From: Herbidospora cretacea
Lineage (GTDB): Bacteria > Actinomycetota > Actinomycetes > Streptosporangiales > Streptosporangiaceae
Direction of reading: 5' to 3'
DNA length: 64,000 nt
NCBI RefSeq assembly: GCF_001570605.1
Contig: NZ_BBXG01000004.1
Span: forward strand, 372,001 to 436,000
Positions 1 to 64,000 of this stretch are shown here, one piece after another. Positions within the stretch are counted from its first letter, which is position 1; each line of letters opens with the position of its first letter. A program made the translations under genes and the position numbers. The notes beneath the pieces are model-generated. The model had not been told where the DNA came from, did not search any database, and saw only the letters and a list, made by a program, of their open reading frames with translations.

Positions 1-65
1 GCGTCGCCCCCATCCCCGAGCTGCTGGAGAGCGTGACCACGTCGGTGGAGTGGATCAGCTTCTGA
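1..65 (+). CDS. C-terminal end of a gene cut by the window edge
   Basis: An open frame entering from the left edge (reading from base 3) ends with TGA at 63-65 and encodes about 20 residues ending in VEWISF. Too little is present to recognise a family. The stop lies 22 nt before the preferred start of the PucR-type gene that follows on the same strand. Confidence 0.4.
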   Translation, partial: VAPIPELLESVTTSVEWISF

Positions 66-75
66 GGTGCTCGCC

Positions 76-81
76 TATACT
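76..81 (+). promoter_or_regulatory. -10 box of a leaderless pucR-type gene
   Basis: TATACT lies 6 nt upstream of the GTG at 88. That spacing puts the transcription start on the GTG, which would make the mRNA leaderless, as is common in actinomycetes. It argues against the longer GTG start at 67, which would place the promoter inside the coding region. No clear -35 is visible in the end of the upstream gene. Confidence 0.5.
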
Positions 82-87
82 CCGGGC

Positions 88-1704
88 GTGAGTCAGCGAC
101 CGCGCGCCAGCCTCGGCAGGGTCCTCGACGACCTGGGCTCCACCCTCCTGGAACTGGTCGCCGGCGACGTCGGGCAGCCCGAGGCCATCAGCGCCCTGGC
201 GATCTTCGACCCGCTCGACGAGCCCGTCCTCGCCCCCCGCTCGCTGGTCCTGGGCGTCGGCGTCGACCCGGCCGCCGGCACCCTCGCCCCGCTGCTGCGC
301 TCGCTCGGCGGCCACGCCACGGTGGGCCTGGTCGTCCGGGCCCCGGTCGCGCTCACCCCGGAGGTGCGGGCGGCGGTCGAGGAGAGCGGCGTCGCGCTGA
401 TCGGCCTGCGCCGGGGCGCGACCTGGGCCCAGCTGACCGCGCTCATCCGCACCATGCTCTCCGAGGGCGACATCGGGGTCATCGGCCACGAGTCGCTCGG
501 CGGCCTGCCGTCCGGCGACCTGTTCGCGGTCGCCAACGCCGTGGCCGCCCTCCTCGACGCCCCCATCACCATCGAGGACCGCAGCTCCCGCGTCCTGGCC
601 TTCTCCGGCCGCCAGGACGAGGCCGACCCCTCCCGCGTGGAGACCGTCATCGGCCGCCAGGTCCCCGAGCGCTACGCCAACCGCCTGACCGAACTCGGCG
701 TCTTCCGCGACCTCTACCGCTACCAGACCCCCGTGGTCGTCAGGCCGCAGGACCTCGGCTACGACGAGACCACCGTGCAGCGCGTCGCCATCGCGGTCCG
801 CGCGGGCGACGAGGTCCTCGGCTCGATCTGGGCCGCCATGGACGGCGAGGTCGACGGCGAACGCACCCAAGCCCTCCTCGACGCCTCGAAACTGGTCGCG
901 CTCCACCTGCTGCGCCTGCGGGCCGGCGCCGACGTCCAGCGCAGGCTCCGCACCGACCTCATCGGCACCGTCCTGGAAGGCGGCGCCGGCGCCCGCGACG
1001 CCCTGGCCCGCCTCGGCCTGTCGGCCCGCCGCCTCGTCATCGTCAGCGCCGCCCTGCTCACCGGCGACGACCACGCCCACTCCGACCTCGAACGCCTGGC
1101 CGACGCCCTGTCGGTCCACCTGTCGGCGACGGTCCCGTCGTCGGCGGTGGCCGCCGTGGGCGGCACCGTCTACGGCCTGCTCCCGGTCGTCGTCACGGCG
1201 GGCAGCCCCGAACAGCGGGCCGCCCGGCTGGCCGCCGACTTCGTCGACCGCGTCGACGGCAACCTCCACGCCATCGTCGCGGTCGCCCCGGCGGGCTCCG
1301 ACATCAGCGCCATCGTCCACGGCAAGGCCCAGGCCGACCGGGTGCTGCGGGTGATGCGCGAGGGCCACACCAGCCTGCGGGTGGCCCGGCTCGACGACGT
1401 CCAGACCCTCGCCCTGGTCCTGGAGCTCCGCGACCTCGCCGCCGCCCGGGGCGAGCGCCCCGGCGGCGCGATCGCCCGGCTGATGGAGTACGACGAACGC
1501 AACAACGCGGGCCTGGTCGAGACGCTGGAGGCCTGGCTCGACGCCCTGGGCGACGTGACCAAGGCCGCGAGCGACCTGTTCATCCACCCCAACACCCTGC
1601 GCTACCGCCTCAGGCGCGTCACCGAGGTCGGCGAGATCGACCTCACCGACCCGGAACAGCGCTTCGCCGCCATGCTCCACCTCCGCATCCTGGCCCCCCG
1701 CTGA
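88..1704 (+). CDS. PucR-family transcriptional regulator
   Basis: A 538-residue regulator with the PucR/CdaR-type architecture: an N-terminal PucR-like sensory region (about residues 10-125), a middle GGDEF-like domain (about 150-400), and a C-terminal PucR helix-turn-helix where the pattern IHPNTLRYRLRR followed by LTDPEQRF is diagnostic. Family members are cytoplasmic activators or repressors of purine, amino-acid or sugar-acid catabolism, and the ligand cannot be told from sequence. The GTG at 88 is chosen because of the -10 box at 76-81; an in-frame GTG at 67 would add seven residues. The target genes may lie to the left, outside the window, because the next gene to the right is convergent. 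Confidence 0.85.
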   Translation: MSQRPRASLGRVLDDLGSTLLELVAGDVGQPEAISALAIFDPLDEPVLAPRSLVLGVGVDPAAGTLAPLLRSLGGHATVGLVVRAPVALTPEVRAAVEESGVALIGLRRGATWAQLTALIRTMLSEGDIGVIGHESLGGLPSGDLFAVANAVAALLDAPITIEDRSSRVLAFSGRQDEADPSRVETVIGRQVPERYANRLTELGVFRDLYRYQTPVVVRPQDLGYDETTVQRVAIAVRAGDEVLGSIWAAMDGEVDGERTQALLDASKLVALHLLRLRAGADVQRRLRTDLIGTVLEGGAGARDALARLGLSARRLVIVSAALLTGDDHAHSDLERLADALSVHLSATVPSSAVAAVGGTVYGLLPVVVTAGSPEQRAARLAADFVDRVDGNLHAIVAVAPAGSDISAIVHGKAQADRVLRVMREGHTSLRVARLDDVQTLALVLELRDLAAARGERPGGAIARLMEYDERNNAGLVETLEAWLDALGDVTKAASDLFIHPNTLRYRLRRVTEVGEIDLTDPEQRFAAMLHLRILAPR

Positions 1705-1708
1705 GAGC

Positions 1709-2893
1709 TCAGACGGGCAGCCCGATCAGCTCCTCCTGGACGGAGCTCAGCGCCAGATCCACGCCCCCCGCGAGCACCGGGTTGCCCTCGAGCGCCGACA
1801 GCCGCACCCGGGGGCGGGAGTGGGTGAGCGCGTGCAGTTCGCGTTCGACCAGGTCACGCAGGTACTCCCCACCCGCCGAGGGCAGCCCGCCAGCCAGCAC
1901 GACGAGCCCGGGGTCGACGACCGACGCGACGGCCGCCAGGCCCACCGCCAGCCGGGACGCCACCAGCCGCAGCCCCGCCGCGGCCTCCTGCGCCGCCCGG
2001 CCGGTGCCCCCGGCCAGGTCGACGGCCGCGGCCACGGCCCGGCGGAAGTCGGGGGCCTCGACGCCGTAGGTGCGCAGCAGGTCGTGGACCGCCGGGCCGC
2101 CGACCAGGGCCTGGTAGCCGTGGTGGCCGTACCGGCCGCCGTCGCGGGCGGTCGGGACGCCGGGCGTGGGCATGTAGCCGACCTCGCCCGCGCCGCCGAA
2201 GAAGCCCCGGTGCAGCCGGCCGCCGATCACCAGCGCGGAGCCCAGGCCCTCGTCGGCCCAGAGCAGCACGAAATCGGGGCAGTCGGCCGCCGCGCCGTGG
2301 GCCTGTTCGGCGAGGGCGACGAGGTTCACGTCGTTCTCCACGTCGACCTCGGCGCCGAGCCCCTCCCGCAGCGCGGGCAGCAGGTCGGGGACGCGCCAGC
2401 CGGGCAGGTCCTCGTCGGTGGCGTAGCAGAGCAGGCCCGTGGTGGGGTCGATGGCGCCGGGCACGCCGATCACGACCCGGCGCAGCGGGCCCGGGGGACC
2501 GGCCGCCGCCACGGCCGCCGCGAGCCGCTCGACGAGGGGCGCGGGCCCGCCCCCCGCGACGGTGTGCCCGCCCCTGATCTGCCCGGTCACGTCGGCGATC
2601 CGGACGCTGATCCGGTCGCGGGTGACGTCGAGGGCGGCGACGTAGGCGGCGTCGGGGTTGATCCGGTAGATCTCCGCCGTCGGGCCGGGCTGACCGGCCC
2701 GGATGCCGTCGGCCACCACCAGGCCCGCCTCCTGGAGGCGGGCCAGCAGCTGGAACGCGGTCGGCTTGGACAGGCCGGTGAGCTCGCCGATCTGGGGACG
2801 GGTCAGCGGGCCGCGCTCCAGCAGGACCCGGAGCGCCCGGCCCTTGTTGATGGCCCGCATCAGCTTGGGCGTCCCGTGCAGCGGCGGTTTCAC
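1709..2893 (-). CDS. ROK-family repressor (NagC/XylR type)
   Basis: A 394-residue ROK regulator. An N-terminal winged helix-turn-helix (residues about 10-65, with TRPQIGELTGLSKPT) precedes a sugar-kinase-like ROK domain (about 75-390) with VIGVPGAIDP and the ENDVNLVALAE segment. The cysteine zinc signature CxCGxxGC of classical ROK kinases is absent (GHHGYQALVGG instead), which fits a repressor rather than a kinase. The GTG start overlaps the TGA of the upstream GH9 gene by 4 nt (GTGA), so the two are translationally coupled. It probably represses the GH9-ROK operon through the dyad at 4750-4768. The ligand is presumably a sugar from beta-glucan breakdown; that is inference. Confidence 0.85.
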   Translation of the reverse strand: MKPPLHGTPKLMRAINKGRALRVLLERGPLTRPQIGELTGLSKPTAFQLLARLQEAGLVVADGIRAGQPGPTAEIYRINPDAAYVAALDVTRDRISVRIADVTGQIRGGHTVAGGGPAPLVERLAAAVAAAGPPGPLRRVVIGVPGAIDPTTGLLCYATDEDLPGWRVPDLLPALREGLGAEVDVENDVNLVALAEQAHGAAADCPDFVLLWADEGLGSALVIGGRLHRGFFGGAGEVGYMPTPGVPTARDGGRYGHHGYQALVGGPAVHDLLRTYGVEAPDFRRAVAAAVDLAGGTGRAAQEAAAGLRLVASRLAVGLAAVASVVDPGLVVLAGGLPSAGGEYLRDLVERELHALTHSRPRVRLSALEGNPVLAGGVDLALSSVQEELIGLPV

Positions 2894-4719
2894 TTCGACG
2901 TCAGGGTCAGCGCGTAGAGGGCGATGGCGGCGAAGTCGTCGGCGGGCTCGGAGGCCTGCCACGAGCGGACGTCGTCGACGAAACGGCTGCCGTGGCCGGT
3001 GAACTCGGCGTAGCGGTCGACGCCGTCGGGCGGGCAGGGAGGCATCTCCTCGAAGTGCTCGCCGAGGCCGTCGTCGAACAGTCCGGCGCTGTTGGGGCCG
3101 TTGACGACGGCGCCGGTCGCGGGCCGGCCGGTGATGTTGAAGATCTGGTGGTGCGGGCAGCCGATGGAGTTCTCACCCGCCCCGGCGACGAACGACACGC
3201 CCCACGGGTTCGCGCCGAACGCCCAGTTGCGCTGCTGGGTGCCGAAGGCGTCGTAGGCGCGGTCGCCGGTCACCCGGCGGTAGAGCTGCGCGGTCGCGGC
3301 CAGGCCGAAGGCATGCGGGACGGCGTCGAACTGGTCGTGCTCGGCCCCGGCGCGGAACGGGTCCTTCGCGGCGCGCGCCGCGCCGATGTCGAGCTGCGCC
3401 CTCAGCCCGGCCAGCAGGTCGGCCTCGGAGACGGCCAGGCCGTGGGCGCGCGCCGCCCGGATGGCCTTGACGAGGTCGGCGTGGGCGAGCGCGCTGACGT
3501 CGTAGAGGTTCAGCGTGTCGCCCTGGTCGTCGTCGAGGTAGCCGCGCGCCCACCGGGCGGCGTCGGCCAGCCACCTCCCGGCGCGCGGGTCGCGCAGGCG
3601 CTGCGCGGCCAGGGTCATCTCGGCGGCGCCGAGCTGCATGTCGTCGCGCCAGACGTCCTCGGGGTAGAAGGCGTGGGGGAGTGAGGTCACGAGCTGGCCG
3701 ACGTCTTCGGTCTTGGCCATGGCGTACACGGAGGAGGCCTGTTCGAGCAGGTGGGCGGCGCGGCGGCGGTCGGGTTCGAGCTGGGCGGCGAGGGCGAACG
3801 CGGCGGCGGTGCGCCCGGCCAGGTTGGGGCTGATCGGCCGGCCGGGGGCGGCGGCGCGGAAGACGGGGCGGTCGCGGATGAAGTGGTGGCCCTCGGCGGT
3901 GTCGCCGTCGTCGGCCTCGGGCAGCCGCCAGATGTCGTGGTCGCCGACGAAGGTGCCCTCCTCGTTCCCCGCGCCGACGCCGACCTGGATGTAGAGGGTC
4001 TTGGACTTCTCGTCCCACATCTTGTCGAGGTACTTCAGGCCGTGGGCGGCCTCGTTCCGCAGGGCCGGGTCGTCGCTATGGCCGTCGCGCTGCGCGGCCA
4101 GCAGGAGCGTGTCGACGTACGCGAGGATGTGGGTGAACTTCAGGTAGTCGCCCGCGTCGAACCAGCCGCCCTCGACGTCGACCGGGCCGCCGACCTTCTT
4201 CAGCTCGCCCTTGATCTGGTCGGTGTCGGGAGCGGTGAAGGTCGGCCAGTCGTAGACGGACGCGGCGCGGTCGTTGAGGTGGCTCGGTCTGCGCGGCGCG
4301 TCCGCGCCGTCACGCTGGAGGCCGAAGAACGTCAGCACGTCGCCCGCCGGGGTCCGCGAGGGCGCGATCCGGAACTCCGACGACGTCGCGCCGCCCGCCT
4401 TGACCCGGTAGCGGCCCGGCGTGCGCAGCTTCGACAGGTCGAGGTCGTAGACGTGGGGGTAGGCGCCGTTCCACGCGCCCCGGTCGGCCCCGGCGTGGCC
4501 GGTCAGCACGGTCCGGCCACGGTGGTCGACCACGGTGAAACGGCCGGCCTTGCCGCCCGTCATCAGGTAGGCGTGCTTGCTCTCGGCCGGCCAGTAGCCC
4601 ACCTGGTCCACCCGGACGTGCGCGGGCGCGGGCGGGGGAGCCACGTCGGCCCGCGCGGGCGCGGCGATCGCGGACGTCACCAACGTCAACGCGAGCGCGG
4701 CGGGGGTCAGCCTTGCCAT
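2890..4719 (-). CDS. Secreted GH9 endoglucanase-type glycoside hydrolase
   Basis: A 609-residue protein with a Sec-type signal peptide (about residues 1-24, basic start, Ala-rich core), an N-terminal CelD-type Ig-like domain (about 32-120) and a GH9 (alpha/alpha)6 catalytic domain (about 125-605). The GH9 base motif GGWFDAGDYLKF gives D188 and D191; the HHQIFNITGR segment and a C-terminal EPADD (E591, candidate general acid) fit the family. GH9 enzymes cut beta-1,4-glucans by inversion. No carbohydrate-binding module or dockerin is attached. The stop overlaps the start of the ROK regulator by 4 nt, so the operon carries its own sensor. The exact substrate (cellulose, mixed-linkage glucan or glucosamine oligomers) cannot be decided here. 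Confidence 0.88.
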   Translation of the reverse strand: MARLTPAALALTLVTSAIAAPARADVAPPPAPAHVRVDQVGYWPAESKHAYLMTGGKAGRFTVVDHRGRTVLTGHAGADRGAWNGAYPHVYDLDLSKLRTPGRYRVKAGGATSSEFRIAPSRTPAGDVLTFFGLQRDGADAPRRPSHLNDRAASVYDWPTFTAPDTDQIKGELKKVGGPVDVEGGWFDAGDYLKFTHILAYVDTLLLAAQRDGHSDDPALRNEAAHGLKYLDKMWDEKSKTLYIQVGVGAGNEEGTFVGDHDIWRLPEADDGDTAEGHHFIRDRPVFRAAAPGRPISPNLAGRTAAAFALAAQLEPDRRRAAHLLEQASSVYAMAKTEDVGQLVTSLPHAFYPEDVWRDDMQLGAAEMTLAAQRLRDPRAGRWLADAARWARGYLDDDQGDTLNLYDVSALAHADLVKAIRAARAHGLAVSEADLLAGLRAQLDIGAARAAKDPFRAGAEHDQFDAVPHAFGLAATAQLYRRVTGDRAYDAFGTQQRNWAFGANPWGVSFVAGAGENSIGCPHHQIFNITGRPATGAVVNGPNSAGLFDDGLGEHFEEMPPCPPDGVDRYAEFTGHGSRFVDDVRSWQASEPADDFAAIALYALTLTSK

Positions 4720-4749
4720 GTGCTCCTCCTGGGACGACGACAGCGCGGA

Positions 4750-4768
4750 GTTAGTAATTGTTCCTAAC
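4750..4768. promoter_or_regulatory. Putative ROK operator upstream of the GH9-ROK operon
   Basis: GTTAGTAATTGTTCCTAAC is an imperfect dyad (GTTAG-AA-TT-CTAAC symmetry) lying 31 nt upstream of the GH9 start in an otherwise GC-rich region. AT-rich dyads with TTAG/CTAA arms are typical sites for ROK repressors. Assignment to the neighbouring ROK protein is inference from position. Confidence 0.5.
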
Positions 4769-4850
4769 TTCTACTGGACCTTAGAACCGCCCCCGAGGGC
4801 GGTCAACCACGATCCCGCGCCGTTCTCGCCCCGCAGTTGGACAACACTCC

Positions 4851-5113
4851 TTACGACCAGGCCGACCGGTTCACCGCCTCGACGACGGGGGCGGCGCCGT
4901 CCTCCGCCGCGACCCGGGCCGACAGGGCCTCGGCCCGCCGGCGCCAGCCCCGGGGTCGGTGACGGCGGTGGTGAGCGCGGCCGCCAGCCGGTCGGGCGTC
5001 AGCCGGCGGAACGGGATCGCGGCCGGAGCCACGCCGGGCGCCGTCAGCCGGGCCGCCCGGAACGGCTGGTCGTGCATGACCGGCACGGCCACGGCCGGCA
5101 CCCCCGCCCGCAC
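4851..5113 (-). pseudogene. Remnant of a UGT-type glycosyltransferase C-terminus
   Basis: Two adjacent reverse-strand frames together spell the end of a GT1/UGT-like macrolide-type glycosyltransferase: AGVPAVAVPVMHDQPFRAARL and RRLTPDRLAAAL in one frame (about 5107-4960), then RRRAEALSARVAAEDGA in another frame ending with TAA at 4851-4853. A frameshift near 4955 joins them. The donor-binding HHGGAGT motif and everything upstream are missing. It lies between the GH9 promoter and the trpBA promoter and is probably dead. Confidence 0.6.
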
Positions 5114-5195
5114 CCGTCGGCCACTGCACGCCGGAGCAGGTCACGGCGCTGCTCGACCATCACCTCGCGCGGCTCGCCCAGGAATCTCCTTCCGT

Positions 5196-5211
5196 AGTGT
5201 TCTAGAACAGT
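5196..5211. promoter_or_regulatory. HutC-type GntR operator, copy 1
   Basis: AGTGTTCTAGAACAGT, one base from a perfect dyad. The core GTTCTAGAAC fits the GT-N-TA-N-AC pattern of HutC-subfamily GntR sites. Copy 2 lies 28 bp downstream, centre to centre. Confidence 0.65.
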
Positions 5212-5223
5212 GCTTCTCGGGGT

Positions 5224-5239
5224 ACTGTTCTAGAACAGT
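5224..5239. promoter_or_regulatory. HutC-type GntR operator, copy 2
   Basis: ACTGTTCTAGAACAGT is a perfect 16-bp palindrome 19 nt before the trpB start codon. With copy 1 it probably binds the GntR protein encoded at the end of the same operon (7249-7974), giving autoregulation. A roadblock at or just after the promoter would repress. Confidence 0.7.
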
Positions 5240-5258
5240 CTGCAGAGAGAAGGCGATC

Positions 5259-6470
5259 ATGGGCGAGATGTCCTGGTCCGGCCGGCGGGGCGTGGCGCTG
5301 CCCGCCCGCGCGATGAGCGACCCCGGCGTCACCGGCCGGTTCGGCGGCTACGGCGGGCGGTACGTCCCCGAGTCGCTGATCCCGGCCTGTCACGAGATCG
5401 AGGCGGCGTTCCGGGAGGCCTGGGAGGACCCCGAGTTCCGCAACCGGCTCGACACCCTGCTCACCGTGTACGCCGGCCGCCCCACCCCGCTGACCCCGGC
5501 CTGGCGGCTGTCCCAGGAGCTCGGCATCACCCTGCTGCTCAAGCGCGAGGACCTGACCCACACCGGCTCCCACAAGATCAACAATGTCGTCGGCCAGGCG
5601 CTGCTCGCCCACCGGATGGGCAAGCGGCGGCTGCTGGCCGAGACCGGCGCGGGCCAGCACGGCGTCGCGACCGCCACGGCCGCCGCGCTCCTCGGCCTGG
5701 AGGCCACGGTGTTCATGGGGGAGCGCGACATCGAGCGGCAGGAGCTCAACGTCCTGCGGATGAACGTGCTGGGCGCGGAGGTGGTGCCGGTCACGACGGG
5801 GAGCCGCACGCTCAAGGACGCCTGCAACGAGGCGATGCGCCACTGGGTGTCGTCGGTGGACGACTCCTACTACTGCATCGGCACGGTGATGGGCCCGCAC
5901 CCCTATCCGTGGATGGTGCGCGAGTTCCAGCGGGTGATCGGCGACGAGGCCCGCGTGCAGTGCGCCGCCGCGCTGCCGGTCGGGGTGCCCGACTACGTGG
6001 TGGCCTGCATCGGCGGCGGTTCCAACGCGGCGGGCACGTTCGCCGGTTTCGTCGACACGACGGCCCGGCTGGTCGGGGTCGAGGCCGAGGGCGGCGCGGC
6101 GGCGACCTTCGGCCGGGCCGGGGTGCTGCACGGCTTCCGCTCGCTGGTCCTCCAGGACGACGACGGCCAGGTGAAGGAGGCCCACTCGATCGCGGCCGGG
6201 CTCGACTACCCGGGCATCGGCCCCGAGCACGCCCATCTCCGCGACGGCGGCCGAGCCCGCTACGTGACCGTGAACGACGACGAGGTGGTCCGGGCGCTGC
6301 GGTGCCTGGCCCGCACCGAGGGGATCCTGCCGGCGCTGGAGTCGTCCCACGCCCTGGCCTGGGTGATCAGGGCCGCGAAGTCGGGCGAGATCCCGGCGGG
6401 GTCGACCGTGATGATGACCCTGTCCGGCCGGGGCGACAAGGACATCGCGTCCATCAGGGAGATGCTGTGA
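5259..6470 (+). CDS. trpB: Tryptophan synthase beta chain
   Basis: A 403-residue PLP enzyme that condenses indole with L-serine to give tryptophan, working with TrpA. HTGSHKINN carries the Schiff-base lysine (K106), AETGAGQHG carries the catalytic glutamate (E128), and a GGGSNA phosphate-binding loop is present. The length is that of the usual TrpB1 family. The ATG at 5259 has a GAGAGAAGG ribosome site. There is no trpC, trpD or trpE beside it, so this looks like a dedicated second trpBA copy or a transferred pair. It is overlapped 4 nt by trpA and preceded by twin GntR dyads, so expression is probably controlled by the operon's own regulator rather than by attenuation. Confidence 0.93.
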   Translation: MGEMSWSGRRGVALPARAMSDPGVTGRFGGYGGRYVPESLIPACHEIEAAFREAWEDPEFRNRLDTLLTVYAGRPTPLTPAWRLSQELGITLLLKREDLTHTGSHKINNVVGQALLAHRMGKRRLLAETGAGQHGVATATAAALLGLEATVFMGERDIERQELNVLRMNVLGAEVVPVTTGSRTLKDACNEAMRHWVSSVDDSYYCIGTVMGPHPYPWMVREFQRVIGDEARVQCAAALPVGVPDYVVACIGGGSNAAGTFAGFVDTTARLVGVEAEGGAAATFGRAGVLHGFRSLVLQDDDGQVKEAHSIAAGLDYPGIGPEHAHLRDGGRARYVTVNDDEVVRALRCLARTEGILPALESSHALAWVIRAAKSGEIPAGSTVMMTLSGRGDKDIASIREML

Positions 6471-7291
6471 CCGCGCCGCTGGAGGAGTTCCTGCGCGCCC
6501 GCCGCGCCGAGGGCCGGCGGCTGCTGGTGCCCTACGTCACCGCTGGCATCGCTCCCGGCTGGACGGACGTCGTCCGCGCCTACGCCGACGCCGGGGCCGA
6601 CGCCGTCGAACTGGGCTTCCCGTTCTCCGACCCCATGCTGGACGGGGTCACGATCCAGGAGGCCTCCGACCGGGCGATCGCGGCCGGGGCCACGGTCAGG
6701 GGGATCCTGCGCGAGGTGGCGGCGCTCGACGTGGCGGTGCCGCTGGTCGCGATGACGTACAGCAACCTGGTCTTCCAGCGGAGCGGCGCGGAGTTCTGCG
6801 CGGAGCTGCGGGCGAGCGGGGTGGGCGGGCTGATCGTGCCCGACTTGCCGCTGGAGGAGGTCGGCGAGCTGGCGGACGCGGCGGCGGCCGAAGGCGTGGA
6901 CCTGGTGCTGCTGGCCGCGCCGTCGTCGTCGCGGGCGCGGCTGCGCGAGGTGGCGGAGCGGAGCCGGGGTTTCGTGTACGCGCTGACGCGCATGGGCACC
7001 ACCGGCGAGCGCGGCGAGGTCCCCGAGGCGGCGGCCCGGCTGGGCCGGGACCTGAAGGAGCTCACCGACCGGCCGGTCCTGTTCGGTTTCGGGGTGTCGA
7101 ACCCGGCGCAGGCGGCGGACCTGGCCGGGCACGCCGACGGCGTGGTGGTGGCCTCGGCGCTGATGCGCCGGCTTCTCGACGGTGCGGGCGCGGGCGAGCT
7201 GGGAGAATATGTGGCGAGCATTCGACGCGTCCTCGACCAGGGAGCCAGATGGGCAGTACACCCCGCTACCGCGCCATCGCCGACGACCTGA
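6467..7291 (+). CDS. trpA: Tryptophan synthase alpha chain
   Basis: A 274-residue TIM-barrel that cleaves indole-3-glycerol phosphate and channels indole to TrpB. ELGFPFSDP and MLDGVTIQ hold the two catalytic acids (E48 and D59). LTRMGTTGER matches the flexible loop and GFGVSNP the phosphate-binding region. The GTG start overlaps the trpB stop (GTGA). The C-terminus extends 43 nt into the following gntR gene, so all three genes are likely one transcript. Confidence 0.9.
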   Translation: MTAPLEEFLRARRAEGRRLLVPYVTAGIAPGWTDVVRAYADAGADAVELGFPFSDPMLDGVTIQEASDRAIAAGATVRGILREVAALDVAVPLVAMTYSNLVFQRSGAEFCAELRASGVGGLIVPDLPLEEVGELADAAAAEGVDLVLLAAPSSSRARLREVAERSRGFVYALTRMGTTGERGEVPEAAARLGRDLKELTDRPVLFGFGVSNPAQAADLAGHADGVVVASALMRRLLDGAGAGELGEYVASIRRVLDQGARWAVHPATAPSPTT

Positions 7292-7974
7292 CCGACAAGA
7301 TCAAGTCAGGCCGCTACCGCGCGGGCGAGGCGCTGCCCGCGCAGCGGGAGCTCAGCGCCTCCTACGGCGTGACGATGATGACGCTGCGGCAGGCTTTGCA
7401 GGTCCTCAGCGCCGAGGGCCTGATCGTCCAGCGCGCCGGTCGCGGCACCTACGTGGCGCAGGCCAGCGCCGAATACCCGCTCGACTCGCTGCGCAGTCTC
7501 GGCGACGACCTGCGCGGGCAGGGCTGCCCGCTGCGGACCGAGGTGCTCTCGGCCGCGCTCCGGCCCGCGCCGCGCGCGCTGGGCGAGGGCCGGGCGCTGC
7601 GGCTCGTACGGGTGCGCCACCTCATGGACCGGCCCGCCGTCCACCAGATCTCGTGGATCGCCGAGCCGCACGCCTCGGCGATCAAGGCGGCCGACTTCAC
7701 CGAGGTCCCGCTCTACACCGCCCTCGCCGAGGTGGGCGTGCGGGTCCACAGGGCCACCGAGCGGGTCAGCCCGGCCCTGCTCACCGTCCAGGTCGCGGAG
7801 CTGCTGCGGCATCCGGCCGGCAGCCCGGTCTTCGTCAGCGAACGGGCGACCTACGACGACCAGGGGACGCTGGTCGTCATGGACCACGCCACGATCCTGG
7901 GCGGGGCGATGGAGATCAGGGCCGAGCGCAAGGCCACCGACCTGTCGCTGGAGTGGGTCTCCCCGGCGACCTGA
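7249..7974 (+). CDS. GntR regulator, HutC subfamily (UTRA domain)
   Basis: 241 residues: an N-terminal winged helix-turn-helix (about 5-70, with PAQRELSASYGVTMMTLRQAL) and a C-terminal UTRA effector domain (about 90-235). The start ATG at 7249 follows an AGGGAG ribosome site and overlaps trpA by 43 nt. HutC members bind small acidic or amine ligands and sites of the form GT-N-TA-N-AC, which is what lies twice before trpB. It most likely represses trpBA and itself; the ligand is unknown. Confidence 0.88.
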   Translation: MGSTPRYRAIADDLTDKIKSGRYRAGEALPAQRELSASYGVTMMTLRQALQVLSAEGLIVQRAGRGTYVAQASAEYPLDSLRSLGDDLRGQGCPLRTEVLSAALRPAPRALGEGRALRLVRVRHLMDRPAVHQISWIAEPHASAIKAADFTEVPLYTALAEVGVRVHRATERVSPALLTVQVAELLRHPAGSPVFVSERATYDDQGTLVVMDHATILGGAMEIRAERKATDLSLEWVSPAT

Positions 7975-7980
7975 CCGTCC

Positions 7981-8655
7981 TCAGACGGGGATGTCGAGCA
8001 CGACCGCGTGGCCGCCGTCGGCGTCGGCGAGGTGCTCCTCCAGGGCCGGTCCCGTGATCTTCAGGTCGTGGCGGCCGAGCCAGGCGAACAGGTCGTGGCC
8101 CGCCCGCACCACCCCCTCCGGGGTGGGGACCACCGCTCTGACCACCTGACGGGCGGGCAGGGTGAGGCGTTCGCCGCCCTCGTCGGCCACGGCGGCGGCG
8201 AAGGTGCCGTCGAGCCACGTCAGCAGTGTCGCCGGGCACACGGCGGCCAGTTCTGAGGGGTCGGTCACGGTCAGCCGCCGCACCGTGAGACGGCGCGCTC
8301 CTGCGGTGGTGATCCGGGGGACGACCGACAGGGGCTCGGCGAGGTAGTGCTCCGCCTCGGCGGCCGTGGCCGTCAGGGCGGCGGCCTCGGCGCGCAGCCG
8401 GGTGAGGGTCTCCTCGACGGCCCGGCGGGTCTCCGTCTCCGGGGCGTCGAGCAGGTCGGCGATGTCACGTAACGACAGGCCGAGACGCTGGAGGGCGCGG
8501 ATGCGTTCGAGGCGGGTCAGCTCGGCGACGCCGTACCAGCGGTAGCCGGTGAGGTGGTCGACGGCGGCGGGCCTGAGCAGCCCGGTCCTGTCGTAGTGGC
8601 GCAGGGTGCGCTCCGACACCCCCGCCATGTGGGCCAGCCGCCCGATACGCCACAT
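7981..8655 (-). CDS. MerR-family regulator with GyrI-like effector region
   Basis: 224 residues. The N-terminal MerR helix-turn-helix (about 1-70, VSERTLRHYDRTGLLRP and YRWYGVAEL) is followed by a coiled linker helix (about 70-110) and a C-terminal GyrI/AraC-E-like ligand domain ending in GHAVVLDIPV. Members of this type often sense amphipathic drugs. It is divergent from the membrane-protein gene at 8696 with only 40 bp between start codons, so it probably controls that promoter. It contains a TTA leucine codon at 8470-8472. Confidence 0.82.
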   Translation of the reverse strand: MWRIGRLAHMAGVSERTLRHYDRTGLLRPAAVDHLTGYRWYGVAELTRLERIRALQRLGLSLRDIADLLDAPETETRRAVEETLTRLRAEAAALTATAAEAEHYLAEPLSVVPRITTAGARRLTVRRLTVTDPSELAAVCPATLLTWLDGTFAAAVADEGGERLTLPARQVVRAVVPTPEGVVRAGHDLFAWLGRHDLKITGPALEEHLADADGGHAVVLDIPV

Positions 8656-8695
8656 GCTTGACCTTGTCCGTGCGTCAGAGTTCTACCGTCCCGGC
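8656..8695 (+). promoter_or_regulatory. Divergent MerR-controlled promoter
   Basis: TTGACC (8658-8663) and TCTACC (8682-8687) are separated by 18 bp, a longer-than-optimal spacer like those MerR activators correct by DNA untwisting. The segment lies directly between the MerR start and the membrane protein start. Binding itself is not shown by sequence. Confidence 0.45.
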
Positions 8696-9331
8696 ATGAC
8701 CGACATGTCCAGACTCGCCGGTGTGCTGCTGCTGTCGTCCCTCACCGCCATGGTCGCGGGAGCGGCGGTGGCGGTGCCATCGGGGTTGACCCTGAATCCC
8801 GCCGATCTCGGGGCGACGCTCCAGGCCGTCCACGACCGGACCGGGCTCCACCTCCTCTCCCTGGCCCTCGACGTGCTCGGCTGGCTGGCGCTGACCGCCG
8901 CCGGTCTGGCCAGGGCCGGGCTCGCGGGCGGGCTGCTCGCCGCCGCCGGGCTGGCCGGAATGCTGCACGACGCGGGGAACCTCGCCGTCACCCAGCTCAC
9001 CGCCGACCCCGGCGCGGCGCTGCCGGTCCTGCTCACCGCCAAGTGGGCCGTCAACCTGGCCGGTCTGCTGTGGGTCGCCGCGACCGCCGCCGCGCTGCTC
9101 CCGCTCTCCGGACGGTGGCGATCGGCGGGGACGGCGGCGGCCCTGTCCGGGCTGGCCGCCGTCGTCCTTCCCTGGACGGCCGGGCTCGCGGGGCCGTCGG
9201 CGGCGCTGGAGCAGGCCGGGTACGCGCTGCACCTGCCCGTAATGGTGTGGTGGGGCGTGGTCGGTCTGCGGCACCATGGCCGGGATGCCCACCCCGAACC
9301 TCCCGTTCCGCTGGGACCTGATCCGGCGTGA
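8696..9331 (+). CDS. Polytopic membrane protein of unknown function
   Basis: 211 residues, almost entirely hydrophobic, with about six predicted membrane segments (roughly residues 5-25, 50-70, 72-92, 107-135, 140-160 and 175-195). I do not recognise a family signature. The start ATG at 8696 lies 8 nt after the likely -10 box of the MerR-type promoter. Divergent pairing with a MerR regulator suggests a drug- or stress-responsive membrane protein; this is inference only. Its end overlaps the next gene by about 56 nt. Confidence 0.6.
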   Translation: MTDMSRLAGVLLLSSLTAMVAGAAVAVPSGLTLNPADLGATLQAVHDRTGLHLLSLALDVLGWLALTAAGLARAGLAGGLLAAAGLAGMLHDAGNLAVTQLTADPGAALPVLLTAKWAVNLAGLLWVAATAAALLPLSGRWRSAGTAAALSGLAAVVLPWTAGLAGPSAALEQAGYALHLPVMVWWGVVGLRHHGRDAHPEPPVPLGPDPA

Positions 9332-10133
9332 CCACCTCGGCGCCCTCCTGGACGGACGACCCGAGCCCGACCTGCCCCACCTGGACGCGATCGTCGAATG
9401 CGGCGCGAAGGTGCTGGCCCGCAGCGGCGACGGCGACGTCCACTTCGGTGGGCGCTCGGCCGACAGCGTCTTCGACGTGCTCTCGGGCGCGCTGTCGGCC
9501 ACCGGCCGCCCTGACCGGGTCCGCCTGCTGCCCTTCTCCGCCCCCCGGCCGGGGACCCTCGTCCCGCACGAGATCCGCCAGCTCCGCGCGAACATGACCG
9601 CCCTGGGGCTCACCCCCCACGCGCTGGCCCGGCGCAGGACCCCGTACGTGCTGGCCGACCTCGTCGACTCCGGCGCCACCTTCACCCACCTGTACGGCCT
9701 CCTCCGCGACTGGACCGCCGACGAGCGCGAGTCGTGGGACGTGATCCGCCTCAAGCTGCGCTTCCTCGGCATCACCGGCCGCGAGAAGACCAGCCCCAAG
9801 ACGCGGCGCTGGTGGCAGAACGCCGATTGGACGGCCGAACTGCCCCGCCGCAACGTCACCAACGTGTCCGTCGACTGGGGGACCTGGTGCTACCTGGGCA
9901 ACAGCCAGCGCAAACTGACCGCCTCGTTCCGGCACGACCGCTGGGCCAGCGCGTCGGTCACCGTGCCCACCCATGACGACTGGACCCTCGACGCGCTCGC
10001 GGAGGCCGTCGCCTTCGTCGAACGGGGGCGCACCGGCGAGGTGCGGGAGCGGATCGCCCGGCATATGTCGAAGGAGCCGTCGTTCGCCGAGCCGTGGGCG
10101 CGGTCGCTGGCCCTCGCGCTACGGCGTCGCTGA
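9276..10133 (+). CDS. Conserved-looking cytoplasmic protein, function unknown
   Basis: 285 residues, soluble, no signal peptide, rich in Arg and Trp. I do not recognise it with confidence. A segment around residues 50-75 (HFGGRSADSVFDVLSGAL) faintly recalls phosphoribosyltransferase-associated proteins of stress operons, but that is not enough for a call. It starts inside the 3' end of the membrane-protein gene with no clear ribosome site, so it is likely coupled to it; an in-frame ATG at 9285 is an alternative start. Confidence 0.6.
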   Translation: MAGMPTPNLPFRWDLIRRDHLGALLDGRPEPDLPHLDAIVECGAKVLARSGDGDVHFGGRSADSVFDVLSGALSATGRPDRVRLLPFSAPRPGTLVPHEIRQLRANMTALGLTPHALARRRTPYVLADLVDSGATFTHLYGLLRDWTADERESWDVIRLKLRFLGITGREKTSPKTRRWWQNADWTAELPRRNVTNVSVDWGTWCYLGNSQRKLTASFRHDRWASASVTVPTHDDWTLDALAEAVAFVERGRTGEVRERIARHMSKEPSFAEPWARSLALALRRR

Positions 10134-10230
10134 ATCCGCGCGGACGCCGGCGTGGCAGGGCGCTCCAGGTCTCCCGGCGAACGGGGCGTATGTTAACAGC
10201 CGCGCACCTCATGTCGGATTCGGAGGCACC

Positions 10231-10902
10231 ATGGCGGGGGAGAACCACGCGCTCATCTTCGACTTCGACGGAGTGATCCTCGACACGGAGGCGGCCGTGG
10301 TCGCCGGATGGCGTGACGAGTGCGCCGACCTCGGCGTCCCCTTCGACGAGAAGGCCTTCACCGCCGCGCTGGGGCTGCCCAGCCTGCGCCCCGACCGGGT
10401 GGCGGAGCTGCTCGGCCAGGCGGGCGGCGACCCGCTGGAGGCGATCACCCGGATCCGGGCCCGGGTGAGGGTCCTCGCCCTGGACCTGCCGGTGCTGCCG
10501 GGTGTGCGTGAACTGCTGGCCCAGGCGCGGGCCGCCGGGGTCCGGACCGCGGTCGCCTCCGGCGCCAACCGCGAATGGGTGACGGGGCATCTGGAGCGTG
10601 TCGGGCTGCTGCCGGCGTTCTCCGCCGTGTTCTGCCGCGACGACGTCGCGGCCGGCAAACCCGCGCCCGACGTCTACCTGGCCGCCCTGGCGGGCCTGCG
10701 GACCCCGGCCGCCGGGGCGGTCGCGATCGAGGACACCGCCACCGGCGTCGCCGCCGCCCGCGCGGCCGGCCTGCGCTGCGTCGCCGTGCCCGGCCCCCTC
10801 ACCGCCGGCCACGACCTGGCCGCCGCCGACCTGGTCCTGCCGTCGCTGACCGGGGTCGTGCTCGACGACCTGTTCGCCCTCCGGCTAAGCGGGACGTCCT
10901 GA
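10231..10902 (+). CDS. HAD-family phosphatase, beta-phosphoglucomutase-like
   Basis: 223 residues of HAD subfamily IA. Motif I FDFDGVILDTE gives D11 (nucleophile) and D13; VASGANR is motif II; GKPAPDVYL supplies the motif III lysine; AIEDTATG is motif IV. The helical cap lies at about residues 20-90. Such enzymes dephosphorylate or isomerise sugar phosphates or similar metabolites in the cytoplasm; the substrate is unknown. The ATG at 10231 has a CGGAGG ribosome site. The 3' end overlaps the convergent reductase gene by 104 bp. Confidence 0.85.
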   Translation: MAGENHALIFDFDGVILDTEAAVVAGWRDECADLGVPFDEKAFTAALGLPSLRPDRVAELLGQAGGDPLEAITRIRARVRVLALDLPVLPGVRELLAQARAAGVRTAVASGANREWVTGHLERVGLLPAFSAVFCRDDVAAGKPAPDVYLAALAGLRTPAAGAVAIEDTATGVAAARAAGLRCVAVPGPLTAGHDLAAADLVLPSLTGVVLDDLFALRLSGTS

Positions 10903-11692
10903 CGAACCGGTCGCGCACCCACTCCTCGAACGGCACCGGCTCCCGCCCCAGCAGCTCCCGCACCACCGACGTGGCCGGATGGGGCGTGCGATGCCACGCC
11001 GCGAGCACCTCGATCAGCTCCGCGCCGTGCCCCGCCGCCCGCCACCTCTCCCGCGCCCGGACCTCGCCGATCTCGGCGAACTCCAGCGGCCGTCCCAGCG
11101 CGTCCCCGACCACCGCGAGCCGCTCGCGCGCCGTCAGGGCGACCGGCCCGGTGATCGTGTACGACCGCCCCGCGTGCCCCCCGTCGATCAGCACGCGCGC
11201 CGACACCGCCCCCACGTCGGCCTCATGGACGACGGCCACCGGAACGTCCCCGAACACCTCCTCCACCCGGCCCTCCTCGATCTGGGGGAGCCACTGCAGG
11301 GTGTTGCCCATGAAGTCGGTCGCCTCCAGGCGGGTCCACTCGACCGGCCCGGCGGCGAACGCCTCCTCCACCGGCCCGGCCTGCCCGTTCCACAGCAGGG
11401 CCACCCGCCGGACGCCCGCCTCCGCGAACAGCCCGGCCAGCTCGGGCCCGGTCGTGAGGGTGGCGTAGTCGTCGCCGCCGGTGGTCAGCAGATGCGCGCC
11501 GACGACCCCGGACAGCGCGTCGCGCAGCGAGGCCGGGTCGGTGAGGTCCCCCTTCACCACCTCCACCTGCGGAGGAAGGGCCGCCTTCCCGGGCGTCCGG
11601 GTCAGCGCGCGGACCTGCCGTCCCTCGGCCAGCAGGCTGTCGACGACGTGGCGTCCGGCCTTCCCCGTCGCCCCGGTCACGAGAAATGTCAT
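10799..11692 (-). CDS. NmrA-like NAD(P)-binding reductase
   Basis: 297 residues with a Rossmann start FLVTGATGKAGRHVV (GxxGxxG dinucleotide site), a VVKGDLTDPASL segment typical of NmrA/QOR2-type atypical SDRs, and no YxxxK catalytic pair, as in this subfamily. Members are redox sensors or quinone/NAD(P)H reductases. The last 35 or so residues, Arg-rich, are antisense to the HAD gene and may not matter for folding. It is divergent from the MobA-like gene with 90 bp between starts. Confidence 0.82.
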   Translation of the reverse strand: MTFLVTGATGKAGRHVVDSLLAEGRQVRALTRTPGKAALPPQVEVVKGDLTDPASLRDALSGVVGAHLLTTGGDDYATLTTGPELAGLFAEAGVRRVALLWNGQAGPVEEAFAAGPVEWTRLEATDFMGNTLQWLPQIEEGRVEEVFGDVPVAVVHEADVGAVSARVLIDGGHAGRSYTITGPVALTARERLAVVGDALGRPLEFAEIGEVRARERWRAAGHGAELIEVLAAWHRTPHPATSVVRELLGREPVPFEEWVRDRFVRTSRLAGGRTGRRARPRSATAGPGRRRPGRGRR

Positions 11693-11770
11693 GCGTCCGA
11701 GGCTACGAACGGCCCGCCGTCGCCACCTCGGCCGACGGGCCGAGCCGGGCCTGCGACTTTGGGCTCGGTC

Positions 11771-11776
11771 TAGCAT
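11771..11776 (+). promoter_or_regulatory. -10 box for the leaderless MobA-like gene
   Basis: TAGCAT sits 6 nt before the ATG at 11783, fitting the TAnnnT -10 consensus of actinomycete housekeeping promoters and implying a leaderless mRNA. No ribosome site precedes the ATG. Confidence 0.45.
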
Positions 11777-11782
11777 GCGCAG

Positions 11783-12598
11783 ATGCAGACAGCGGCAGGC
11801 GTCGTGCTCGCGGGCGGGCGCTCCACCCGGATGGGCGAGTCCAAGGCGTGGCTGGAGTGGCACGGGTCGACGCTGCTCCACCGCGCCGCCGCCCTGCTGG
11901 CCAGGACGGTCGACGGGCCGGTCGTCGTGGTGGCCGCGCCGGGGCAGGAACTCCCGCGCCTCCCGGCGGGCGTCGCGGTGGCCGAGGACCCGGTGGAGGG
12001 GCTGGGTCCCATGCAGGGGCTGGCCGTCGGGCTCGCGGCGGTGGCCGGCCGGGCCGCGACGGCCTTCGTGTGCTCCACCGACATGCCCTTCCTCCACCCC
12101 GCGTTCGTCCGCCGGGTCCTGCGCGCGCTGCCCGCCGGGGCGGACGTCGCCCTGCCGGTGGCGCGCGGCTTCCGGCAGCCGCTCGCCGCCGCCTACCGCA
12201 CCTCCCTCGCGGGCCTGGTCGGGGACCTGCTGGCCCAGGGCGACCTGCGGCCCGGCATGCTCTTCGAGCACTGCGAGGTGGCCCGGCTCGGCGAGGACGA
12301 ACTGCTGGCCGACGCCGACCTGGCCCGCCACGACCCGGCGCTGGAGTCGGTCGTGAACGTCAACTCGCCCGGCGACTACGCGGAGGCCCGCGCCCGGCCC
12401 GCGCCGGAGGTCATGGCCTTCGGCCGACGTGTCCGGGCCGCCACCCTCGGCGCCGCCGCGGCCGGGCTGAGCCTGGGCCGCCGGGCCGAGGTGGCGATCA
12501 ACGGCGATCAGCTGGCTTGGGACGACGAGCTGCCCCTGGTGACGGGGGACACCGTCGCGTCGCCGTCCGGGGACGCCGGTCGGGTCAGGAGCTCGTGA
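11783..12598 (+). CDS. MobA-like molybdopterin nucleotidyltransferase with MoaD/ThiS-like tail
   Basis: 271 residues. The N-terminal domain (1-200) is a MobA/MocA-type nucleotidyltransferase: VLAGGRSTRMGESKAWL is the nucleotide loop, and CSTDMPFL carries the metal-binding aspartate. MobA attaches GMP or CMP to the molybdenum cofactor. Residues about 210-271 resemble a MoaD/ThiS beta-grasp domain (VAINGDQ...GDTVA...SGDAG), but the C-terminal Gly-Gly needed for sulfur carriage is replaced (DAGRVRSS), so it may be structural only. The 3' end overlaps the convergent DUF6493-like gene by 91 bp. No other molybdenum-cofactor gene is in the window. Confidence 0.75.
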   Translation: MQTAAGVVLAGGRSTRMGESKAWLEWHGSTLLHRAAALLARTVDGPVVVVAAPGQELPRLPAGVAVAEDPVEGLGPMQGLAVGLAAVAGRAATAFVCSTDMPFLHPAFVRRVLRALPAGADVALPVARGFRQPLAAAYRTSLAGLVGDLLAQGDLRPGMLFEHCEVARLGEDELLADADLARHDPALESVVNVNSPGDYAEARARPAPEVMAFGRRVRAATLGAAAAGLSLGRRAEVAINGDQLAWDDELPLVTGDTVASPSGDAGRVRSS

Positions 12599-15303
12599 AG
12601 GCCGCGGCACGCGCGGCCCAGCGAGGTCGAACCCCGTCTCCTGGCCTGTACGGCCACCTCCGGTATCTCCCCCCGCGCGCCGGTCCACGTGGCGACGTCG
12701 ATGGCCAGCATGACGGCCTCGGTGTGCAGCGGCCGGGCCCGCTCGCCCTCCCTCGGGAGGAAGACGGACAGGAAGTGGCGCAGGATCGTCCACACCTCGG
12801 CGTGCGCGCCCTGCCGGGCGGCCAGCTCCAGCGAGGGCAGCGCCGGGTCGGCCTCGTAGCGGGTGCGGCGGCCCAGCAGTCCCAGCAGGCGGCCCGTCTC
12901 GGCGGCGGGCAGCGCGCCCTTGGCCGCGAGCCCGCGCAGCGGGTCGACCACGTCGTCACCCTCCACGGTGAGGAAGTAGGCCAGGACCAGCGCCGTCGCC
13001 GTGCCGGACGGGCCCTCGGCGAGCGCCAGGTCACGCAGGTCGCCGATCGCGATGTCCGGCGGGTCGAACCGGCCGATCAGGCCGGCCGCCAGGTGGGCCG
13101 CCGCGAGCTCCCGGTGGTGGGGTGTCATCGCGGCCCAGAAGTGGCGTGACCCCCGGTGGTAGGGGGGTGCCTCGGGCACGGTCAGCAGGGCGTCGAGCGG
13201 ATCGAGACCGGTGGATCCGACGGGCCGCCAGCTCACGTTGACGATGCCGCGCTGGTCGAGGACGTCGTCGTCGCAGGGCACGACGCGCGAGCCGAGGTCG
13301 AGGGTCCAGGTCAGCTCCACCAGCGGAGGCGGCGGCGCGCCCCGCTCGAACCGGCCGGCCACCTCCGCCGAGCCGCCGCGTCGTGCGCGTTCGACCAGGT
13401 CGGGCCGGGGTTCGGGTGGGAGCCGCAGGAGGGCCTGGGCCAGGTCGAGCGGGAGCGGTTCGCGGCCCGCGTACATCTCCAGGCGGTCGAGCAGCGCCTC
13501 CGGGTCGAGGTGGCCGTCGGCGCGGGTGGGCGTGGCCAGCAGGACCGGGGGCAGCGCGCCGCCCTTCGCCGCGCGCAGCAGCTCGTCGAGGCGGGCCAGC
13601 AGGAAGAAGTGCGGGCGGGCGCTCTGCCCCACGCGCGGGAGCCGGTTCCAGGGCTCGGGCGCGGGCCGCGACGCCGGGTCGTAGAGGTCGATCTGTTCTC
13701 GTACGTAGTCGGGCAAATCGTGCAAAGGGAAGATCGTGCGCAGGCCGGGGAACAACTGCAGGGCGCTGGCCGCGATGCCCACCATGCCGCCGTAGAGGGC
13801 CTGCCCGAGGTCCCCGGACAGGCCGGGGAAGGCGTTCTCCGCGTCGGTCCGCTGCTCCTCCGAGATCGGTCTCCGGTACGGCTCCCGCCGCGCCCCCGGC
13901 GGTCCCGGATCCTCGCCCGGATTGACCAGTTCCCTGGCCAGCGCCGTGCACCAGTCGCGGGGCGAGTCCCATTTGGGTGCGTCGTAGAGCACCGGCCGCA
14001 GATGCTCGCCGAACCGCAGGCCCAGCGTCTCCCGCAGCGAGGCTGGGTCGGCGCGCGCCTCCCGCACGACCGCCGCCAGCCACGCCTCGACGGAGATCCA
14101 GCCGATGTCCTCCGGCGGCCCGCCGTCCGGCCCCGTGACGGGGAAGGGTCCGGGAACGGAGACCTGAGGCAGACGTCCGGGAGTGAAGTCGCCGGTCCAG
14201 CCTCCGGCGAAGCGCTCGAAGAGCGGCCGGGCCGAGGCGGGCGGCAGCAGTTCGGCCGCCTCCAGGATCGGAGCGGGGTCGGTGAGGTGGGCGGCGTGCT
14301 TGAGCGTGAGGGCGACCGCCCGGTCGCGCACCTCATGGGAGGCGTGCGCATACGCGTTGGCCAGCGCGGTGACGTGGTCGGCCACCCGCTCCGGGGAGGC
14401 GGCCAGCTCGCGGTCGAGCCAGGTCAGCCCCTTCACGGTGAGCTTCGCCTCCGGCCGGAAGGTCAGCGCCTCGATCCCCTCGGCGACGTCCGCCGCGTCG
14501 AGTCGCGCGTGGCGCACCTGCTGCCAGGCCAGCTCGGCCACCGGCCCCGGCGCGGCGGGCAGCAGCCGCAGGTAGTCGCGCAGCCGCCCGGCCGACTCCT
14601 CCGGCGTGGGCGCCACGAGCGCGTGCAGCCGGGCGAAGAACCGCAGGTCCTGGACGTCGCCACCGAGCAGGAACCGGCGCACGCACCCCTCGACGACCTG
14701 TTCTCGGGGCAGCTCCCGCCCGGCCAGCGCCAGCCACCGCGACGGTTTCGGCGTGAGCGTCTCCCCGGCCAGCGCCCGCCCCGCCCCGGCCGCGTCGAAG
14801 ATCCTCGGGAGCAGGTGCGGCGTGAGCGGATCATGGGCGACACCGGGCGCCGCCAGCCAGGCCGCGACCAGCGGATCGTGGTCGGGCGGGGTGACCTCCC
14901 CGGCCCGCAGCAGCTCCAGCGCCAGCGGCACGACCCGGTCGTCGGGACGGCGGACGCGCTTCGCCAGCCGCACCGCCAGATCGGCCCGCCACGCCACCGG
15001 ACGACCGGACACCGCCTTCACCAGCAGTCGCGGACGCGGCGCGGCGGACCATCGAGGATTGAGGTCGCGCCGCATCAGCCAGGTGACCGCCCCGGCCGGC
15101 CCGGGGACGGCCGCCACGCCGACCATCATCAGCACCTCGCCCCGATCGGCGAAGGGATCGCCGACGTCGAGCAGCCCCCGCAGCCCGGCGGCCACCGCCG
15201 CCCGTTCAGCTTCGGAGAGCGTGGGCAACCGCAACGCCAGCCCCTCGGCGTCGCGGTTCAGCACGAGACCGGTGATCTCCGCGAGGACGCCACCTGAGCT
15301 CAT
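12508..15303 (-). CDS. Giant DUF6493-like protein, paralogue 1
   Basis: 931 residues, cytoplasmic, largely helical and HEAT-like, no catalytic motif seen. Shared with the two other paralogues in the window: LTRHLLPRIFDAAGAGRAL-type segment near 170, LRDYLRLLPAAPGPVAELAW near 245, VLLATPTRADGHLDPEALLDRLE near 590, and WTGARGEIPEVA near 890. The TPT-LDP motif recalls DUF6493, a family often found next to SWIM proteins. Its central insert (about 455-560, nt 13620-13930) differs from the other two. It is the last gene of a coupled operon: its ATG overlaps the small ORF stop (ATGA). The 3' end runs 91 bp into the MobA-like gene. Confidence 0.75.
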   Translation of the reverse strand: MSSGGVLAEITGLVLNRDAEGLALRLPTLSEAERAAVAAGLRGLLDVGDPFADRGEVLMMVGVAAVPGPAGAVTWLMRRDLNPRWSAAPRPRLLVKAVSGRPVAWRADLAVRLAKRVRRPDDRVVPLALELLRAGEVTPPDHDPLVAAWLAAPGVAHDPLTPHLLPRIFDAAGAGRALAGETLTPKPSRWLALAGRELPREQVVEGCVRRFLLGGDVQDLRFFARLHALVAPTPEESAGRLRDYLRLLPAAPGPVAELAWQQVRHARLDAADVAEGIEALTFRPEAKLTVKGLTWLDRELAASPERVADHVTALANAYAHASHEVRDRAVALTLKHAAHLTDPAPILEAAELLPPASARPLFERFAGGWTGDFTPGRLPQVSVPGPFPVTGPDGGPPEDIGWISVEAWLAAVVREARADPASLRETLGLRFGEHLRPVLYDAPKWDSPRDWCTALARELVNPGEDPGPPGARREPYRRPISEEQRTDAENAFPGLSGDLGQALYGGMVGIAASALQLFPGLRTIFPLHDLPDYVREQIDLYDPASRPAPEPWNRLPRVGQSARPHFFLLARLDELLRAAKGGALPPVLLATPTRADGHLDPEALLDRLEMYAGREPLPLDLAQALLRLPPEPRPDLVERARRGGSAEVAGRFERGAPPPPLVELTWTLDLGSRVVPCDDDVLDQRGIVNVSWRPVGSTGLDPLDALLTVPEAPPYHRGSRHFWAAMTPHHRELAAAHLAAGLIGRFDPPDIAIGDLRDLALAEGPSGTATALVLAYFLTVEGDDVVDPLRGLAAKGALPAAETGRLLGLLGRRTRYEADPALPSLELAARQGAHAEVWTILRHFLSVFLPREGERARPLHTEAVMLAIDVATWTGARGEIPEVAVQARRRGSTSLGRACRGLHELLTRPASPDGDATVSPVTRGSSSSQAS

Positions 15304-15437
15304 AACGCTCGCCTATTGCGGGTCATGAAACGGGCCTTTCGTTGTCGAGATCGAGCGCATCGGTGCGGAGGGCCCACCACGTCATGACACCGGCCCTTCG
15401 GCGACGCGAACAAGCGAGGTGCCGCCTGCGAGGTCAT
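15300..15437 (-). CDS. 45-residue basic small ORF coupled on both sides
   Basis: The frame starts with an ATG whose last bases overlap the TGA of paralogue 2 (ATGA at 15437-15434) and ends with a TGA overlapping the ATG of paralogue 1 (ATGA at 15303-15300). It encodes 45 residues with about 11 arginines and lysines and no membrane segment. Its last sense codon is TTA, rare in this genome. It contains two imperfect copies of a GTCATGA-AC-GGCC-TTCG block (15322 and 15381 on the plus strand). It could be a genuine small protein or only a ribosome-delivery linker for paralogue 1; I cannot decide. Confidence 0.5.
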   Translation of the reverse strand: MTSQAAPRLFASPKGRCHDVVGPPHRCARSRQRKARFMTRNRRAL

Positions 15438-18031
15438 GGCGTCGGGTCCGTGAGCTGGGCGTGGAGGCGTTTGCATTCGTGGACGAAGCGGATCGTCCGG
15501 CGGCTCTTCGCGAACTCGGCGACGACCGGGATCTCCCCGCGCGCGCCGGTCCAGCGGGCCACGTCGGCGGCGAAGGCGACGAGGTCGGCGTGGGTCGCGG
15601 TGATGCGCCGGCCCTCGCCGGGCAGCATCCCGGGCAGCAGGCCCGTCAGGATGCGCCACACCTCGTGGTGGCCTCCGGCGTCGGCCAGCTCGCTGAGGGC
15701 CGCGAGGGCGGGGCGGGTCTCCCGCCAGGTCCGGCGCAGCACCAGCGCGAGCTGGCGGCCGATCGCCTCGGCGGGCAGTTCGCCCTGGGCGGCCATGGTG
15801 AGGATCAGCGGGATCGTGCCGCGCACCCCGCCGGACAGCAGATGGGCGAGGATCACCCCGGTGGCCTCGCCCATCGGGCCCTGGTTGATCACCAGACCGG
15901 TGAGGTCGGCCGTCGTCGACCAGCTGCCCCAGCGGCCGCTCAGGACGAAGGGCAGGAAGTTGACCGCCAGGACCTCGCGGTGCGAGGGCAGCACGGCGGG
16001 CCACGACCGGAGCAGGCCGCCGGAACCGCCGACCCACCAGTCGAACGGCTCGCGCAGCAGCACCTCGTCGATCAGCCGATGGCCGGTCGGGGCGGTCACC
16101 CGCAACCTCGGCTGAACCCCGACCTCGGTGAAGTGCTCGGGTTCGTCGTCGCCGAACTCGACCATGGACGCGCCCACCATGTGCCGCCACACGACGCCGC
16201 ACTCCGGATCGGCCATACCGCCCCCGGCGAGCCAGCGGGCCGCTGAACGCGCCGCCTCCGAGTCGATCGCCGCGGCCCGGTCGGCCGCCGCCGGATGGCC
16301 GCCCCGGGGGAGCCGCAGCAGCGCCTGCGCCAGGTCGGCAGGGAGCGGCTCCACCCCGGCGGCGGCGCAGATCTCCAGCCGGTCGACCAGCACGTCAGGG
16401 TCGAGATGGCCGCTCATCCAGGTCGGCGTGGCCAGCAGCACCGGCGGCATCGCGCCGTCACGGAGCGCCTCGGCGAGTTCCGCGTACCGGTGCAGCAGGA
16501 AGTCGTGGGGCGGCGAGACCCGATTCGGGCGGGGCAGCCGGTTCCGCCGCCGCCACTCCTCGTGCGAGTCGACGGGCGATGCGACGGGTGGTAGCGCCGG
16601 CGCGCTGCCGGGGGTGACGAGCTCGGCGGCCAGCGCCGACTGCCAGTCGTCGGGGTCGAGGCGCAGGTCCCCGGACCGCCAGGAGCCGCTGTCCTGGTCG
16701 ACGTGGGGTTTGAGTTTGCGGCGCAGCTTCTTCCGGTCGGCGGCGATCCCGGCGACGAAGGCCGCCAGCCAGCGCTCCTGGCCGATCCAGCGCTCGTGGT
16801 AGTCCGGGAAGATCGACGGCTCGGGGAAGCGCTTCGGCGCAGCCACCTCGGGCAGCGGCGGGAACTCCTTCGACTCCGGCACGTCCCCGGCCGGGGCCTC
16901 GCCGCCGAACCGCTCGGCGACCTTCGCGCCCAGCCCGGCGGGCAGGTGGTGGACGCCGTCGAGGATCGCCCCGGCGTGGTCCTGGAGCAGCCCGGCGTGC
17001 TTCAGGGTCAGCTCGGCGGCGCGGTTGCGCACGTCGAAGGACGTGTGCGCGTACGCCGTGGTCAGCGCGCCCACGAAGTCGGCGGCCACGTCAGGTGTGG
17101 CACGGATCGTCTGGTCGAGCCAGCGCAGGCCCCTCGCGGCGAGCTTGGCCTCGGCCCGGAAGGTCAGCGCCTCGACCGCCTCGACCACGTCGGCGTGGTC
17201 GAGCTGCCCGGCCCCGCCCAGCTGCCCGGCGGCGAGTTCGGCGACCGGCCCCGGAGCCGACGGCAGCAACCGCAGGTAGTCGCGCAGCCGGGGAGCGGAC
17301 TCGGCCGGCGTGGGGTCGGCGAGCGTGTGCAGCCGGACGAAGAACCGCAGGTCCTGGGCGTCGCCACCGCGCAGGAACCGGCTCACGCACCCGTCGAGCA
17401 CCCGTTCCCTGGGCAGCTCGCGGAGCGCGGCGGCCAGCCAGCGGGTCGGCAGCTTCCCGCCCTGCTCGTCCCGGAGGGCGCGGCCCGCGCCGTCGGCGTC
17501 GAAGACGCGCGGCAGCAGCACGGGAAGCAGCGGGTCATCCTCGACGGCGGGCGCGGCCAGCCAGGCGGCCACCAGGGGGTCGTGGTCGGGTGGCGTCGCG
17601 CCGGACTCGCGGAGCAGCGCCACGGCCAGCGGCGCGAGGCGGTCGGCGGGCCGCCGGATCCGCTGGGCCAGCCGGACCGCGACGTCGCGCCGCCACTGCG
17701 GCGGCCGGGTGGCCGCCACCCGGCAGACCGTCTCGATGTCGAGCTCGGCCCAGCGGCGGTTGACGTCGCGGCTGGTCATCCAGGTCACGGCGGCGGCCGG
17801 GCCGGTGATGACGCCGATCCCGGCCAGCAGCAGCGTCCCGGCCAGGTCGTCGAGCAGCAGGCCGAGGTCCCAGGAGTCGAGGCCCCGCCGGGCGCGCAGT
17901 TCCTTGACGAAGCCGGGCAGGTGCCCGCCCAGTTCGGCGCGCTCCTCCTCGGTGAGGGTGACGAGCCGGTCGGCCAGCCGGGTGACAGACTTGTCGGTGA
18001 TCAGCTGGGTGATCTCCGTCCAGAGGCTCAT
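15434..18031 (-). CDS. Giant DUF6493-like protein, paralogue 2
   Basis: 865 residues, helical HEAT-like scaffold of the same family as 12508-15303 and 20742-23774, and clearly closer to the latter (FDADGAGRALRDE, GCVSRFLRGGDAQDLRFFVRL, DYLRLLPSAPGPVAELAAGQ). It carries VLLATPTWMSGHLDPDVLV and ends WTGARGEIPVVAEFA...CKRLHAQL. The variable centre is short here (about 455-475). ATG at 18031 overlaps the SWIM gene stop by 4 nt, so it is translated from the SWIM transcript. The longer upstream open frame is only the shadow of the SWIM gene. Function is unknown; partnership with the SWIM protein is inferred from coupling. Confidence 0.8.
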   Translation of the reverse strand: MSLWTEITQLITDKSVTRLADRLVTLTEEERAELGGHLPGFVKELRARRGLDSWDLGLLLDDLAGTLLLAGIGVITGPAAAVTWMTSRDVNRRWAELDIETVCRVAATRPPQWRRDVAVRLAQRIRRPADRLAPLAVALLRESGATPPDHDPLVAAWLAAPAVEDDPLLPVLLPRVFDADGAGRALRDEQGGKLPTRWLAAALRELPRERVLDGCVSRFLRGGDAQDLRFFVRLHTLADPTPAESAPRLRDYLRLLPSAPGPVAELAAGQLGGAGQLDHADVVEAVEALTFRAEAKLAARGLRWLDQTIRATPDVAADFVGALTTAYAHTSFDVRNRAAELTLKHAGLLQDHAGAILDGVHHLPAGLGAKVAERFGGEAPAGDVPESKEFPPLPEVAAPKRFPEPSIFPDYHERWIGQERWLAAFVAGIAADRKKLRRKLKPHVDQDSGSWRSGDLRLDPDDWQSALAAELVTPGSAPALPPVASPVDSHEEWRRRNRLPRPNRVSPPHDFLLHRYAELAEALRDGAMPPVLLATPTWMSGHLDPDVLVDRLEICAAAGVEPLPADLAQALLRLPRGGHPAAADRAAAIDSEAARSAARWLAGGGMADPECGVVWRHMVGASMVEFGDDEPEHFTEVGVQPRLRVTAPTGHRLIDEVLLREPFDWWVGGSGGLLRSWPAVLPSHREVLAVNFLPFVLSGRWGSWSTTADLTGLVINQGPMGEATGVILAHLLSGGVRGTIPLILTMAAQGELPAEAIGRQLALVLRRTWRETRPALAALSELADAGGHHEVWRILTGLLPGMLPGEGRRITATHADLVAFAADVARWTGARGEIPVVAEFAKSRRTIRFVHECKRLHAQLTDPTP

Positions 18032-19353
18032 CGGGAGACCTCGACGGCGGCGCGGGCGACGATCCGGGCGGCGAGCACGTGCTTGCACGGCCCGCGCGAG
18101 CCCCGGTGGTCCCACCACCACTCGCACGTGCAGGAGCCGTCGGTCAGCGACACCCGCCGGGCCCCGCCCGAGGTCCGCACGGTGGCCAGTTCGCCCTCCA
18201 ACTGCACGGCCCCCGCCTCGACCAGCTTGCGGGCCTTGGCCAGGCGGGGGTTGAGCAGCAGCACGTTGTCCTTGTCGTAGGGCAGCTCGCGGTGGAAGTG
18301 GGCGGCCTCGGCCAGGTCGTAGCCGACCCGCCCGGCGACGCCGAGCTGGGTCAGTGCGGCCCGCACCCGGTCGGCGGGGATGCCCGCCCGGTCGGCCAGC
18401 AGGCCGATCTCGACCTCGGGCTCGAAGTTGAGCAGCATGCCCACCACGTCGGCGTCGTTCTCGGCCTCGTCGGTGGCCAGGTCGTCGAGGACCGCGCCCT
18501 CGCCGGAGAAGCCGCGCCAGCGCTCGGGCGACAGCACCAGGGTGTAGCGCATCCCGGGCAGCTCCAGTTCCCAGGCGCTGGAGGCGGCGTCGCCCGGACC
18601 GTACACGCGAAGGGTCTTCGCGAAGCGCAGCAGCGGCAGGAGGGTGCCGAGCCGGTTCGGGGCGGCGAGCCGCACCGAACCCGGCGCCTGACGGTCGGCG
18701 GCCTTCAGCTCGCGCCCGGACTGCGTCACCCACAGGGTGCCCTTCCTGGGCAGGCCGCGCAGGAACCGCACCGCCGCCAGGCCCGCCAGCTCGCCGCGCT
18801 GGTCCATGCCGGAGGCGATGACCTGGACCTCGGCGAAGCCGCGCAGCCAGCGTTCGGGCAGCGGCACCTTCTTCTCCACCACCGCGCCGTCCATCGTGGT
18901 CACGACCAGCTCGTCGAGCCCGACCCCCAGGTGCAGCGGGTCACGGGCGCCGATGCGCGCCAGCGCCTCGCGCAGCGGCGCGTTGACGTCGACGTTGGTG
19001 GTGCCCCGGTCGAACACCTCGCCGTCGAGCGCGCCGCCCAGCAGGTCGAGCCGGGCGTACACGCCGCCGCAGGCCGAGAACGACTCGAACCGCAACCGGT
19101 CGCCGTCGCACGTCACCACCGGGTCACGCACCCAGGTCCGCGCCTGGGGCTGGTGGTAGCGGGCCAGCGCCACATCGGCCACCCCGAGCAGCGCGGCGGC
19201 GGCGGGCGCCGCCTGGGTCACCACGCCGCTGAAGAACCGGGGCGCCACAGCGGGCCCGGTCAGGGCCCGGCCGCCGGAGGTGGCCAGCCCGAGGCGGCCG
19301 TCGACCAGGGAGGAGGGCGCGGCGTAGGTGTACGCCTGCGTCGCTGAAGTCAT
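18028..19353 (-). CDS. SWIM zinc-finger protein
   Basis: 441 residues. The C-terminus holds the SWIM pattern: CTC at about 409-411 and CKH at about 426-428 (CxC...CxH), a zinc site for protein or nucleic-acid contact. The bulk of the protein is an uncharacterised alpha/beta region. SWIM proteins of this type often lie beside DUF6493-like or MoxR/VWA genes, and here two giant DUF6493-like genes follow in the same operon with ATGA overlaps. The start at 19353 (MTSATQAY) is preferred over an upstream ATG, because the intervening bases are a conserved promoter block shared with paralogue 3. Confidence 0.85.
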   Translation of the reverse strand: MTSATQAYTYAAPSSLVDGRLGLATSGGRALTGPAVAPRFFSGVVTQAAPAAAALLGVADVALARYHQPQARTWVRDPVVTCDGDRLRFESFSACGGVYARLDLLGGALDGEVFDRGTTNVDVNAPLREALARIGARDPLHLGVGLDELVVTTMDGAVVEKKVPLPERWLRGFAEVQVIASGMDQRGELAGLAAVRFLRGLPRKGTLWVTQSGRELKAADRQAPGSVRLAAPNRLGTLLPLLRFAKTLRVYGPGDAASSAWELELPGMRYTLVLSPERWRGFSGEGAVLDDLATDEAENDADVVGMLLNFEPEVEIGLLADRAGIPADRVRAALTQLGVAGRVGYDLAEAAHFHRELPYDKDNVLLLNPRLAKARKLVEAGAVQLEGELATVRTSGGARRVSLTDGSCTCEWWWDHRGSRGPCKHVLAARIVARAAVEVSR

Positions 19354-19387
19354 GGCCGGGACAATAGATCTTCCCACCGACAAACGA
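19354..19387 (-). promoter_or_regulatory. Conserved promoter block of the SWIM operon
   Basis: Read on the minus strand, GTTTGTCGGTG is followed by AGATCTATTGTCCCG and then the ATG after a few bases. The same block, with few changes, stands before the third DUF6493-like gene (23775-23808). TATTGT about 7 nt before the ATG could be a -10 box giving leaderless mRNA. Conservation in two copies is the main evidence. Confidence 0.5.
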
Positions 19388-19397
19388 GAGACCCTCC

Positions 19398-19948
19398 GTG
19401 CTGATCACCCGACTGAGCGCCCGGCGACTCCCCGAGTCCTGGTGCGCCGCCCTGCCCGTGGTCCGCCACTCGCCGACCGAGGCCTGCCGCTGACCGCCCC
19501 CGTCACGTTCCTCGTCGGCGAGAACGGGTCGGGCAAGGCCGAAACGCTCTTCAACCTCGCCCGGGGCGTCATCACCCAGGAGGGAAGAGGCTTCTGGGCG
19601 GACGACCTCACCACGCAGTCCCACGGCGAGGGCTTCTTCACCGTCCTCGACCACATGCTCGACGGCCCCGGCCTGTACCTCATGGACGAACCCGAGGCGG
19701 CCCTCTCCTTCCACTCCTGCCTGCGCCTGGCGGGGCTGATGCACCGGGTCGCTGGCGAGGGCGGCCAGATCATCTGCGCCACCCACTCGCCCGTCCTCAC
19801 GGGCCTGCCCGGCGCCGAGATCGTCGAACTGGGCGACCACGGGGCACGGGTCGGCGAGTGGGCGGAGCTTCCCCTGGTCGACGACTGGCGCCGCTTCCTC
19901 GCCCGGCCGGACCTCTACATGCGCCACATCACCGGCCACGAGACCTGA
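19398..19948 (+). pseudogene. Broken AAA/ABC-type ATPase (AAA_21-like)
   Basis: Intact relatives are proteins of about 240 residues starting LITRLSARRLPESW and reading on into a P-loop. Here the GTG-started frame (19398) runs through that N-terminus but hits TGA near 19492, while the continuation (GLPLTAPVTFLVGENGSGK) is in another frame: a frameshift near 19480. The Walker A loop reads GENGSGKAE instead of GKS/T, and the expected long segment between Walker A and the SHGEGFF signature is mostly deleted. Walker B LYLMDEPEAALSF and the switch segment ICATHSPVL remain. It lies divergent from the SWIM operon. Confidence 0.7.
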
Positions 19949-20053
19949 CCCGGTTCGTCCACTGCCTGCAGGCATGGGTCGGCGGCCGCGCCCCTTGCCG
20001 CCTCATGATCCGGATGAAAGGCTGCCGCAGGCCTTTCCGGCGACCATGGAGGA

Positions 20054-20749
20054 ATGATGACACGCCGTCGGTGGATCGGGGGCGCGGTCGTCGCGGTCCT
20101 CCTCGCGGTCGCCGCCGTCGTGGGGACGGCGATCTGGTTCCCCGCCGTCGCGGCCGTGACCTGCCCCGGCTGCTACGGCCTGGAGCGGCTCCGCCCCGGC
20201 GTCTACGCCGAGCCCGGTCTGACGGCCGAGCGGCGCGGGCAGGTGATCGAGGTCGTCGACCGGGCCGACGCGCGGGTGCGCGGCTTCTTCGGCGGCAGGG
20301 TGACCTCCCCGGACGTCCTCGTGTGCCTGTCGGACGACTGCTACCGGCGCATCGGGGGCGGCGGGGAGCGCGGCGTGGCCGTGCTGAACCGGGCGGTGAT
20401 GCTGTCTCCGCGCGGCGTCGATCCGGTGATCGCCGCCCACGAGCTGACCCACGTGGAGCTGCACGCCCGCCTCGACGGGATCGAGGTCCCCCAGTGGTTC
20501 GACGAGGGGCTCGCCGTCCTGGCCGCCGACGACCCCCGCTACCTCGCCCCGGCCGGTGACCGCTGCATGGTCGAGCCCCGCCCGCCGCTGCCGGCCACGC
20601 TCGGCGACTGGCTGAGCGCGGCGTCGGCGGATCCGCAGGTGTACGCCCAGGCCGCCTGCCAGGTGAGCCGGTGGGCCGAGGCGAACGGCGGCGTGCGGGC
20701 CGTCGTCGAACGGCTGGCGGACGGGCGGGGCCTCCCCGGGATCAGGTGA
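20054..20749 (+). CDS. Membrane-anchored zincin-type metallopeptidase
   Basis: 231 residues: a single N-terminal membrane anchor (about 8-32) or uncleaved signal, then an extracytoplasmic domain with HELTH (a HExxH zinc site, about residue 138) and, about 25 residues later, WFDEGLA, where the glutamate is the likely third zinc ligand (gluzincin layout). Four cysteines (CPGC, CLSDDC) may form disulfides outside the cell. GGAGG ribosome site before the ATG. It stands alone between the ATPase remnant and the convergent third DUF6493-like gene, whose end it overlaps by 8 bp. The substrate is unknown. Confidence 0.75.
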   Translation: MMTRRRWIGGAVVAVLLAVAAVVGTAIWFPAVAAVTCPGCYGLERLRPGVYAEPGLTAERRGQVIEVVDRADARVRGFFGGRVTSPDVLVCLSDDCYRRIGGGGERGVAVLNRAVMLSPRGVDPVIAAHELTHVELHARLDGIEVPQWFDEGLAVLAADDPRYLAPAGDRCMVEPRPPLPATLGDWLSAASADPQVYAQAACQVSRWAEANGGVRAVVERLADGRGLPGIR

Positions 20750-23700
20750 GCTGGGCGTGCAGACGCCTGCACTCGTGGATGAAGCGGGCGCTGCGGCGGC
20801 TCGCGGCGAACTCGGCGATCTCCGGGATCTCCCCCCGCGCGCCGGTCCACCGCGCGACGTCGGCCGCGAAGGCGACGAGGCCGGCGTGGCTGACGGTGAT
20901 GCGCCGCCCTTCGCGCGGCAGCAGTCCGGGCAGCATGGCGCGCACCATGCGCCACACCTCGTGGTGCCCGCCCCGCTCGGCCAGGTCGGTGAGGGCGGCG
21001 ATCGCGGGGCGGATCTCCAGCCAGGACGTGCGCCGGATGGCCAGGGCCATCTGCCGTCCGATCGACTCGGCGGGCAGCTCTCCCTTCGCGGCCAGCCGCA
21101 GCGTCATCGGGATCACCTCGTCGCGGGCGTTCTCGGCCAGCAGCACGGCGAGGACCACGGCGGTGGCCTCGCCCAGCGGTCCGTCGGCCGTGACCAGCCC
21201 CGGCAGGGCGGCGACCTGGGCCCAGCGCTGCCACCGGCCGCGCAGCACCTGGGGCAGGAGATGGACCGACACGACCTCGCGGTGGCCGGGCGTCATCGCC
21301 GGCCAGGCCTCGGCCGAGTCCACCGAGGAGGCGCTGTCACGTGGCCGGCCCAGCAGCATCTCGTCGATGAACGAGTGGCCGGTGGGCCGCGCCCTGAGCA
21401 CCGGCATCAGCCGAGCCGTGGTGAAGTCGGCCGGCTCGTCGTCGCCGAGCTCGACCCACTGCCCGCCGGAGCGGTGGGCCCAGGTGAAACCGGTCTCCGG
21501 GTCGGGCAGCCCGCCTTCGGTCAGCCACCGCGCGACCGAGCGGGCCGCGTCGGAGTCGATGGCCGCGGCGCGTGAAGCGGCGGCGGGGTGGCCGCCCCGG
21601 GGCAGCCGCATCAGGGCCTGGGCCAGGTCGGCGGGGAGCGGTTCCACTCCGGCGGCGGCGCAGGTCTCCAGCCGGGTGACGAGCACGTCGGGGTCGAGGT
21701 GGCCGTCGAGCCAGGTGGGCGTGGCCAGCAGGACGGGCGGCAGCGCGTCGTCGCGGAGCGCGGTCAGCAGTTCGAGATGGCGGTGGATGAGGAACTCGTG
21801 CGGAGGCGGCACGGCGCCGGGGTGGGGCATGCGGTGGCGGCGGCGCCACTCCTCGGACGGGGACAGCTTCTCGGGCTCCAGGACCCGGTGGTGGCCCAGC
21901 GTGTGGAACATCGTCACCGCGACGACCGGCTCGTCGGGACCCGGTGGCGGCACCGGCTGCGACCGGCGCATGGCGTCGGCCCGGTCAGGGTCGACGCCGA
22001 ACGCCAGGAGCTTGTGGGCGATGTGGTCGAGGTCGTCGAGCGCGTGCCTCCCGGTCTCCACCATGACCATGCCGTCGACGACGGGCAGGGGCCGCCCGTT
22101 CTCGGTGGCGACGGCCTTGGCCGGGCCCTCGACGGTGGTCCAGGTGACGACGACGGTCCGCGGGGTCACCTCGTCGGCGTAGACGTAGTTGGGCTGCCGG
22201 ACCGAGCGCTTCGGGACGGGCATGGTCTCCTCGGGCACCGGCTCGCCCCGGGTGACCTGGCGTAACACATGGGACGACGTGCACTGGACCCAGACCGTCC
22301 GCTCCTCGACCGGGGGGAGGTCGCGGCCCGGGTCGACCAGTTCGTCGGCCAGCGCCAGCCGCCACTCGTCGAGGTCGGTGCGCGTGGTGACGGACCGCCA
22401 GTAGGACCAGGACTCCTCCAGCCACGGTCTCACCGCATCGCGCACCTTCGACCGGTCGTCGGCGATCCCGGCCACGAAGGCCGCCAGCCAGCGCTCCCTG
22501 CCCACCCATCGCACGTCGTCGCCGGGGGACAGCGACGGCTCGGGGAAACGCCCCGCTTCCGGCACGTCGGGAAGCGGCGGGAACTCCTTGCGTTCGGCCG
22601 GGTCGTCGGCCGGGGCCTCCCCGCCGAACCGCGCGGCCAGCGTCGCGCCCAGCTCGGCCCCCAGGTGGGGCAGCGCGTCGAGGATCGTCCCGGCGTGGCC
22701 GGCGAACGCCCCGGCGTGCTTCAGGGTGAGCTCGGCGGCGCGGTTGCGCACGTCGAACGAGCTGTGCGCGTAGGCGGTCGTCAGCGCAAGCAGCAGGTCA
22801 GCGGCGGTCTCCGGAGCCTTCTTGACCGACTGGTCGAGCCAGCGCAGGCCCGTCGCGGCCAGCTTCGCCTCGGCCCGGAAGGTCAGCGCCTCGACCGCCT
22901 CCACCAGATCGGCGTGGTCGAGCGGCATCGCCTGCCGCACCTGCCCGGCGGCCAGTTCGGCGACCGTGCCGGGGGCCGAGGGCAGCAGCCGCAGATAGTC
23001 GCGCAGCCGGGCCGCCGCCTCCTGCGGCGTGGGGTCGAGCAAGGTGTGCAGCCGGACGAAGAAACGCAGGTCCTGGACGTCGCCGCCGCGCAGGAACCGG
23101 CTCACGCAGCCGTCGAGCGCCCGGTCTCTCGGCAGGTCGCGGGCGGCGGCCAGCCAGCGCGACGGCGTCGGGTCGAGCCGTTCGTCGCGGAGGGCCCGGC
23201 CCGCGCCGTCGGCGTCGAAGACGCGCGGCAGCAGCAGCGGGGTCAGCGGGTCGCCGGCCACGCTCGGCGCGGTCAGCCAGGCCGCCAGCAGCGGGTCGTG
23301 GCCGGGCGGCGTCGCGCCCGACTCGCGCAGCAGCGCCACGGCCAGCGGGGCGATGCGGTCGGCGGGACGGCGGACGCGCCGGGCCAGCCGGTCGGCCACG
23401 TCGAGCCGCCACTTCTCCGGCCGGGCCGCCGCCACCCGCACGACCGCCGCGACGTCGAGGTCGTCGGCCCAGCGGCGGTTCACGTCGCGGCTGGTCAGCC
23501 AGGTCACGGTGGCGGCCGGGCCGCCGATGCAGCCGACCCCGGCCAGCGCGAGCGCCCCGGCCCGCTTGTCGAGCATGCGGTCGGCCTCCCACGAGTCGCG
23601 CCGCTCGGGGAGGCGACGGCGGATCTCCTTCACCAGGCCGGGCAGCAGCGCGGCGATCTCGCCGCGCTCCGCCTCGCTGAGCGCGATCAGCCGATCGGCC

Positions 23701-23774
23701 AAGGGTGTCACCTGGTTGCGGAGCACCAGATCGGTGATCTCCGCCCAGAGGGTCGTGGGGGTGCCTGAGGTCAT
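20742..23774 (-). CDS. Giant DUF6493-like protein, paralogue 3
   Basis: 1010 residues, the longest of three paralogues. The N-terminal half (1-480) and C-terminal half (640-1010) align with paralogue 2, with VLLATPTWLDGHLDPDVLV and WTGARGEIPEIAEFA conserved. Between them is a private insert of about 150 residues (485-636, nt about 21867-22322), beta-rich in look, and containing a TTA codon (22263-22265). The start at 23774 (MTSGTPTT) follows a promoter block shared with the SWIM operon. There is no SWIM gene of its own, so it may share the partner at 18028-19353. No enzymatic motif was found. Confidence 0.8.
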   Translation of the reverse strand: MTSGTPTTLWAEITDLVLRNQVTPLADRLIALSEAERGEIAALLPGLVKEIRRRLPERRDSWEADRMLDKRAGALALAGVGCIGGPAATVTWLTSRDVNRRWADDLDVAAVVRVAAARPEKWRLDVADRLARRVRRPADRIAPLAVALLRESGATPPGHDPLLAAWLTAPSVAGDPLTPLLLPRVFDADGAGRALRDERLDPTPSRWLAAARDLPRDRALDGCVSRFLRGGDVQDLRFFVRLHTLLDPTPQEAAARLRDYLRLLPSAPGTVAELAAGQVRQAMPLDHADLVEAVEALTFRAEAKLAATGLRWLDQSVKKAPETAADLLLALTTAYAHSSFDVRNRAAELTLKHAGAFAGHAGTILDALPHLGAELGATLAARFGGEAPADDPAERKEFPPLPDVPEAGRFPEPSLSPGDDVRWVGRERWLAAFVAGIADDRSKVRDAVRPWLEESWSYWRSVTTRTDLDEWRLALADELVDPGRDLPPVEERTVWVQCTSSHVLRQVTRGEPVPEETMPVPKRSVRQPNYVYADEVTPRTVVVTWTTVEGPAKAVATENGRPLPVVDGMVMVETGRHALDDLDHIAHKLLAFGVDPDRADAMRRSQPVPPPGPDEPVVAVTMFHTLGHHRVLEPEKLSPSEEWRRRHRMPHPGAVPPPHEFLIHRHLELLTALRDDALPPVLLATPTWLDGHLDPDVLVTRLETCAAAGVEPLPADLAQALMRLPRGGHPAAASRAAAIDSDAARSVARWLTEGGLPDPETGFTWAHRSGGQWVELGDDEPADFTTARLMPVLRARPTGHSFIDEMLLGRPRDSASSVDSAEAWPAMTPGHREVVSVHLLPQVLRGRWQRWAQVAALPGLVTADGPLGEATAVVLAVLLAENARDEVIPMTLRLAAKGELPAESIGRQMALAIRRTSWLEIRPAIAALTDLAERGGHHEVWRMVRAMLPGLLPREGRRITVSHAGLVAFAADVARWTGARGEIPEIAEFAASRRSARFIHECRRLHAQLT

Positions 23775-23808
23775 GATCGGGACGATAGATCTCGGCACCG
23801 ACAAACGC
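23775..23808 (-). promoter_or_regulatory. Second copy of the SWIM-type promoter block
   Basis: On the minus strand GTTTGTCGGTG, then AGATCTATCGTCCCG, then ATG, nearly matching 19354-19387. The block ends at the stop of the TrmH gene's terminal codons, only a few bases away, so a TrmH transcript could read into it. Confidence 0.5.
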
Positions 23809-23810
23809 CG

Positions 23811-24329
23811 CTAGATCATCCCGGCGAGTTTGTAGAGCACCAGCGACCCGGCCACGGCGACGTTCAGACTGGCCCCCGTCCCGATCATGGGGATCTCGAC
23901 GACGTCGTCGAGCAGGTCGAGCGCCTCCGGCGGGATGCCGTCCTGCTCGTGGCCCAGGACGGCGACGGTGGGCTGGCGGGCCATCGGCAGATCGGCCAGC
24001 CTGACCGCGTCCTCGGCCAGTTCGACGCCGATCACCCGCGCCCCCGCCTCCCGCTGCCCGGCCAGCCACCGGAACGGGCGCACCCAGTGCACGCAGGCGG
24101 GCTGCCGCAGGGTGTCGCCGCGCGCCAGCGCCTCGGGCACCCACGGCAGCCTCGGCACGGCCAGGCACGCCCCGACGGCGTCGCACGTCCGGAGCAGCGT
24201 GCCGAGATTGGCGTGGTGAAGGGGCCACAGCGGCGCGGCGAAGAGGTGACCCAGGCAGCGGGGCGGACGCCGGCGGCGCTGGCCGCGCAGGTCCTTGGGG
24301 GTCCGGATCCGGACCGAGCGGCCGCTCAC
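23811..24329 (-). CDS. TrmH/SpoU-family RNA ribose methyltransferase
   Basis: 172 residues, a compact SPOUT methyltransferase without extra RNA-binding domain. Motif 1 NLGTLLRTCDAVG, motif 2 LGHEQDGIPPEAL and motif 3 IPMIGTGASLNVAVAGSLVLYKL form the trefoil-knot SAM site. It methylates a ribose 2'-OH in tRNA or rRNA; the target site is not predictable. It lies upstream of and co-directional with the third DUF6493-like gene. Confidence 0.88.
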   Translation of the reverse strand: MSGRSVRIRTPKDLRGQRRRRPPRCLGHLFAAPLWPLHHANLGTLLRTCDAVGACLAVPRLPWVPEALARGDTLRQPACVHWVRPFRWLAGQREAGARVIGVELAEDAVRLADLPMARQPTVAVLGHEQDGIPPEALDLLDDVVEIPMIGTGASLNVAVAGSLVLYKLAGMI

Positions 24330-24407
24330 CGGCGCGGGAGGGGAGCTCCTCCGTTAATGATCATGATGTGGGCGATTTCATCGGCACGCCCGGGCCATCG
24401 ACGAGAG

Positions 24408-25412
24408 TCAACGCGACCCCCGCAGTGTAACCCGGCAGGCCAGCAGGGCGATCGCGAACACCGGCAGCCAGGCCAGCCGGGCGGCCACCCAGCCGAGGTC
24501 GCCGGGCACGGTGTGCAGCCCGGCCAGCGGCGCGGCGGGCAGGGTGAGCGCGGTCACCGCGACGAGCGCGGTCTGGTGCCACACGAACACGGTCATCGCC
24601 GACAGGTTCACCGCCGCCACCCCGGCCCAGAGCGCCGGCCGCCGCATCGCCGCGCGCAGCGGCCCGAGCAGCAGCAGCGCCGCTCCGGCCTGGGCGAGCC
24701 CGAACGTCACCGCCGCCAGCGTGGGCGGCGACTGGTTGGACAGGGCCGCGCCCGGCACGCCCACCATGGCGGCCGGATAACCCCCGACCGTGATCAGCAC
24801 ACCGGTCGCCACGCCCCCGCCGACCAGCAGCGCCCACCCGTCCAACCGCCGCCACGACAGCCCGACGCAGTAGGGCACCAGCCAGGCCGCGCCCACGTTG
24901 ACCCAGCCGACCCAGCCGGGCGCGCCGAGGACGAACCGCGCCAGGTCCACCACCGCCACCACGGCCAGCGGCCAGCCCGGATGCAGCCGCGCCACCAGCG
25001 GCGTCACCACCATCAGCGCCCCGTACACCGGCAGGAACCACAAGGGCGACCACACCAGCTTGGCCAGCGCCATGACGGTCGCCGGTTCGGTGCCGAGCGC
25101 CAGCATGACCGCCACCGTCACCCCCCAGACGGCGGCGAGCACGGGCAGCGGGCGCACCAGCCGGACCAGCCGGAGCCGCAGAGGGGTCGTGCTCCGGGCC
25201 GCGACCATCCCGCCGACCAGGAAGAACAGCGCCATCGTCTGGAGCAGCCAGGAGACCGGGGCCAGTCCGGGCAGGTGCTTGAGCGGGCTCGTCACCCTGA
25301 TCGTGCCGCTGTCGGCGACGAGCGCCGTCACCAGCCAGTGGCCGCACACGACGCCGGTGATCGCGACGGCGCGCAGCGCGTCGACACCCCGATCACGCAC
25401 GGGGTCACGCAT
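24408..25412 (-). CDS. Acyltransferase-3 family membrane protein
   Basis: 334 residues with about ten membrane helices. It opens RGVDALRAVAITGVVCGHW, the Acyl_transf_3 (OafA/YrhL) start with its conserved RxxA...H pattern. Such proteins O-acylate cell-surface glycans, lipids or antibiotics at the membrane. The start overlaps the end of the upstream hydrolase gene by 8 nt, so the two are likely co-expressed. Acceptor unknown. The 78 bp that separate it from TrmH hold nothing I recognise. Confidence 0.85.
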   Translation of the reverse strand: MRDPVRDRGVDALRAVAITGVVCGHWLVTALVADSGTIRVTSPLKHLPGLAPVSWLLQTMALFFLVGGMVAARSTTPLRLRLVRLVRPLPVLAAVWGVTVAVMLALGTEPATVMALAKLVWSPLWFLPVYGALMVVTPLVARLHPGWPLAVVAVVDLARFVLGAPGWVGWVNVGAAWLVPYCVGLSWRRLDGWALLVGGGVATGVLITVGGYPAAMVGVPGAALSNQSPPTLAAVTFGLAQAGAALLLLGPLRAAMRRPALWAGVAAVNLSAMTVFVWHQTALVAVTALTLPAAPLAGLHTVPGDLGWVAARLAWLPVFAIALLACRVTLRGSR

Positions 25413-26232
25413 GGGCCACGATCCCCGCGATGGCCTTCAGCGACCGTCCCAGCAGGTAGTCGCCGTGCCCGGCGTCCCCGGCGTCGAACGGGCGCGCGCC
25501 GAAGCCCGGGGCCAGCGGGTCGGGCCCGAAGATCGCCGGTACGTCGCCGATCCAGTCACGGCGGCCACGCCCGGCCCAGACCGTCGCCGGGGAACGCAGC
25601 GCGGCGGCGGAGGCGGCGGGGACGCCCGCGGTGCCGTACAGGACCAGGTTGTCGACCGGCAGCCCCGGCGCGGCCCGCGCGCAGACGACCGCGCCGTAGG
25701 AGTGGCACAGCAGGGAGATCCTCGCCCGCGGGAACGCGGCGGCGAGCCCGCCGACGAAGGCGCGCAGGCGCGGGGCGGCCGCGTCGGCGCGGGCCGTGGT
25801 CACCGACCCGAGGCTGACCAGGCGCGGAGCCGGATAGCCGAGCCAGGCGACCACCGCCGACCCGGCGCCCAGTTCGGCCCGGAGCCGGAGCGCGCCGCCC
25901 CGCAGCCGCCCGTAGGCGTCGAGCGTGGTCCCCGCCCCGGGGACGATCACCGCGACGGTCCGCGCCGGGAGCCGGCCGAAGAGCTCGACCGCCTGCCCGC
26001 CGTCGTGGCCGTCGAAAGCCAGGAACACGCGTTCCGGCACGGCCATCGCGCGCAGCGACGCCGCCCTGATCAGGTTCCCCCGCTCGGCCGCGAGCCGGGC
26101 CGCCCGGCCGATGTCCGCCCTGGTCCGGTCGTGGTGCGCCGCGTCGAACCCCGGCGGGGTCGGCGGCGGCGCGGGGATCCCCTGGCCACTGACCGGCACG
26201 GCGACGAGCAGGGCCCACAGCAGACGCTTCAT
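25405..26232 (-). CDS. Exported DUF1023-type alpha/beta hydrolase
   Basis: 275 residues with an N-terminal signal peptide (KRLLWALLVAVPVSG). The hydrolase core has VPGAGTTLDAYGRL, typical of DUF1023, and the nucleophile elbow CHSYGAVV (the usual GHSYG with Cys for Gly). GDAGHGDYL near the C-terminus holds the probable catalytic histidine. The ATG at 26232 is chosen because it gives a clean signal peptide; upstream in-frame ATGs would bury it. Substrate unknown. Confidence 0.75.
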   Translation of the reverse strand: MKRLLWALLVAVPVSGQGIPAPPPTPPGFDAAHHDRTRADIGRAARLAAERGNLIRAASLRAMAVPERVFLAFDGHDGGQAVELFGRLPARTVAVIVPGAGTTLDAYGRLRGGALRLRAELGAGSAVVAWLGYPAPRLVSLGSVTTARADAAAPRLRAFVGGLAAAFPRARISLLCHSYGAVVCARAAPGLPVDNLVLYGTAGVPAASAAALRSPATVWAGRGRRDWIGDVPAIFGPDPLAPGFGARPFDAGDAGHGDYLLGRSLKAIAGIVAHA

Positions 26233-26321
26233 GAAGGTGGACGATGCCGAAAGCCCCCGGCGGGACACATCGGACGCCGGGTGTACGACCACGGTCCGAT
26301 TCCCGGACCGCGACGCGAACC

Positions 26322-26327
26322 TACGAT
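26322..26327 (+). promoter_or_regulatory. -10 box for the histidine kinase gene
   Basis: TACGAT lies 7 nt before the ATG at 26335, again suggesting a leaderless transcript; no ribosome site is present. Confidence 0.45.
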
Positions 26328-26334
26328 CAGGGCC

Positions 26335-27402
26335 ATGCGCCAGCTGAAATCAGCCCTGTGGACGACCGTGCCCTGGGCCGTCGGGCTGCTCGTCATGGTC
26401 CTGTCCCGGGGCGGCTCCGTGAGAGCCCCGGACCTCGTCGTGATGGCGGTCACGACCGTGCTGGTCGTGGCGGGCGGGCTGCTGCTCGACCGGTGGCCGC
26501 TGCCGGGGCTCGGGCTCCTCCTGGTCACGATCCCGCTGGGGATCCGGATCTCCATCGGGGTCCTGCCGTTCACGCAGTTCGCCGTGGTCGCCTTCGGGCT
26601 CTACCGGATCGCCGCCGTCGCCACCCGGCGCGTCGCCCTGATCGCCCTGGCGGCGGCGGTGGCCGTGCAGGTCGTCTGCCTGCTGTACACGCCGCTGGTC
26701 TCCTACTACGTGCTGGCGCTGCTCTCGCTGATCGGCTGGCTGCTCGGCCGGGCCGTCGGGCAGGCGCGCGAGCACACCGCCGACCGTGCCGCCTGGACCA
26801 CCGCCCAGGCCGTCACCGACGAACGCCTGCGCATCTCCCGCGAACTCCACGACACCGTCGCCCACTCCATCGGCGTGATCGCCTTCCAGGCGGGGGCGGC
26901 CCGGCGCGTGATCGGGACCCGGCCCGCCGAGGCCGAGCGGGCGCTCGGCGAGATCGAGGCGGCCGGGCGCGACGTGCTGGCCGGCCTGCGCCGCATGCTC
27001 GTCGCGCTGCGCGACGGCGATCCGGCCCCCGCCGCCGGGCTGGCCGACCTGCGGCGGCTCGGCGCGACCGGGGTGGACGTGGAGGTCAGGGAGCTCGGCG
27101 GGCGGCGGCCGCTGCCGCCCGAGGTCGACACGGCCGCCTACCGGATCATCCAGGAGGCCGTCACCAACGTGGCCCGGCACGCCGCGACCGGCTCGTGCGT
27201 GGTGACGCTCGACTACCGGGACGCCGAACTGGCCGTCGAGATCGCCGACACCGGGCGGGGCGTCCGGGGGGAGCTCGTGCCGGGGTTCGGGCTGGCCGGG
27301 ATGCGCGAGCGGGCGGCCCTGCTCGGCGGCGACCTCACCGCGGGCCCCGCGCCGGACGGCGGTTTCCGGGTCGCGGCGCGGCTGCCGGTGGTGGCGCGGT
27401 GA
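26335..27402 (+). CDS. Sensor histidine kinase, NarL-partner (HisKA_3) type
   Basis: 355 residues. Four or five membrane helices (about 10-140) without a large outer domain, then a HisKA_3 dimerisation domain with ERLRISRELHDTVAHSIG (phospho-accepting H172) and a compact HATPase domain (QEAVTNVARHA, DTGRGV, GFGLAGMRERA). This is the intramembrane-sensing type common in actinomycetes. The following response regulator overlaps by GTGA, so they are a cognate pair. Signal unknown; the divergent neighbour DUF1023 hydrolase and acyltransferase suggest an envelope role, as inference. Confidence 0.9.
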   Translation: MRQLKSALWTTVPWAVGLLVMVLSRGGSVRAPDLVVMAVTTVLVVAGGLLLDRWPLPGLGLLLVTIPLGIRISIGVLPFTQFAVVAFGLYRIAAVATRRVALIALAAAVAVQVVCLLYTPLVSYYVLALLSLIGWLLGRAVGQAREHTADRAAWTTAQAVTDERLRISRELHDTVAHSIGVIAFQAGAARRVIGTRPAEAERALGEIEAAGRDVLAGLRRMLVALRDGDPAPAAGLADLRRLGATGVDVEVRELGGRRPLPPEVDTAAYRIIQEAVTNVARHAATGSCVVTLDYRDAELAVEIADTGRGVRGELVPGFGLAGMRERAALLGGDLTAGPAPDGGFRVAARLPVVAR

Positions 27403-28034
27403 CCGTGCGGGTGCTGCTGGCCGACGACCAGCCGCTGATCAGGACCGCGCTCCGCCTGGTGATCGCCGACGCGCCCGGCCTGGAGGTCGCCGGTGAGGCC
27501 GGCACGGGCCCCGAGGCGGTCCGCCTGGCCGCCGAGCTCGCGCCCGACGTGGTCGTGATGGACATCCGGATGCCCGGCATGGACGGCATCGAGGCGACCC
27601 GCCGCATCACCCGCGCGCCGGAGGCGGCCCAGGTGGTGGTGCTGACCACGTTCGACGACGACGAGAACGTCTACGGCGCGCTGCGCGCGGGCGCGTCCGG
27701 GTTCCTGGTGAAGGACATGGCCCTGGACGACATCCTGGCCGCCGTCCGGGTGGTCGCCGCCGGGGACGCGCTGATCGCGCCGGGGGTGACCCGCAGGCTG
27801 ATCGCCGCCTTCGCGGGCCGTCCGGTGCCCCAGGCGCTGACCGGGATCACCGGACGCGAGCGCGAGGTCCTCACGCTCATCGGGCGCGGCCGGTCGAACG
27901 GGGAGATCGCGGCGGAGCTGTTCATCAGCGCGGCGACGGTCAAGGCGTACGTGACGCGGCTGCTGGCCAAGCTGGACGCCCGCGACCGGGTGCACCTGGT
28001 CATCATCGCCTACGAGACCGGGCTGGTGCCGTGA
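27399..28034 (+). CDS. NarL/FixJ-family response regulator
   Basis: 211 residues: receiver domain (1-120) with acidic pair D9/D10, phospho-acceptor D55 in VVVMDIRMPG and K in GFLVKDM; LuxR-type helix-turn-helix (about 148-205) with LTGITGREREVLTLIGRGRS-type helix and ATVKAYVTRLLAKL. Start GTG overlaps the kinase stop. Converges on the peptidase gene with 4 bp between stops. Confidence 0.9.
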   Translation: MTVRVLLADDQPLIRTALRLVIADAPGLEVAGEAGTGPEAVRLAAELAPDVVVMDIRMPGMDGIEATRRITRAPEAAQVVVLTTFDDDENVYGALRAGASGFLVKDMALDDILAAVRVVAAGDALIAPGVTRRLIAAFAGRPVPQALTGITGREREVLTLIGRGRSNGEIAAELFISAATVKAYVTRLLAKLDARDRVHLVIIAYETGLVP

Positions 28035-28038
28035 CCGG

Positions 28039-29460
28039 TCACCCGGCCGGGCAGGTGGTGCCGGCCGGGGGGAGCGTCAGGTCGGTGAGGTAGGCGGTGG
28101 TGTGCCGGATCGGGCACTGCTTGCCCGACAGGTACAGGACGTGGCCGGGGCCGTCGTACCTGACGGTCACCGATCCCGGGACCATCCGGGTGAAGCTCTC
28201 GGTCCACGCGTAGTCGCCCCACGCGCTGCCGGCTCCCAGGAACGGCGGCAGCCCGCGCGTCGGCAGGGGGCGCGGCGGGTTGACGACGGGCTCCGGCCAG
28301 CCGACGCAGCCGAGCCCGTCGAAGGCGACGGAGCCGAAGTTCGGCGAGATGTCCTCCGCCTGGCGGCGGAACGTCCGCATCTCGGCGTAGGAGCGGTAGC
28401 CTCGGCCGTCGCCGCAGGTCATCGCCAGGACTCCGGGGGTGGCCCAGACCCGCGCGTTGCCGAGGGCGAAATCGGCGAAGCCGGAGCCGTCGCCGTTCCG
28501 CGCCCTGTCGACCGCGTCGGCCCAGGCCCGCCAGTGCGCCTCACCCGGTCCGGGGTCGCCGAGGAAGGCGAAGGTCCGCAGATGCCACCCGGTCAGCTCG
28601 CCCCCGACGGGCGCGCGGTCGGCGTCGCGGACGAGCCCGCGCCAGACCTCCCCGGCGTCCTCGCCGTGCAGGGCGCAGGCCGTGGTCTCCCCGCACCAGG
28701 CGGCGAACCGGGTGAAGGCCTGTTCGGTCAGCGGCAGGGTCCGCAGCGTCTGGTCGCGCCAGCCGTCGACCTGGTTGATCGCCCCGTCGAGGTACATGGC
28801 CCGGACGCGCCGGGGGAACAGCCGGGTGTACGCGGCGGCGGCCACCCCTCCGTAGGAGTTGGCCATGAAGCTCAGCCGCTCCTCGCCGAGGGCCCGGCGG
28901 ATCGCGTCCATGTCCCTGGCCACCGACAGCGAGTCCAGGTGGGCGAACAGGCCGGTCGTGTCCGCCTGCCGGCACTGCTCGAAGGCCCTGGTCATCGTGG
29001 CGGCCAGCGCCAGGTAGGCGGTCCGGTCGCGGGGCTCGGACAGGGAGGTCCCCGGCTCCAGGCACGCGGGCGGGAGCCGGTCGAGCCAGACGCGGGTGCG
29101 GGGCGTGTAGGCGACGAGGTCGAACCTGCGCCGCAGGTCGGTGAGGTGGGCCGCGGCGATTTTCAGGTCCTCGATCCCGTCGTTGCCGGGGCCGCCGGGG
29201 ACGCCGAGCACGCCGCCGATCCGGCGCGCGGGTTCGGTGGCGGGTAATCGGGCCAGGTCGAGCGTGACCGTGCGCCCGCCGGGTTCGGCCCAGTTCACCG
29301 GCACGTCGATCGTGGCGCACTGCATGTTTCCGGGGCCCGCGCACTCCGTCCAGGCCGGTCGGGTGGCCGGCGCGGCAGGCGTGGCGGAGGCGGCCGGGGC
29401 CGTCGCGGCCAGCGCCGCCAGCGCCACCCTGGTGATCAGTACTCGCTGCTTGGTCGTCAT
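28039..29460 (-). CDS. Secreted alpha/beta-hydrolase, tripeptidyl-aminopeptidase-like
   Basis: 473 residues: signal peptide (about 1-26), then a TAP-type peptidase with CATIDVPVNWAEP (the usual opening), GGPGNDGI oxyanion region, nucleophile elbow ANSYGG, four cysteines pairing in the helical cap, and GPGHVLY with the catalytic histidine. The elbow lacks the usual first glycine (Gly-x-Ser in relatives, here Ala-Asn-Ser) and the region of the catalytic aspartate reads GSAWGDYAWTE instead of the usual SxxDxxTP, so activity may be altered. A TTA codon lies at 29245-29247. Such enzymes trim N-terminal peptides outside the cell. Confidence 0.8.
   Translation of the reverse strand: MTTKQRVLITRVALAALAATAPAASATPAAPATRPAWTECAGPGNMQCATIDVPVNWAEPGGRTVTLDLARLPATEPARRIGGVLGVPGGPGNDGIEDLKIAAAHLTDLRRRFDLVAYTPRTRVWLDRLPPACLEPGTSLSEPRDRTAYLALAATMTRAFEQCRQADTTGLFAHLDSLSVARDMDAIRRALGEERLSFMANSYGGVAAAAYTRLFPRRVRAMYLDGAINQVDGWRDQTLRTLPLTEQAFTRFAAWCGETTACALHGEDAGEVWRGLVRDADRAPVGGELTGWHLRTFAFLGDPGPGEAHWRAWADAVDRARNGDGSGFADFALGNARVWATPGVLAMTCGDGRGYRSYAEMRTFRRQAEDISPNFGSVAFDGLGCVGWPEPVVNPPRPLPTRGLPPFLGAGSAWGDYAWTESFTRMVPGSVTVRYDGPGHVLYLSGKQCPIRHTTAYLTDLTLPPAGTTCPAG
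28042..28069. terminator. Possible bidirectional stem-loop between convergent genes
   Basis: Arms CCCGGCCGG (28042-28050) and CCGGCCGGG (28061-28069) with a 10-nt loop lie in the last codons of the reverse gene, next to a perfect GTGACCGGTCAC palindrome (28031-28042) that contains both stop codons. There is no T-run. Confidence 0.35.
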
Positions 29461-29491
29461 GGTGCCACCCTCGCAACGGCGGCCGGTCCGC

Positions 29492-29519
29492 CACCACCAG
29501 GAGGCCCCCCGGGGTGGTG
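29492..29519 (-). terminator. Possible stem-loop after the MFS gene
   Basis: CACCACC (29492-29498) pairs with GGTGGTG (29513-29519) in the gap between the MFS stop and the peptidase start. GC-rich stem without a T-run; weak evidence. The rest of this 150-bp gap holds no recognisable signal. Confidence 0.3.
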
Positions 29520-29612
29520 CGGGTGCCGGCCGGAGTGGACGTCCCCCCGCCCGCCCCCTTCCGGACCAGGCGGGGGCTGCTGAACCGGCTCGGCGCGGCG
29601 CTCACCCTCCGT

Positions 29613-30830
29613 TCAGTCGTCGTGGGCGATCAGCATGAGCTGCCGCCACAGCACGACCAGGAACACCGCCGACCCGGCGAAGGCGAACCAGAAGGGCGCC
29701 GCGACCCCGAAGCGGGTGGCCAGGACGCCGCCGATCAGCGAGCCGACCACCAGGCCGGCGTACACGCAGACGGTGTTGACGCTGCCGACCCGGCCCTGCA
29801 GCTCGGCCGGCACGGCGCGCTGGCGGACGGTCACCGAGGTCGTGCCCCAGATGAACGCGTGCGCCCCGAAGACCAGGAAGATGCCCCCGGCGATCCACGG
29901 CGAGTGGGTCAGCGCCAGGCCCAGATGGGTGAGCGTCTCGACGACGAGCCCGATCCGCATCAGGGCGCCGAGGCTCACCCGGCGGGTGATGGCCCCGTAG
30001 AGGCCGGTGCCGAGCAGGCCGCCGATCCCGCCGATGGTGGTCATCAGCCCGAAGCCCAGCGCGCCGAGGCCGAGCTGCTCCTGCGTGTACAGGACCAGCA
30101 CCGACCAGGCCGCGCCGAACGTGAAGTTGAAGATCAGGATGGTGAGCGCCAGCGTCCGGACGGCGGCGTGCCGCAGGGTCCACCGGAACCCGGCGACCAG
30201 CTCCCGGCCCGCGCCCGCCCGGGGCGCGGCGGCCCGCGGCGGCAGGGTGATGCGGGAGACCAGCACGATCGCCGCCGCCACCAGGAGCAGCTGCCCGGCG
30301 AACGGCCAGGCCAGCCCCAGGCCGAACAGGGCCGCGCCGACCGGCGGCCCGGCGAGCTGGTTGAGCGTGATGAACCCGGTGCCCAGGCGGGCGTTGGCGA
30401 TGACGAGGTCGTCCCGGCCGACCATCATCGGCGTGAGCGTGGCCGTCGCGTTGTCGGCGAACACCTCGGCGACGGCCCGGAGCGCGAGCAGCGCCAGCGC
30501 GGTCACCACGGTCACCGTCCCGGTCGCCATGAGCGCGACGAGCGCCACCAGCACCACGGCCCGCACCGCGTTCGCGACCAGCACGATCCCGCGCCGGTCG
30601 TGGCGGTCCGACAGCACCCCGGCGTACAGGCCGAACAGCAGGGGAGGCGCCCAGCTCACCAGCGCCGACAGCGAGATCATCAGCGGGTCGCCCGTCAGCG
30701 AGGCGATCAGCAGCGGGCCCGCCGCGGCCGCGATGCCGTCGCCGAGATTCGTCAGCCAGCTCGACGCCAGCAACCACCGGAATCCCCGCCCCAACCGGGC
30801 GGGCAGGACTCGCTCCACAACTGTGACCAC
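29613..30830 (-). CDS. MFS exporter, enterobactin/tetracycline-type
   Basis: 405 residues with 12 predicted membrane helices and the cytoplasmic loop GVLSDRHDRRGI after helix 2 (major facilitator motif A). The repeated layout and weakly conserved charged residues fit the MFS_3 drug/siderophore exporter group. GTG start at 30830. It is followed (upstream on the chromosome, same strand) by the GbsR/MarR regulator 61 bp away, which may control it. Substrate unknown. Confidence 0.82.
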   Translation of the reverse strand: MVTVVERVLPARLGRGFRWLLASSWLTNLGDGIAAAAGPLLIASLTGDPLMISLSALVSWAPPLLFGLYAGVLSDRHDRRGIVLVANAVRAVVLVALVALMATGTVTVVTALALLALRAVAEVFADNATATLTPMMVGRDDLVIANARLGTGFITLNQLAGPPVGAALFGLGLAWPFAGQLLLVAAAIVLVSRITLPPRAAAPRAGAGRELVAGFRWTLRHAAVRTLALTILIFNFTFGAAWSVLVLYTQEQLGLGALGFGLMTTIGGIGGLLGTGLYGAITRRVSLGALMRIGLVVETLTHLGLALTHSPWIAGGIFLVFGAHAFIWGTTSVTVRQRAVPAELQGRVGSVNTVCVYAGLVVGSLIGGVLATRFGVAAPFWFAFAGSAVFLVVLWRQLMLIAHDD

Positions 30831-30891
30831 GGGCGCAAGACCCTACGTGCGAGGCCCTCCGGCGGCAACGCGTTTTCCCGTGTACGTGCTG

Positions 30892-31803
30892 CTAGATCCC
30901 CCTGAGCGCGGCCCGCTGGGCGGGGCTGAGGCGATCCGCCCGGAGGGTGAGCGCGTAGGCTCCGGAGCCGAGCCGCTGCACGGCGAGCGGGTCGGCGATG
31001 ACCGGCCGGCGCCCGATCGCGTCGAGCGCGCCCGCCACCCGGTCGCCGGGCCAGTCCAGCGCCGTGGCGAGGTCGCCGGCGGTGAGCGGCCGGGCGGCGT
31101 GGACCAGCCCGGCCAGCACCGTCAGCGCGTCGCGCGCGGCGGCGTCGGTGAGGCCGCTGTCGCCCATCTGCTCGCTGATCCACTCGAAGAAGCGGGCCGT
31201 CCGGTCCAGCCGGGCCGCGGCGGGCGTCCCGGCGCCGAAGATCTCGATCCCCTCGCGCGCCGCCGCCGCGACCTCGGCGTGTGCCCCGGTGTCGGCCTTG
31301 AACGCGTGGAGCCAGACGTCGTCGTCGATGACGTAACGCTCCCGGCGGCCGTTCCCCCGGGTGCGGCGGACCAGGTCCATCGCCTCCAGGTAGCCGACGG
31401 CCTTGGACACCGACGCCGGGCTGATCCGCAGCAGGCGCACCAGTTCGGCGGAGGTCAGGCCCCCCGAGTCGGAGGTGAGCAGGGAGACGAACACGTGGGC
31501 GGGCATCCGGGGGAAGCCGGTCCCGGCCAGCAGCGTCGCGAACCGCGCCACGAAGGCGGGCCCGCGCCCTTCGGCCGGCGGCTCGGCGGCCCGCACCGGC
31601 CCGGGACGGCGGGCGCGCTGCCCGGCCGCCTGCTGGGCGCGGTCGGCCAGGTAGCCGCCGGGCGCGCGGTTGCGCGCCACCTCGCGGCTGATCGTGGACG
31701 TGGGCCGGCCCAGCCGCCGGGCGATCTCGGCGTATCCCAGCCCGTCGTCGAGCCAGACCGCGATCTGCCGCCGATCGTCGTGGGTCAGCCTTCCTCCGGG
31801 CAT
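30892..31803 (-). CDS. GbsR/MarR-type regulator with IS30-like N-terminal HTH
   Basis: 303 residues with two DNA-binding modules. Residues 1-45 (LTHDDRRQIAVWLDDGLGYAEIARRLGR, then STISREV) match the HTH_38 of IS30-family transposases. Residues about 85-180 are a GbsR/MarR winged helix (LTSAELVRLLRISPASVSKAVGYLE and RRTRGNGRRERYVI), followed by a helical tail. It is divergent from the serine hydrolase gene with an AT-rich control region of 171 bp between, and co-directional with the MFS gene, so it may regulate both. Inducer unknown. Confidence 0.8.
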   Translation of the reverse strand: MPGGRLTHDDRRQIAVWLDDGLGYAEIARRLGRPTSTISREVARNRAPGGYLADRAQQAAGQRARRPGPVRAAEPPAEGRGPAFVARFATLLAGTGFPRMPAHVFVSLLTSDSGGLTSAELVRLLRISPASVSKAVGYLEAMDLVRRTRGNGRRERYVIDDDVWLHAFKADTGAHAEVAAAAREGIEIFGAGTPAAARLDRTARFFEWISEQMGDSGLTDAAARDALTVLAGLVHAARPLTAGDLATALDWPGDRVAGALDAIGRRPVIADPLAVQRLGSGAYALTLRADRLSPAQRAALRGI

Positions 31804-31863
31804 CGGCCCGCCTCCCGCCGGTTCGCTTTCACCCACATTACATTGCAACGGCACAAGAGCTGA

Positions 31864-31881
31864 ATTGCATTCAGTGGCAAT
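31864..31881. promoter_or_regulatory. Dyad operator in the gbsR/serine hydrolase control region
   Basis: ATTGC (31864-31868) and GCAAT (31877-31881) with 8 bp between; further half-sites of the TTGCAA type occur at about 31838 and 31888. The island is much more AT-rich than its flanks. Binding by the adjacent GbsR/MarR protein is inferred. Confidence 0.4.
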
Positions 31882-31918
31882 GCTGTCGCAACTATTCAGG
31901 GAAAACGGTCTTTTCGGA

Positions 31919-31947
31919 TTGACGTCCATTGAAACGCAACGTAGCTT
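31919..31947 (+). promoter_or_regulatory. Promoter of the serine hydrolase gene
   Basis: TTGACG (31919-31924) and TAGCTT (31942-31947) with a 17-bp spacer, a good fit to the housekeeping sigma consensus. A very strong ribosome site GGAAAGGAGGT (about 31958-31968) follows and fixes the GTG at 31975 as start. Confidence 0.6.
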
Positions 31948-31974
31948 TTTCGCATCTGGAAAGGAGGTCCTCTT

Positions 31975-33600
31975 GTGGATGTGAACCGGATCGCCGAGCT
32001 GCTCGCCGACTACCGGATCCCCGGCGCCGCCATCGGCGTCCTCCGCGACGGGGAGATCACCGACCTCGCCGTCGGCGTCACAGACGTCACCACGGGCGAG
32101 CCCGTCGAGACCGGCACCGTCTTCCAGTGCGGCTCGGTGTCCAAGACCTGGACCGCCCTCACCTTCATGCGGTTCGTCGACGAGGGGAAAATCGCGCTCG
32201 ACGAACCGGTGCGGACCTACCTCCCCGGCTTCCGGGTCGCCGACCCCGAGGTCAGCGCCAGGGTCACCCCGCGCCACCTCCTCAACCACACGAGTGGCAT
32301 CGAGGAGGACTTCGGCGATCCCGGCGAGGGCGACGACGTCTACGAACGCATGGTCGCCAACATCGCCGATGCCCGTCAGGTCCACCCGCTGGGCCACACC
32401 CACGGCTACAGCGCGGCCCTGGGCTACGCGATCCTCGCCCGCGTCATGGAGGTCGTCGACGGCAGGCGCTGGGACGACGTCATCGACGACCGCCTGTTCC
32501 GCCCCCTGGGGCTGACCTCGACGAGCAGCCGCCGCGAACACGTCGCCCCCGGCCGGGCCGCGACCGGCCACCTGGTCCGATCCCTCGAAGAGGGCCCGAT
32601 CGTCTCACCGCTGGGCCGCCTGCCCCGCTCCTTCGGCCCGGCCGGCAACGTCAACACCACGGCCCGCGACCTGCTCACGATGGCGTCCGTCTTCCTCAAC
32701 GAGGGAGTCGCGCCGAACGGGACCAGGATCGTGTCCCCCGGCGCCATCCGCGAGATGACGGGGTCGCGGGTCCCGGTCCCCGACCCGTACACGTTCGGGC
32801 CGGAATGGGCGCTCGGCCTCATCGTCTGCGACTGGCACGGCCAGACCGTCTACGCCCACGACGGCAGCGCCATCAGCCAGAGCGCCCGCCTGCGCATCCT
32901 GCCGGAGCCGGGCCTGGCCGTCGCGATGCTGGCCAACGCCGGTCCGCGCGACGCCTTCTACCGTGCGGTGTTCAACGAGATCCTCACCGACCTCGGCGCC
33001 GTCACCGTCCCCGACCTGCCGCGACCCGATCCGGCCCTGGAACTTGACCTCTCCCGCTACGAGGGCGTCTACGCACGCCCCGGCACCCGCTACGACGTGA
33101 CCGCCGAAGACGGCCGGCTCCACCTGAGACTCACCCTGAACCCCATGGAGGCGCGGCTCCTCGGCAGGCCGGACCACCTTGACCACACCCTGCTCCCCAT
33201 CAGCGACACCCATTTCCTGATGCCGTCGGGCGACCCCCTCGAAGACCCGCAGACCCTCGCGATCTACGACGTCGAGAACGGCTCGTCCCGGTACCTGCAC
33301 ATCAACTGCCGGGTCAACCCCCGGACCGAAGAGAAGGACACCCGGATGCACGTCATGGCCGTCTCCGCCGTCTCCGAGACCGACGGTTTCTGGAACGCCC
33401 TGAAGCAGGCCCACGGCCGCCTCCCCGGCGGGGCCCGGTGGACGTTCGCGGTGGCCAGCGCCGACGGCACCCGGGCGGTGAACGTCATCGTCCACGACTC
33501 GGTCGACGGCGTCCGGGACTTCTTCGAAGGCCACGCCGGCCCCTACGCCACGACGGAGTACTTCGAGGCCGACGCCGCCAACGCGGTCGGCCTGCCCTAG
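31975..33600 (+). CDS. Class C beta-lactamase-like serine hydrolase with extra C-terminal domain
   Basis: 541 residues, no signal peptide. The penicillin-binding fold (about 5-340) has SVSK (S54, K57), the GYSAALGY segment for the YxN position and AHDGSA for the HxG motif. A middle beta-domain (about 355-440, LSRYEGVYARPG) is common in esterase-type members. The last 84 residues (from MHVMAVSAV) look like an independent small alpha/beta protein, possibly of the dimeric-barrel type, fused in frame; an internal GAGAAGG before ATG 33346 could also start it alone. Family roles include esterases and D-aminopeptidases. The stop overlaps that of the convergent gene. Confidence 0.8.
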   Translation: MDVNRIAELLADYRIPGAAIGVLRDGEITDLAVGVTDVTTGEPVETGTVFQCGSVSKTWTALTFMRFVDEGKIALDEPVRTYLPGFRVADPEVSARVTPRHLLNHTSGIEEDFGDPGEGDDVYERMVANIADARQVHPLGHTHGYSAALGYAILARVMEVVDGRRWDDVIDDRLFRPLGLTSTSSRREHVAPGRAATGHLVRSLEEGPIVSPLGRLPRSFGPAGNVNTTARDLLTMASVFLNEGVAPNGTRIVSPGAIREMTGSRVPVPDPYTFGPEWALGLIVCDWHGQTVYAHDGSAISQSARLRILPEPGLAVAMLANAGPRDAFYRAVFNEILTDLGAVTVPDLPRPDPALELDLSRYEGVYARPGTRYDVTAEDGRLHLRLTLNPMEARLLGRPDHLDHTLLPISDTHFLMPSGDPLEDPQTLAIYDVENGSSRYLHINCRVNPRTEEKDTRMHVMAVSAVSETDGFWNALKQAHGRLPGGARWTFAVASADGTRAVNVIVHDSVDGVRDFFEGHAGPYATTEYFEADAANAVGLP

Positions 33601-34541
33601 ACCGGGAAGCGCCCCCGCCGCCACCGCCAGTGGCGGCCCGCCTTGAGGTGGTCGACGAGCGCCCGCTGGAGCACGGTGTCGCGCGGCAGCCGGTCGAGCG
33701 GCGTGGTCAGGGTGCGGAACACGAACCGCAGCACCTCGACGTCGGCGTCGATCCCTTCGGGCTCCTCGTAGGGTTCCAGCTCGAACCGCCGCTGGAAGCG
33801 GGCGATGTTGGAGTCCTCGGGCAGGTAGTCCAGCAGTTGCGGGTCGAGCAGCCACGAGCCGCAGCCGAACGCGGTGTGGTCCTCGCCGGGGAAGTGGCGC
33901 GGGAAGAACGCGCGGGCCCGGTCGAGCGAGGCGTCGATCGCCTCCGGGGTGAGCGGCCCCGACTCGGGGATGTGCAGGTCGAGGGTGGTCCCGCCGCGGT
34001 GGAACTGGAGCCGCCCCAGTTCGTAGACGGCCCCGCGCACGTGCAGCGTCAGCCAGCTCTGCATCACCGGCCAGCCCTCGCGGTTCATCCGCCGGTCGAC
34101 CGCGAGGTTGCGGCCCAGGTCGGCGAGGGTCGCCCACGACACGGCGTCGGGCACGCCGTGGTCGCGGTGGTAGCCCCGGACGACGTCGATCAGGGCGAGG
34201 TAGCCGTAGACGTACAGGTGCCGGAAGGCGGGCCCCCGCTCGCGCGGCAGCTCCGGACCGGGCACCAGCCAGCCGCCGCCCCCGAGATCGGCCCGGACGA
34301 GGGCGGTCGAGCGGTCGAGCAGCCAGCGCAGCTCCGGCGTCCACAGCGGAGAACCCGGATCGGGCCAGCCCTCCATGATCTCGGCGGCGTCGTCGGGCCG
34401 CACGGCGAGCCGTTCGAGGAGCGCGGGCGCGTCGGCCCGGTCGGGCGGCGGCGCGGAGGGCAGGTCACCGGCGAGCCGGTGGACACGGTCGACGTCTTCG
34501 ACGGAAACCCCGAGCAGGGCGGCGGTGGCGGCCAGATCCAC
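33597..34541 (-). CDS. Acyltransferase-domain protein (NAT_N plus GNAT-like C domain)
   Basis: 314 residues. The N-terminal third looks like the NAT_N helical domain, and the C-terminal part has the GNAT_C hallmarks LDLHIPESGPLTP, FFPRHFPGE, SWLLDPQLLDYLPEDSNI and FQRRFELEP. These proteins are annotated as acyltransferases from fold similarity; the substrate is not known. Intact length. It is separated by 10 bp from the tetR gene on the same strand and may be co-transcribed with it. Confidence 0.7.
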   Translation of the reverse strand: MDLAATAALLGVSVEDVDRVHRLAGDLPSAPPPDRADAPALLERLAVRPDDAAEIMEGWPDPGSPLWTPELRWLLDRSTALVRADLGGGGWLVPGPELPRERGPAFRHLYVYGYLALIDVVRGYHRDHGVPDAVSWATLADLGRNLAVDRRMNREGWPVMQSWLTLHVRGAVYELGRLQFHRGGTTLDLHIPESGPLTPEAIDASLDRARAFFPRHFPGEDHTAFGCGSWLLDPQLLDYLPEDSNIARFQRRFELEPYEEPEGIDADVEVLRFVFRTLTTPLDRLPRDTVLQRALVDHLKAGRHWRWRRGRFPV

Positions 34542-34551
34542 GCCGCCGATC

Positions 34552-35115
34552 CTAGCGGTCGAGTGTGCCGAGAAAGCTCTCGGCCGCCGCCTGAACCCGC
34601 TCCCGATCGCCGGTGGCGAGCAGGTCGAGCAGGAGGCCGCGAAGGGTCGCTATCACCAGGGTGGCGGTGCGCGCCGCCGTGTCCGGATCGGCGTCCGGCC
34701 CCTGCGCGTCGACCAGCGCGCGCATCCAGTCGGCCACGACGTGGTCCAGGAACGCCGTGAACTGCGACGGCGCCTGGAGGGCGCGGCCGTAGACGGCGAA
34801 GAACAGCCGGAACTCCGCTTCCCGCTCCGGGCCGGACGTGCGAATCCAGACCGTCCGGGCCGCCGCCGCAAGGCCGGGGCGCTCGCCCGACGGGTCGCTG
34901 GTCGCCGCGAAGAGGCGTTCGCGCAGCCGCCCGAGGATGGCCTCCAGCATCTGCTCCTTGGCGCCGAAGTGGTGGACCAGCGTGGTGGTCGAGACCCCGA
35001 GGGCGGCGGCGACCGGCCGCCACGACAGGTCGGAGAAGCCGTGTTCGACCGTGTAGTCGACCACCGCGTCGAGCAGGTCGGCCCGCCGCCGGTGGTCGAT
35101 GGGCCGTCCCGCCAT
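34552..35115 (-). CDS. TetR-family repressor
   Basis: 187 residues: an N-terminal TetR helix-turn-helix (about 10-55, WRPVAAALGVSTTTLVHHFGAKEQML) and a C-terminal helical ligand domain. The ATG at 35115 follows AAAGGAGG and is preferred over in-frame ATGs that lie in the operator region. Divergent from the SDR gene with two tandem dyads in between, so it very likely represses both directions. The inducer is unknown. Confidence 0.87.
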   Translation of the reverse strand: MAGRPIDHRRRADLLDAVVDYTVEHGFSDLSWRPVAAALGVSTTTLVHHFGAKEQMLEAILGRLRERLFAATSDPSGERPGLAAAARTVWIRTSGPEREAEFRLFFAVYGRALQAPSQFTAFLDHVVADWMRALVDAQGPDADPDTAARTATLVIATLRGLLLDLLATGDRERVQAAAESFLGTLDR

Positions 35116-35130
35116 CGCCGCCTCCTTTGA

Positions 35131-35158
35131 CATTTCCTGTACGACTGTACTAGAAATC
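35131..35158. promoter_or_regulatory. TetR operator 1
   Basis: A 28-bp dyad with outer arms CATTTC and GAAAT and inner TGTAC/GTAC. It abuts operator 2 and lies 16 bp upstream of the tetR start. Confidence 0.6.
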
Positions 35159-35185
35159 ATTTCTATCACGATCGTACAAGAAATG
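35158..35185. promoter_or_regulatory. TetR operator 2
   Basis: A second 28-bp dyad with outer arms CATTTCT and AGAAATG around CACGATCGTAC. Same arms as operator 1 and in register, so two dimers could bind side by side. It ends 16 bp before the SDR gene start. Confidence 0.6.
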
Positions 35186-35201
35186 GCTTCTGGAGGTTCT
35201 C

Positions 35202-36134
35202 ATGCGTGTCCTCGTCACCGGAGCGTCCGGCTGGGTCGGTCGCGGGCTCGTCCCCGATCTGATCGCGGCCGGTCACCAGGTCGTCGGGCTCGCCCGTTCC
35301 GACGCGGCGGCCGCGGCCCTGCGGCGCGCGGGGGCCGAGGCCCTGCCCGGATCGCTCGACGATCTCGGTGTGCTGCATGAGGCCGCCGCCTCGTCCGATG
35401 GGGTCGTGCACCTCGCGTTCAAGCACGACATCGCCTTCTCCGGCGACTACGCCGGGGCGACCCTGGCCGACCGGGCCGCGATCGAGGCCCTCGGCGAGGC
35501 GCTGGCCGGGACCGGCAGGCCGCTCGTCATCGCCTCCGGCATCCTCGGCGTGCTCGGGCTCCCGCCCGGGGCGACCGCCACCGAGCGCGACGGACTGGCC
35601 GGCCCGGGGGAGCGCGACGTCCCGCTCGCCGGTGGGCGGGGGCGGCTGGACAACGCCCGTCACACGCTCGCACTCGCCGGCCGGGGGGTCCGATCCTCCG
35701 TCGTGCGGCTGCCGCCCGCCACCCACGGCGCAGGCGACAACGGGTTCGTCCCGGCCGCGATCGGCTTCGCCCGCCGCAAGGGCGCGGCGGCCTACGTGGG
35801 CGACGGCGCCAACCGCTGGCCGGCGGTCCACCGCGACGACGCCGCGCGGGTGTTCCGCCTCGCGCTGGAGTCGGCCCCGGCCGGATCGGTGCTGCACGCG
35901 GTCGGCGAGGAGGGCGTGCCGATCCGCGAGGTCGCCGAGACCTTCGCCGCGCACCTCGGCGTCCCCGCCGTGTCCGTCACCGCCGAGCGGGCGGGGGAGT
36001 ACGTCGGCTTCCTCGGCGGCTTCTGGGGGATCGACGGCCCCGCCGCCGCCGGGATCACCCGTGACCTGCTCCGCTGGCGTCCCGTCCACCCCGGCCTGGT
36101 GGCCGACCTCAAAGAGGGTCACTACTTCGCCTGA
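35202..36134 (+). CDS. NAD-dependent epimerase/dehydratase-like SDR
   Basis: 310 residues of the extended/atypical SDR type. Rossmann motif VLVTGASGWVGRGLV; VVHLAF and a substrate-side segment ending LRWRPVHPGL(V)ADL typical of the nucleoside-diphosphate-sugar epimerase family. The usual YxxxK is not evident (residues in that region read GGRGRLDNAR), so the catalytic detail is uncertain. CTGGAGG ribosome site. It is the likely target of the divergent TetR protein; in similar pairs the SDR removes the inducer. Confidence 0.8.
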   Translation: MRVLVTGASGWVGRGLVPDLIAAGHQVVGLARSDAAAAALRRAGAEALPGSLDDLGVLHEAAASSDGVVHLAFKHDIAFSGDYAGATLADRAAIEALGEALAGTGRPLVIASGILGVLGLPPGATATERDGLAGPGERDVPLAGGRGRLDNARHTLALAGRGVRSSVVRLPPATHGAGDNGFVPAAIGFARRKGAAAYVGDGANRWPAVHRDDAARVFRLALESAPAGSVLHAVGEEGVPIREVAETFAAHLGVPAVSVTAERAGEYVGFLGGFWGIDGPAAAGITRDLLRWRPVHPGLVADLKEGHYFA

Positions 36135-36222
36135 CACGCCGCGGCAAGGCTCAGTTCGTCGGCGATCGCCGCTTAACCTGCAGAAACAGGATCGTGGAGA
36201 TCATCGAGCAATGGAGCCTGAC

Positions 36223-37239
36223 ATGTCCAACCACTTCACCGGTCTCAGCCTCGGGCCGCCGCTCGGCGACCAGCGCCTCGACCTGTGCGACCTCTACGCC
36301 TTCACCGCCCCGGGCGACCCGGACAGGACCGTCATCATCCTCAACGCCAACCCCAACGCGGACGCCCTGCACCCCGACGCCGTCTACCGGCTGAACATCG
36401 ACAACGACGGCGACTACCTGACCGACATCGCCTTCAGCTGGGTGTTCTCGCCCCCGGCGGCCGACGGCTCGCAGACCTACGACGTGTTCATGGCCACCGG
36501 CGAGGAGTCCCGCAGCCCCGAGGCGACCGGCACGAAGATCGTCTCGGCCGCCGACGTCTCCTTCGGCCCGACGGCCAACGTCGTCACCAGCGGCGACTAC
36601 CTGGTCGCCGCCGGCAGCCGCAGCGACGCGTTCTTCTTCGACTTCGACGGCATCAAGAACCTGTTCGACACCAGCGGCAACCGCAACTTCACCGCGCCGC
36701 ACCTGGGCGGGAAGTCGCCGTGGACCGGCGTCGACTCCAACACCACGGCCAACGTCTTCTCCATGGCCGTCGAGCTGCCGACCGCCGAACTCGGGCCCGA
36801 CCCCGTGCTGCACATCTGGGGCCGGTGCAGCGTCCGGCGCGACGGCGAGCTCGTCCACGCCGACCGGGCCGGGCACCCGTCGACCAGCAGCTTCTTCAAC
36901 ACCGACGACACCAAGGAGGAGTACAACGCCAGTGAGCCGGCCAACGACCGCGAGCGGTGGACCGACCAGTTCGTCCACCTGCTCGGGCACACCGGCGGCT
37001 ACTCGCCCGAGGAGGCGGCCGCCGCGCTCGACGACGAGGGCATGCTGCCCGACGTGCTGACCTTCGACCCGTCGAGGCCCGCCGCCTATCCCAACGGCCG
37101 GACCTTCACCGAGGACGTCATCGACATCCGCGTCGCCTTCCTCACGAGGAACGAGGCGCCGCCGACCGGTCTGTCACCGCACACCGACACCCTCGACCGG
37201 TTCCCGTACCTCGGCGACCCGCACCCCGCCCAGGGCTGA
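36223..37239 (+). CDS. DUF4331 family protein
   Basis: 338 residues, acidic, no obvious signal peptide. It begins SNHFTGLSLGPPLGDQRLDLCDLYAF, characteristic of DUF4331, and has repeated Asn/Asp-rich turns such as NIDNDGDYLTDIAF, which look like calcium-type loops. The family is widespread and of unknown function. ATG 36223 has GGAG 6 nt upstream; ATG 36211 (four residues longer) is an alternative. The gap of 88 bp from the SDR gene shows no terminator. Confidence 0.8.
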   Translation: MSNHFTGLSLGPPLGDQRLDLCDLYAFTAPGDPDRTVIILNANPNADALHPDAVYRLNIDNDGDYLTDIAFSWVFSPPAADGSQTYDVFMATGEESRSPEATGTKIVSAADVSFGPTANVVTSGDYLVAAGSRSDAFFFDFDGIKNLFDTSGNRNFTAPHLGGKSPWTGVDSNTTANVFSMAVELPTAELGPDPVLHIWGRCSVRRDGELVHADRAGHPSTSSFFNTDDTKEEYNASEPANDRERWTDQFVHLLGHTGGYSPEEAAAALDDEGMLPDVLTFDPSRPAAYPNGRTFTEDVIDIRVAFLTRNEAPPTGLSPHTDTLDRFPYLGDPHPAQG

Positions 37240-37242
37240 GCG

Positions 37243-37983
37243 TCACTCCCGGCGGCCGAGGACGCAGAACTCGTTGCCCGCCGGGTCGGCCATGACCGTC
37301 CAGGGCACGTCGCCCTGGCCGACGTCGGCGAACGTCGCGCCGAGCGACTGGAGGCGGGCGATCTGCGCCGCCTTGGCGTCGACGGGGTTGGGCAGCAGGT
37401 CGATGTGGACGCGGTGCCACACCTCCGCCCCGTCGGGCACGCGGTGGAACTCCAGATAGGGGCCGACGCCCTCGGGGGCGCGCAGCCGCGCGAGATCGCC
37501 GGTCAGCTCGTGGACGGTCCAGCCGATCGCCTCGCCCCAGAACCGGACCATCGCCCGGGGGTCGGCGCAGTCGACGACCACCGCGGCGATCGGCCCGGTG
37601 TCCCGGTAGATCTCGCGGGGCTCCAGCACCCGGAAGAGGTTGCCCTCGGGGTCGGTCAGCAGCGCCCACGGCACGTCGCCCTGCCCGAGGTCGGCGGGTT
37701 TCGCGCCGAGGTCCGCCAGGCGGGCGAGCAGCTCGGCCTGGTGGGCCTCGGAGGTGGTGGCGAGATCGAGGTGGGTGCGGTAGCGCACCGTCTCGGGGTC
37801 GGGCACGGCGACGAAGTCGATGCAGACCGCGGTGGGGTCGGGCCAGTGGAACCCGATGGGCTCGACGTTGGTCACACTGGGCTCTTCGCTCTCGACGCCC
37901 CAGCCGAGCGCCTCCGCCCAGAAGCGGCCGAGCGCGGCGTCGTCCCGCGCCTTGAAATTCACCTGTACCAACCGCAACGCCAT
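37243..37983 (-). CDS. Two-domain VOC (glyoxalase-like) protein
   Basis: 246 residues with two vicinal-oxygen-chelate repeats of about 115 residues; each ends in a similar LGAxxxDxGQGDVPW...DPxGNxFxVL segment, so the halves come from an internal duplication (Glyoxalase_6 type). Such proteins bind divalent metals or sequester drugs; function unassigned. ATG 37983 is preferred to an upstream start that adds eight residues. Its stop is 3 bp from the DUF4331 stop. Confidence 0.8.
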   Translation of the reverse strand: MALRLVQVNFKARDDAALGRFWAEALGWGVESEEPSVTNVEPIGFHWPDPTAVCIDFVAVPDPETVRYRTHLDLATTSEAHQAELLARLADLGAKPADLGQGDVPWALLTDPEGNLFRVLEPREIYRDTGPIAAVVVDCADPRAMVRFWGEAIGWTVHELTGDLARLRAPEGVGPYLEFHRVPDGAEVWHRVHIDLLPNPVDAKAAQIARLQSLGATFADVGQGDVPWTVMADPAGNEFCVLGRRE

Positions 37984-38052
37984 GCCACCAACCTTAAGCC
38001 GAAGCACCCCTCCGGACGCCAGGACGGCCCGGCGCCCGGAGGGGCCCAGCGA

Positions 38053-40665
38053 TCACGTACGGGGCGTGCCGCCCCAGCCGACGATCAGGGCGTCGGCGTC
38101 GCGCAGCAGCGTGGTCCGGACGATCTCGTCGGCCTCGACGCGATGGTCCTTCACCCCGCTCTTGAACTTCTCGATCACCTTGATGATCTTCTTGGCGTCC
38201 TTCTCCTCGGCGATGGCCGCGACGACGCGGTCGAGCTCCTTGTGGAGCCGGACGGCGCTGCTCGCGTTCGTCTTGTCCTCGGCCGCGAACCGGTCGATGA
38301 GCGCGGAGACGTCCTCCACCGAGGTGGTGACGGTGAAGCGGACGGTCCTCACGGTCCGGTTGCCGGCGTTGTCGTCGGCGGTGACCGTGAGGACGTGCTC
38401 GCCCAGGGCCAGTTCGTAGAGGGCGTGCGCGGTGCCGGAGACGACCGGCTCCCCGTCGAGCGTCGCGGTGACCGTCTTCACGCCGGACTCGGCGTCGTCG
38501 GCCGTCCAGCCCAGGGTCAGGTCGCCGCTGTCGCCGTACTCGCCGCCGTCCTCGGCGCCCGAGACCTCGACGGCGGGACCGGTCTCGTCCGGCGCCTGGC
38601 TCTCGAAGGCCCAGGAGTCGATCTCGAACAGGTCCGTGCCCGCCGGGCCGCTGTAGGTGAAGTAGACGTCGTGGACGCCGGTCACGCCGTCGAGTTCGGC
38701 GGTGAGCTCCGTCCAGGCGTTGAGCGGGGCCTCGACGGGGATCGTGGCCACCACGGGCGCGGTGCGGCTGCCGAGGCGGACCTCGATCTTCGAGCCGGCC
38801 GCGAGCGGGCGGACCTTCGCGGTGACGGCGGTGGCACCCTCGTCACCGAAGCCGACCGACGCGAGCGAGGTCCAGTCGCCGTTGTCGACGTCGTGCAGCA
38901 CCAGGTTCGGGGCCTGCGCGCCGAACTCGGCGGACGCGCCGTCGATCTTCTTCGTGGCGATGCCCTGCTGCCAGGCGATCGTCTCGGCCTCGATCACCCG
39001 GTAGGGCGCCAGGTCGCGGATCTTCGCCACGCCGTCGTAGGTGCCGAGGACCTCCTTGATGGTGCCGTCGGCGTTGAACTCCAGCTTGGCGATGTGCGGG
39101 CTGCGGAAGCCCTGGGTCGCGCCGCCGGTGATGCGGCGGTTGAGCGTCTGGGCGTGGTAGGTGAAGTAGTACTCGCCGCCGAGCTCGAACACCGACTGGT
39201 GGTTGTTGCCGCCCGCGCCGAAGAAGTTGCCGGGGTTGCGGAAGATGACGCCCTTGTACTTGTCGGCGGTCCAGGGCCCCATCGGGTGGTCGGCGACCAT
39301 GTAGGCGATCGCCCCGGTCGGGGGACCGGCGGGGTCGATCGGGCCGCCGAAGCCGAAGTTCGAGGAGTACGAGTAGTAGTACTTGCCCGCGCGCTTGAAG
39401 ACGTGGCCCGCCTCGAACATGAGCGGCCCGTCGATGACCTCGGCCGAGCCGACGGTGGTCGTCATGTTCTCGCCGAGCCTGATGACCCGGGTGGACTTGG
39501 GGTGGTTGGTGTTCTCGTAGCTGTCGGAGTTGTCGTCGCCGCCACCGCCGAAGTACAGGTAGCCCTGGCCGTCGTCGTCGATGAACACGCCCGGGTCGAA
39601 GAGCCAGTTCACGCCGTTGGACGCGCCCGGCGTCGCGCCGGTGATCAGCAGGCTGCCGCGCTCGTCGCGCCACGGGCCGAGCGGAGAGTCGCCGACGATG
39701 ACGCCGGTGGCGGCGCCGTTGTTGGCGAAGTACAGGAAGAACTTCTCCACGCCGTCGACGATCTTGCTCTCCATCGCCGGGGCCCAGGAGTTGCCGGCGT
39801 AGCGGGCGATCCCGTTCGGCCCGGCGACCGGGATCTCGCCGTGGTCGACCCAGTTGACCAGGTCGTCGGAGGAGATGACGGTGATGGTGTTGATGCCGCC
39901 GTAGGTGTTGGTGGGGGAGATCCCGTTCGGGCCCGGGTTGTAGACCTGGGTGTCGTTGGTCATGTAGAGGTACACCCGGCCGTCGTGGACGAAGGCGTTG
40001 CCGTCGGCCCCGAACTTGTGCGAGATGAGCGGGTTGCCCTCACCGGGGTTCTTGCCGAGCGCCTCGATCGTGGTCGACGGCGTGAACTCCGAGAGCTTCA
40101 CGTCGTCGACCTTGAAGTCCATGAGGTGCGTGTCGGGCGCGGAGGAGGGCGTCTGCGTCCACGGGGTCTCGACGAAGATCCGCGCGGTCGCCACGCTCTG
40201 CGCGGCGGGGATGGTGAACGTGCCCTGGATCAGGCCCCACTGCCCCCGCGGGGTCGTCACGGTGCCGAGGTTGGTGTACGTCCCCCCGCCGTAGTGCATG
40301 GTGATGAAGAACTGCTTGGTCGCCGGGCTCGCCGGGTTCTCGTACTTCACCCGCGCCGTGACCGAGTAGGTCTTCCCCGCCTGCACCTTGCCGGAGAGGT
40401 CCTGCATCGGGCCCGAGCCGGTGGTGGCCCGCTGGGTCACCACGACGGCGCCCGAACCCGAGTAGGCGTCCGTCGTCGGGGCCAGCGTGGCCGTGTCGGT
40501 GGCGTTCCCGTTGTTGGGGAACCAGCCGGTGAGGCCGTTCTCGAAGCCCCCGTTCACGATGAGCTCCGGGCCCGCCGCCTGGACGGGCGCCGCCACGAGG
40601 GTCGACAACCCGCCCACCATCGCGGCGGCGGTCACGATCGCGGCGAAGCGCGAGCGTAATTTCAC
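38053..40665 (-). CDS. Secreted multi-domain GH43 enzyme (arabinofuranosidase/xylosidase type)
   Basis: 870 residues: signal peptide (1-31), CBM4/9-type sandwich (about 33-165, LIVNGGFENGLTGW), GH43 five-blade propeller (about 180-490) with base D in FGADGNAFVHDG, D in WLFDPGVFIDDDG and acid E in MFEAGHVFKRAGKYYYSYS, a CBM6-like domain (about 505-630, RVIEAETI), an Ig-like domain (about 640-760) and a FIMAH-like C-terminal helical module (about 765-845). GH43 with CBM6 suggests removal of arabinose from arabinoxylan or arabinan. The GTG start has AGAGGAG upstream, and codon 3 is TTA (40659-40657). It lies 42 bp behind the other GH43 gene in one operon. Confidence 0.87.
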   Translation of the reverse strand: MKLRSRFAAIVTAAAMVGGLSTLVAAPVQAAGPELIVNGGFENGLTGWFPNNGNATDTATLAPTTDAYSGSGAVVVTQRATTGSGPMQDLSGKVQAGKTYSVTARVKYENPASPATKQFFITMHYGGGTYTNLGTVTTPRGQWGLIQGTFTIPAAQSVATARIFVETPWTQTPSSAPDTHLMDFKVDDVKLSEFTPSTTIEALGKNPGEGNPLISHKFGADGNAFVHDGRVYLYMTNDTQVYNPGPNGISPTNTYGGINTITVISSDDLVNWVDHGEIPVAGPNGIARYAGNSWAPAMESKIVDGVEKFFLYFANNGAATGVIVGDSPLGPWRDERGSLLITGATPGASNGVNWLFDPGVFIDDDGQGYLYFGGGGDDNSDSYENTNHPKSTRVIRLGENMTTTVGSAEVIDGPLMFEAGHVFKRAGKYYYSYSSNFGFGGPIDPAGPPTGAIAYMVADHPMGPWTADKYKGVIFRNPGNFFGAGGNNHQSVFELGGEYYFTYHAQTLNRRITGGATQGFRSPHIAKLEFNADGTIKEVLGTYDGVAKIRDLAPYRVIEAETIAWQQGIATKKIDGASAEFGAQAPNLVLHDVDNGDWTSLASVGFGDEGATAVTAKVRPLAAGSKIEVRLGSRTAPVVATIPVEAPLNAWTELTAELDGVTGVHDVYFTYSGPAGTDLFEIDSWAFESQAPDETGPAVEVSGAEDGGEYGDSGDLTLGWTADDAESGVKTVTATLDGEPVVSGTAHALYELALGEHVLTVTADDNAGNRTVRTVRFTVTTSVEDVSALIDRFAAEDKTNASSAVRLHKELDRVVAAIAEEKDAKKIIKVIEKFKSGVKDHRVEADEIVRTTLLRDADALIVGWGGTPRT

Positions 40666-40707
40666 GAGATGTTCTCCTCTTTCTTCGATCTTCTGCTGAA
40701 CCGGTGG

Positions 40708-43700
40708 TCAGGCCCGGGGCGTGCCGCCCCAACGGACGATCAGGGCGTCGGCGTCGCGCAGCAGGGTGGTGCGGACGATGTCGTCGGCCTCGACGCGGTG
40801 GTCCCTGACGCCGCTCTTGAACTTCTCGATCACCTTGACGACCTTCTTCGGGTCCTTGTCCTCGGCGATCGCGGCGACGACGCGGTCGAGTTCCTTGTGC
40901 AGGCGGACGGCGCTGCTCGCGTTGGTCTTCCCCTCGTCCGCGAAGCGGTCGATCAACGCGGAGACGTCCTCCACCGACGTGGTGACGGTGAAGCGGACGC
41001 TCTTCCCGGCCGTGTTGCCGGCCTTGTCGGCGGCGGTGACGGTCAGCACGTGCTCACCCAGATCCAGCTCGTAGAGCGTGAGGGTCCCCGGCTGGAACGG
41101 CTGCCCGTCGAGGGTCGCGGTGGCCGTGCCGACTCCGGACCCCTCGTCGGTGACCGTCCAGCCGATCTCCAGATCCCCGCTGTCCCCGCCGTCCTCCACG
41201 CCCGAGACCTCGATCACGGGGGCGGTCACGTCCTTGAGCACGCCGAGCCTGGCCAGCCGGTAGCTCAGGGCGCGTTCCGGGGCGTCGATCTGGTTCTGGG
41301 TGCCGAACTCACCGGCTCGGGCCGCCTTCGCCGCCGCGAGGGCCTCGCGCGCCTCCGCCCAGGCGTCCGCCGGGTAGGCGTGCTCGTCGAGCGTCTCGGC
41401 GTGGGCGATGGCCGCGTCCAGGCCGGTGGTGTCGAGCGGCAGGTTCTGCGCGGTCAGGGTGTCGCTGAGCAGGTAGTGGTCGAAGTCGACGTGCCCGCCC
41501 CTCTCCTGGGTCGCGTACGTGAAGAGGGCGACGCGGTGCCCCATGAAGTGCGCGAGGCTGCCGTCGAGCGTCTGCGGGCCCACCCGGTCGCCCAGCCGGG
41601 TCCACCGCAGCCCGTCGAGGCTGTAGTAGAAGGTCGTCCACAACTGCCCGGCCGGCGACGCGAAGTCGAGGTCGGCCTTCACCGACACCTCGGTGGCCTC
41701 GCCCAGGGGCACCGTCGTGCCGGGGACGAAGGCCTCTAGGGCGGCCTGGTCCAGGTCGACCCCGAACGGCTGTCCCCGGTTCACCACGCCCAGCGTGTTC
41801 ACCCCGCCGGAGCGCTTGACCGCCACGTAGGAGAACCCCCGGTTGAACGCGGCCAGCCCCGCGACGTCGCCGTTCCTCATGCCGGAGACGTCCATCCGCG
41901 TCTCCGCCGACTGGCGCGGCCCGAACGTGCGCTGGGTGAGGGTGTTGCGCGCCTCCTCCAGCCAGGTCAGCTCGGCCCGGTTGGACAGCTTGGTGTAGAC
42001 GTACTGGCCGGTCACCGGCCTGCCCGTGGTCAGGCGCAGCCAGCCGTCCCGGTCGGTGAGCGACCAGAGACGGTTGTCGGGGGCGTGGTTCCACTCCCAG
42101 ACCGGGTCGAGCCGCGAGCCGTTGGGGGCGATCTCCGCCTCGGTGGGGTACTCCGCCGTCGGCGGGAGCCCGACGACCGACGCGTCGTCGATCAGGTACT
42201 CGACGCTGGAGGAGGCGGGCTGCGGGTTGGCCCACGGCGTCTCCACCGCGAACTTGAAGTTGCCCAGGTTCGCCGTCGACGGCACGGTGAACCGGCCCGT
42301 CACGGTCGTCCACTGGCCGATCGGCACGGTCCCGAACGTCATGACCTGGACACCGCCGCCCCAGTCGGCGACGAGGTTGAACCGCACGGTGGCCGGGCCG
42401 GAGGTGTACTTGATCTTCGCGGAGACGGTGTAGGTGACGCCGTGCTGCATCTTGCCGTTGAGGAACTGGTTCGGGCCCGAGCCGTTGAGGGTGCGGCCTC
42501 CCACCTTCAGCGCCGCCGTGCCCGCGGCGGGGTCACCGGTGTCGCGGCTGAGGGCCGCGCCGAACTGGGCCGCCCACGGAGCGGTCGTCTCGCCCTCGAA
42601 CCCGGGGTTCTGCAACAGCTCGACGCCGATCAGCGACTCGTCCACGCCGGGCGGCTCGGGGACGGTCCACTGCTCGTCCGTGTACGCCCGCTCGGGCGCG
42701 TCGTTGGCGAAGTCGTCGGAGGCGACGACGGCCTTCTGCCGTTCGAAGGTCTCCTGCTCCGGGGTGAGCCGGATCGGCTTGCCGAACACCCCGTCCACGC
42801 GGGCGGCGCTGAAGGTCGGCCAGCCGTCCTGCCAGGTGGCGGGGATCAGCGCGGGGATGCGGCCGACGGGGAAGGTGTCGCGGAAGAACATGCCCCACCA
42901 GTCGGTCCGGCCGCCCTCGCGCGCGATCGGCACCAGGCTGCCCTGGGCGAAGCCGTCGGAGTTGAGCACGCCGCGCGCCTCGTAGGTGTTGACCCCGCCC
43001 GCCGCCGTGTAGCGCCCGAGGAGTTCCCGCGAGCGGAACATGACGACCTGACGGCCCTGCCCGGACGGCCAGGTGATGATCACCGCGTAGTACCAGCCGT
43101 CGATGTGGTAGAACTGCGCGCCCTCGAACAGCCCGCCGATGAACGGCCGGCCGGCGTAGTCGCCCGCCGTGAAGATGTTCGGGTAGTCCTGCGCGATGGC
43201 CGTCAGATCGGAGTTGAGCCGTACGGCGCTCGTCCCGCCCGAGCCGTAGAAGATGTAGGCCGTGCCGTCGACGTCGAAGAAGAGCGACGGGTCGTGGAGG
43301 CCCCGGCCGAGGGCGGTCCGCTCCCACTTCCCGTCGTCGATGTCGTCGGTCCGGTAGAGGTAGGCGCCGCCGAGGTTGTTGGTGTTGAAGGCGACGTAGT
43401 ACATGCCGTCGTGGTAGCGCAGGGACGACGCCCACTGGCCCTGACCGTAGGAGTTCTGGCCGTTGCGCAGGGAGAACGCGTCGCCGATGCTCGCCCGGTC
43501 GAACACGTAGTTGACGATCTCCCAGTTCACCAGGTCGTACGACTTCATGATCGGCGCGCCGGGGCTCAGGTGCATCGTGGTGCTGATCATGTAATAGAGG
43601 TCGCGGCCCTCGTCGTTCTCGGCGGCCGGGACACGCTCGACGCTGATGTCGGGCACGTCGGAGCGCAGGAGCGGCACGGAGTGGGTGCCGTCGCCCCGGT

Positions 43701-43842
43701 CGGAAGAGGTGAAGGAAGGGGCGGGGGACCAGGAGTCGGCGTGCGTGGCGGTGGGGGTCATCGTGGTGAGGCAGGTCAGTGCGGTGACGAACGCGAGCGC
43801 GGCCCGCCGGAGGCGGAGCCGTGGGGCGGTGGGGCGGGACAT
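40708..43842 (-). CDS. Secreted multi-domain GH43 beta-xylosidase-type enzyme
   Basis: 1044 residues: signal peptide (1-36), GH43 propeller (about 55-360; LRSDVPDISV, LHDPSLFFDVDG and GLFEGAQFYHIDGWYYAV carry the three acids), a CBM4/9-type domain inserted at about 405-560 (LLQNPGFEGE), then the GH43 C-terminal beta-sandwich (about 575-800), a FIVAR-like helical repeat (about 805-870), an Ig-like domain and a FIMAH-like tail. The last 90 residues are about 90 percent identical to those of the neighbouring GH43 protein. Likely acts on xylan or arabinan side chains outside the cell. First gene of its operon; a perfect LacI-type dyad lies 31 bp upstream. Confidence 0.87.
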   Translation of the reverse strand: MSRPTAPRLRLRRAALAFVTALTCLTTMTPTATHADSWSPAPSFTSSDRGDGTHSVPLLRSDVPDISVERVPAAENDEGRDLYYMISTTMHLSPGAPIMKSYDLVNWEIVNYVFDRASIGDAFSLRNGQNSYGQGQWASSLRYHDGMYYVAFNTNNLGGAYLYRTDDIDDGKWERTALGRGLHDPSLFFDVDGTAYIFYGSGGTSAVRLNSDLTAIAQDYPNIFTAGDYAGRPFIGGLFEGAQFYHIDGWYYAVIITWPSGQGRQVVMFRSRELLGRYTAAGGVNTYEARGVLNSDGFAQGSLVPIAREGGRTDWWGMFFRDTFPVGRIPALIPATWQDGWPTFSAARVDGVFGKPIRLTPEQETFERQKAVVASDDFANDAPERAYTDEQWTVPEPPGVDESLIGVELLQNPGFEGETTAPWAAQFGAALSRDTGDPAAGTAALKVGGRTLNGSGPNQFLNGKMQHGVTYTVSAKIKYTSGPATVRFNLVADWGGGVQVMTFGTVPIGQWTTVTGRFTVPSTANLGNFKFAVETPWANPQPASSSVEYLIDDASVVGLPPTAEYPTEAEIAPNGSRLDPVWEWNHAPDNRLWSLTDRDGWLRLTTGRPVTGQYVYTKLSNRAELTWLEEARNTLTQRTFGPRQSAETRMDVSGMRNGDVAGLAAFNRGFSYVAVKRSGGVNTLGVVNRGQPFGVDLDQAALEAFVPGTTVPLGEATEVSVKADLDFASPAGQLWTTFYYSLDGLRWTRLGDRVGPQTLDGSLAHFMGHRVALFTYATQERGGHVDFDHYLLSDTLTAQNLPLDTTGLDAAIAHAETLDEHAYPADAWAEAREALAAAKAARAGEFGTQNQIDAPERALSYRLARLGVLKDVTAPVIEVSGVEDGGDSGDLEIGWTVTDEGSGVGTATATLDGQPFQPGTLTLYELDLGEHVLTVTAADKAGNTAGKSVRFTVTTSVEDVSALIDRFADEGKTNASSAVRLHKELDRVVAAIAEDKDPKKVVKVIEKFKSGVRDHRVEADDIVRTTLLRDADALIVRWGGTPRA

Positions 43843-43873
43843 CGAACTCCAGACACGGAGGTGAAGGCCAAGG

Positions 43874-43887
43874 TGTTAGCGCTAACA
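43874..43887. promoter_or_regulatory. LacI-family-type operator before the GH43 operon
   Basis: TGTTAGCGCTAACA is a perfect 14-bp palindrome with the central CG expected for LacI/GalR repressors. It lies 31 bp upstream of the GH43 start. No LacI gene is in the window. Confidence 0.65.
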
Positions 43888-44269
43888 GATGCGAGAGGCA
43901 TGCGTCGGCGCTCCGGAACGTCGTCGGGGGAGGGGGCCCGTAAGTTACGGAAGATTTTTTGGGAGCTTCGGTGTGACTGTAAAGTGGTGCGTCATTCCAG
44001 ACAAGGGCCCCTTCGCAAGATCCCTGAAACCTGCAGGAAACCCGTCAGGCCGGTGCGGGCGAGGATTCCGGGTCCACCGCTCGCGATCTTTCCGGGTTCC
44101 CGACCCGAAATTTTCAGCCCTCCGGCGGGTGAAGCGGCAGGTGGCGCCTCGGGGCTTCCGCCGGGATGTTTCATACTCTTGACGACGCCTCTTTGTTTCG
44201 TGTTGGCTACGCAGCACCAACAACGGTGTCCCCGGAGAAGCGAGGAAGGGGTCGGTGCGGCCTGCGCGA

Positions 44270-44283
44270 TGTTAGCGTTCACA
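44270..44283. promoter_or_regulatory. Second, imperfect LacI-type operator
   Basis: TGTTAGCGTTCACA keeps the TGTTAGCG half of the 43874 site and a related right half. It lies on the SGNH-gene side of the divergent region, 250 bp before the SGNH start and just before a TTGACC box. Confidence 0.45.
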
Positions 44284-44380
44284 CCTCCTTGACCTGTGCA
44301 GACGTGACAATCTGACGCGGGGTGCCCGGCGGACGTCGCATTCGCCGACGTGCCCGGCGGTCAGGCTCTTGTGCACTTGA

Positions 44381-45664
<1,284 letters not shown>

Positions 45665-45707
45665 GCCGGGCCCCCGCCCGGACGCTCCCACCAAGAATGA
45701 AGGCTCC

Positions 45708-48104
45708 ATGCTCCCCTCGTCCCTCGCCGCGCTGAGAAGGCTTCTCTCAGCCGGAACGACCGCGCTCGGGCTGACCGTCGCGGTCACCCTGACGGCGCCG
45801 GTCTCTCCCGCCGCCGCCGCGACCACCACCCTCTACGCCTCCCCGTCCGGGACCGGGACCGACTGCACCTCGGCCCAGCCGTGCTCGCTGAGCGGTGCCC
45901 AGGCCGCGGTCCGGTCCCGCGTCGCGGGGATGTCCGGCGACATCGTCGTGCAGCTCGCCGACGGGGTCTACCGGCTCACCTCGCCGCTGCGGCTGACCGC
46001 CGCCGACTCCGGCACGAACGGCTACCGCGTGGTGTGGCAGGCCGCGCCCTCGGCCCGCCCGGTGTTCAGCGGCGCGCGGGCCGTCACCGGCTGGACGCTG
46101 GCCGACTCGTCCAGGAACATCTGGCGGGCCAACGTGGGCACCGGCGTCGACACCCGGCAGCTCTACGTCAACGGAGCGGCCGCGATCCGGGCGCGCACCC
46201 AGGTGAACCGGGCCGACTTCACCGCGAGCAGCACCGGCATGCGGTTCACCAGCAGCGCCCTGAACTACCTCAACAACCTGGCCAACCAGAGCCGGGTCGA
46301 GATGGAGAGCGTGGGGTCGTTCACCGACCGCTACTCGCCGGTGCAGAGCATCAGCGGCGGCCAGATCACCATGCAGCAGCCGGCGTGGAACAACAACAAC
46401 TTCGGCTACGACACCTTCACCCAGCCGCACCGGGCCGGGCCGCTCTACCTGGCCAACGCCTACGAGTTCCTCGACGCCGCCAACGAGTGGTACCTGAACA
46501 CCGGCACCGGGGTCCTCTACTACATCCCGGCCTCCGGCCAGAACATGAGCAGCCTCGGCGTCGAGATGCCGGTGCTCCAGTCGCTCGTGTCGGTGGGCGG
46601 CACCTACGGCGCGCCCGCCCACCACATCACCTTCACCGGGATCACCTTCACCGGCACGACGTGGCTGGGGCCGAGCAGCAACCAGGGCTTCGTCGACCAG
46701 CAGACCGGTTCCTACATCTACGGCAACTGGAACTGGCCCGGCTTCTCGACCTGCCACAACGGCTGCACGCAGTTCGAGGCGGCCCGGCCGAACTGGAACC
46801 AGATGCCCGCCGCCGTGCAGGTCTCGGCCGCCGACAACATCACCTTCAGCGACTCCCAGTTCCTCAACCTGGGACAGACCGCCGTCGGCATCGGCAACGA
46901 CGCCAACGCCACCACCAGCGGCGTCGGCCTGGGCGCGAGCAACATCACCGTCACCCGGTCGGAGATCGCCCGCAGCTCGGCGGGCGGCGTCGTGGTCGGC
47001 GGGGTGCGCGCCGACGCCCACCACCCCAGCGACCAGCGGATGACCAACCGCAACATCACGATCAGCAACAACCGCATCCACGACCTGGGGCTCGACTACC
47101 GGGGCATCGTGTCGGTGCTGACCACCTACGTCGCCGACGCCACGGTCTCCTACAACGAGGTCTACAACATGCCCTACACCGGCATGTCGATCGGCTACGG
47201 CTGGGGCGCCAACGACACCGGCGGCAACACCCAGTACGCCAACCGGGGCCTGTACAACTACCAGCCCCGCTACACGACGCCCACGACCGCCTCCAACAAC
47301 CGGCTCATCGGCAACTACGTCCACGACGTGATGCAGCAGATGAACGACGGCGGCTGCATCTACACCCTGTCGTGGAACCCGGGCGCGGTGATCAGCGACA
47401 ACCACTGCCTGCGGACCAACGGGCACTTCGGCGTCTACTTCGACGAGGGGTCCAAGTACTACACCGTCAGGAACAACGTCTTCTCCAACATCGGGGTGTG
47501 GGCCACCGCCAACTACTGGGGCGGCGAGAACATGGGCAACTGGACGGTCACCGGCAACTGGACGAGCAGCAGCTCGACCAACGTGACCAACGGTGACCGG
47601 GGCAACGTCGTCAACAACAACGTCGTGGTGAGCAACGGCCAGTGGCCCTCGGGCGCGCAGGCCGTGATCGCCGCGGCCGGCCCGCAGGGCGGCACGACGA
47701 ACCCGCAGCCGCAGACGGCGCAGATCGTCGGCGCCCAGTCGAACCGCTGCATCGACGTGCTCAACAACACCAACGCCAACGGCACCGCGGTCCACCTGTG
47801 GGACTGCTCCACCACCACGGCCACCCAGAGATGGACGCTCACGTCGTCCGGCCAGCTCCAGGTGTTCGGCAACAAGTGCCTGGACGCCGCGGGCCAGGGC
47901 ACCGCCAACGGGACCCTGGTGCAGATCTGGGACTGCAACGGCCAGGCCAACCAGCGCTGGACGGTCAACTCCAACGGCACCATCACCGGCGCGCAGTCGG
48001 GGCTGTGCCTGGACGCGCCCGGCAACGCCACCGCCAACGGCACCCGGCTCAACCTCTGGGCCTGCAACGGAGGCGCCAACCAGCGTTGGAGCCTGCGGAG
48101 CTGA
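45708..48104 (+). CDS. Secreted GH141-like right-handed beta-helix enzyme with CBM13
   Basis: 798 residues: signal peptide (about 1-36), parallel beta-helix catalytic region (about 38-660) and a CBM13 trefoil (about 670-798, with TQRW, NQRW, NQRW). The opening LYASPSGTG...DGVYRLTSPLRLTAADSG and the segment FSGARAVTGW resemble GH141, a family with alpha-L-fucosidase and xylanase members. Acidic residues in GYGWGANDTGG and GVYFDEGSKYY are candidate active-site groups and are conserved in the cytoplasmic paralogue at 54205. Probably degrades a plant polysaccharide, perhaps a fucose linkage in pectin. The family call is from pattern memory, not from a search. Confidence 0.72.
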   Translation: MLPSSLAALRRLLSAGTTALGLTVAVTLTAPVSPAAAATTTLYASPSGTGTDCTSAQPCSLSGAQAAVRSRVAGMSGDIVVQLADGVYRLTSPLRLTAADSGTNGYRVVWQAAPSARPVFSGARAVTGWTLADSSRNIWRANVGTGVDTRQLYVNGAAAIRARTQVNRADFTASSTGMRFTSSALNYLNNLANQSRVEMESVGSFTDRYSPVQSISGGQITMQQPAWNNNNFGYDTFTQPHRAGPLYLANAYEFLDAANEWYLNTGTGVLYYIPASGQNMSSLGVEMPVLQSLVSVGGTYGAPAHHITFTGITFTGTTWLGPSSNQGFVDQQTGSYIYGNWNWPGFSTCHNGCTQFEAARPNWNQMPAAVQVSAADNITFSDSQFLNLGQTAVGIGNDANATTSGVGLGASNITVTRSEIARSSAGGVVVGGVRADAHHPSDQRMTNRNITISNNRIHDLGLDYRGIVSVLTTYVADATVSYNEVYNMPYTGMSIGYGWGANDTGGNTQYANRGLYNYQPRYTTPTTASNNRLIGNYVHDVMQQMNDGGCIYTLSWNPGAVISDNHCLRTNGHFGVYFDEGSKYYTVRNNVFSNIGVWATANYWGGENMGNWTVTGNWTSSSSTNVTNGDRGNVVNNNVVVSNGQWPSGAQAVIAAAGPQGGTTNPQPQTAQIVGAQSNRCIDVLNNTNANGTAVHLWDCSTTTATQRWTLTSSGQLQVFGNKCLDAAGQGTANGTLVQIWDCNGQANQRWTVNSNGTITGAQSGLCLDAPGNATANGTRLNLWACNGGANQRWSLRS

Positions 48105-48120
48105 TCCTTTTTTCCTGGAT

Positions 48121-48157
48121 TCATCGGGGACCGGTCTCGGCGTCCGGCCCCCGATGA
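48121..48157 (+). terminator. Strong stem-loop terminator after the GH141-like gene
   Basis: TCATCGGGG-CCGG (48121-48134) pairs with CCGG-CCCCGATGA (48144-48157) over 13 pairs with one mismatch and a 9-nt loop. A T-run (CCTTTTTTCC) precedes rather than follows it. Position between the gene end and the next promoter supports termination. Confidence 0.65.
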
Positions 48158-48161
48158 GTCG

Positions 48162-48167
48162 TACTCT
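48162..48167 (+). promoter_or_regulatory. -10 box of the gntR-larE operon
   Basis: TACTCT ends 6 nt before the GTG at 48174, implying a leaderless transcript. No clear -35 because the terminator stem occupies that position. Confidence 0.45.
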
Positions 48168-48173
48168 TTACCC

Positions 48174-48938
48174 GTGGCAGAGGAAACCGACCATGTGGTC
48201 AAGAGTCCCCCTACGACGGCCGTCTACCGGCCCGGATACGAGGTCGCGGCGGAGCAGGTGCTTGAGCTGATCACCCAGTTGCGCCTGCGGCCGGGTGATC
48301 GCCTGCCGACGGAGATCGAACTGGCGCAGCGCCTGGGCACCAGCCGCACGGTCGTCCGCGAGGCGGTGAAGATACTTTCGGCGCTCGGCCGGGTGCGGGC
48401 GCACAAGGGAAGGGGGCTCTACGTGGCCGACGACGAGGGCATGCTGGGCGCGGGCCGATGGACCCCCTATTTCCTCCCCACGGACCTCGACCACGTCTAC
48501 ATGCTCTTCGAGTTCCGGCGCACCCAGGAGATGGAGACCAGCCGCCTGGCCGCCCGCAGGGCCACGCCCGCCGAGCTCCACGAGATCGACAAGGCCGCCG
48601 GCGTCTGCCGCCACGGGTTCGAGACCGGGCGCGAGGACCTGTTCATCGAGGGCGACGACGGCTTCCACACCGCCATCGCCACCGCCTCGCACAACATGTT
48701 CCTCCAGGTGGCCGTCCGGGAGGCGCGACGGCTCCAGGCCCAGTCGAACATCATCGGGCTGGCGGGCTCGATCGGCGGCCACGCCGCCAAGGCGGTCGAG
48801 GAGCACGAGGCGATCTTCCGGGCCATCCGCGTCGGCGACGCCGAGGCGGCGGCCGAGGCCGCGGCGGCCCACATAGACAACACCCTGGAGGACTACCGCC
48901 TGGGGATCCAGCAGCGCATCTTCTCGTCCACCGACTGA
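48174..48938 (+). CDS. GntR regulator, FadR subfamily (first of two)
   Basis: 254 residues: winged helix-turn-helix (about 20-85, LPTEIELAQRLGTSRTVVREAV) and an all-helical FCD domain (about 105-245) with DDGFHTAI and EEHEAIF plus AAHID, placing the Asp and His residues that bind a metal in this family. FadR-type regulators commonly sense sugar acids or hydroxy acids. It is followed 21 bp later by larE and probably co-transcribed. A dyad with the GTnnnAC core of this family precedes the ABC operon (49826-49840), and a related one lies at 60073. Confidence 0.85.
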   Translation: MAEETDHVVKSPPTTAVYRPGYEVAAEQVLELITQLRLRPGDRLPTEIELAQRLGTSRTVVREAVKILSALGRVRAHKGRGLYVADDEGMLGAGRWTPYFLPTDLDHVYMLFEFRRTQEMETSRLAARRATPAELHEIDKAAGVCRHGFETGREDLFIEGDDGFHTAIATASHNMFLQVAVREARRLQAQSNIIGLAGSIGGHAAKAVEEHEAIFRAIRVGDAEAAAEAAAAHIDNTLEDYRLGIQQRIFSSTD

Positions 48939-48959
48939 TCCCCCACCCGAGGAGTCCCC

Positions 48960-49775
48960 ATGAACGAGGCGATGCACCGGCTCAGTGAGCGGCTGAGTGA
49001 CCGGCTGCGGCAGGAGAGCGCCCTCGTGGTCGCCTATTCGGGCGGCGCCGACTCCGCGCTCCTGGCCGTCGTGGCGACCCGGGTGCTGGGCCGCCGCGCG
49101 GTGGCCGCGACCGCCGTCTCGCCCAGCCTGGCCGCCTCGGAGGCGGCGGCGGCCCGCGCGCTGGCCAGGGAGCACGGCCTCACCCACGTCGAGATCCCCA
49201 CCCACGAGGGCGAGAACGGCGCCTACGTCGCGAACGGGGCCGACCGCTGCTACCACTGCAAGTCGGCGCTCTTCGACTCCTTCGCCCCGCTGGCGGAGGC
49301 CCTCGGGGCGCGCATCGCCCTGGGCACCAACCTCGACGACCTCGGCGACCACCGGCCGGGCCAGCGCGCGGCGGCCGAACGCGGCGCCGTCGCCCCGCTC
49401 GTGGACGCCGGGCTGACCAAGGCCGACGTCCGCGCGCTCAGCCGCGACCTCGGCCTGCGGACCGCCGACAAGCCCGCCGCGCCCTGCCTGGCCTCCCGGG
49501 TGACCTACGGCGACCCCGTCACGCCGGAAATCCTGCGCCGCGTCGAGGTCGCCGAGCAGGCCCTGCGCGATCTCGGCTTCGCCGTCTGCCGGGTCCGCGC
49601 GCACTCCCAGGGCGCGCTCGCCCGGGTCGAGGTGCCGCGGGCCGACATCTCCAGGGCCGCCGGGCTCCGGGACGAGATCGACGCCTCCGTGCGCGCGGCC
49701 GGATTCGCCTTCTGCTCGCTCGACCTGTCCGGATTCGCCTCCGGACGGCTCAACGCGCTTCTGCCGCTCCTGTAG
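48960..49775 (+). CDS. larE: LarE, ATP-dependent sacrificial sulfur insertase
   Basis: 271 residues. The PP-loop AYSGGADSALL (about 25-35) adenylates the substrate carboxylate; DRCYHCKSALF (95-105) is a LarE hallmark; KPAAPCLASR places a cysteine at position 176, the same number as the sulfur-donating cysteine of Lactiplantibacillus plantarum LarE. LarE converts the two carboxylates of pyridinium dicarboxylate mononucleotide to thiocarboxylates by giving up its own cysteine sulfur. GAGGAG ribosome site. Separated from larABC by the transporter and dehydratase genes, but without any other lar set in view they must work together. Confidence 0.92.
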   Translation: MNEAMHRLSERLSDRLRQESALVVAYSGGADSALLAVVATRVLGRRAVAATAVSPSLAASEAAAARALAREHGLTHVEIPTHEGENGAYVANGADRCYHCKSALFDSFAPLAEALGARIALGTNLDDLGDHRPGQRAAAERGAVAPLVDAGLTKADVRALSRDLGLRTADKPAAPCLASRVTYGDPVTPEILRRVEVAEQALRDLGFAVCRVRAHSQGALARVEVPRADISRAAGLRDEIDASVRAAGFAFCSLDLSGFASGRLNALLPLL

Positions 49776-49824
49776 GGCCTCCTCGCGCCGGACCACGGTT
49801 GCGCATCAACATGTGTACTACTTA

Positions 49825-49853
49825 TTGACGTCAGACGTCATACGAATTACGTT
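49825..49853 (+). promoter_or_regulatory. Promoter and GntR operator of the ABC-lar operon
   Basis: TTGACG (49825-49830) and TACGTT (49848-49853) are 17 bp apart. The perfect 15-bp dyad TGACGTCAGACGTCA (49826-49840) overlaps the -35, with the GTCAGAC centre typical of FadR-type GntR sites, so binding would block RNA polymerase. A related sequence lies before the second gntR gene (60073-60087). Confidence 0.65.
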
Positions 49854-49906
49854 CCCCTCACATGGACGGCCGGGCCAGCCGGTCGCCGCCTGGAGAGTGA
49901 ACAACG

Positions 49907-51187
49907 ATGAAGCAGCGAATCCTGTGGTCGGCAGTCACGGTGCTAGCGTTAACCGTTGCCGGCTGCGGCAGTGCCTCGAAGCCCGCGTCGGCGCCTGCCG
50001 AGTCCGGAGCCCCGGCCGCCGCCGCGACCAAGCTCGTGGTCTGGGACTGGAAGTCCGGCGAGCCGTATGCGAAGACGTACATAGAGAAGGCGAAGGCCGA
50101 CTTCGCCAAGAAGCACCCCAACGTGACCGTCGAGTTCGTGCCCCAGCCCTTCGAGCAGTACTACACGCTGCTCGGCACGGCGATCCAGTCCAAGACCGGG
50201 CCCGACGTGATGATGTTCAACGGCGGCGGCCAGATCCGCGACCGCGTCGACGCGCTTCTCCCGATCGACGAGTACGTCGCCGAGGACAAGTCGCGCCTGG
50301 CCGGCTGGGAGGCCTTCGTCAAGGAGGGCAAGACCTACGGCGCACCGGTGACCCTCCAGGGCCACCCGATCTACTACAACAAGGCGCTCTACGAGAAGGC
50401 CGGCATCACCGCCCCCGCCACGACGTGGGACGAGTTCCTCGCCAACTGCGACAAACTCAAGAAGGCCACCGGCGCCGCCTGCTTCGCCCTTGGCAACAAG
50501 GAGGGCATCGGGCCGCAGTTCTGGCTCTCCGGCATGGGCTCGGGCGTCCTGACGCCGGCCGAGTACGACAAGTGGATCGCCGGCGAGCGCGACTGGAAGT
50601 CCCCCCACGTCAAGAAGATCTTCGAGATGTTCAAGGAGACCGGGGACAAGAAGCTCAACAACGAGGGCGCCAACTCCACGGCGATGTTCACCGACATCTT
50701 CTCGGTCTTCAACACCGCCAAGGCCGCCCACATCATCGGCCTGATGTCCGACATCGGTCACTGGAAGGACTTCGGCGAGTTCATCGGCCCCGACAAGGTC
50801 GGCATCATGCTCCCGCCGGTCGTCACCGAAGGGGCCACGCCGAGCCTGCCCTACGACGGCGGCATCGGCTACGCGGTGGCCAAGTGGACGAAGGACCCCA
50901 AGGCCGCGGCCGACCTGGTCCGGTCGCTGACCACCACCGACGCCCTGTCGTCCTTCTCCGCCGAGGCGGGCGCCATCGCGTCCGACACCACCATCTCCGC
51001 GCCGCAGGACGCCCCCGTCGTCGGTGAGATCGTGGCGCAGCTGAAGGCGGGCAAGCCGGCGCTGCACGTCGCGATGGACTCCAAGACCATCGACCTGATG
51101 GGCCGGCTGTCCCAGAAGCTGCTGAGCGGCTCGGCCACCGTCGACGAGGCGGTGGAGGAACTGGCCGCCTCCGACCAGGAGAACTGA
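49907..51187 (+). CDS. Sugar ABC transporter substrate-binding lipoprotein
   Basis: 426 residues. A lipoprotein signal peptide ends LTVAGC, so C20 is lipidated; the mature protein is a family-1 extracellular solute-binding protein (oligosaccharide type), with KLVVWDWKSGEPY at the start and PIYYNKALYEKAGI in the hinge region. It captures mono- or oligosaccharides for the two permeases that follow. Codon 15 is TTA (49949-49951), rare here, and that stretch (TGCTAGCGTTAACC) also resembles a LacI site. First gene of a roughly 10-kb operon that runs to 60082. Confidence 0.9.
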   Translation: MKQRILWSAVTVLALTVAGCGSASKPASAPAESGAPAAAATKLVVWDWKSGEPYAKTYIEKAKADFAKKHPNVTVEFVPQPFEQYYTLLGTAIQSKTGPDVMMFNGGGQIRDRVDALLPIDEYVAEDKSRLAGWEAFVKEGKTYGAPVTLQGHPIYYNKALYEKAGITAPATTWDEFLANCDKLKKATGAACFALGNKEGIGPQFWLSGMGSGVLTPAEYDKWIAGERDWKSPHVKKIFEMFKETGDKKLNNEGANSTAMFTDIFSVFNTAKAAHIIGLMSDIGHWKDFGEFIGPDKVGIMLPPVVTEGATPSLPYDGGIGYAVAKWTKDPKAAADLVRSLTTTDALSSFSAEAGAIASDTTISAPQDAPVVGEIVAQLKAGKPALHVAMDSKTIDLMGRLSQKLLSGSATVDEAVEELAASDQEN

Positions 51188-51191
51188 GCCG

Positions 51192-52157
51192 GTGCCGACG
51201 AAGAACACTTCACCGGCGGTCCGCCCCACTGAGAGGGGGCGGACCGCCGGGGGAGGTCCGAGAGAAAGGTCGCGCCACGGCGCGGCCCGCCGCAGAGGGC
51301 GTTCCGAACGCTTCGCTCCCTATGTGCTGGTCGCCCCGGCCGTGCTGATCATCGTGGCGCTGCGGCTCTACCCGCTCGCGCTGGGCGTCAACTTCTCCTT
51401 CACCGGAGACGGCGAGGCCAACGGCACGCCGGTCGGCCTGGCCAACTACCTGGAACTGCTGGACGACCCGCTGTTCCAGACCGCGCTGGCCAATGTGGGG
51501 CTGCTGGTGCTGCTCCTGCCGGTCGCCGTCGCGATCCCCGGGCTGCTGGCGACGTTCATCTTCCTGAAGGTGCCGGGCCACCGCATCTTCCGCAGCGTCT
51601 ACTTCTTCCCCGCGGTGCTGTCCCCGGTGATCGTGGGGGCCATCTTCAACCTCATGCTCGCCTTCGACGGACCGCTGAACGAGGTCCTCGGCACGATCGG
51701 CCTGGGCCCGGTCGACTGGCTGGGCGACCCCGGCGTGGCGAAGTTCGCCGTCGTCGGGGTGCAGATCTGGGCGACGTTCGGCATGGCTCTGGTGGTGTTC
51801 CTCGCTGGTTTCGCCACCCTCGACGCCTCGCTGCTCGACGCGGCCCGGGTCGACGGCGCCTCGCTGCGCCAGAGCATCTGGCACGTGATCATCCCGAGCC
51901 TGAGCCAGACGATCCAGTTCGTCTTCGTCACCACGATGATCGGCATGCTGACCTCGATGTTCGGCCTGCTCTACGTGATGACCAGCGGCGGGCCCGAAGG
52001 GTCGACCTACCTGCCGGAGTACTACATCTGGATTCAACAGGGACAGATGAACCGGCCGGCGCTCGCCTCGGCGGCCTCCACGGTCCTGTTCCTCATCATG
52101 CTCGTGGTGGGCCTGCTGCAGATCAGCGTGCTGCGCCGTGCCGGACGGGAGGACTGA
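51192..52157 (+). CDS. Sugar ABC transporter permease, MalF type
   Basis: 321 residues, six membrane helices after a long Arg-rich cytoplasmic start (1-40). The EAA-type loop that docks the ATPase reads DAARVDGASLRQSIWHVIIP. GTG start 4 nt after the binding-protein stop. Partner of the next gene. No ATPase gene follows; a shared MsiK-like ATPase elsewhere in the genome is expected, as in other actinomycetes. Confidence 0.9.
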   Translation: MPTKNTSPAVRPTERGRTAGGGPRERSRHGAARRRGRSERFAPYVLVAPAVLIIVALRLYPLALGVNFSFTGDGEANGTPVGLANYLELLDDPLFQTALANVGLLVLLLPVAVAIPGLLATFIFLKVPGHRIFRSVYFFPAVLSPVIVGAIFNLMLAFDGPLNEVLGTIGLGPVDWLGDPGVAKFAVVGVQIWATFGMALVVFLAGFATLDASLLDAARVDGASLRQSIWHVIIPSLSQTIQFVFVTTMIGMLTSMFGLLYVMTSGGPEGSTYLPEYYIWIQQGQMNRPALASAASTVLFLIMLVVGLLQISVLRRAGRED

Positions 52158-52978
52158 TGCGGCGCCTCGGCAAGTGGGTGGTCGCCGTTCCGATGGCGAT
52201 CCTGGCCCTGGCCACGATCTATCCGCTGATCTTCACCGCCAACGTGGCGATGAAGACCCGGCGTGAGTACGTCCTCGACCGGTTCTCGCTGACCGACTCC
52301 CTCCACTGGGACAACATCGCCACGGCGTGGAACAGCGTCGGCATGGCGCGCTACTTCGCCAACTCGCTCTTCGTGGTGGCGGCGTCGGTGTTCCTGCTGC
52401 TGTGGCTGGGCTCGATGGCGGGCTTCGCGCTGAGCAGGCTGCCGTTCCGGGGGTCGAAGGCCCTGTTCATCGGCTGCCTGGCCGCGCTGTTCATCCCGTT
52501 CCAGGTGATCATGGTGCCGCTCTCGCGGGTCATGGCCGACACCGGCCTCATCGACACCTATCCGGGACTGATCCTCGCCTACGTGGCCCAGTTCCTCCCA
52601 TTCACCGTGTTCCTGATGACCAGCTACTACCGGTCGGTCCCCAGGGAGATCGTGGACGCGGCCCGCATCGACGGCAACACCGTCTACGGCGTCTACCGCC
52701 GGATCATGGTGCCCATCGGCCGGCCCGCGCTGCTGTCGGTCGGCATCCTGGACGCCCTGTTCTGCTGGAACGACGTGCTCATCGCGCTGCTGATGATGCC
52801 GTCGGCCGACCACCGCACGCTCATGGTCGGGGTGACGTCCCTGCGGGGTCAGTACACCGACAACATTCCCACGTTCGCCTCGGGGGTCCTGATCGCCGCC
52901 GTACCCGTCCTGCTGGTCTATCTGTTCCTCCAGCGCCAGATCGCCGACGGTGTCACCGCCGGTTCCACGAAGGGCTGA
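52157..52978 (+). CDS. Sugar ABC transporter permease, MalG type
   Basis: 273 residues with six membrane helices and the EAA loop DAARIDGNTVYGVYRRIMVP. Its ATG overlaps the stop of the MalF-type gene by one base (TGATG). Completes the heterodimeric channel. Confidence 0.9.
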   Translation: MRRLGKWVVAVPMAILALATIYPLIFTANVAMKTRREYVLDRFSLTDSLHWDNIATAWNSVGMARYFANSLFVVAASVFLLLWLGSMAGFALSRLPFRGSKALFIGCLAALFIPFQVIMVPLSRVMADTGLIDTYPGLILAYVAQFLPFTVFLMTSYYRSVPREIVDAARIDGNTVYGVYRRIMVPIGRPALLSVGILDALFCWNDVLIALLMMPSADHRTLMVGVTSLRGQYTDNIPTFASGVLIAAVPVLLVYLFLQRQIADGVTAGSTKG

Positions 52979-52979
52979 C

Positions 52980-54173
52980 ATGCGCATCTCGGGGTATCGC
53001 ACGTTGACCACGATCCAGGAATGGGGACGGCCCGTCGGCGACGCCAACGGCCTGTACGCCGACGGCGTCGTCCCCGTCCCGATCGTCATGGTGGAGACCG
53101 ACATCGGGATCACCGGCGTCGGCATCGGGCCGCACGCGGAGATCGAGTCCATCTTCCCCGCACTCGAAGGGGAGGACCCGCGCGCCGTCACGGCGCTGTA
53201 CGACCGCATGCTCCGGCGCGCCTTCAAGGCGGGCCACGCGGGCGTGGTCTTCGGCACCATCGGGGCGCTCGACACCGCCCTGTGGGACATCAAGGCCAAA
53301 GCGGCGGGCGAACCGCTCTGGCGCCTGCTCGGCGGGAACGACCGGAAGCTGCCCGCCTACGCCTCCGGCCTTGACATCGGCGTCGACGACGACGGGCTCG
53401 TCGCCCTGTACGAGAAGTACGCCGCCCACGGCCTGCGCGCGGCCAAGCTCAAGGGCGGCCTGGACGTCGAGCGCGACCGCCGCCGCCTGACCCTGGTGCG
53501 CGACGTGCTCACCAGCGCCGGCGGCGGGGCCCGGCCGAGCCTGATGCTGGACGCCAACGAGGCGTGGTCCCGCAAACAGGCCGTCCGCTACGTCGCCGAG
53601 CTGGAGCGCACCCTCGACCTGACGTGGATCGAGGAACCGGTCCGGCGCTGGGACGCCGAGGGCCTGGCGGCGGTCGGCAGGGGAGTGCGGGCCGCCGTCG
53701 CCACCGGCGAGAACCTCACGGGCCTGGAGCAGTTCCGCCCGCTGCTGGCCGCCGGGGCGGTCGACATCGTCCAGACGGCGGCGGTGTGGGGGGTCTCCCA
53801 CTTCCTCCGGGTGGCGCTGCTCGCCCACGCCCACGACCTGCCGGTCAGCCCGATCGGCACCACCCTGGTCCCGCTGCTGCACGCCGCGACGGCGGTGCCG
53901 AACCACATGGCCAGCGAGCTCCAGGACCTCCATCCGCCCGTCGGCCTGTCGGTCGACACGTCGGTGGAGGACGGCGCCTTCATCCTGGGCGACGAGCCGG
54001 GGGCCGGGATCTCGATCGACGAGGAGGCGATCACGGCGATCATCGGCCGGCCGGGCACCCGGTCGGCGGACAGCCCCGCCGTCCGGCCGGCCAGGGCCGG
54101 TCTGCGCCTGCTGGCCGAGGCCCACGGCCCGCACCTGAACTCCTCGCTCATGGACCTGCACCACAACCGCTGA
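52980..54173 (+). CDS. Enolase-superfamily sugar-acid dehydratase-like protein lacking the usual His
   Basis: 397 residues. The capping domain (about 1-125) is followed by the (beta/alpha)7beta barrel with KxK base motif AAKLKGG (K156, K158) and metal ligands D191 (MLDANEAW), E218 (WIEEPV) and E244 (ATGEN). D262 in VDIVQ matches the aspartate of the mandelate-racemase Asp-His pair, but the expected His about 27 residues on is absent (PVSPIGTT, residues 288-295). This fits an acid-sugar dehydratase or related enzyme using mainly the Lys side. In this operon, beside a fuconolactonase-like gene, L-fuconate or a relative is the likely substrate. The ATG is 1 nt after the permease stop. Confidence 0.8.
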   Translation: MRISGYRTLTTIQEWGRPVGDANGLYADGVVPVPIVMVETDIGITGVGIGPHAEIESIFPALEGEDPRAVTALYDRMLRRAFKAGHAGVVFGTIGALDTALWDIKAKAAGEPLWRLLGGNDRKLPAYASGLDIGVDDDGLVALYEKYAAHGLRAAKLKGGLDVERDRRRLTLVRDVLTSAGGGARPSLMLDANEAWSRKQAVRYVAELERTLDLTWIEEPVRRWDAEGLAAVGRGVRAAVATGENLTGLEQFRPLLAAGAVDIVQTAAVWGVSHFLRVALLAHAHDLPVSPIGTTLVPLLHAATAVPNHMASELQDLHPPVGLSVDTSVEDGAFILGDEPGAGISIDEEAITAIIGRPGTRSADSPAVRPARAGLRLLAEAHGPHLNSSLMDLHHNR

Positions 54174-54204
54174 GCGTTCCGCGTGCAGGAAGAAAGGAAC
54201 CACC

Positions 54205-56202
54205 GTGTCTCCCCCTCCCATGTCCCGCGTCCCGTCGTTCGTGGTCGCGCCCACCGGGGCCGCGGACGCCGACGACAACGGGCCGGGCAGCCGGGACAAG
54301 CCACTGGCCACGCCGGCGGAGGCGCAGCGGCGCGTCCGCGCGGCCGTCGCGAGGGGTGAGGGCGACGTGACGGTCGAGCTCCTCGACGGGGTCCACCGGC
54401 TGACCGCGCCGCTGCGCCTGGACGCCGCCGACTCCGGCCGTGACGGCGCGACGGTGACCTGGGCGGCGGCGCCCGGAGCCAGGCCGGTGATCAGCGGGGC
54501 CGTCCCCGTCACCGGCTGGGAGCCCGACGAGTCGGATCCCGGTGTCCACAAGGCCCAGGTGGGCACCGGGTTCGACACCCGCCAGCTCTACGTCGACGGG
54601 AAGCTCGCCCGGCGCGCCCGGCTCCGGCTGGCCCGCACCGACATCACGCTGACCGCGACCGGCTTCACCCTCGACAACCCCGCCCTGGCCCACCTGGCCG
54701 GCCTGCCCGACCAGAGGCGCATCGAGTTCCAGGCGATGCTGGCGTTCACCAACCGGTTCTCCCCGGTGGAGAGCATCACCGGGTCCACGGTCGTGATGCG
54801 GCAGCCGGGCTGGGACAACAACACCTACGGCTACGACACCGTCCAGGCGCCGATGCGCGCCCCGGCGTACTTCCTGCTCAACTCCAGGAGCTTCCTCGAC
54901 GAGGCGGGCGAGTGGTATCTCGACACCACCGCCGGGGTGCTCTATTACAAGCCGCTTCCCGGCCAGGACATGGCGCGGGCTCGGGTCGAGCTGCCGAGGC
55001 TGGAGTCCCTGCTCCAGATCGGCGGCACCTACGACGCCCCGGCCCGCAACCTGCGTGTCGAGGGGCTCACGTTCAGCGGCACCTCCTGGCTCCACCCCAG
55101 CTCCTCCGACGGGTACGCCAACCAGCAGACCGGCGTGTTCATCAGCGGCGTCCAGGAGCACCGCCCCGCCGACGCCTTCGACTCGTGCAGGCTCGGCGGC
55201 CGGGGCTTCGAGGGGTCGCGGAACGGCTGGCACCAGTCGCCCTCGGCGGTCCAGGTGTCGGCGGCCGAGGACGTCGCCATCGCCGGCAGCACCTTCGTCA
55301 ATCTGGGCTCCATGGCGCTCGGCATCGGCAACGACGCCAACGCCCACGCCACCGGCGTCGGGCTCGGCGCGCGCCGGGTGTCGGTGACGGGGTGCACGTT
55401 CACCGCGAGCGCCGGCGGCGGGATCATGATCGGCGGGGTGCGCCCCGACGCGCACCACCCCGCGGATCCCCGCATGGTCAACAGCGACATCGCGCTCCGC
55501 GACAACCGCGTTCACGCGACCGCGCTCGAATACCTCGACCACGCGGGCGTCTTCGCCAGCTATGTCACCCGCCTGACCGTCGAGCACAACTACGTGGCCG
55601 ACCTGCCCTACACCGGCATCGCGGTCGGCTACGGCTGGGGCGCCAACGACCCGGGCGGCAACCCCGAGTACGTCACCCGGGGCCTGTACGACTTCCAGCC
55701 CGTCTACGAGACGCCGACCACGCTGAGTGACGTGCGCATCGTGGGCAACCACGTGCGCGACGTCGTGCGGACCCTCGCCGCCGCGAGCTCCATCTACTTC
55801 CTGTCGGCCATGCCGCGCAGCGTCGTCGAGGAGAACTACTGCGAGGGCAGCGGCCACTACGGGCTCTACTTCGACGAGGCCGCCCGCCACCTGAGCGTCA
55901 GCCGCAACGTGTTCGCCCGCACCGCCGGGCCGTGGGCCCACGCCAACAACCAGAACGGCAACCCCACCGGGGACCTCACCCTGGTCGGCAACTACGTCAC
56001 CAACCCCGACATCACCGGCATCAGCGACGGCAGCCGGGGCAACGTGGTGCGCGGGAACATCACCGTCGCCGAGGCCGACCTGCCGCTGGAGGCCGGCCGG
56101 ATCGTCAACCGGGCCGGTCCCCGGGGCGCGCCCGACCCGGAGCGGCCCGCCGTGGGCGCCGTCCTCACCGCCGAGCGAAAGGAGGGCCGGCGTGCGCGTT
56201 GA
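54205..56202 (+). CDS. Cytoplasmic GH141-like beta-helix enzyme
   Basis: 665 residues, paralogous to the secreted protein at 45708 over its whole beta-helix (DGVHRLTAPLRLDAADSG, ISGAVPVTGW, GVGLGARRVSVTGC, AVGYGWGANDPGG, GLYFDEAARH) but without signal peptide and without CBM13. It therefore should act inside the cell, presumably on oligosaccharides brought in by the ABC transporter. GH141 includes alpha-L-fucosidase activity; that would supply L-fucose to the downstream enzymes. GTG 54205 follows AGAAAGGA; an ATG at 54220 is possible. It overlaps larA by 11 nt. Confidence 0.72.
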   Translation: MSPPPMSRVPSFVVAPTGAADADDNGPGSRDKPLATPAEAQRRVRAAVARGEGDVTVELLDGVHRLTAPLRLDAADSGRDGATVTWAAAPGARPVISGAVPVTGWEPDESDPGVHKAQVGTGFDTRQLYVDGKLARRARLRLARTDITLTATGFTLDNPALAHLAGLPDQRRIEFQAMLAFTNRFSPVESITGSTVVMRQPGWDNNTYGYDTVQAPMRAPAYFLLNSRSFLDEAGEWYLDTTAGVLYYKPLPGQDMARARVELPRLESLLQIGGTYDAPARNLRVEGLTFSGTSWLHPSSSDGYANQQTGVFISGVQEHRPADAFDSCRLGGRGFEGSRNGWHQSPSAVQVSAAEDVAIAGSTFVNLGSMALGIGNDANAHATGVGLGARRVSVTGCTFTASAGGGIMIGGVRPDAHHPADPRMVNSDIALRDNRVHATALEYLDHAGVFASYVTRLTVEHNYVADLPYTGIAVGYGWGANDPGGNPEYVTRGLYDFQPVYETPTTLSDVRIVGNHVRDVVRTLAAASSIYFLSAMPRSVVEENYCEGSGHYGLYFDEAARHLSVSRNVFARTAGPWAHANNQNGNPTGDLTLVGNYVTNPDITGISDGSRGNVVRGNITVAEADLPLEAGRIVNRAGPRGAPDPERPAVGAVLTAERKEGRRAR

Positions 56203-57448
56203 CCTCGCCTACGGCATCGGCGGGCTCACGATCGACCTGCCGGACGACCGCACCACCGTGGTCACCCCGGTGGCCCGGCCGGCGGCGGCGGACGAGGCGG
56301 CCGAGCTGCGCCGCGCGCTCCGCGAACCCGTCGCGGGGCCACCGCTGCGCGACCGCGTCCGGCGCGGGCAGACGGTGGCGATCTCCGCCTGCGACTACAC
56401 CCGGCCGCAGCCCCGGCACCTGATGATCCCGGCCGTGCTGGCCGAGCTCGACGGGCTGGTCGACCTCGACGACGTCGTCATCCTGGTCGCCACCGGCACC
56501 CACCGGGGCAACACCGAACCGGAACTGCGCGCCATGTTCGGCGACGCGGTGGTGGACGCGGTGCGGATCGTCAACCACGACTCCCGCGACGAGAGCTCCC
56601 TGCGGTGGATGGGCCGCTTCGGCAAGGACGTGCCGGTGTGGCTCAACCGTGAATGGGTGGACGCGGACGTGCGGATCACCACGGGCTTCGTCGAGCCGCA
56701 CTTCTTCGCCGGGTTCTCCGGCGGGCCGAAACTCGTCGCCCCGGGGCTCGCCGCGCTGGAGACCGTGCTCACCCTGCACGACGCCGCCCGCATCGGCGAC
56801 CCCCGGGCCGCCTGGGGCGTCATCGAGGGCAACCCGGTCCACGACGACGTGCGGGCCATCGCCGAGGGGACCGGCGTCACCTTCGCCCTGGACGTCGTGC
56901 TCAACCGGGAGCAGAAGATCGTCCAGGCCTTCGGCGGCGACCTGCTGCCGATGCACGCCGCCGCCACGGCCGTCGCCCGCCAGACCGCGATGCGGGCGGT
57001 GCCCGCCGCGTTCGACGTGGTGGTGACGACCAACGCCGGGTTCCCCCTCGACCAGAACCTCTACCAGGCGGTGAAGGGCATGAGCGCGGCCGCCCAGATC
57101 GTGCGGCCGGGCGGGGTGATCGTCTGCGCGGCGGAGTGCCGCGACGGGTTCCCCGACCACGGCCCCTACCGGGAGACGCTGACCTCCGCCGCCTCGCCCG
57201 AGGCGCTGTTCCAGGAGATCACCGGCCGGACGCACACGATCCCCGACCAGTGGCAGGTGCAGATCCAGGCGCGCATCCAGCGGCGGGCCCGTGTCGTCGT
57301 GCACACCTCGTTCCTGAGCGACGCCGACCTGGCCGCCGCGCACCTGGAGCAGACCCACGACATCGCGGCCACCGTCCGCGACCTTCCCGGCAGCGTGTGC
57401 GTGCTGCCGGAAGGGCCCATGACGATCCCCTACCTGGTGGGTGAGTAG
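56192..57448 (+). CDS. larA: LarA-family nickel-pincer racemase/epimerase
   Basis: 418 residues. All key residues of L. plantarum lactate racemase are present with a constant offset of -4: D68 and R71 in ACDYTRP (D72, R75), H104 in TGTHR (H108), H170 in VEPHFFAGFSGGPK (H174), K180 in the same stretch (K184, the lysine that tethers the cofactor) and H196 in LTLHDAA (H200, nickel ligand). LQNLYQAVKGM-type segment (LDQNLYQAVKGM) supplies Gln and Lys for substrate binding. The enzyme moves a hydride at C2 of a 2-hydroxy acid. Substrate here could be lactate or a sugar acid such as fuconate. AAAGGAGG ribosome site; overlaps the preceding gene by 11 nt. Confidence 0.9.
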   Translation: MRVDLAYGIGGLTIDLPDDRTTVVTPVARPAAADEAAELRRALREPVAGPPLRDRVRRGQTVAISACDYTRPQPRHLMIPAVLAELDGLVDLDDVVILVATGTHRGNTEPELRAMFGDAVVDAVRIVNHDSRDESSLRWMGRFGKDVPVWLNREWVDADVRITTGFVEPHFFAGFSGGPKLVAPGLAALETVLTLHDAARIGDPRAAWGVIEGNPVHDDVRAIAEGTGVTFALDVVLNREQKIVQAFGGDLLPMHAAATAVARQTAMRAVPAAFDVVVTTNAGFPLDQNLYQAVKGMSAAAQIVRPGGVIVCAAECRDGFPDHGPYRETLTSAASPEALFQEITGRTHTIPDQWQVQIQARIQRRARVVVHTSFLSDADLAAAHLEQTHDIAATVRDLPGSVCVLPEGPMTIPYLVGE

Positions 57449-57450
57449 CC

Positions 57451-58104
57451 GTGGACCTCGGATACGCGCGGGTGGACCTCGCCCGGCAGGCGCGGCAGGG
57501 AGTGCCGGAGATCGTCTACGGGCCGGGCAAGAAGGCGAGCGAGATCGCCGGGATCGTGCGCGTCCTGCTCGACCGCAACGACGGCCCCGTCCTGGTGACC
57601 CGGACCGGGCCGGGCACCGCCGCCGGCGTGCTCGCGCACGTCTCCGGCGGCGCCTACGACCTCGACGCCCGGCTGATCGTGTGGCGTCCGGCAGCGCCGC
57701 TCGGGCACACCGTCGCCGTGGTGACGGCCGGCACCGCCGACGGCCCGGTGGCCGCCGAGGCCGCCGCCGTCGCGACCGCCCTCGGCCTGACCGTGACCCT
57801 GGTCAGGGACGTGGGGGTGGCAGGCATCCACCGGGTGCTCGCCGAGACCGAGACGCTCCGCGACGCCGACAGCGTCATCGTCGTCGCGGGGATGGAGGGC
57901 GCGCTGGCCAGCGTCGTGGGCGGGCTGGTCGAGACGCCGGTCATCGCGGTCCCCACGTCCACCGGTTACGGCGCGGCCCTCGAAGGGGTGACGGCGCTGC
58001 TCGCGATGCTGACCTCCTGCGCGGCGGGGATCACCGTGGTCAACATCGACTCGGGGTTCGGCGCCGCGCTCGCCGCCTACCGGCTCACCAGGCGGACGCG
58101 ATGA
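57451..58104 (+). CDS. larB: LarB, nickel-pincer cofactor carboxylase/hydrolase
   Basis: 217 residues, related to PurE. VYGPGKK at the start of the core, VVTAGTADGPVAAEA, VAGMEGALASVVGG and VPTSTGYGA are LarB signatures, and SCAAGITVVNIDSGFGA includes the conserved cysteine that attacks the pyridinium ring. LarB carboxylates nicotinic acid adenine dinucleotide at C5 and releases AMP, the first step of cofactor synthesis. GTG start 3 nt after larA; overlaps larC by ATGA. Confidence 0.93.
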   Translation: MDLGYARVDLARQARQGVPEIVYGPGKKASEIAGIVRVLLDRNDGPVLVTRTGPGTAAGVLAHVSGGAYDLDARLIVWRPAAPLGHTVAVVTAGTADGPVAAEAAAVATALGLTVTLVRDVGVAGIHRVLAETETLRDADSVIVVAGMEGALASVVGGLVETPVIAVPTSTGYGAALEGVTALLAMLTSCAAGITVVNIDSGFGAALAAYRLTRRTR

Positions 58105-59216
58105 TCCTCTACCTCAACCCGTTCACCGGCCTGGCCGGGGACATGCTGCTCGCCGCGCTGCTGTCGGCCGGCGCCTCACCGGACACCGTCCGGCGGGCCG
58201 TCGCCCGGACCGGCCTGACCGGCTGGCGCCTGGAGATCGAGGACGTCCGCACCGGCCCCCTCATGGCCGTGCGCGTCCGGGTCGAGGTCGACGACGACGC
58301 GACCGAACGCCCGGCCTCCACCCTGATCGCGATGGCCGCCCGCACCGGACTGACCGTCGCCGAAGAGGCGCTGAAGGCCATCGCGGAGGTGGAGGGCGCG
58401 CTGCACGGCGTGCCCGCAGACGACGTCCACCTGCACGAACTGGGCGGGCACGACACGCTCGTCGACATCGTGGGCTGCGCCGCCGCGCTCGCCGACCTCG
58501 GGGTCACCCAGGTGTACTGCGCGCCGCTGCCCCTGGGCAGCGGCAGCGTCGAGACCCGCCACGGCGTGCTCCCGGTGCCCGCGCCCGCCACGCTCGCCCT
58601 GCTCCGGGGCGCGAAGGTGCGCGGCGGCGGCGACCAGGAGGCGGTCACCCCCACCGCCGCCGCCTTGCTGCGCGCCGCCGGCACCCTCTACGGCGCGGCC
58701 CCGCCCATGGAGCTGCACGCCGTCGGCTACGGGGCCGGCACCCGCCGCCTGGCCGACCGCCCCAACGTCACGGTGGCCATGCTGGGCGACCCCGTCGCCT
58801 CGCCGGATCAGCAGGTCGTGCTGTCGACCAACCTCGACGACGTCACGGGCGAGGTCCTCGGGCACGTCATCCAGCGCGCCCTCCAGTCGGGGGCCGCCGA
58901 CGCGTGGGTCACCCCCGCGATCATGAAGAAGGGCCGCCCGGCCCACGTCCTGCACGTGCTCGCCCCCGTCGACCTGGCCGACCAGCTGGAGAACCTCCTG
59001 TTCGCCGAGACCGGCACCCTCGGGCTGCGCCGCACGGCGGTGGAGAAGGTCGCGCTTCCCCGGACCGTCCGGACGGTCGAGCTCTACGGCCAGAGCGTGC
59101 GGATGAAACAGGGCCCGGGGGGCGTCAAACCCGAGTACGACGACCTGGCCCGCCTGGCCGCCCTGACCGGAAAACCCCTGCGGATCCTGACCCGAGAGGC
59201 CCTCGACGCCCTATGA
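58101..59216 (+). CDS. larC: LarC, CTP-dependent nickel insertion cyclometallase
   Basis: 371 residues in one uninterrupted frame. N-terminal half begins YLNPFTGLAGDMLLAALL and contains VHLHELGGHDTLVDIVG; C-terminal half has TNLDDVTGEVLGHVI and the conserved PAIMKKGRPAHVL CTP-binding region. LarC inserts nickel into the dithiocarboxylated nucleotide. In L. plantarum this protein needs a programmed frameshift (larC1/larC2); here no shift is needed. Overlaps both neighbours by ATGA. No nickel transporter gene is nearby. Confidence 0.93.
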   Translation: MILYLNPFTGLAGDMLLAALLSAGASPDTVRRAVARTGLTGWRLEIEDVRTGPLMAVRVRVEVDDDATERPASTLIAMAARTGLTVAEEALKAIAEVEGALHGVPADDVHLHELGGHDTLVDIVGCAAALADLGVTQVYCAPLPLGSGSVETRHGVLPVPAPATLALLRGAKVRGGGDQEAVTPTAAALLRAAGTLYGAAPPMELHAVGYGAGTRRLADRPNVTVAMLGDPVASPDQQVVLSTNLDDVTGEVLGHVIQRALQSGAADAWVTPAIMKKGRPAHVLHVLAPVDLADQLENLLFAETGTLGLRRTAVEKVALPRTVRTVELYGQSVRMKQGPGGVKPEYDDLARLAALTGKPLRILTREALDAL

Positions 59217-60082
59217 CCGTCATCGACGCCCACCACCACCTCTGGGACCTGACCAGCCGCGCGCACGACTGGCTCGCGGCACCCGAGGTGCGCCCGATCC
59301 AGCGGGACTTCTCGCCCGCCGACTACGACGCGACCGCCGGTGAGGCGGGGATCAGCCGTTCTGTGCTGGTGCAGGTCCTGGCCGACGCCGACGAGACACG
59401 CGACTTCCTGGCGGTGGCCGCCGCCTCGCAGACCATCGGCGCGGTCGTCGGGTGGGCCGACCTGACCCGCCCCGACCTGCCCAAGGAGCTCGACGCGCTG
59501 CGCGCCTCGCCCGGCGGGGAGCTGCTGCGCGGCATCCGCCACCTGGTCCAGGCCGAACCCGACCCGGCCTGGCTGAGCCGGGACGACGTGCGCGAGGGCC
59601 TGCGCCACGTGGGCGAGGCCGGTCTCGGCTACGACCTGCTGGTGACGCCGGTCCAGCTGCCCGCCGCGATCGACACGGTCCGCGCCCTCCCCGAGGTGAA
59701 CTTCGTCCTCGACCACCTGGCCAAACCCCCGATCGAGTCGGGGCGGCTGCAGCCGTGGGCCGACCTGCTCGGTACGCTGGCCGCCGAGCCGAACGTGACC
59801 GCCAAGCTGTCGGGCATGATCACCGAGGCCGGATGGACCACCTGGGACGCCGCCGCCCTGCGCCCCTACGTCGACGTCGCCCTTGAGGCGTTCGGCCCGG
59901 CGCGGCTGATGTTCGGCTCCGACTGGCCCGTCTGTCTCCTGGCCGGCACCCTTCCGGCCTGGACGGACACGGCGAGGACGCTGCTCGCGGACGCCGGTCT
60001 GTCGGCGGCGGACCAGGCCGAGATCCTCAGCGGGACGGCGACCAGAGTGTATCGCATGACACAGGAGTCATATGACGTCTGA
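59213..60082 (+). CDS. Amidohydrolase-2 family sugar lactonase (L-fuconolactonase-like)
   Basis: 289 residues, TIM barrel of the COG3618 lactonase group: IDAHHHLWD at the start, GIRHLVQAEPDPAWL, DHLAKPP, AKLSGM and FGSDWPVCLLA. The group hydrolyses sugar lactones such as L-fucono- and L-rhamnono-lactone, often without tight metal need. Its ATG overlaps the larC stop (ATGA), so it is part of the same transcript as larABC and the dehydratase. It supplies the open-chain sugar acid for the dehydratase or for LarA. The exact sugar is inferred from the fucosidase neighbours. Confidence 0.85.
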   Translation: MTVIDAHHHLWDLTSRAHDWLAAPEVRPIQRDFSPADYDATAGEAGISRSVLVQVLADADETRDFLAVAAASQTIGAVVGWADLTRPDLPKELDALRASPGGELLRGIRHLVQAEPDPAWLSRDDVREGLRHVGEAGLGYDLLVTPVQLPAAIDTVRALPEVNFVLDHLAKPPIESGRLQPWADLLGTLAAEPNVTAKLSGMITEAGWTTWDAAALRPYVDVALEAFGPARLMFGSDWPVCLLAGTLPAWTDTARTLLADAGLSAADQAEILSGTATRVYRMTQESYDV

Positions 60083-60087
60083 TGTAT
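60073..60087. promoter_or_regulatory. GntR-type operator at the second gntR promoter
   Basis: TGACGTCTGATGTAT matches the reverse of the 49826 site in its left ten bases and keeps a GTCTGAT centre. It ends 10 bp before a -10 box TACACT (60098-60103) and so overlaps the -35 position of the gntR gene at 60146, suggesting autoregulation and a shared regulon with the ABC-lar operon. Confidence 0.5.
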
Positions 60088-60145
60088 GCCGATCGTTTAC
60101 ACTGGCCGCAGAGCCGCGCGCTGGCTGCGGTCATCTGGAGGGGAC

Positions 60146-60916
60146 ATGTCGGCATCTCAAGAGGCGCTTCTGAACGCCACCCCGTCCCCGGCGTGGACGA
60201 AACGGCCCGCCAACCTGGCCAGGGCCCTGACCGGCGAACTGGTCGACCGCATCGTCCGCGGTGTCCATCCTCCCGGAACCCCGCTGCCCCCGGAACCGGC
60301 GCTCTGCGAGACGTTCTCGGTCAGCCGCACCGTGGTTCGGGAGGCGGTGAAGGTCCTCCAGGAGAAGGGCCTGGTCCAGGTCCGTCAGGGCAGCGGCACG
60401 ATCGTCACCCCTCCGACCGAGTGGAACATGCTCGACGAGCTCGTCCTCAACGCGACCATCGCGCAGGACGACGGCATCGTGGTCCTCGACGACCTGGTCG
60501 TCACCCGGCGGCTGCTGGAGTCGGACATGGCCCACGTCGCCGCCCGGGTCGCCACCGAGGAGACCGTCGAGCGGCTACACGCCCTGGTCGACCGCATGGA
60601 CGAACTCGTCGCCGACCCCGCCGCCTACGCCGACTACGACCGCGCCTTCCACGACACCATCATGCAGGCCTCCGGCAACCGGATCGCGCGGGCGGTCGTC
60701 CGCTCCCTGGAGAGCCAGGTGATCAACACCGCTCGCTACATGGGCCGAACGGAACGGTCCCTTTGCGTGGCCTCCAACCTGGGCCACCGCCGCATCTTCG
60801 AGCGCATCGCCGGACGCGACCCCTCGGGCGCCTCCGAGGCGATGTTCACCCACATCACCGAGGCGTGGCTGGTCCGCCGCACCGGCTCCAGCGAGGCTCC
60901 CCGCCTCCAGCGCTGA
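60146..60916 (+). CDS. GntR regulator, FadR subfamily (second of two)
   Basis: 256 residues: winged helix-turn-helix (about 20-85, LPPEPALCETFSVSRTVVREAV) and FCD domain (about 110-240) with DRAFHDTI and FTHITEAW. The ATG at 60146 has TGGAGGGG 2-9 nt upstream; a frame open further upstream would run through the operator and promoter and is rejected. It is only weakly like the first GntR (48174), so the pair may respond to different ligands. Likely target: the dyads at 49826 and 60073. Confidence 0.85.
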   Translation: MSASQEALLNATPSPAWTKRPANLARALTGELVDRIVRGVHPPGTPLPPEPALCETFSVSRTVVREAVKVLQEKGLVQVRQGSGTIVTPPTEWNMLDELVLNATIAQDDGIVVLDDLVVTRRLLESDMAHVAARVATEETVERLHALVDRMDELVADPAAYADYDRAFHDTIMQASGNRIARAVVRSLESQVINTARYMGRTERSLCVASNLGHRRIFERIAGRDPSGASEAMFTHITEAWLVRRTGSSEAPRLQR

Positions 60917-60960
60917 AAACCTTTGCCTGAGGTATCGGGGAAGCGGACATTTCGGGGGGA

Positions 60961-60982
60961 ATCTCTCTGATCTTGGAGAGAT
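60961..60982. promoter_or_regulatory. Small stem-loop upstream of sodC
   Basis: ATCTCTC (60961-60967) and GAGAGAT (60976-60982) with an 8-nt loop in the 87-bp gap between gntR and sodC. It may be a terminator for gntR, an operator or a leader hairpin for sodC; no T-run. Confidence 0.35.
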
Positions 60983-61003
60983 CGCCACCTGGGGAGACCG
61001 CTG

Positions 61004-61609
61004 ATGCCGTCCAACGCCCGTCTGACCGTGATCGTCCCGCTGGCCGTGGGCGCCGTCATGATCGGTGCTTCCGCGCTGGGAGCCATGAAGCTGGGGCAGG
61101 GCGGCCGGGGCCCGGCCGGCGCCGTGATCAAGGACGTCGAGGGCCGTGCGGTCGGCACCCTCCAGGTGGAGGACGCCGGTGACGGCAAGTCCAAGGTCAC
61201 GGTCTCGGTGACCGGCCTCCCGGCCGGGTACCACGGCTTCCACGTGCACGCCAAGGGCGTCTGCGACCCGCTGTCGAAGGACCCCGCCACGGGTAGCGCC
61301 TTCTTCAGCGCGGGGGGCCACTTCGACCTCGGCTCACACGTGCACGACCACCACACCGGCGACCTGCCCAACCTGCTGGTCGCCGCGGACGGCACCGGAA
61401 CCGCCTCGGCCGTGACCGACCGGTTCCGGGTCGCCCAGCTGTTCGACGCCGACGGCAGCTCGATCATGATCCACGCGCTGGCCGACAACCACTCCAACAT
61501 CCCCGGCCGCTACCAGAACCAGGCGGGCGTGAAGGGCCCCGACGCCGAGACGCTGAAGGCGGGCGACTCCGGTGGCCGCCTCGCCTGCGGCGTGATCACC
61601 AAGGGCTAG
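61004..61609 (+). CDS. sodC: Exported or membrane-anchored Cu/Zn superoxide dismutase
   Basis: 201 residues. An N-terminal hydrophobic segment (about 8-30) directs it across the membrane. The dismutase fold has copper ligands in FHVHAKG, a bridging histidine in GGHFDLG, zinc ligands in HVHDHHTGDLPN and the last copper ligand in IHALADNH; two cysteines (GVCDP, LACGV) form the usual disulfide. It detoxifies superoxide outside the membrane. Co-directional with gntR but with its own leader; converges on the GH95 gene 9 bp away. Link to the sugar pathway is uncertain. Confidence 0.92.
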   Translation: MPSNARLTVIVPLAVGAVMIGASALGAMKLGQGGRGPAGAVIKDVEGRAVGTLQVEDAGDGKSKVTVSVTGLPAGYHGFHVHAKGVCDPLSKDPATGSAFFSAGGHFDLGSHVHDHHTGDLPNLLVAADGTGTASAVTDRFRVAQLFDADGSSIMIHALADNHSNIPGRYQNQAGVKGPDAETLKAGDSGGRLACGVITKG

Positions 61610-61618
61610 ACCGTCAGG

Positions 61619-64000
61619 TCAGACGCCCGTGATGGTCCATTGGTTGTTGGCGTTGGCGTTGGGCGCCCACATCCCCACCGTGGACCCGGCGGTGGCGTTG
61701 CCCATGCCGTCGAGGGCGGTGCCGGTGCCCCGGTTGATGATCTGGTTGCGACCGTTGGAGGCCGCGGCCAGCCGCCACTGCTGGTTGTTGCTCCCGTTCC
61801 AGGCGGACTGGCGGGCGGGGGCGCCGTTGGCGGTGTTGCCGTAGCTGTCGATCACCATGCCGTTGGTGCGGTTGACGATGCGGTACCACCCGCTCCCCAG
61901 GTCGACCAGCTGCCAGTGCAGGTTGGTCGAGCCGTCGGAGGCGCTCCACTGCTTGACGTTGGAGCCGGAGGCGACGTTGCCGCCGCTGTCCAGCGCCAGG
62001 CCGGTGGTCCCGTTGGTGATCCGCACATAGGTCGGGGTCGGGTTCGTCGAGCCCGTCCCGGTGAGGCGGTAGGTGCGCCCGGCCGCGCCGGTGATCTGGA
62101 CGACGTCCGACTCGGGCTTGGTGAAGGTGACCGCCCCGCCCGTCCCGGTGTCGACCACCTGGACGGTGCCGGTGAAGACCGCGTTCCGGACCTTCACCGT
62201 GCCGTCGCGGTCGGGCGTCACCAGGATCTCGGTGGCCTTGCCGGAGCTCCACGTCGTGCCGACGGTGTAGCCGCCGCGTCCGCGCAGCCCGGCCACCTTG
62301 CCGGCGGACCAGGCGGACGGCAGCGCCGGGAGCACGTGCAGCTCGCCGTTGTGGCTCTGGAGCAGCATCTCGGCGATGCCGGAGGTGGCGCCGAAGTTGC
62401 CGTCGATCTGGAACGGCGGGTGCAGGTCGAACATGTTCGGCGCCAGGCGCGACGTGGTGACCAGCAGGCGCAGCAGCGTGTGGGCGCGCGAGCCCTCCTC
62501 CAGCCTCGCCCAGTAGTTGATCTTCCAGGCGAGGGACCAGCCGGTGCCGTCGTCGCCGCGCAGTTCCAGGGTGCGGCGGGCGGCGGTGTGCAGGGCGGGG
62601 GTGCCGCGCTTGGTGATCTGGTTGCTGGGGTGCAGGCCGTAGAGGTGGGACACGTGCCGGTGGTTGGTCTCGGGCTCGATCCAGTCGTACAGCCATTCCA
62701 TGATGTTGCCGCGCGAGCCGGTCTTCATCGGCGCGAGCCGGTCGCGGGCGGCCAGCACCTGGGTGCGGAAGGAGGCGTCCACGCTGAGGACCTGGCTGGC
62801 CTGGGCGACGCCGTTGAACAGGTCCCGCAGGATCTGGTTGTCCATCGTCGGGCCCGCGCAGACGCTCACCCCGTTGTGGTGGCCCAGCTCGGGGGAGTTC
62901 GACGGGTTGGTGACCAGATAGCCCAGGCTGGGCTCCTGGACCAGGGTGTCGAGGAAGAACTGCGCCGCGCCCTTCATCGCCGGGTAGTAGGTGCGCAGGA
63001 AGTCCAGGTCGCCGGTGAAGGTGTAGTGCTCCCAGATCAGCGTGGACAGCCAGGCCCCGCCCGTCTGCCACATCCCCCAGAACGCGCCGTCGACGACTGA
63101 GGTGGCACGCCAGGCGTCGGTGTTGTGGTGGGTGACCCAGCCGCCGGCGTTGTACTGCACCTGGGCGGTGCGGGCGCCGGTGACCGCGAGGTCGCTGATC
63201 ATCCTGAACACGGGGTCGAAGCACTCCGACAGGTTGGTCGTGTCGGCGTGCCAGTAGTTCATCGGCAGGTTGGCGTTGATCGTGTACTTCGAGTCCCACG
63301 AGGGCGTCAGCGAGTCGTTCCAGATGCCCTGGAGGTTGGCCGGCTGGCTGCCCGGCCGGGACGACGAGATGAGCAGGTAGCGGCCGAACTGGAACAGCAG
63401 CGCCGAGAACTGCGGGTCGTTGACGCTGTTGTGCTGGGCGATCCGCACGTCGGTCGGCTGGTCGGCGGCCGACGTCCGGCCCAGGTCCAGGGTGGTGCGG
63501 TTGAACAGCCGCTGGTAGTCGGCCACGTGGCGCGACCGCAGGTCGTCCCACGACCGGGCGGCGGCGGCGTTGAGGTGGCCCCGCGCGATGCCCTGGTAGT
63601 CGCCGCTGACGTCGCGGTAGTTCTTGTAGCTGGAGCCGATCGAGACCAGCACCGTCACGCTGTTGGCCGACCTGACCTGGAGGGTGCCGCCCGAGCTGCT
63701 GACCGTGCCTCCGTCGGCGACGGCCCGCGCCAGGCCGAGGAAGCGGACCTGGCCGGCGATCCCCTCGAAGTCGCCCGAGACGCCGTCGAGCGCCGCGGTC
63801 GCGCCGTCGGGGCTGGAGCGGGTGACCCGCTGGGGGCTGTCGAACGTCGCGGAGAAGCTGATCGACGCGCCCCGGTCGGCGGTGAGCCGGATGGCGATCA
63901 CCTGGTCGGGCGCGCTGGCGAAGATCTCCCGGCGGTAGTTGATCCCGTTCTGGGTGTAGGTGGTCACGGTGGTGGCCGTGGTCAGGTCCAGATAGCGGTT
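61619..64000 (-). CDS. GH95 alpha-L-fucosidase-type enzyme with CBM13 (N-terminus off the window)
   Basis: 793 residues of the C-terminal part are present; the frame is still open at base 64000 (NRYLDLTTATTVTTY), so the start and signal peptide lie beyond the edge. GH95 marks: NLQGIWNDSLTP, TINANLPMNYW (the Asn pair that activates water), WEHYTFTGDLDFL with the general acid Glu, and FQIDGNFGATSGIAEML with the conserved Asp. Residues 650-793 of this fragment are a beta-trefoil CBM13 (NLHW, NNQQW, NNQW). GH95 enzymes remove terminal alpha-1,2-L-fucose or L-galactose by inversion. Together with the two GH141-like enzymes it points to fucose as the cluster's sugar. Confidence 0.87.
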   Translation of the reverse strand, partial: NRYLDLTTATTVTTYTQNGINYRREIFASAPDQVIAIRLTADRGASISFSATFDSPQRVTRSSPDGATAALDGVSGDFEGIAGQVRFLGLARAVADGGTVSSSGGTLQVRSANSVTVLVSIGSSYKNYRDVSGDYQGIARGHLNAAAARSWDDLRSRHVADYQRLFNRTTLDLGRTSAADQPTDVRIAQHNSVNDPQFSALLFQFGRYLLISSSRPGSQPANLQGIWNDSLTPSWDSKYTINANLPMNYWHADTTNLSECFDPVFRMISDLAVTGARTAQVQYNAGGWVTHHNTDAWRATSVVDGAFWGMWQTGGAWLSTLIWEHYTFTGDLDFLRTYYPAMKGAAQFFLDTLVQEPSLGYLVTNPSNSPELGHHNGVSVCAGPTMDNQILRDLFNGVAQASQVLSVDASFRTQVLAARDRLAPMKTGSRGNIMEWLYDWIEPETNHRHVSHLYGLHPSNQITKRGTPALHTAARRTLELRGDDGTGWSLAWKINYWARLEEGSRAHTLLRLLVTTSRLAPNMFDLHPPFQIDGNFGATSGIAEMLLQSHNGELHVLPALPSAWSAGKVAGLRGRGGYTVGTTWSSGKATEILVTPDRDGTVKVRNAVFTGTVQVVDTGTGGAVTFTKPESDVVQITGAAGRTYRLTGTGSTNPTPTYVRITNGTTGLALDSGGNVASGSNVKQWSASDGSTNLHWQLVDLGSGWYRIVNRTNGMVIDSYGNTANGAPARQSAWNGSNNQQWRLAAASNGRNQIINRGTGTALDGMGNATAGSTVGMWAPNANANNQWTITGV

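Follow-up and report, generated by a model that had tools for sequence, protein, structure and literature searches.

Herbidospora cretacea is a soil actinomycete, and one operon in the stretch of its genome that we analysed (64,000 nucleotides, hereafter the window) targets fucose-like plant sugars. Why should genes for a nickel-pincer racemase system lie inside such an operon? The answer that we favour, with a probability of about 0.62, is that the racemase system has moved into an operon for fucosides (L-fucose- or L-galactose-type sugars), where LarA would invert the final L-2-hydroxyacid of the sugar pathway. Gene content, the type of LarA, the shared operator and the repeated linkage of larA to sugar genes are established by sequence; the substrate of LarA, the direction of its reaction and every catalytic step are what we infer.

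The operon (49907-60916, plus strand) runs from a sugar ABC transporter substrate-binding protein (SBP; 49907-51187; SBP_bac_1, 107 bits) and two permeases (51192-52157 and 52157-52978; both BPD_transp_1) through enol12, an enolase-superfamily candidate sugar-acid dehydratase (52980-54173; MR_MLE_N, MR_MLE_C and alignment), a GH141 enzyme without a signal peptide (54205-56202; GH141_M, 30.8 bits, cut-off 27), larA (56192-57448), larB (57451-58104), larC (58107-59216) and a COG3618-type lactonase (59213-60082) to gntR2 (60086-60916), with genes that by their coordinates overlap or are spaced by 1-31 bases. Upstream on the same strand lie gntR1 (48174-48938), encoding an FadR/FCD-type regulator with the Pfam domains GntR and FCD above cut-off, and larE (48960-49775). 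Downstream lie sodC (61004-61609, plus strand; Sod_Cu, 102.8 bits), for which the locus retrieved from H. mongoliensis (L025) has no match, and on the minus strand a GH95 gene with a ricin-type lectin domain (61619-64000), which starts about 474 bases past the window end and whose full-length product passes all three GH95 Pfam cut-offs. All the genes that an earlier note had named were found, and in the order it gave. A secreted GH141 paralogue with a ricin-type lectin domain, GH141b (45708-48104, plus strand; GH141_M, 29.8 bits, cut-off 27; Ricin_B_lectin), is 47% identical to the operon GH141, and GH127 also clusters here with GH141 and GH95, a mix that resembles rhamnogalacturonan-II degradation. 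An open reading frame opposite larA (ORF cluster 14) was set aside as a shadow frame.

LarA matches NF033504 at 528 bits (cut-off 460) and carries F, F, W and Q at positions 175, 176, 358 and 359, in agreement with the LAR group signature F,F,W,E/Q and with 94 of 97 homologues. The catalytic His108 and His174 and the NPN cofactor residues Arg75, Lys184 and His200 are all present and are invariant in all 97 distinct homologues. At the published specificity positions LarA resembles lactate/glycerate racemases rather than sugar-acid epimerases, with lactate and glycerate as candidate substrates only. The NPN biosynthesis set is complete, with LarB (NF033503, 253 bits, cut-off 175), LarC and the sulfur insertase LarE (TIGR00268, 301 bits, cut-off 150) all above their NCBIfam cut-offs; LarC (TIGR00299 and NF052512) holds its LarC1 part (161.5 bits, cut-off 90) and LarC2 part (126.8 bits, cut-off 50) in a single frame. 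Compared with the portion of PMC9283937 consulted, LarE belongs to the CXXC-C type: its sequence has SGGADS, CYHC and another Cys further along.

In the reading that we prefer, the ABC transporter would import oligosaccharides, from which GH141 would free the sugar. An aldo/keto reductase, lactonase, dehydratase, SDR and FAA-hydrolase (FAH), several of them encoded on another contig, would then convert it to pyruvate and an L-2-hydroxyacid, the FAA-hydrolase releasing pyruvate with L-lactate from L-fucose or with L-glycerate from L-galactose. LarB, LarC and LarE would make the NPN cofactor for LarA, which would invert C2 of the acid to give D-lactate or D-glycerate, usable by D-specific enzymes. 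Pyruvate and L-lactate are the products given for the non-phosphorylating L-fucose route 3 in the part of PMC11199699 seen. The route-3 set is incomplete within the window, where only the lactonase and a divergent enolase represent it, and FAH and SDR are absent from the window operon itself. In alignment, enol12 keeps the K-x-K and metal-ligand positions, the Asp-His dyad of FucD is replaced in it and in four relatives, and by these residues it is not a canonical L-fuconate dehydratase. The lactonase, which the earlier note had called fuconolactonase-like, is a member of Amidohydro_2 (186 bits); it scores 207 bits against the L-fucono-1,5-lactonase model NF052480, under the cut-off of 400, and its best solved relative is 4dlf (133 bits). 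For GH141 the best solved relative is BT_1002 (5mqp, 136.5 bits), and the operon enzyme lacks C-terminal domains that its H. mongoliensis orthologue has. The GH95 motifs T-I-N-x-N and Q-I-D-G-N align with the catalytic Asn/Asn and Asp of XacAfc95, as named in the section of PMC8245568 consulted. A preference of GH95 for fucose or L-galactose is not readable from its Thr/His position, since that position is not decisive according to the published excerpts seen.

The remaining steps had been guessed to lie just past 64000. The next 17 kb (L105) hold none of the missing pathway genes, and homologues lie instead on contig C11 at about 126.5-131.5 kb, which encodes those of aldo/keto reductase (AKR, 61%), SDR (68%), FucD (66%), FAH (61%) and lactonase (49%), so that the route-3 set is present genome-wide. 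The FAH, SDR and AKR homologues match enzymes for L-fucose, L-rhamnose and L-galactose. A small reading frame by the fucose genes, taken from its size for a mutarotase, was dropped because it runs antisense over SDR wherever both are seen; the members scanned had no Pfam or NCBIfam match. We also rejected the explanation that an inability of the genome to oxidise L-lactate makes LarA necessary, since candidates for this oxidation were found: GlcD-like proteins, a LutB-like protein whose 440 bits fall slightly short of the 444.8 cut-off, and two stretches with LUD domains. Given the LutB-like and LUD-domain genes, racemising L-lactate is not obviously needed. Tentatively, LarA might be an L-glycerate racemase in an undescribed route: oxidation of the L-galactose (and L-fucose) in side chains of plant cell walls would yield pyruvate and L-glycerate (or L-lactate), and the nickel enzyme would turn the acid into D-glycerate for glycerate kinase, sought in the genome with the Gly_kinase family (PF02595). 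Sugar catabolism in actinomycetes would then end in a step that depends on nickel.

The operon promoter bears on whether the two gene sets belong together. A predicted promoter-like element, TTGACG-17-TACGTT (49825-49853, plus strand), overlaps a palindromic operator, TGACGTCAGACGTCA (49826-49840); this promoter/operator is exact in H. mongoliensis and is also common to units of the sister species. The lar genes are unlinked from the SBP operon in each of the five sister species, in the arrangement FAH-SDR-larABC, and in all five a 25-bp promoter/operator block is common to that unit, to the SBP-enolase-GH141-lactonase operon and to a lone GH141 gene. The exact 20-bp operator occurs at 12 sites in 394 genomes (10 SBP promoters, one GH141 and one FAH-SDR-larABC), and its reversed control at none. 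Of the 23 operator-like sites in genomes G001-G005, 15 belong to these three units, which recur from genome to genome; two of the others were examined, neither with a gene of the reference set. The complete FucD cluster on C11 does not have the shared operator, and the window promoters scanned contain no TNGT..ACNA GntR-box pattern. A regulator presumably binds the operator, and both GntR1 and GntR2 are candidates for TGACGTCAGACGTCATACGA; orthologues of gntR2 adjoin the SBP operator in many relatives, with divergence in G130. The coupling of fucoside breakdown to NPN and LarA is well supported by the operator common to the sister-species units, and this shared control DNA suggests that the racemase flips the small acid in which the sugar pathway ends.

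Gene neighbourhoods across genomes, covering the larA loci of the best 80 of at least 174 relatives, with larA positions from tblastn and other genes called by a composition heuristic that miscalled some larA frames, also link larA to the pathway. Among the matches listed, 16 of the 34 closest loci have FAH and/or FucD in the vicinity of larA. Related larA genes adjoin L-fucose route-3 genes in a number of actinobacterial families as well as on one Chloroflexota contig (L079), where FucD, SDR, FAH and larA are consecutive. A single Lentzea locus (L044) carries an enolase of the window type, SBP and permease along with SDR, AKR, FAH, lactonase, larA, glycerate kinase, larB, larC and larE. Its glycerate kinase gene separates larA from larB, and among the matches listed this is the only fucose-type larA locus with one (L036 and L044 were query sources and so match themselves at 100%). 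With at most four first-look candidates scored per genome and class, the window enolase type co-occurred with FucD in 23 of 25 genomes, which favours the preferred reading; against it, LarA was found in only 9 of 98 FucD-positive and 7 of 25 enolase-positive genomes, and the larA-FucD association by genus was 4/8 (p 0.10). The earlier note's proposal that fucoside breakdown is coupled to a nickel-dependent hydride-transfer enzyme gains support from the operator shared in sister species and this linkage of larA to route-3 genes elsewhere.

It is possible, if unlikely, that LarA serves general lactate metabolism and that a chance rearrangement placed it in the operon, with no role in the sugar pathway. 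Many close homologues do have neighbourhoods free of fucose genes (L037, L043, L047-L049 and L053-L058, among others), an Acidobacteriota larA (L070) adjoins GlcD/GlcF-like genes, and the merged operon occurs in just the window species and H. mongoliensis of seven genus members. However, the operator is common to the unlinked units of every sister species, FAH and SDR share one unit with larABC, and the linkage appears again on a Chloroflexota branch that stands apart in the LarA tree (96 of 97 distinct sequences, with the fucose label assigned from the neighbourhood survey and 22 rows, namely short loci and the window, uncounted). We regard it as improbable that the substrate of LarA is a different small 2-hydroxyacid, derived from some unusual sugar in the same glycan, such as a methylated or branched sugar of rhamnogalacturonan-II: the clustering of GH141, GH95 and GH127 and an enolase unlike FucD at the Asp-His dyad would fit, but we identified no gene that would handle such a sugar, and the FAH, SDR and AKR homologues match, as noted above, enzymes for L-fucose, L-rhamnose and L-galactose. 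Very improbable is the earlier note's suggestion that C2 epimerisation of L-fuconate or a related aldonate by LarA supplies the lactonase or dehydratase step, which appeals to the position of larA between these two genes, to the D-gluconate 2-epimerases of the superfamily (in the part of PMC7583248 seen) and to the weak D-mannonate activity of one broad-spectrum member (PMC11770544), but finds no support in residues that are F,F,W,Q rather than the E,V,A,H of the D-gluconate 2-epimerase GntE, in weak matches to gluconate-type proteins (NF052594, 20.8 bits; 4nar, 28.6 bits) or in the unlinked sister-species units, where FAH and SDR, the pathway end, precede larABC.

We found no published description of a LarA step at the end of this pathway in the literature searched, and the supplementary gene-context tables of PMC7583248 may list this context earlier. 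That paper, in the part seen, states the in vivo role of LarA-superfamily enzymes as an open question. A conserved regulon joining LarA and NPN synthesis to the final part of an oxidative L-fucose/L-galactose pathway would offer a concrete role with candidate substrates, and by this prediction some actinomycetes should require nickel to grow on fucosides.

Elsewhere in the Actinomycetota (L158-L170), operons of the form SBP-permease-permease-enolase-GH141 have orthologous genes and the same operator as the window, but the stretches retrieved contain no lar gene, whereas the window operon has larA, larB and larC; we know of no characterised member of this operon type. FucD of Xanthomonas campestris (1yey) is about 30% identical to enol12 and shares its superfamily, K-x-K motif and metal ligands, but has the Asp-His dyad of which enol12 retains neither position. 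The dehydrogenase, lactonase, dehydratase, SDR and hydrolase of route 3 (FucA, FucB, FucC, FucF and FucG; PMC11199699) have homologues on C11 and beside larA in relatives; the part of that paper seen describes no racemase after FucG, whereas in Herbidospora LarA and NPN synthesis appear co-regulated with part of the pathway. The closest known system for the racemase itself is LarA with LarB, LarC and LarE of Lactiplantibacillus plantarum, also of the LAR group, which agrees in catalytic and NPN residues, in F, F and W at 175, 176 and 358 and in the full cofactor gene set. It has Thr at 359, where the window LarA has Gln, as does LarAH43, a tested enzyme with a slight preference for glycerate; the window copy differs further in its CXXC-C-type LarE and its place in a fucoside operon.

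The earlier note had coupled fucoside breakdown to LarA, a nickel-dependent hydride-transfer enzyme, and gene calls and profile searches of the window confirm the gene content and order it described. The window (G000:C4:372001-436000, in a genome of 8.28 Mb) carries the one LarA found in a genome search; of the named relatives encountered, Herbidospora mongoliensis (genome G006, locus L025), a member of the same genus, is the closest. Since the genes from SBP (49907) to gntR2 (60916) lie on one strand and overlap or are separated by 1-31 bases, they look like a single operon, with gntR1-larE as a pair directly upstream. A GDSL esterase with a ricin-type lectin domain is encoded at 44402-45664, upstream of the operon. 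The sodC gene (61004-61609), between the operon and GH95, is missing from the fetched H. mongoliensis locus and is therefore probably outside the system. GH95, with a twin-arginine-like N-terminus by eye, has its start about 474 bases past the window end and is followed by a GH127-type gene. GH127, GH81 and GH97 genes downstream of GH95 (L105 3548-18646) mark a wider glycan-degradation region.

The strongest evidence that LarA may serve the fucoside operon is a shared operator: one palindrome is common to the SBP operon, a lone GH141 gene and an FAA-hydrolase (FAH)-SDR-larABC unit. In the window this palindrome, TGACGTCAGACGTCA, lies upstream of SBP and overlaps a promoter-like pair. Allowing one mismatch, it occurs at 23 sites in the five sister genomes G001-G005, and 15 of the 17 sites examined belong to these three units, which recur in each genome; sites on G003 C49 (L197 8232) and at G004 C2:807809 have no reference-set gene alongside. 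The G003 operon reads gntR1-SBP-permease-permease-enolase-GH141-lactonase-gntR2, without lar genes, and its larABC genes lie on a separate contig behind FAH and SDR. The window genome has one exact palindrome, the window site, plus four one-mismatch sites, while H. mongoliensis has the SBP site, paired sites with no reference-set pathway gene alongside (L207 7750, 7791) and three more. The reversed palindrome gave 0 or 1 site per genome in the 12 genomes searched, and when the window was shuffled base by base twenty times, matches at two mismatches averaged 0.35. Alignment of 17 sites yields the block TTGACGTMAGACGTCATACGAATTA, in which a single base differs at the G002 lar site. The exact core TGACGTNNGACGTCATACGA is present 12 times in 394 genomes of the class (reversed control, 0): nine sites are at SBP promoters of enolase operons, one lies where SBP and gntR2 diverge, on a contig carrying on the broken operon of G130, and two, both in G003, precede the lone GH141 and FAH-SDR-larABC. 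We infer that a GntR protein binds the palindrome, GntR2 being the likelier given its position.

It had seemed possible that the steps absent from view lay just beyond 64000. However, apart from the divergent enolase, no homologue of the aldo/keto reductase (AKR), SDR, FAH or L-fuconate dehydratase (FucD) was found in the window or the next 17 kb; all four are found together on contig C11 (L116) with a second lactonase, 49% identical to that of the window. This C11 cluster has no operator site at two mismatches. Its proteins are 61% (FAH), 66% (FucD), 68% (SDR) and 61% (AKR) identical to larA-linked proteins from loci L036 and L044. Among solved structures, representatives from these loci match L-fuconate dehydratase 1yey (FucD, 660 bits), L-2,4-diketo-3-deoxyrhamnonate hydrolase 8gsr (FAH, 251 bits) and L-galactose dehydrogenases (AKR, up to 128 bits); the SDR best matches the probable oxidoreductase 4dqx (180 bits), followed by 8y4j, the L-KDF dehydrogenase described in PMC11199699 (143 bits). 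By homology, these proteins are predicted to belong to the route-3 pathway described for L-fucose, whose end products are pyruvate and L-lactate (PMC11199699). An SDR-FAH pair forms lactate from L-KDF, and one AKR accepts D-arabinose, L-fucose and L-galactose (PMC6336799); from stereochemistry, we would expect L-galactose to yield L-glycerate by this pathway. The window enolase lacks the FucD Asp-His dyad in alignment. Besides the FucD gene of C11, the window genome has two more FucD-like genes, at C8:159149-160420 and C4:579651-580937.

In an alignment with LarA of L. plantarum, the window LarA retains the residues for catalysis and for the nickel-pincer nucleotide (NPN), and its positions 175, 176, 358 and 359 are Phe, Phe, Trp and Gln. 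Lactate racemases have F, F, W, E/Q and gluconate epimerases E, V, A, H (PMC11770544), and because F, F, W, Q is the lactate-racemase signature, it argues against a sugar-acid epimerase; the earlier note had proposed assays on L-fuconate, related aldonates and lactate. All 97 distinct homologues aligned retain the positions examined for catalysis and NPN binding; the signature is F, F, W, Q in 94, F, F, W, E in two and M, F, W, Q in the remaining one. It does not distinguish lactate from glycerate. LarAH43, with Gln359, has kcat/KM values of 114,000 per M per s for glycerate and 83,000 for lactate (PMC11770544). The window genome encodes LutB-like and LUD-domain proteins for L-lactate, plus GlcD-like proteins, and one Gly_kinase-family protein outside the operon; a racemase role is easier to justify for L-glycerate than for L-lactate, yet just one fucose-type larA locus, that of Lentzea (L044), was seen to include a glycerate kinase. 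Of seven Bacillota larA loci, five (L097, L098, L100, L103, L104; ~7.5-8.8 kb) likewise have a glycerate kinase homologue and encode LarA with F, F, W, Q, suggesting glycerate racemases; L098 also has a KdgT-type permease. In Acidobacteriota L070 (6316-9994), larA adjoins GlcD- and GlcF-like genes, suggesting a tie to D-2-hydroxyacid oxidation.

Of the 394 genomes from the class, 13 have LarA (E <=1e-80), 98 have FucD (E <=1e-100) and nine have both (Fisher p 8e-4), but by itself this co-occurrence is weak, since counting by genus leaves 4 of 8 (p 0.10). Of the 25 genomes with the window enolase type, 23 also have FucD (p 3e-13; 13 of 14 when counted by genus, p 2e-8) and seven of the 25 have larA. 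This enolase thus accompanies fucose catabolism, with LarA as an optional extra. Among the best 80 of at least 174 relatives, the 34 nearest larA loci with flanking sequence (L025-L058) all come from Actinomycetota; FAH (>=69% to the query) lies near larA in 14 of them, FucD (>=59%) in 13 and at least one of the two in 16, and 12 have the lactonase nearby. The 16 loci cover Streptosporangiaceae, Pseudonocardiaceae and one Streptomyces. One of the remaining 46 (L059-L104), Chloroflexota L079, has consecutive FucD (61%), SDR (44%), FAH (44%) and larA (61%), and on a quick LarA tree it falls outside the actinobacterial group. On that tree, five changes account for the 22 rows labelled as fucose-linked, versus about 19 in shuffles, a contrast inflated by near-copies. 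In Saccharothrix L032 the order is GH95-lactonase-larA-gntR1, and the sequence retrieved shows none of larB, larC and larE. Lentzea L044 resembles the window in enolase (74%), SBP (67%), permease (79%) and gntR2 (69%), and also carries SDR, AKR, FAH, lactonase, larA, glycerate kinase (Pfam, 411 bits), larB, larC and larE. Kribbella loci L035 and L041 combine larA with a window-type enolase (58%) and GH127-like genes, with neither FAH nor FucD close to larA.

The merged operon looks derived, because relatives in genus g53 keep enolase and larA apart, on different contigs in G060, G127, G180 and G333 and 5.8 Mb apart on one contig in G200. Both H. mongoliensis and the window have larE placed after gntR1 and before SBP; the stretch from GH141 to the lactonase holds FAH-larABC in the former and larABC alone in the latter. 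We read this as lar genes having probably entered one operon at two insertion points. Relative to L025, the window GH141 (54205-56202) lacks the C-terminal NPCBM_assoc/DUF1349 domains and FAH is missing, which a single deletion of some 1.8 kb could explain. The L025 signal peptide is also absent; by eye, GH141 has no clear signal peptide in G003, G060 and G200 and has one in G183, G153 and G142.

In the part of the open-licence PMC literature surveyed, no title or abstract opening relates LarA or NPN to the catabolism of L-fucose or L-galactose, and the main texts of PMC7583248, PMC11770544 and PMC11796402 contain neither 'fucon' nor 'lactonase'. In the available portion of PMC11851776, which mentions lactate racemase, fucose comes up as an additive for crystallisation and in the title of a cited work, and the portions of PMC10444878 (SAR202) and PMC12263773 on non-phosphorylative fucose pathways do not mention a LarA-type racemase. 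As to cofactor synthesis, the window LarE (48960-49775) carries a CXXC-C pattern as in [4Fe-4S] LarE, whereas L. plantarum LarE has a single sacrificial cysteine.
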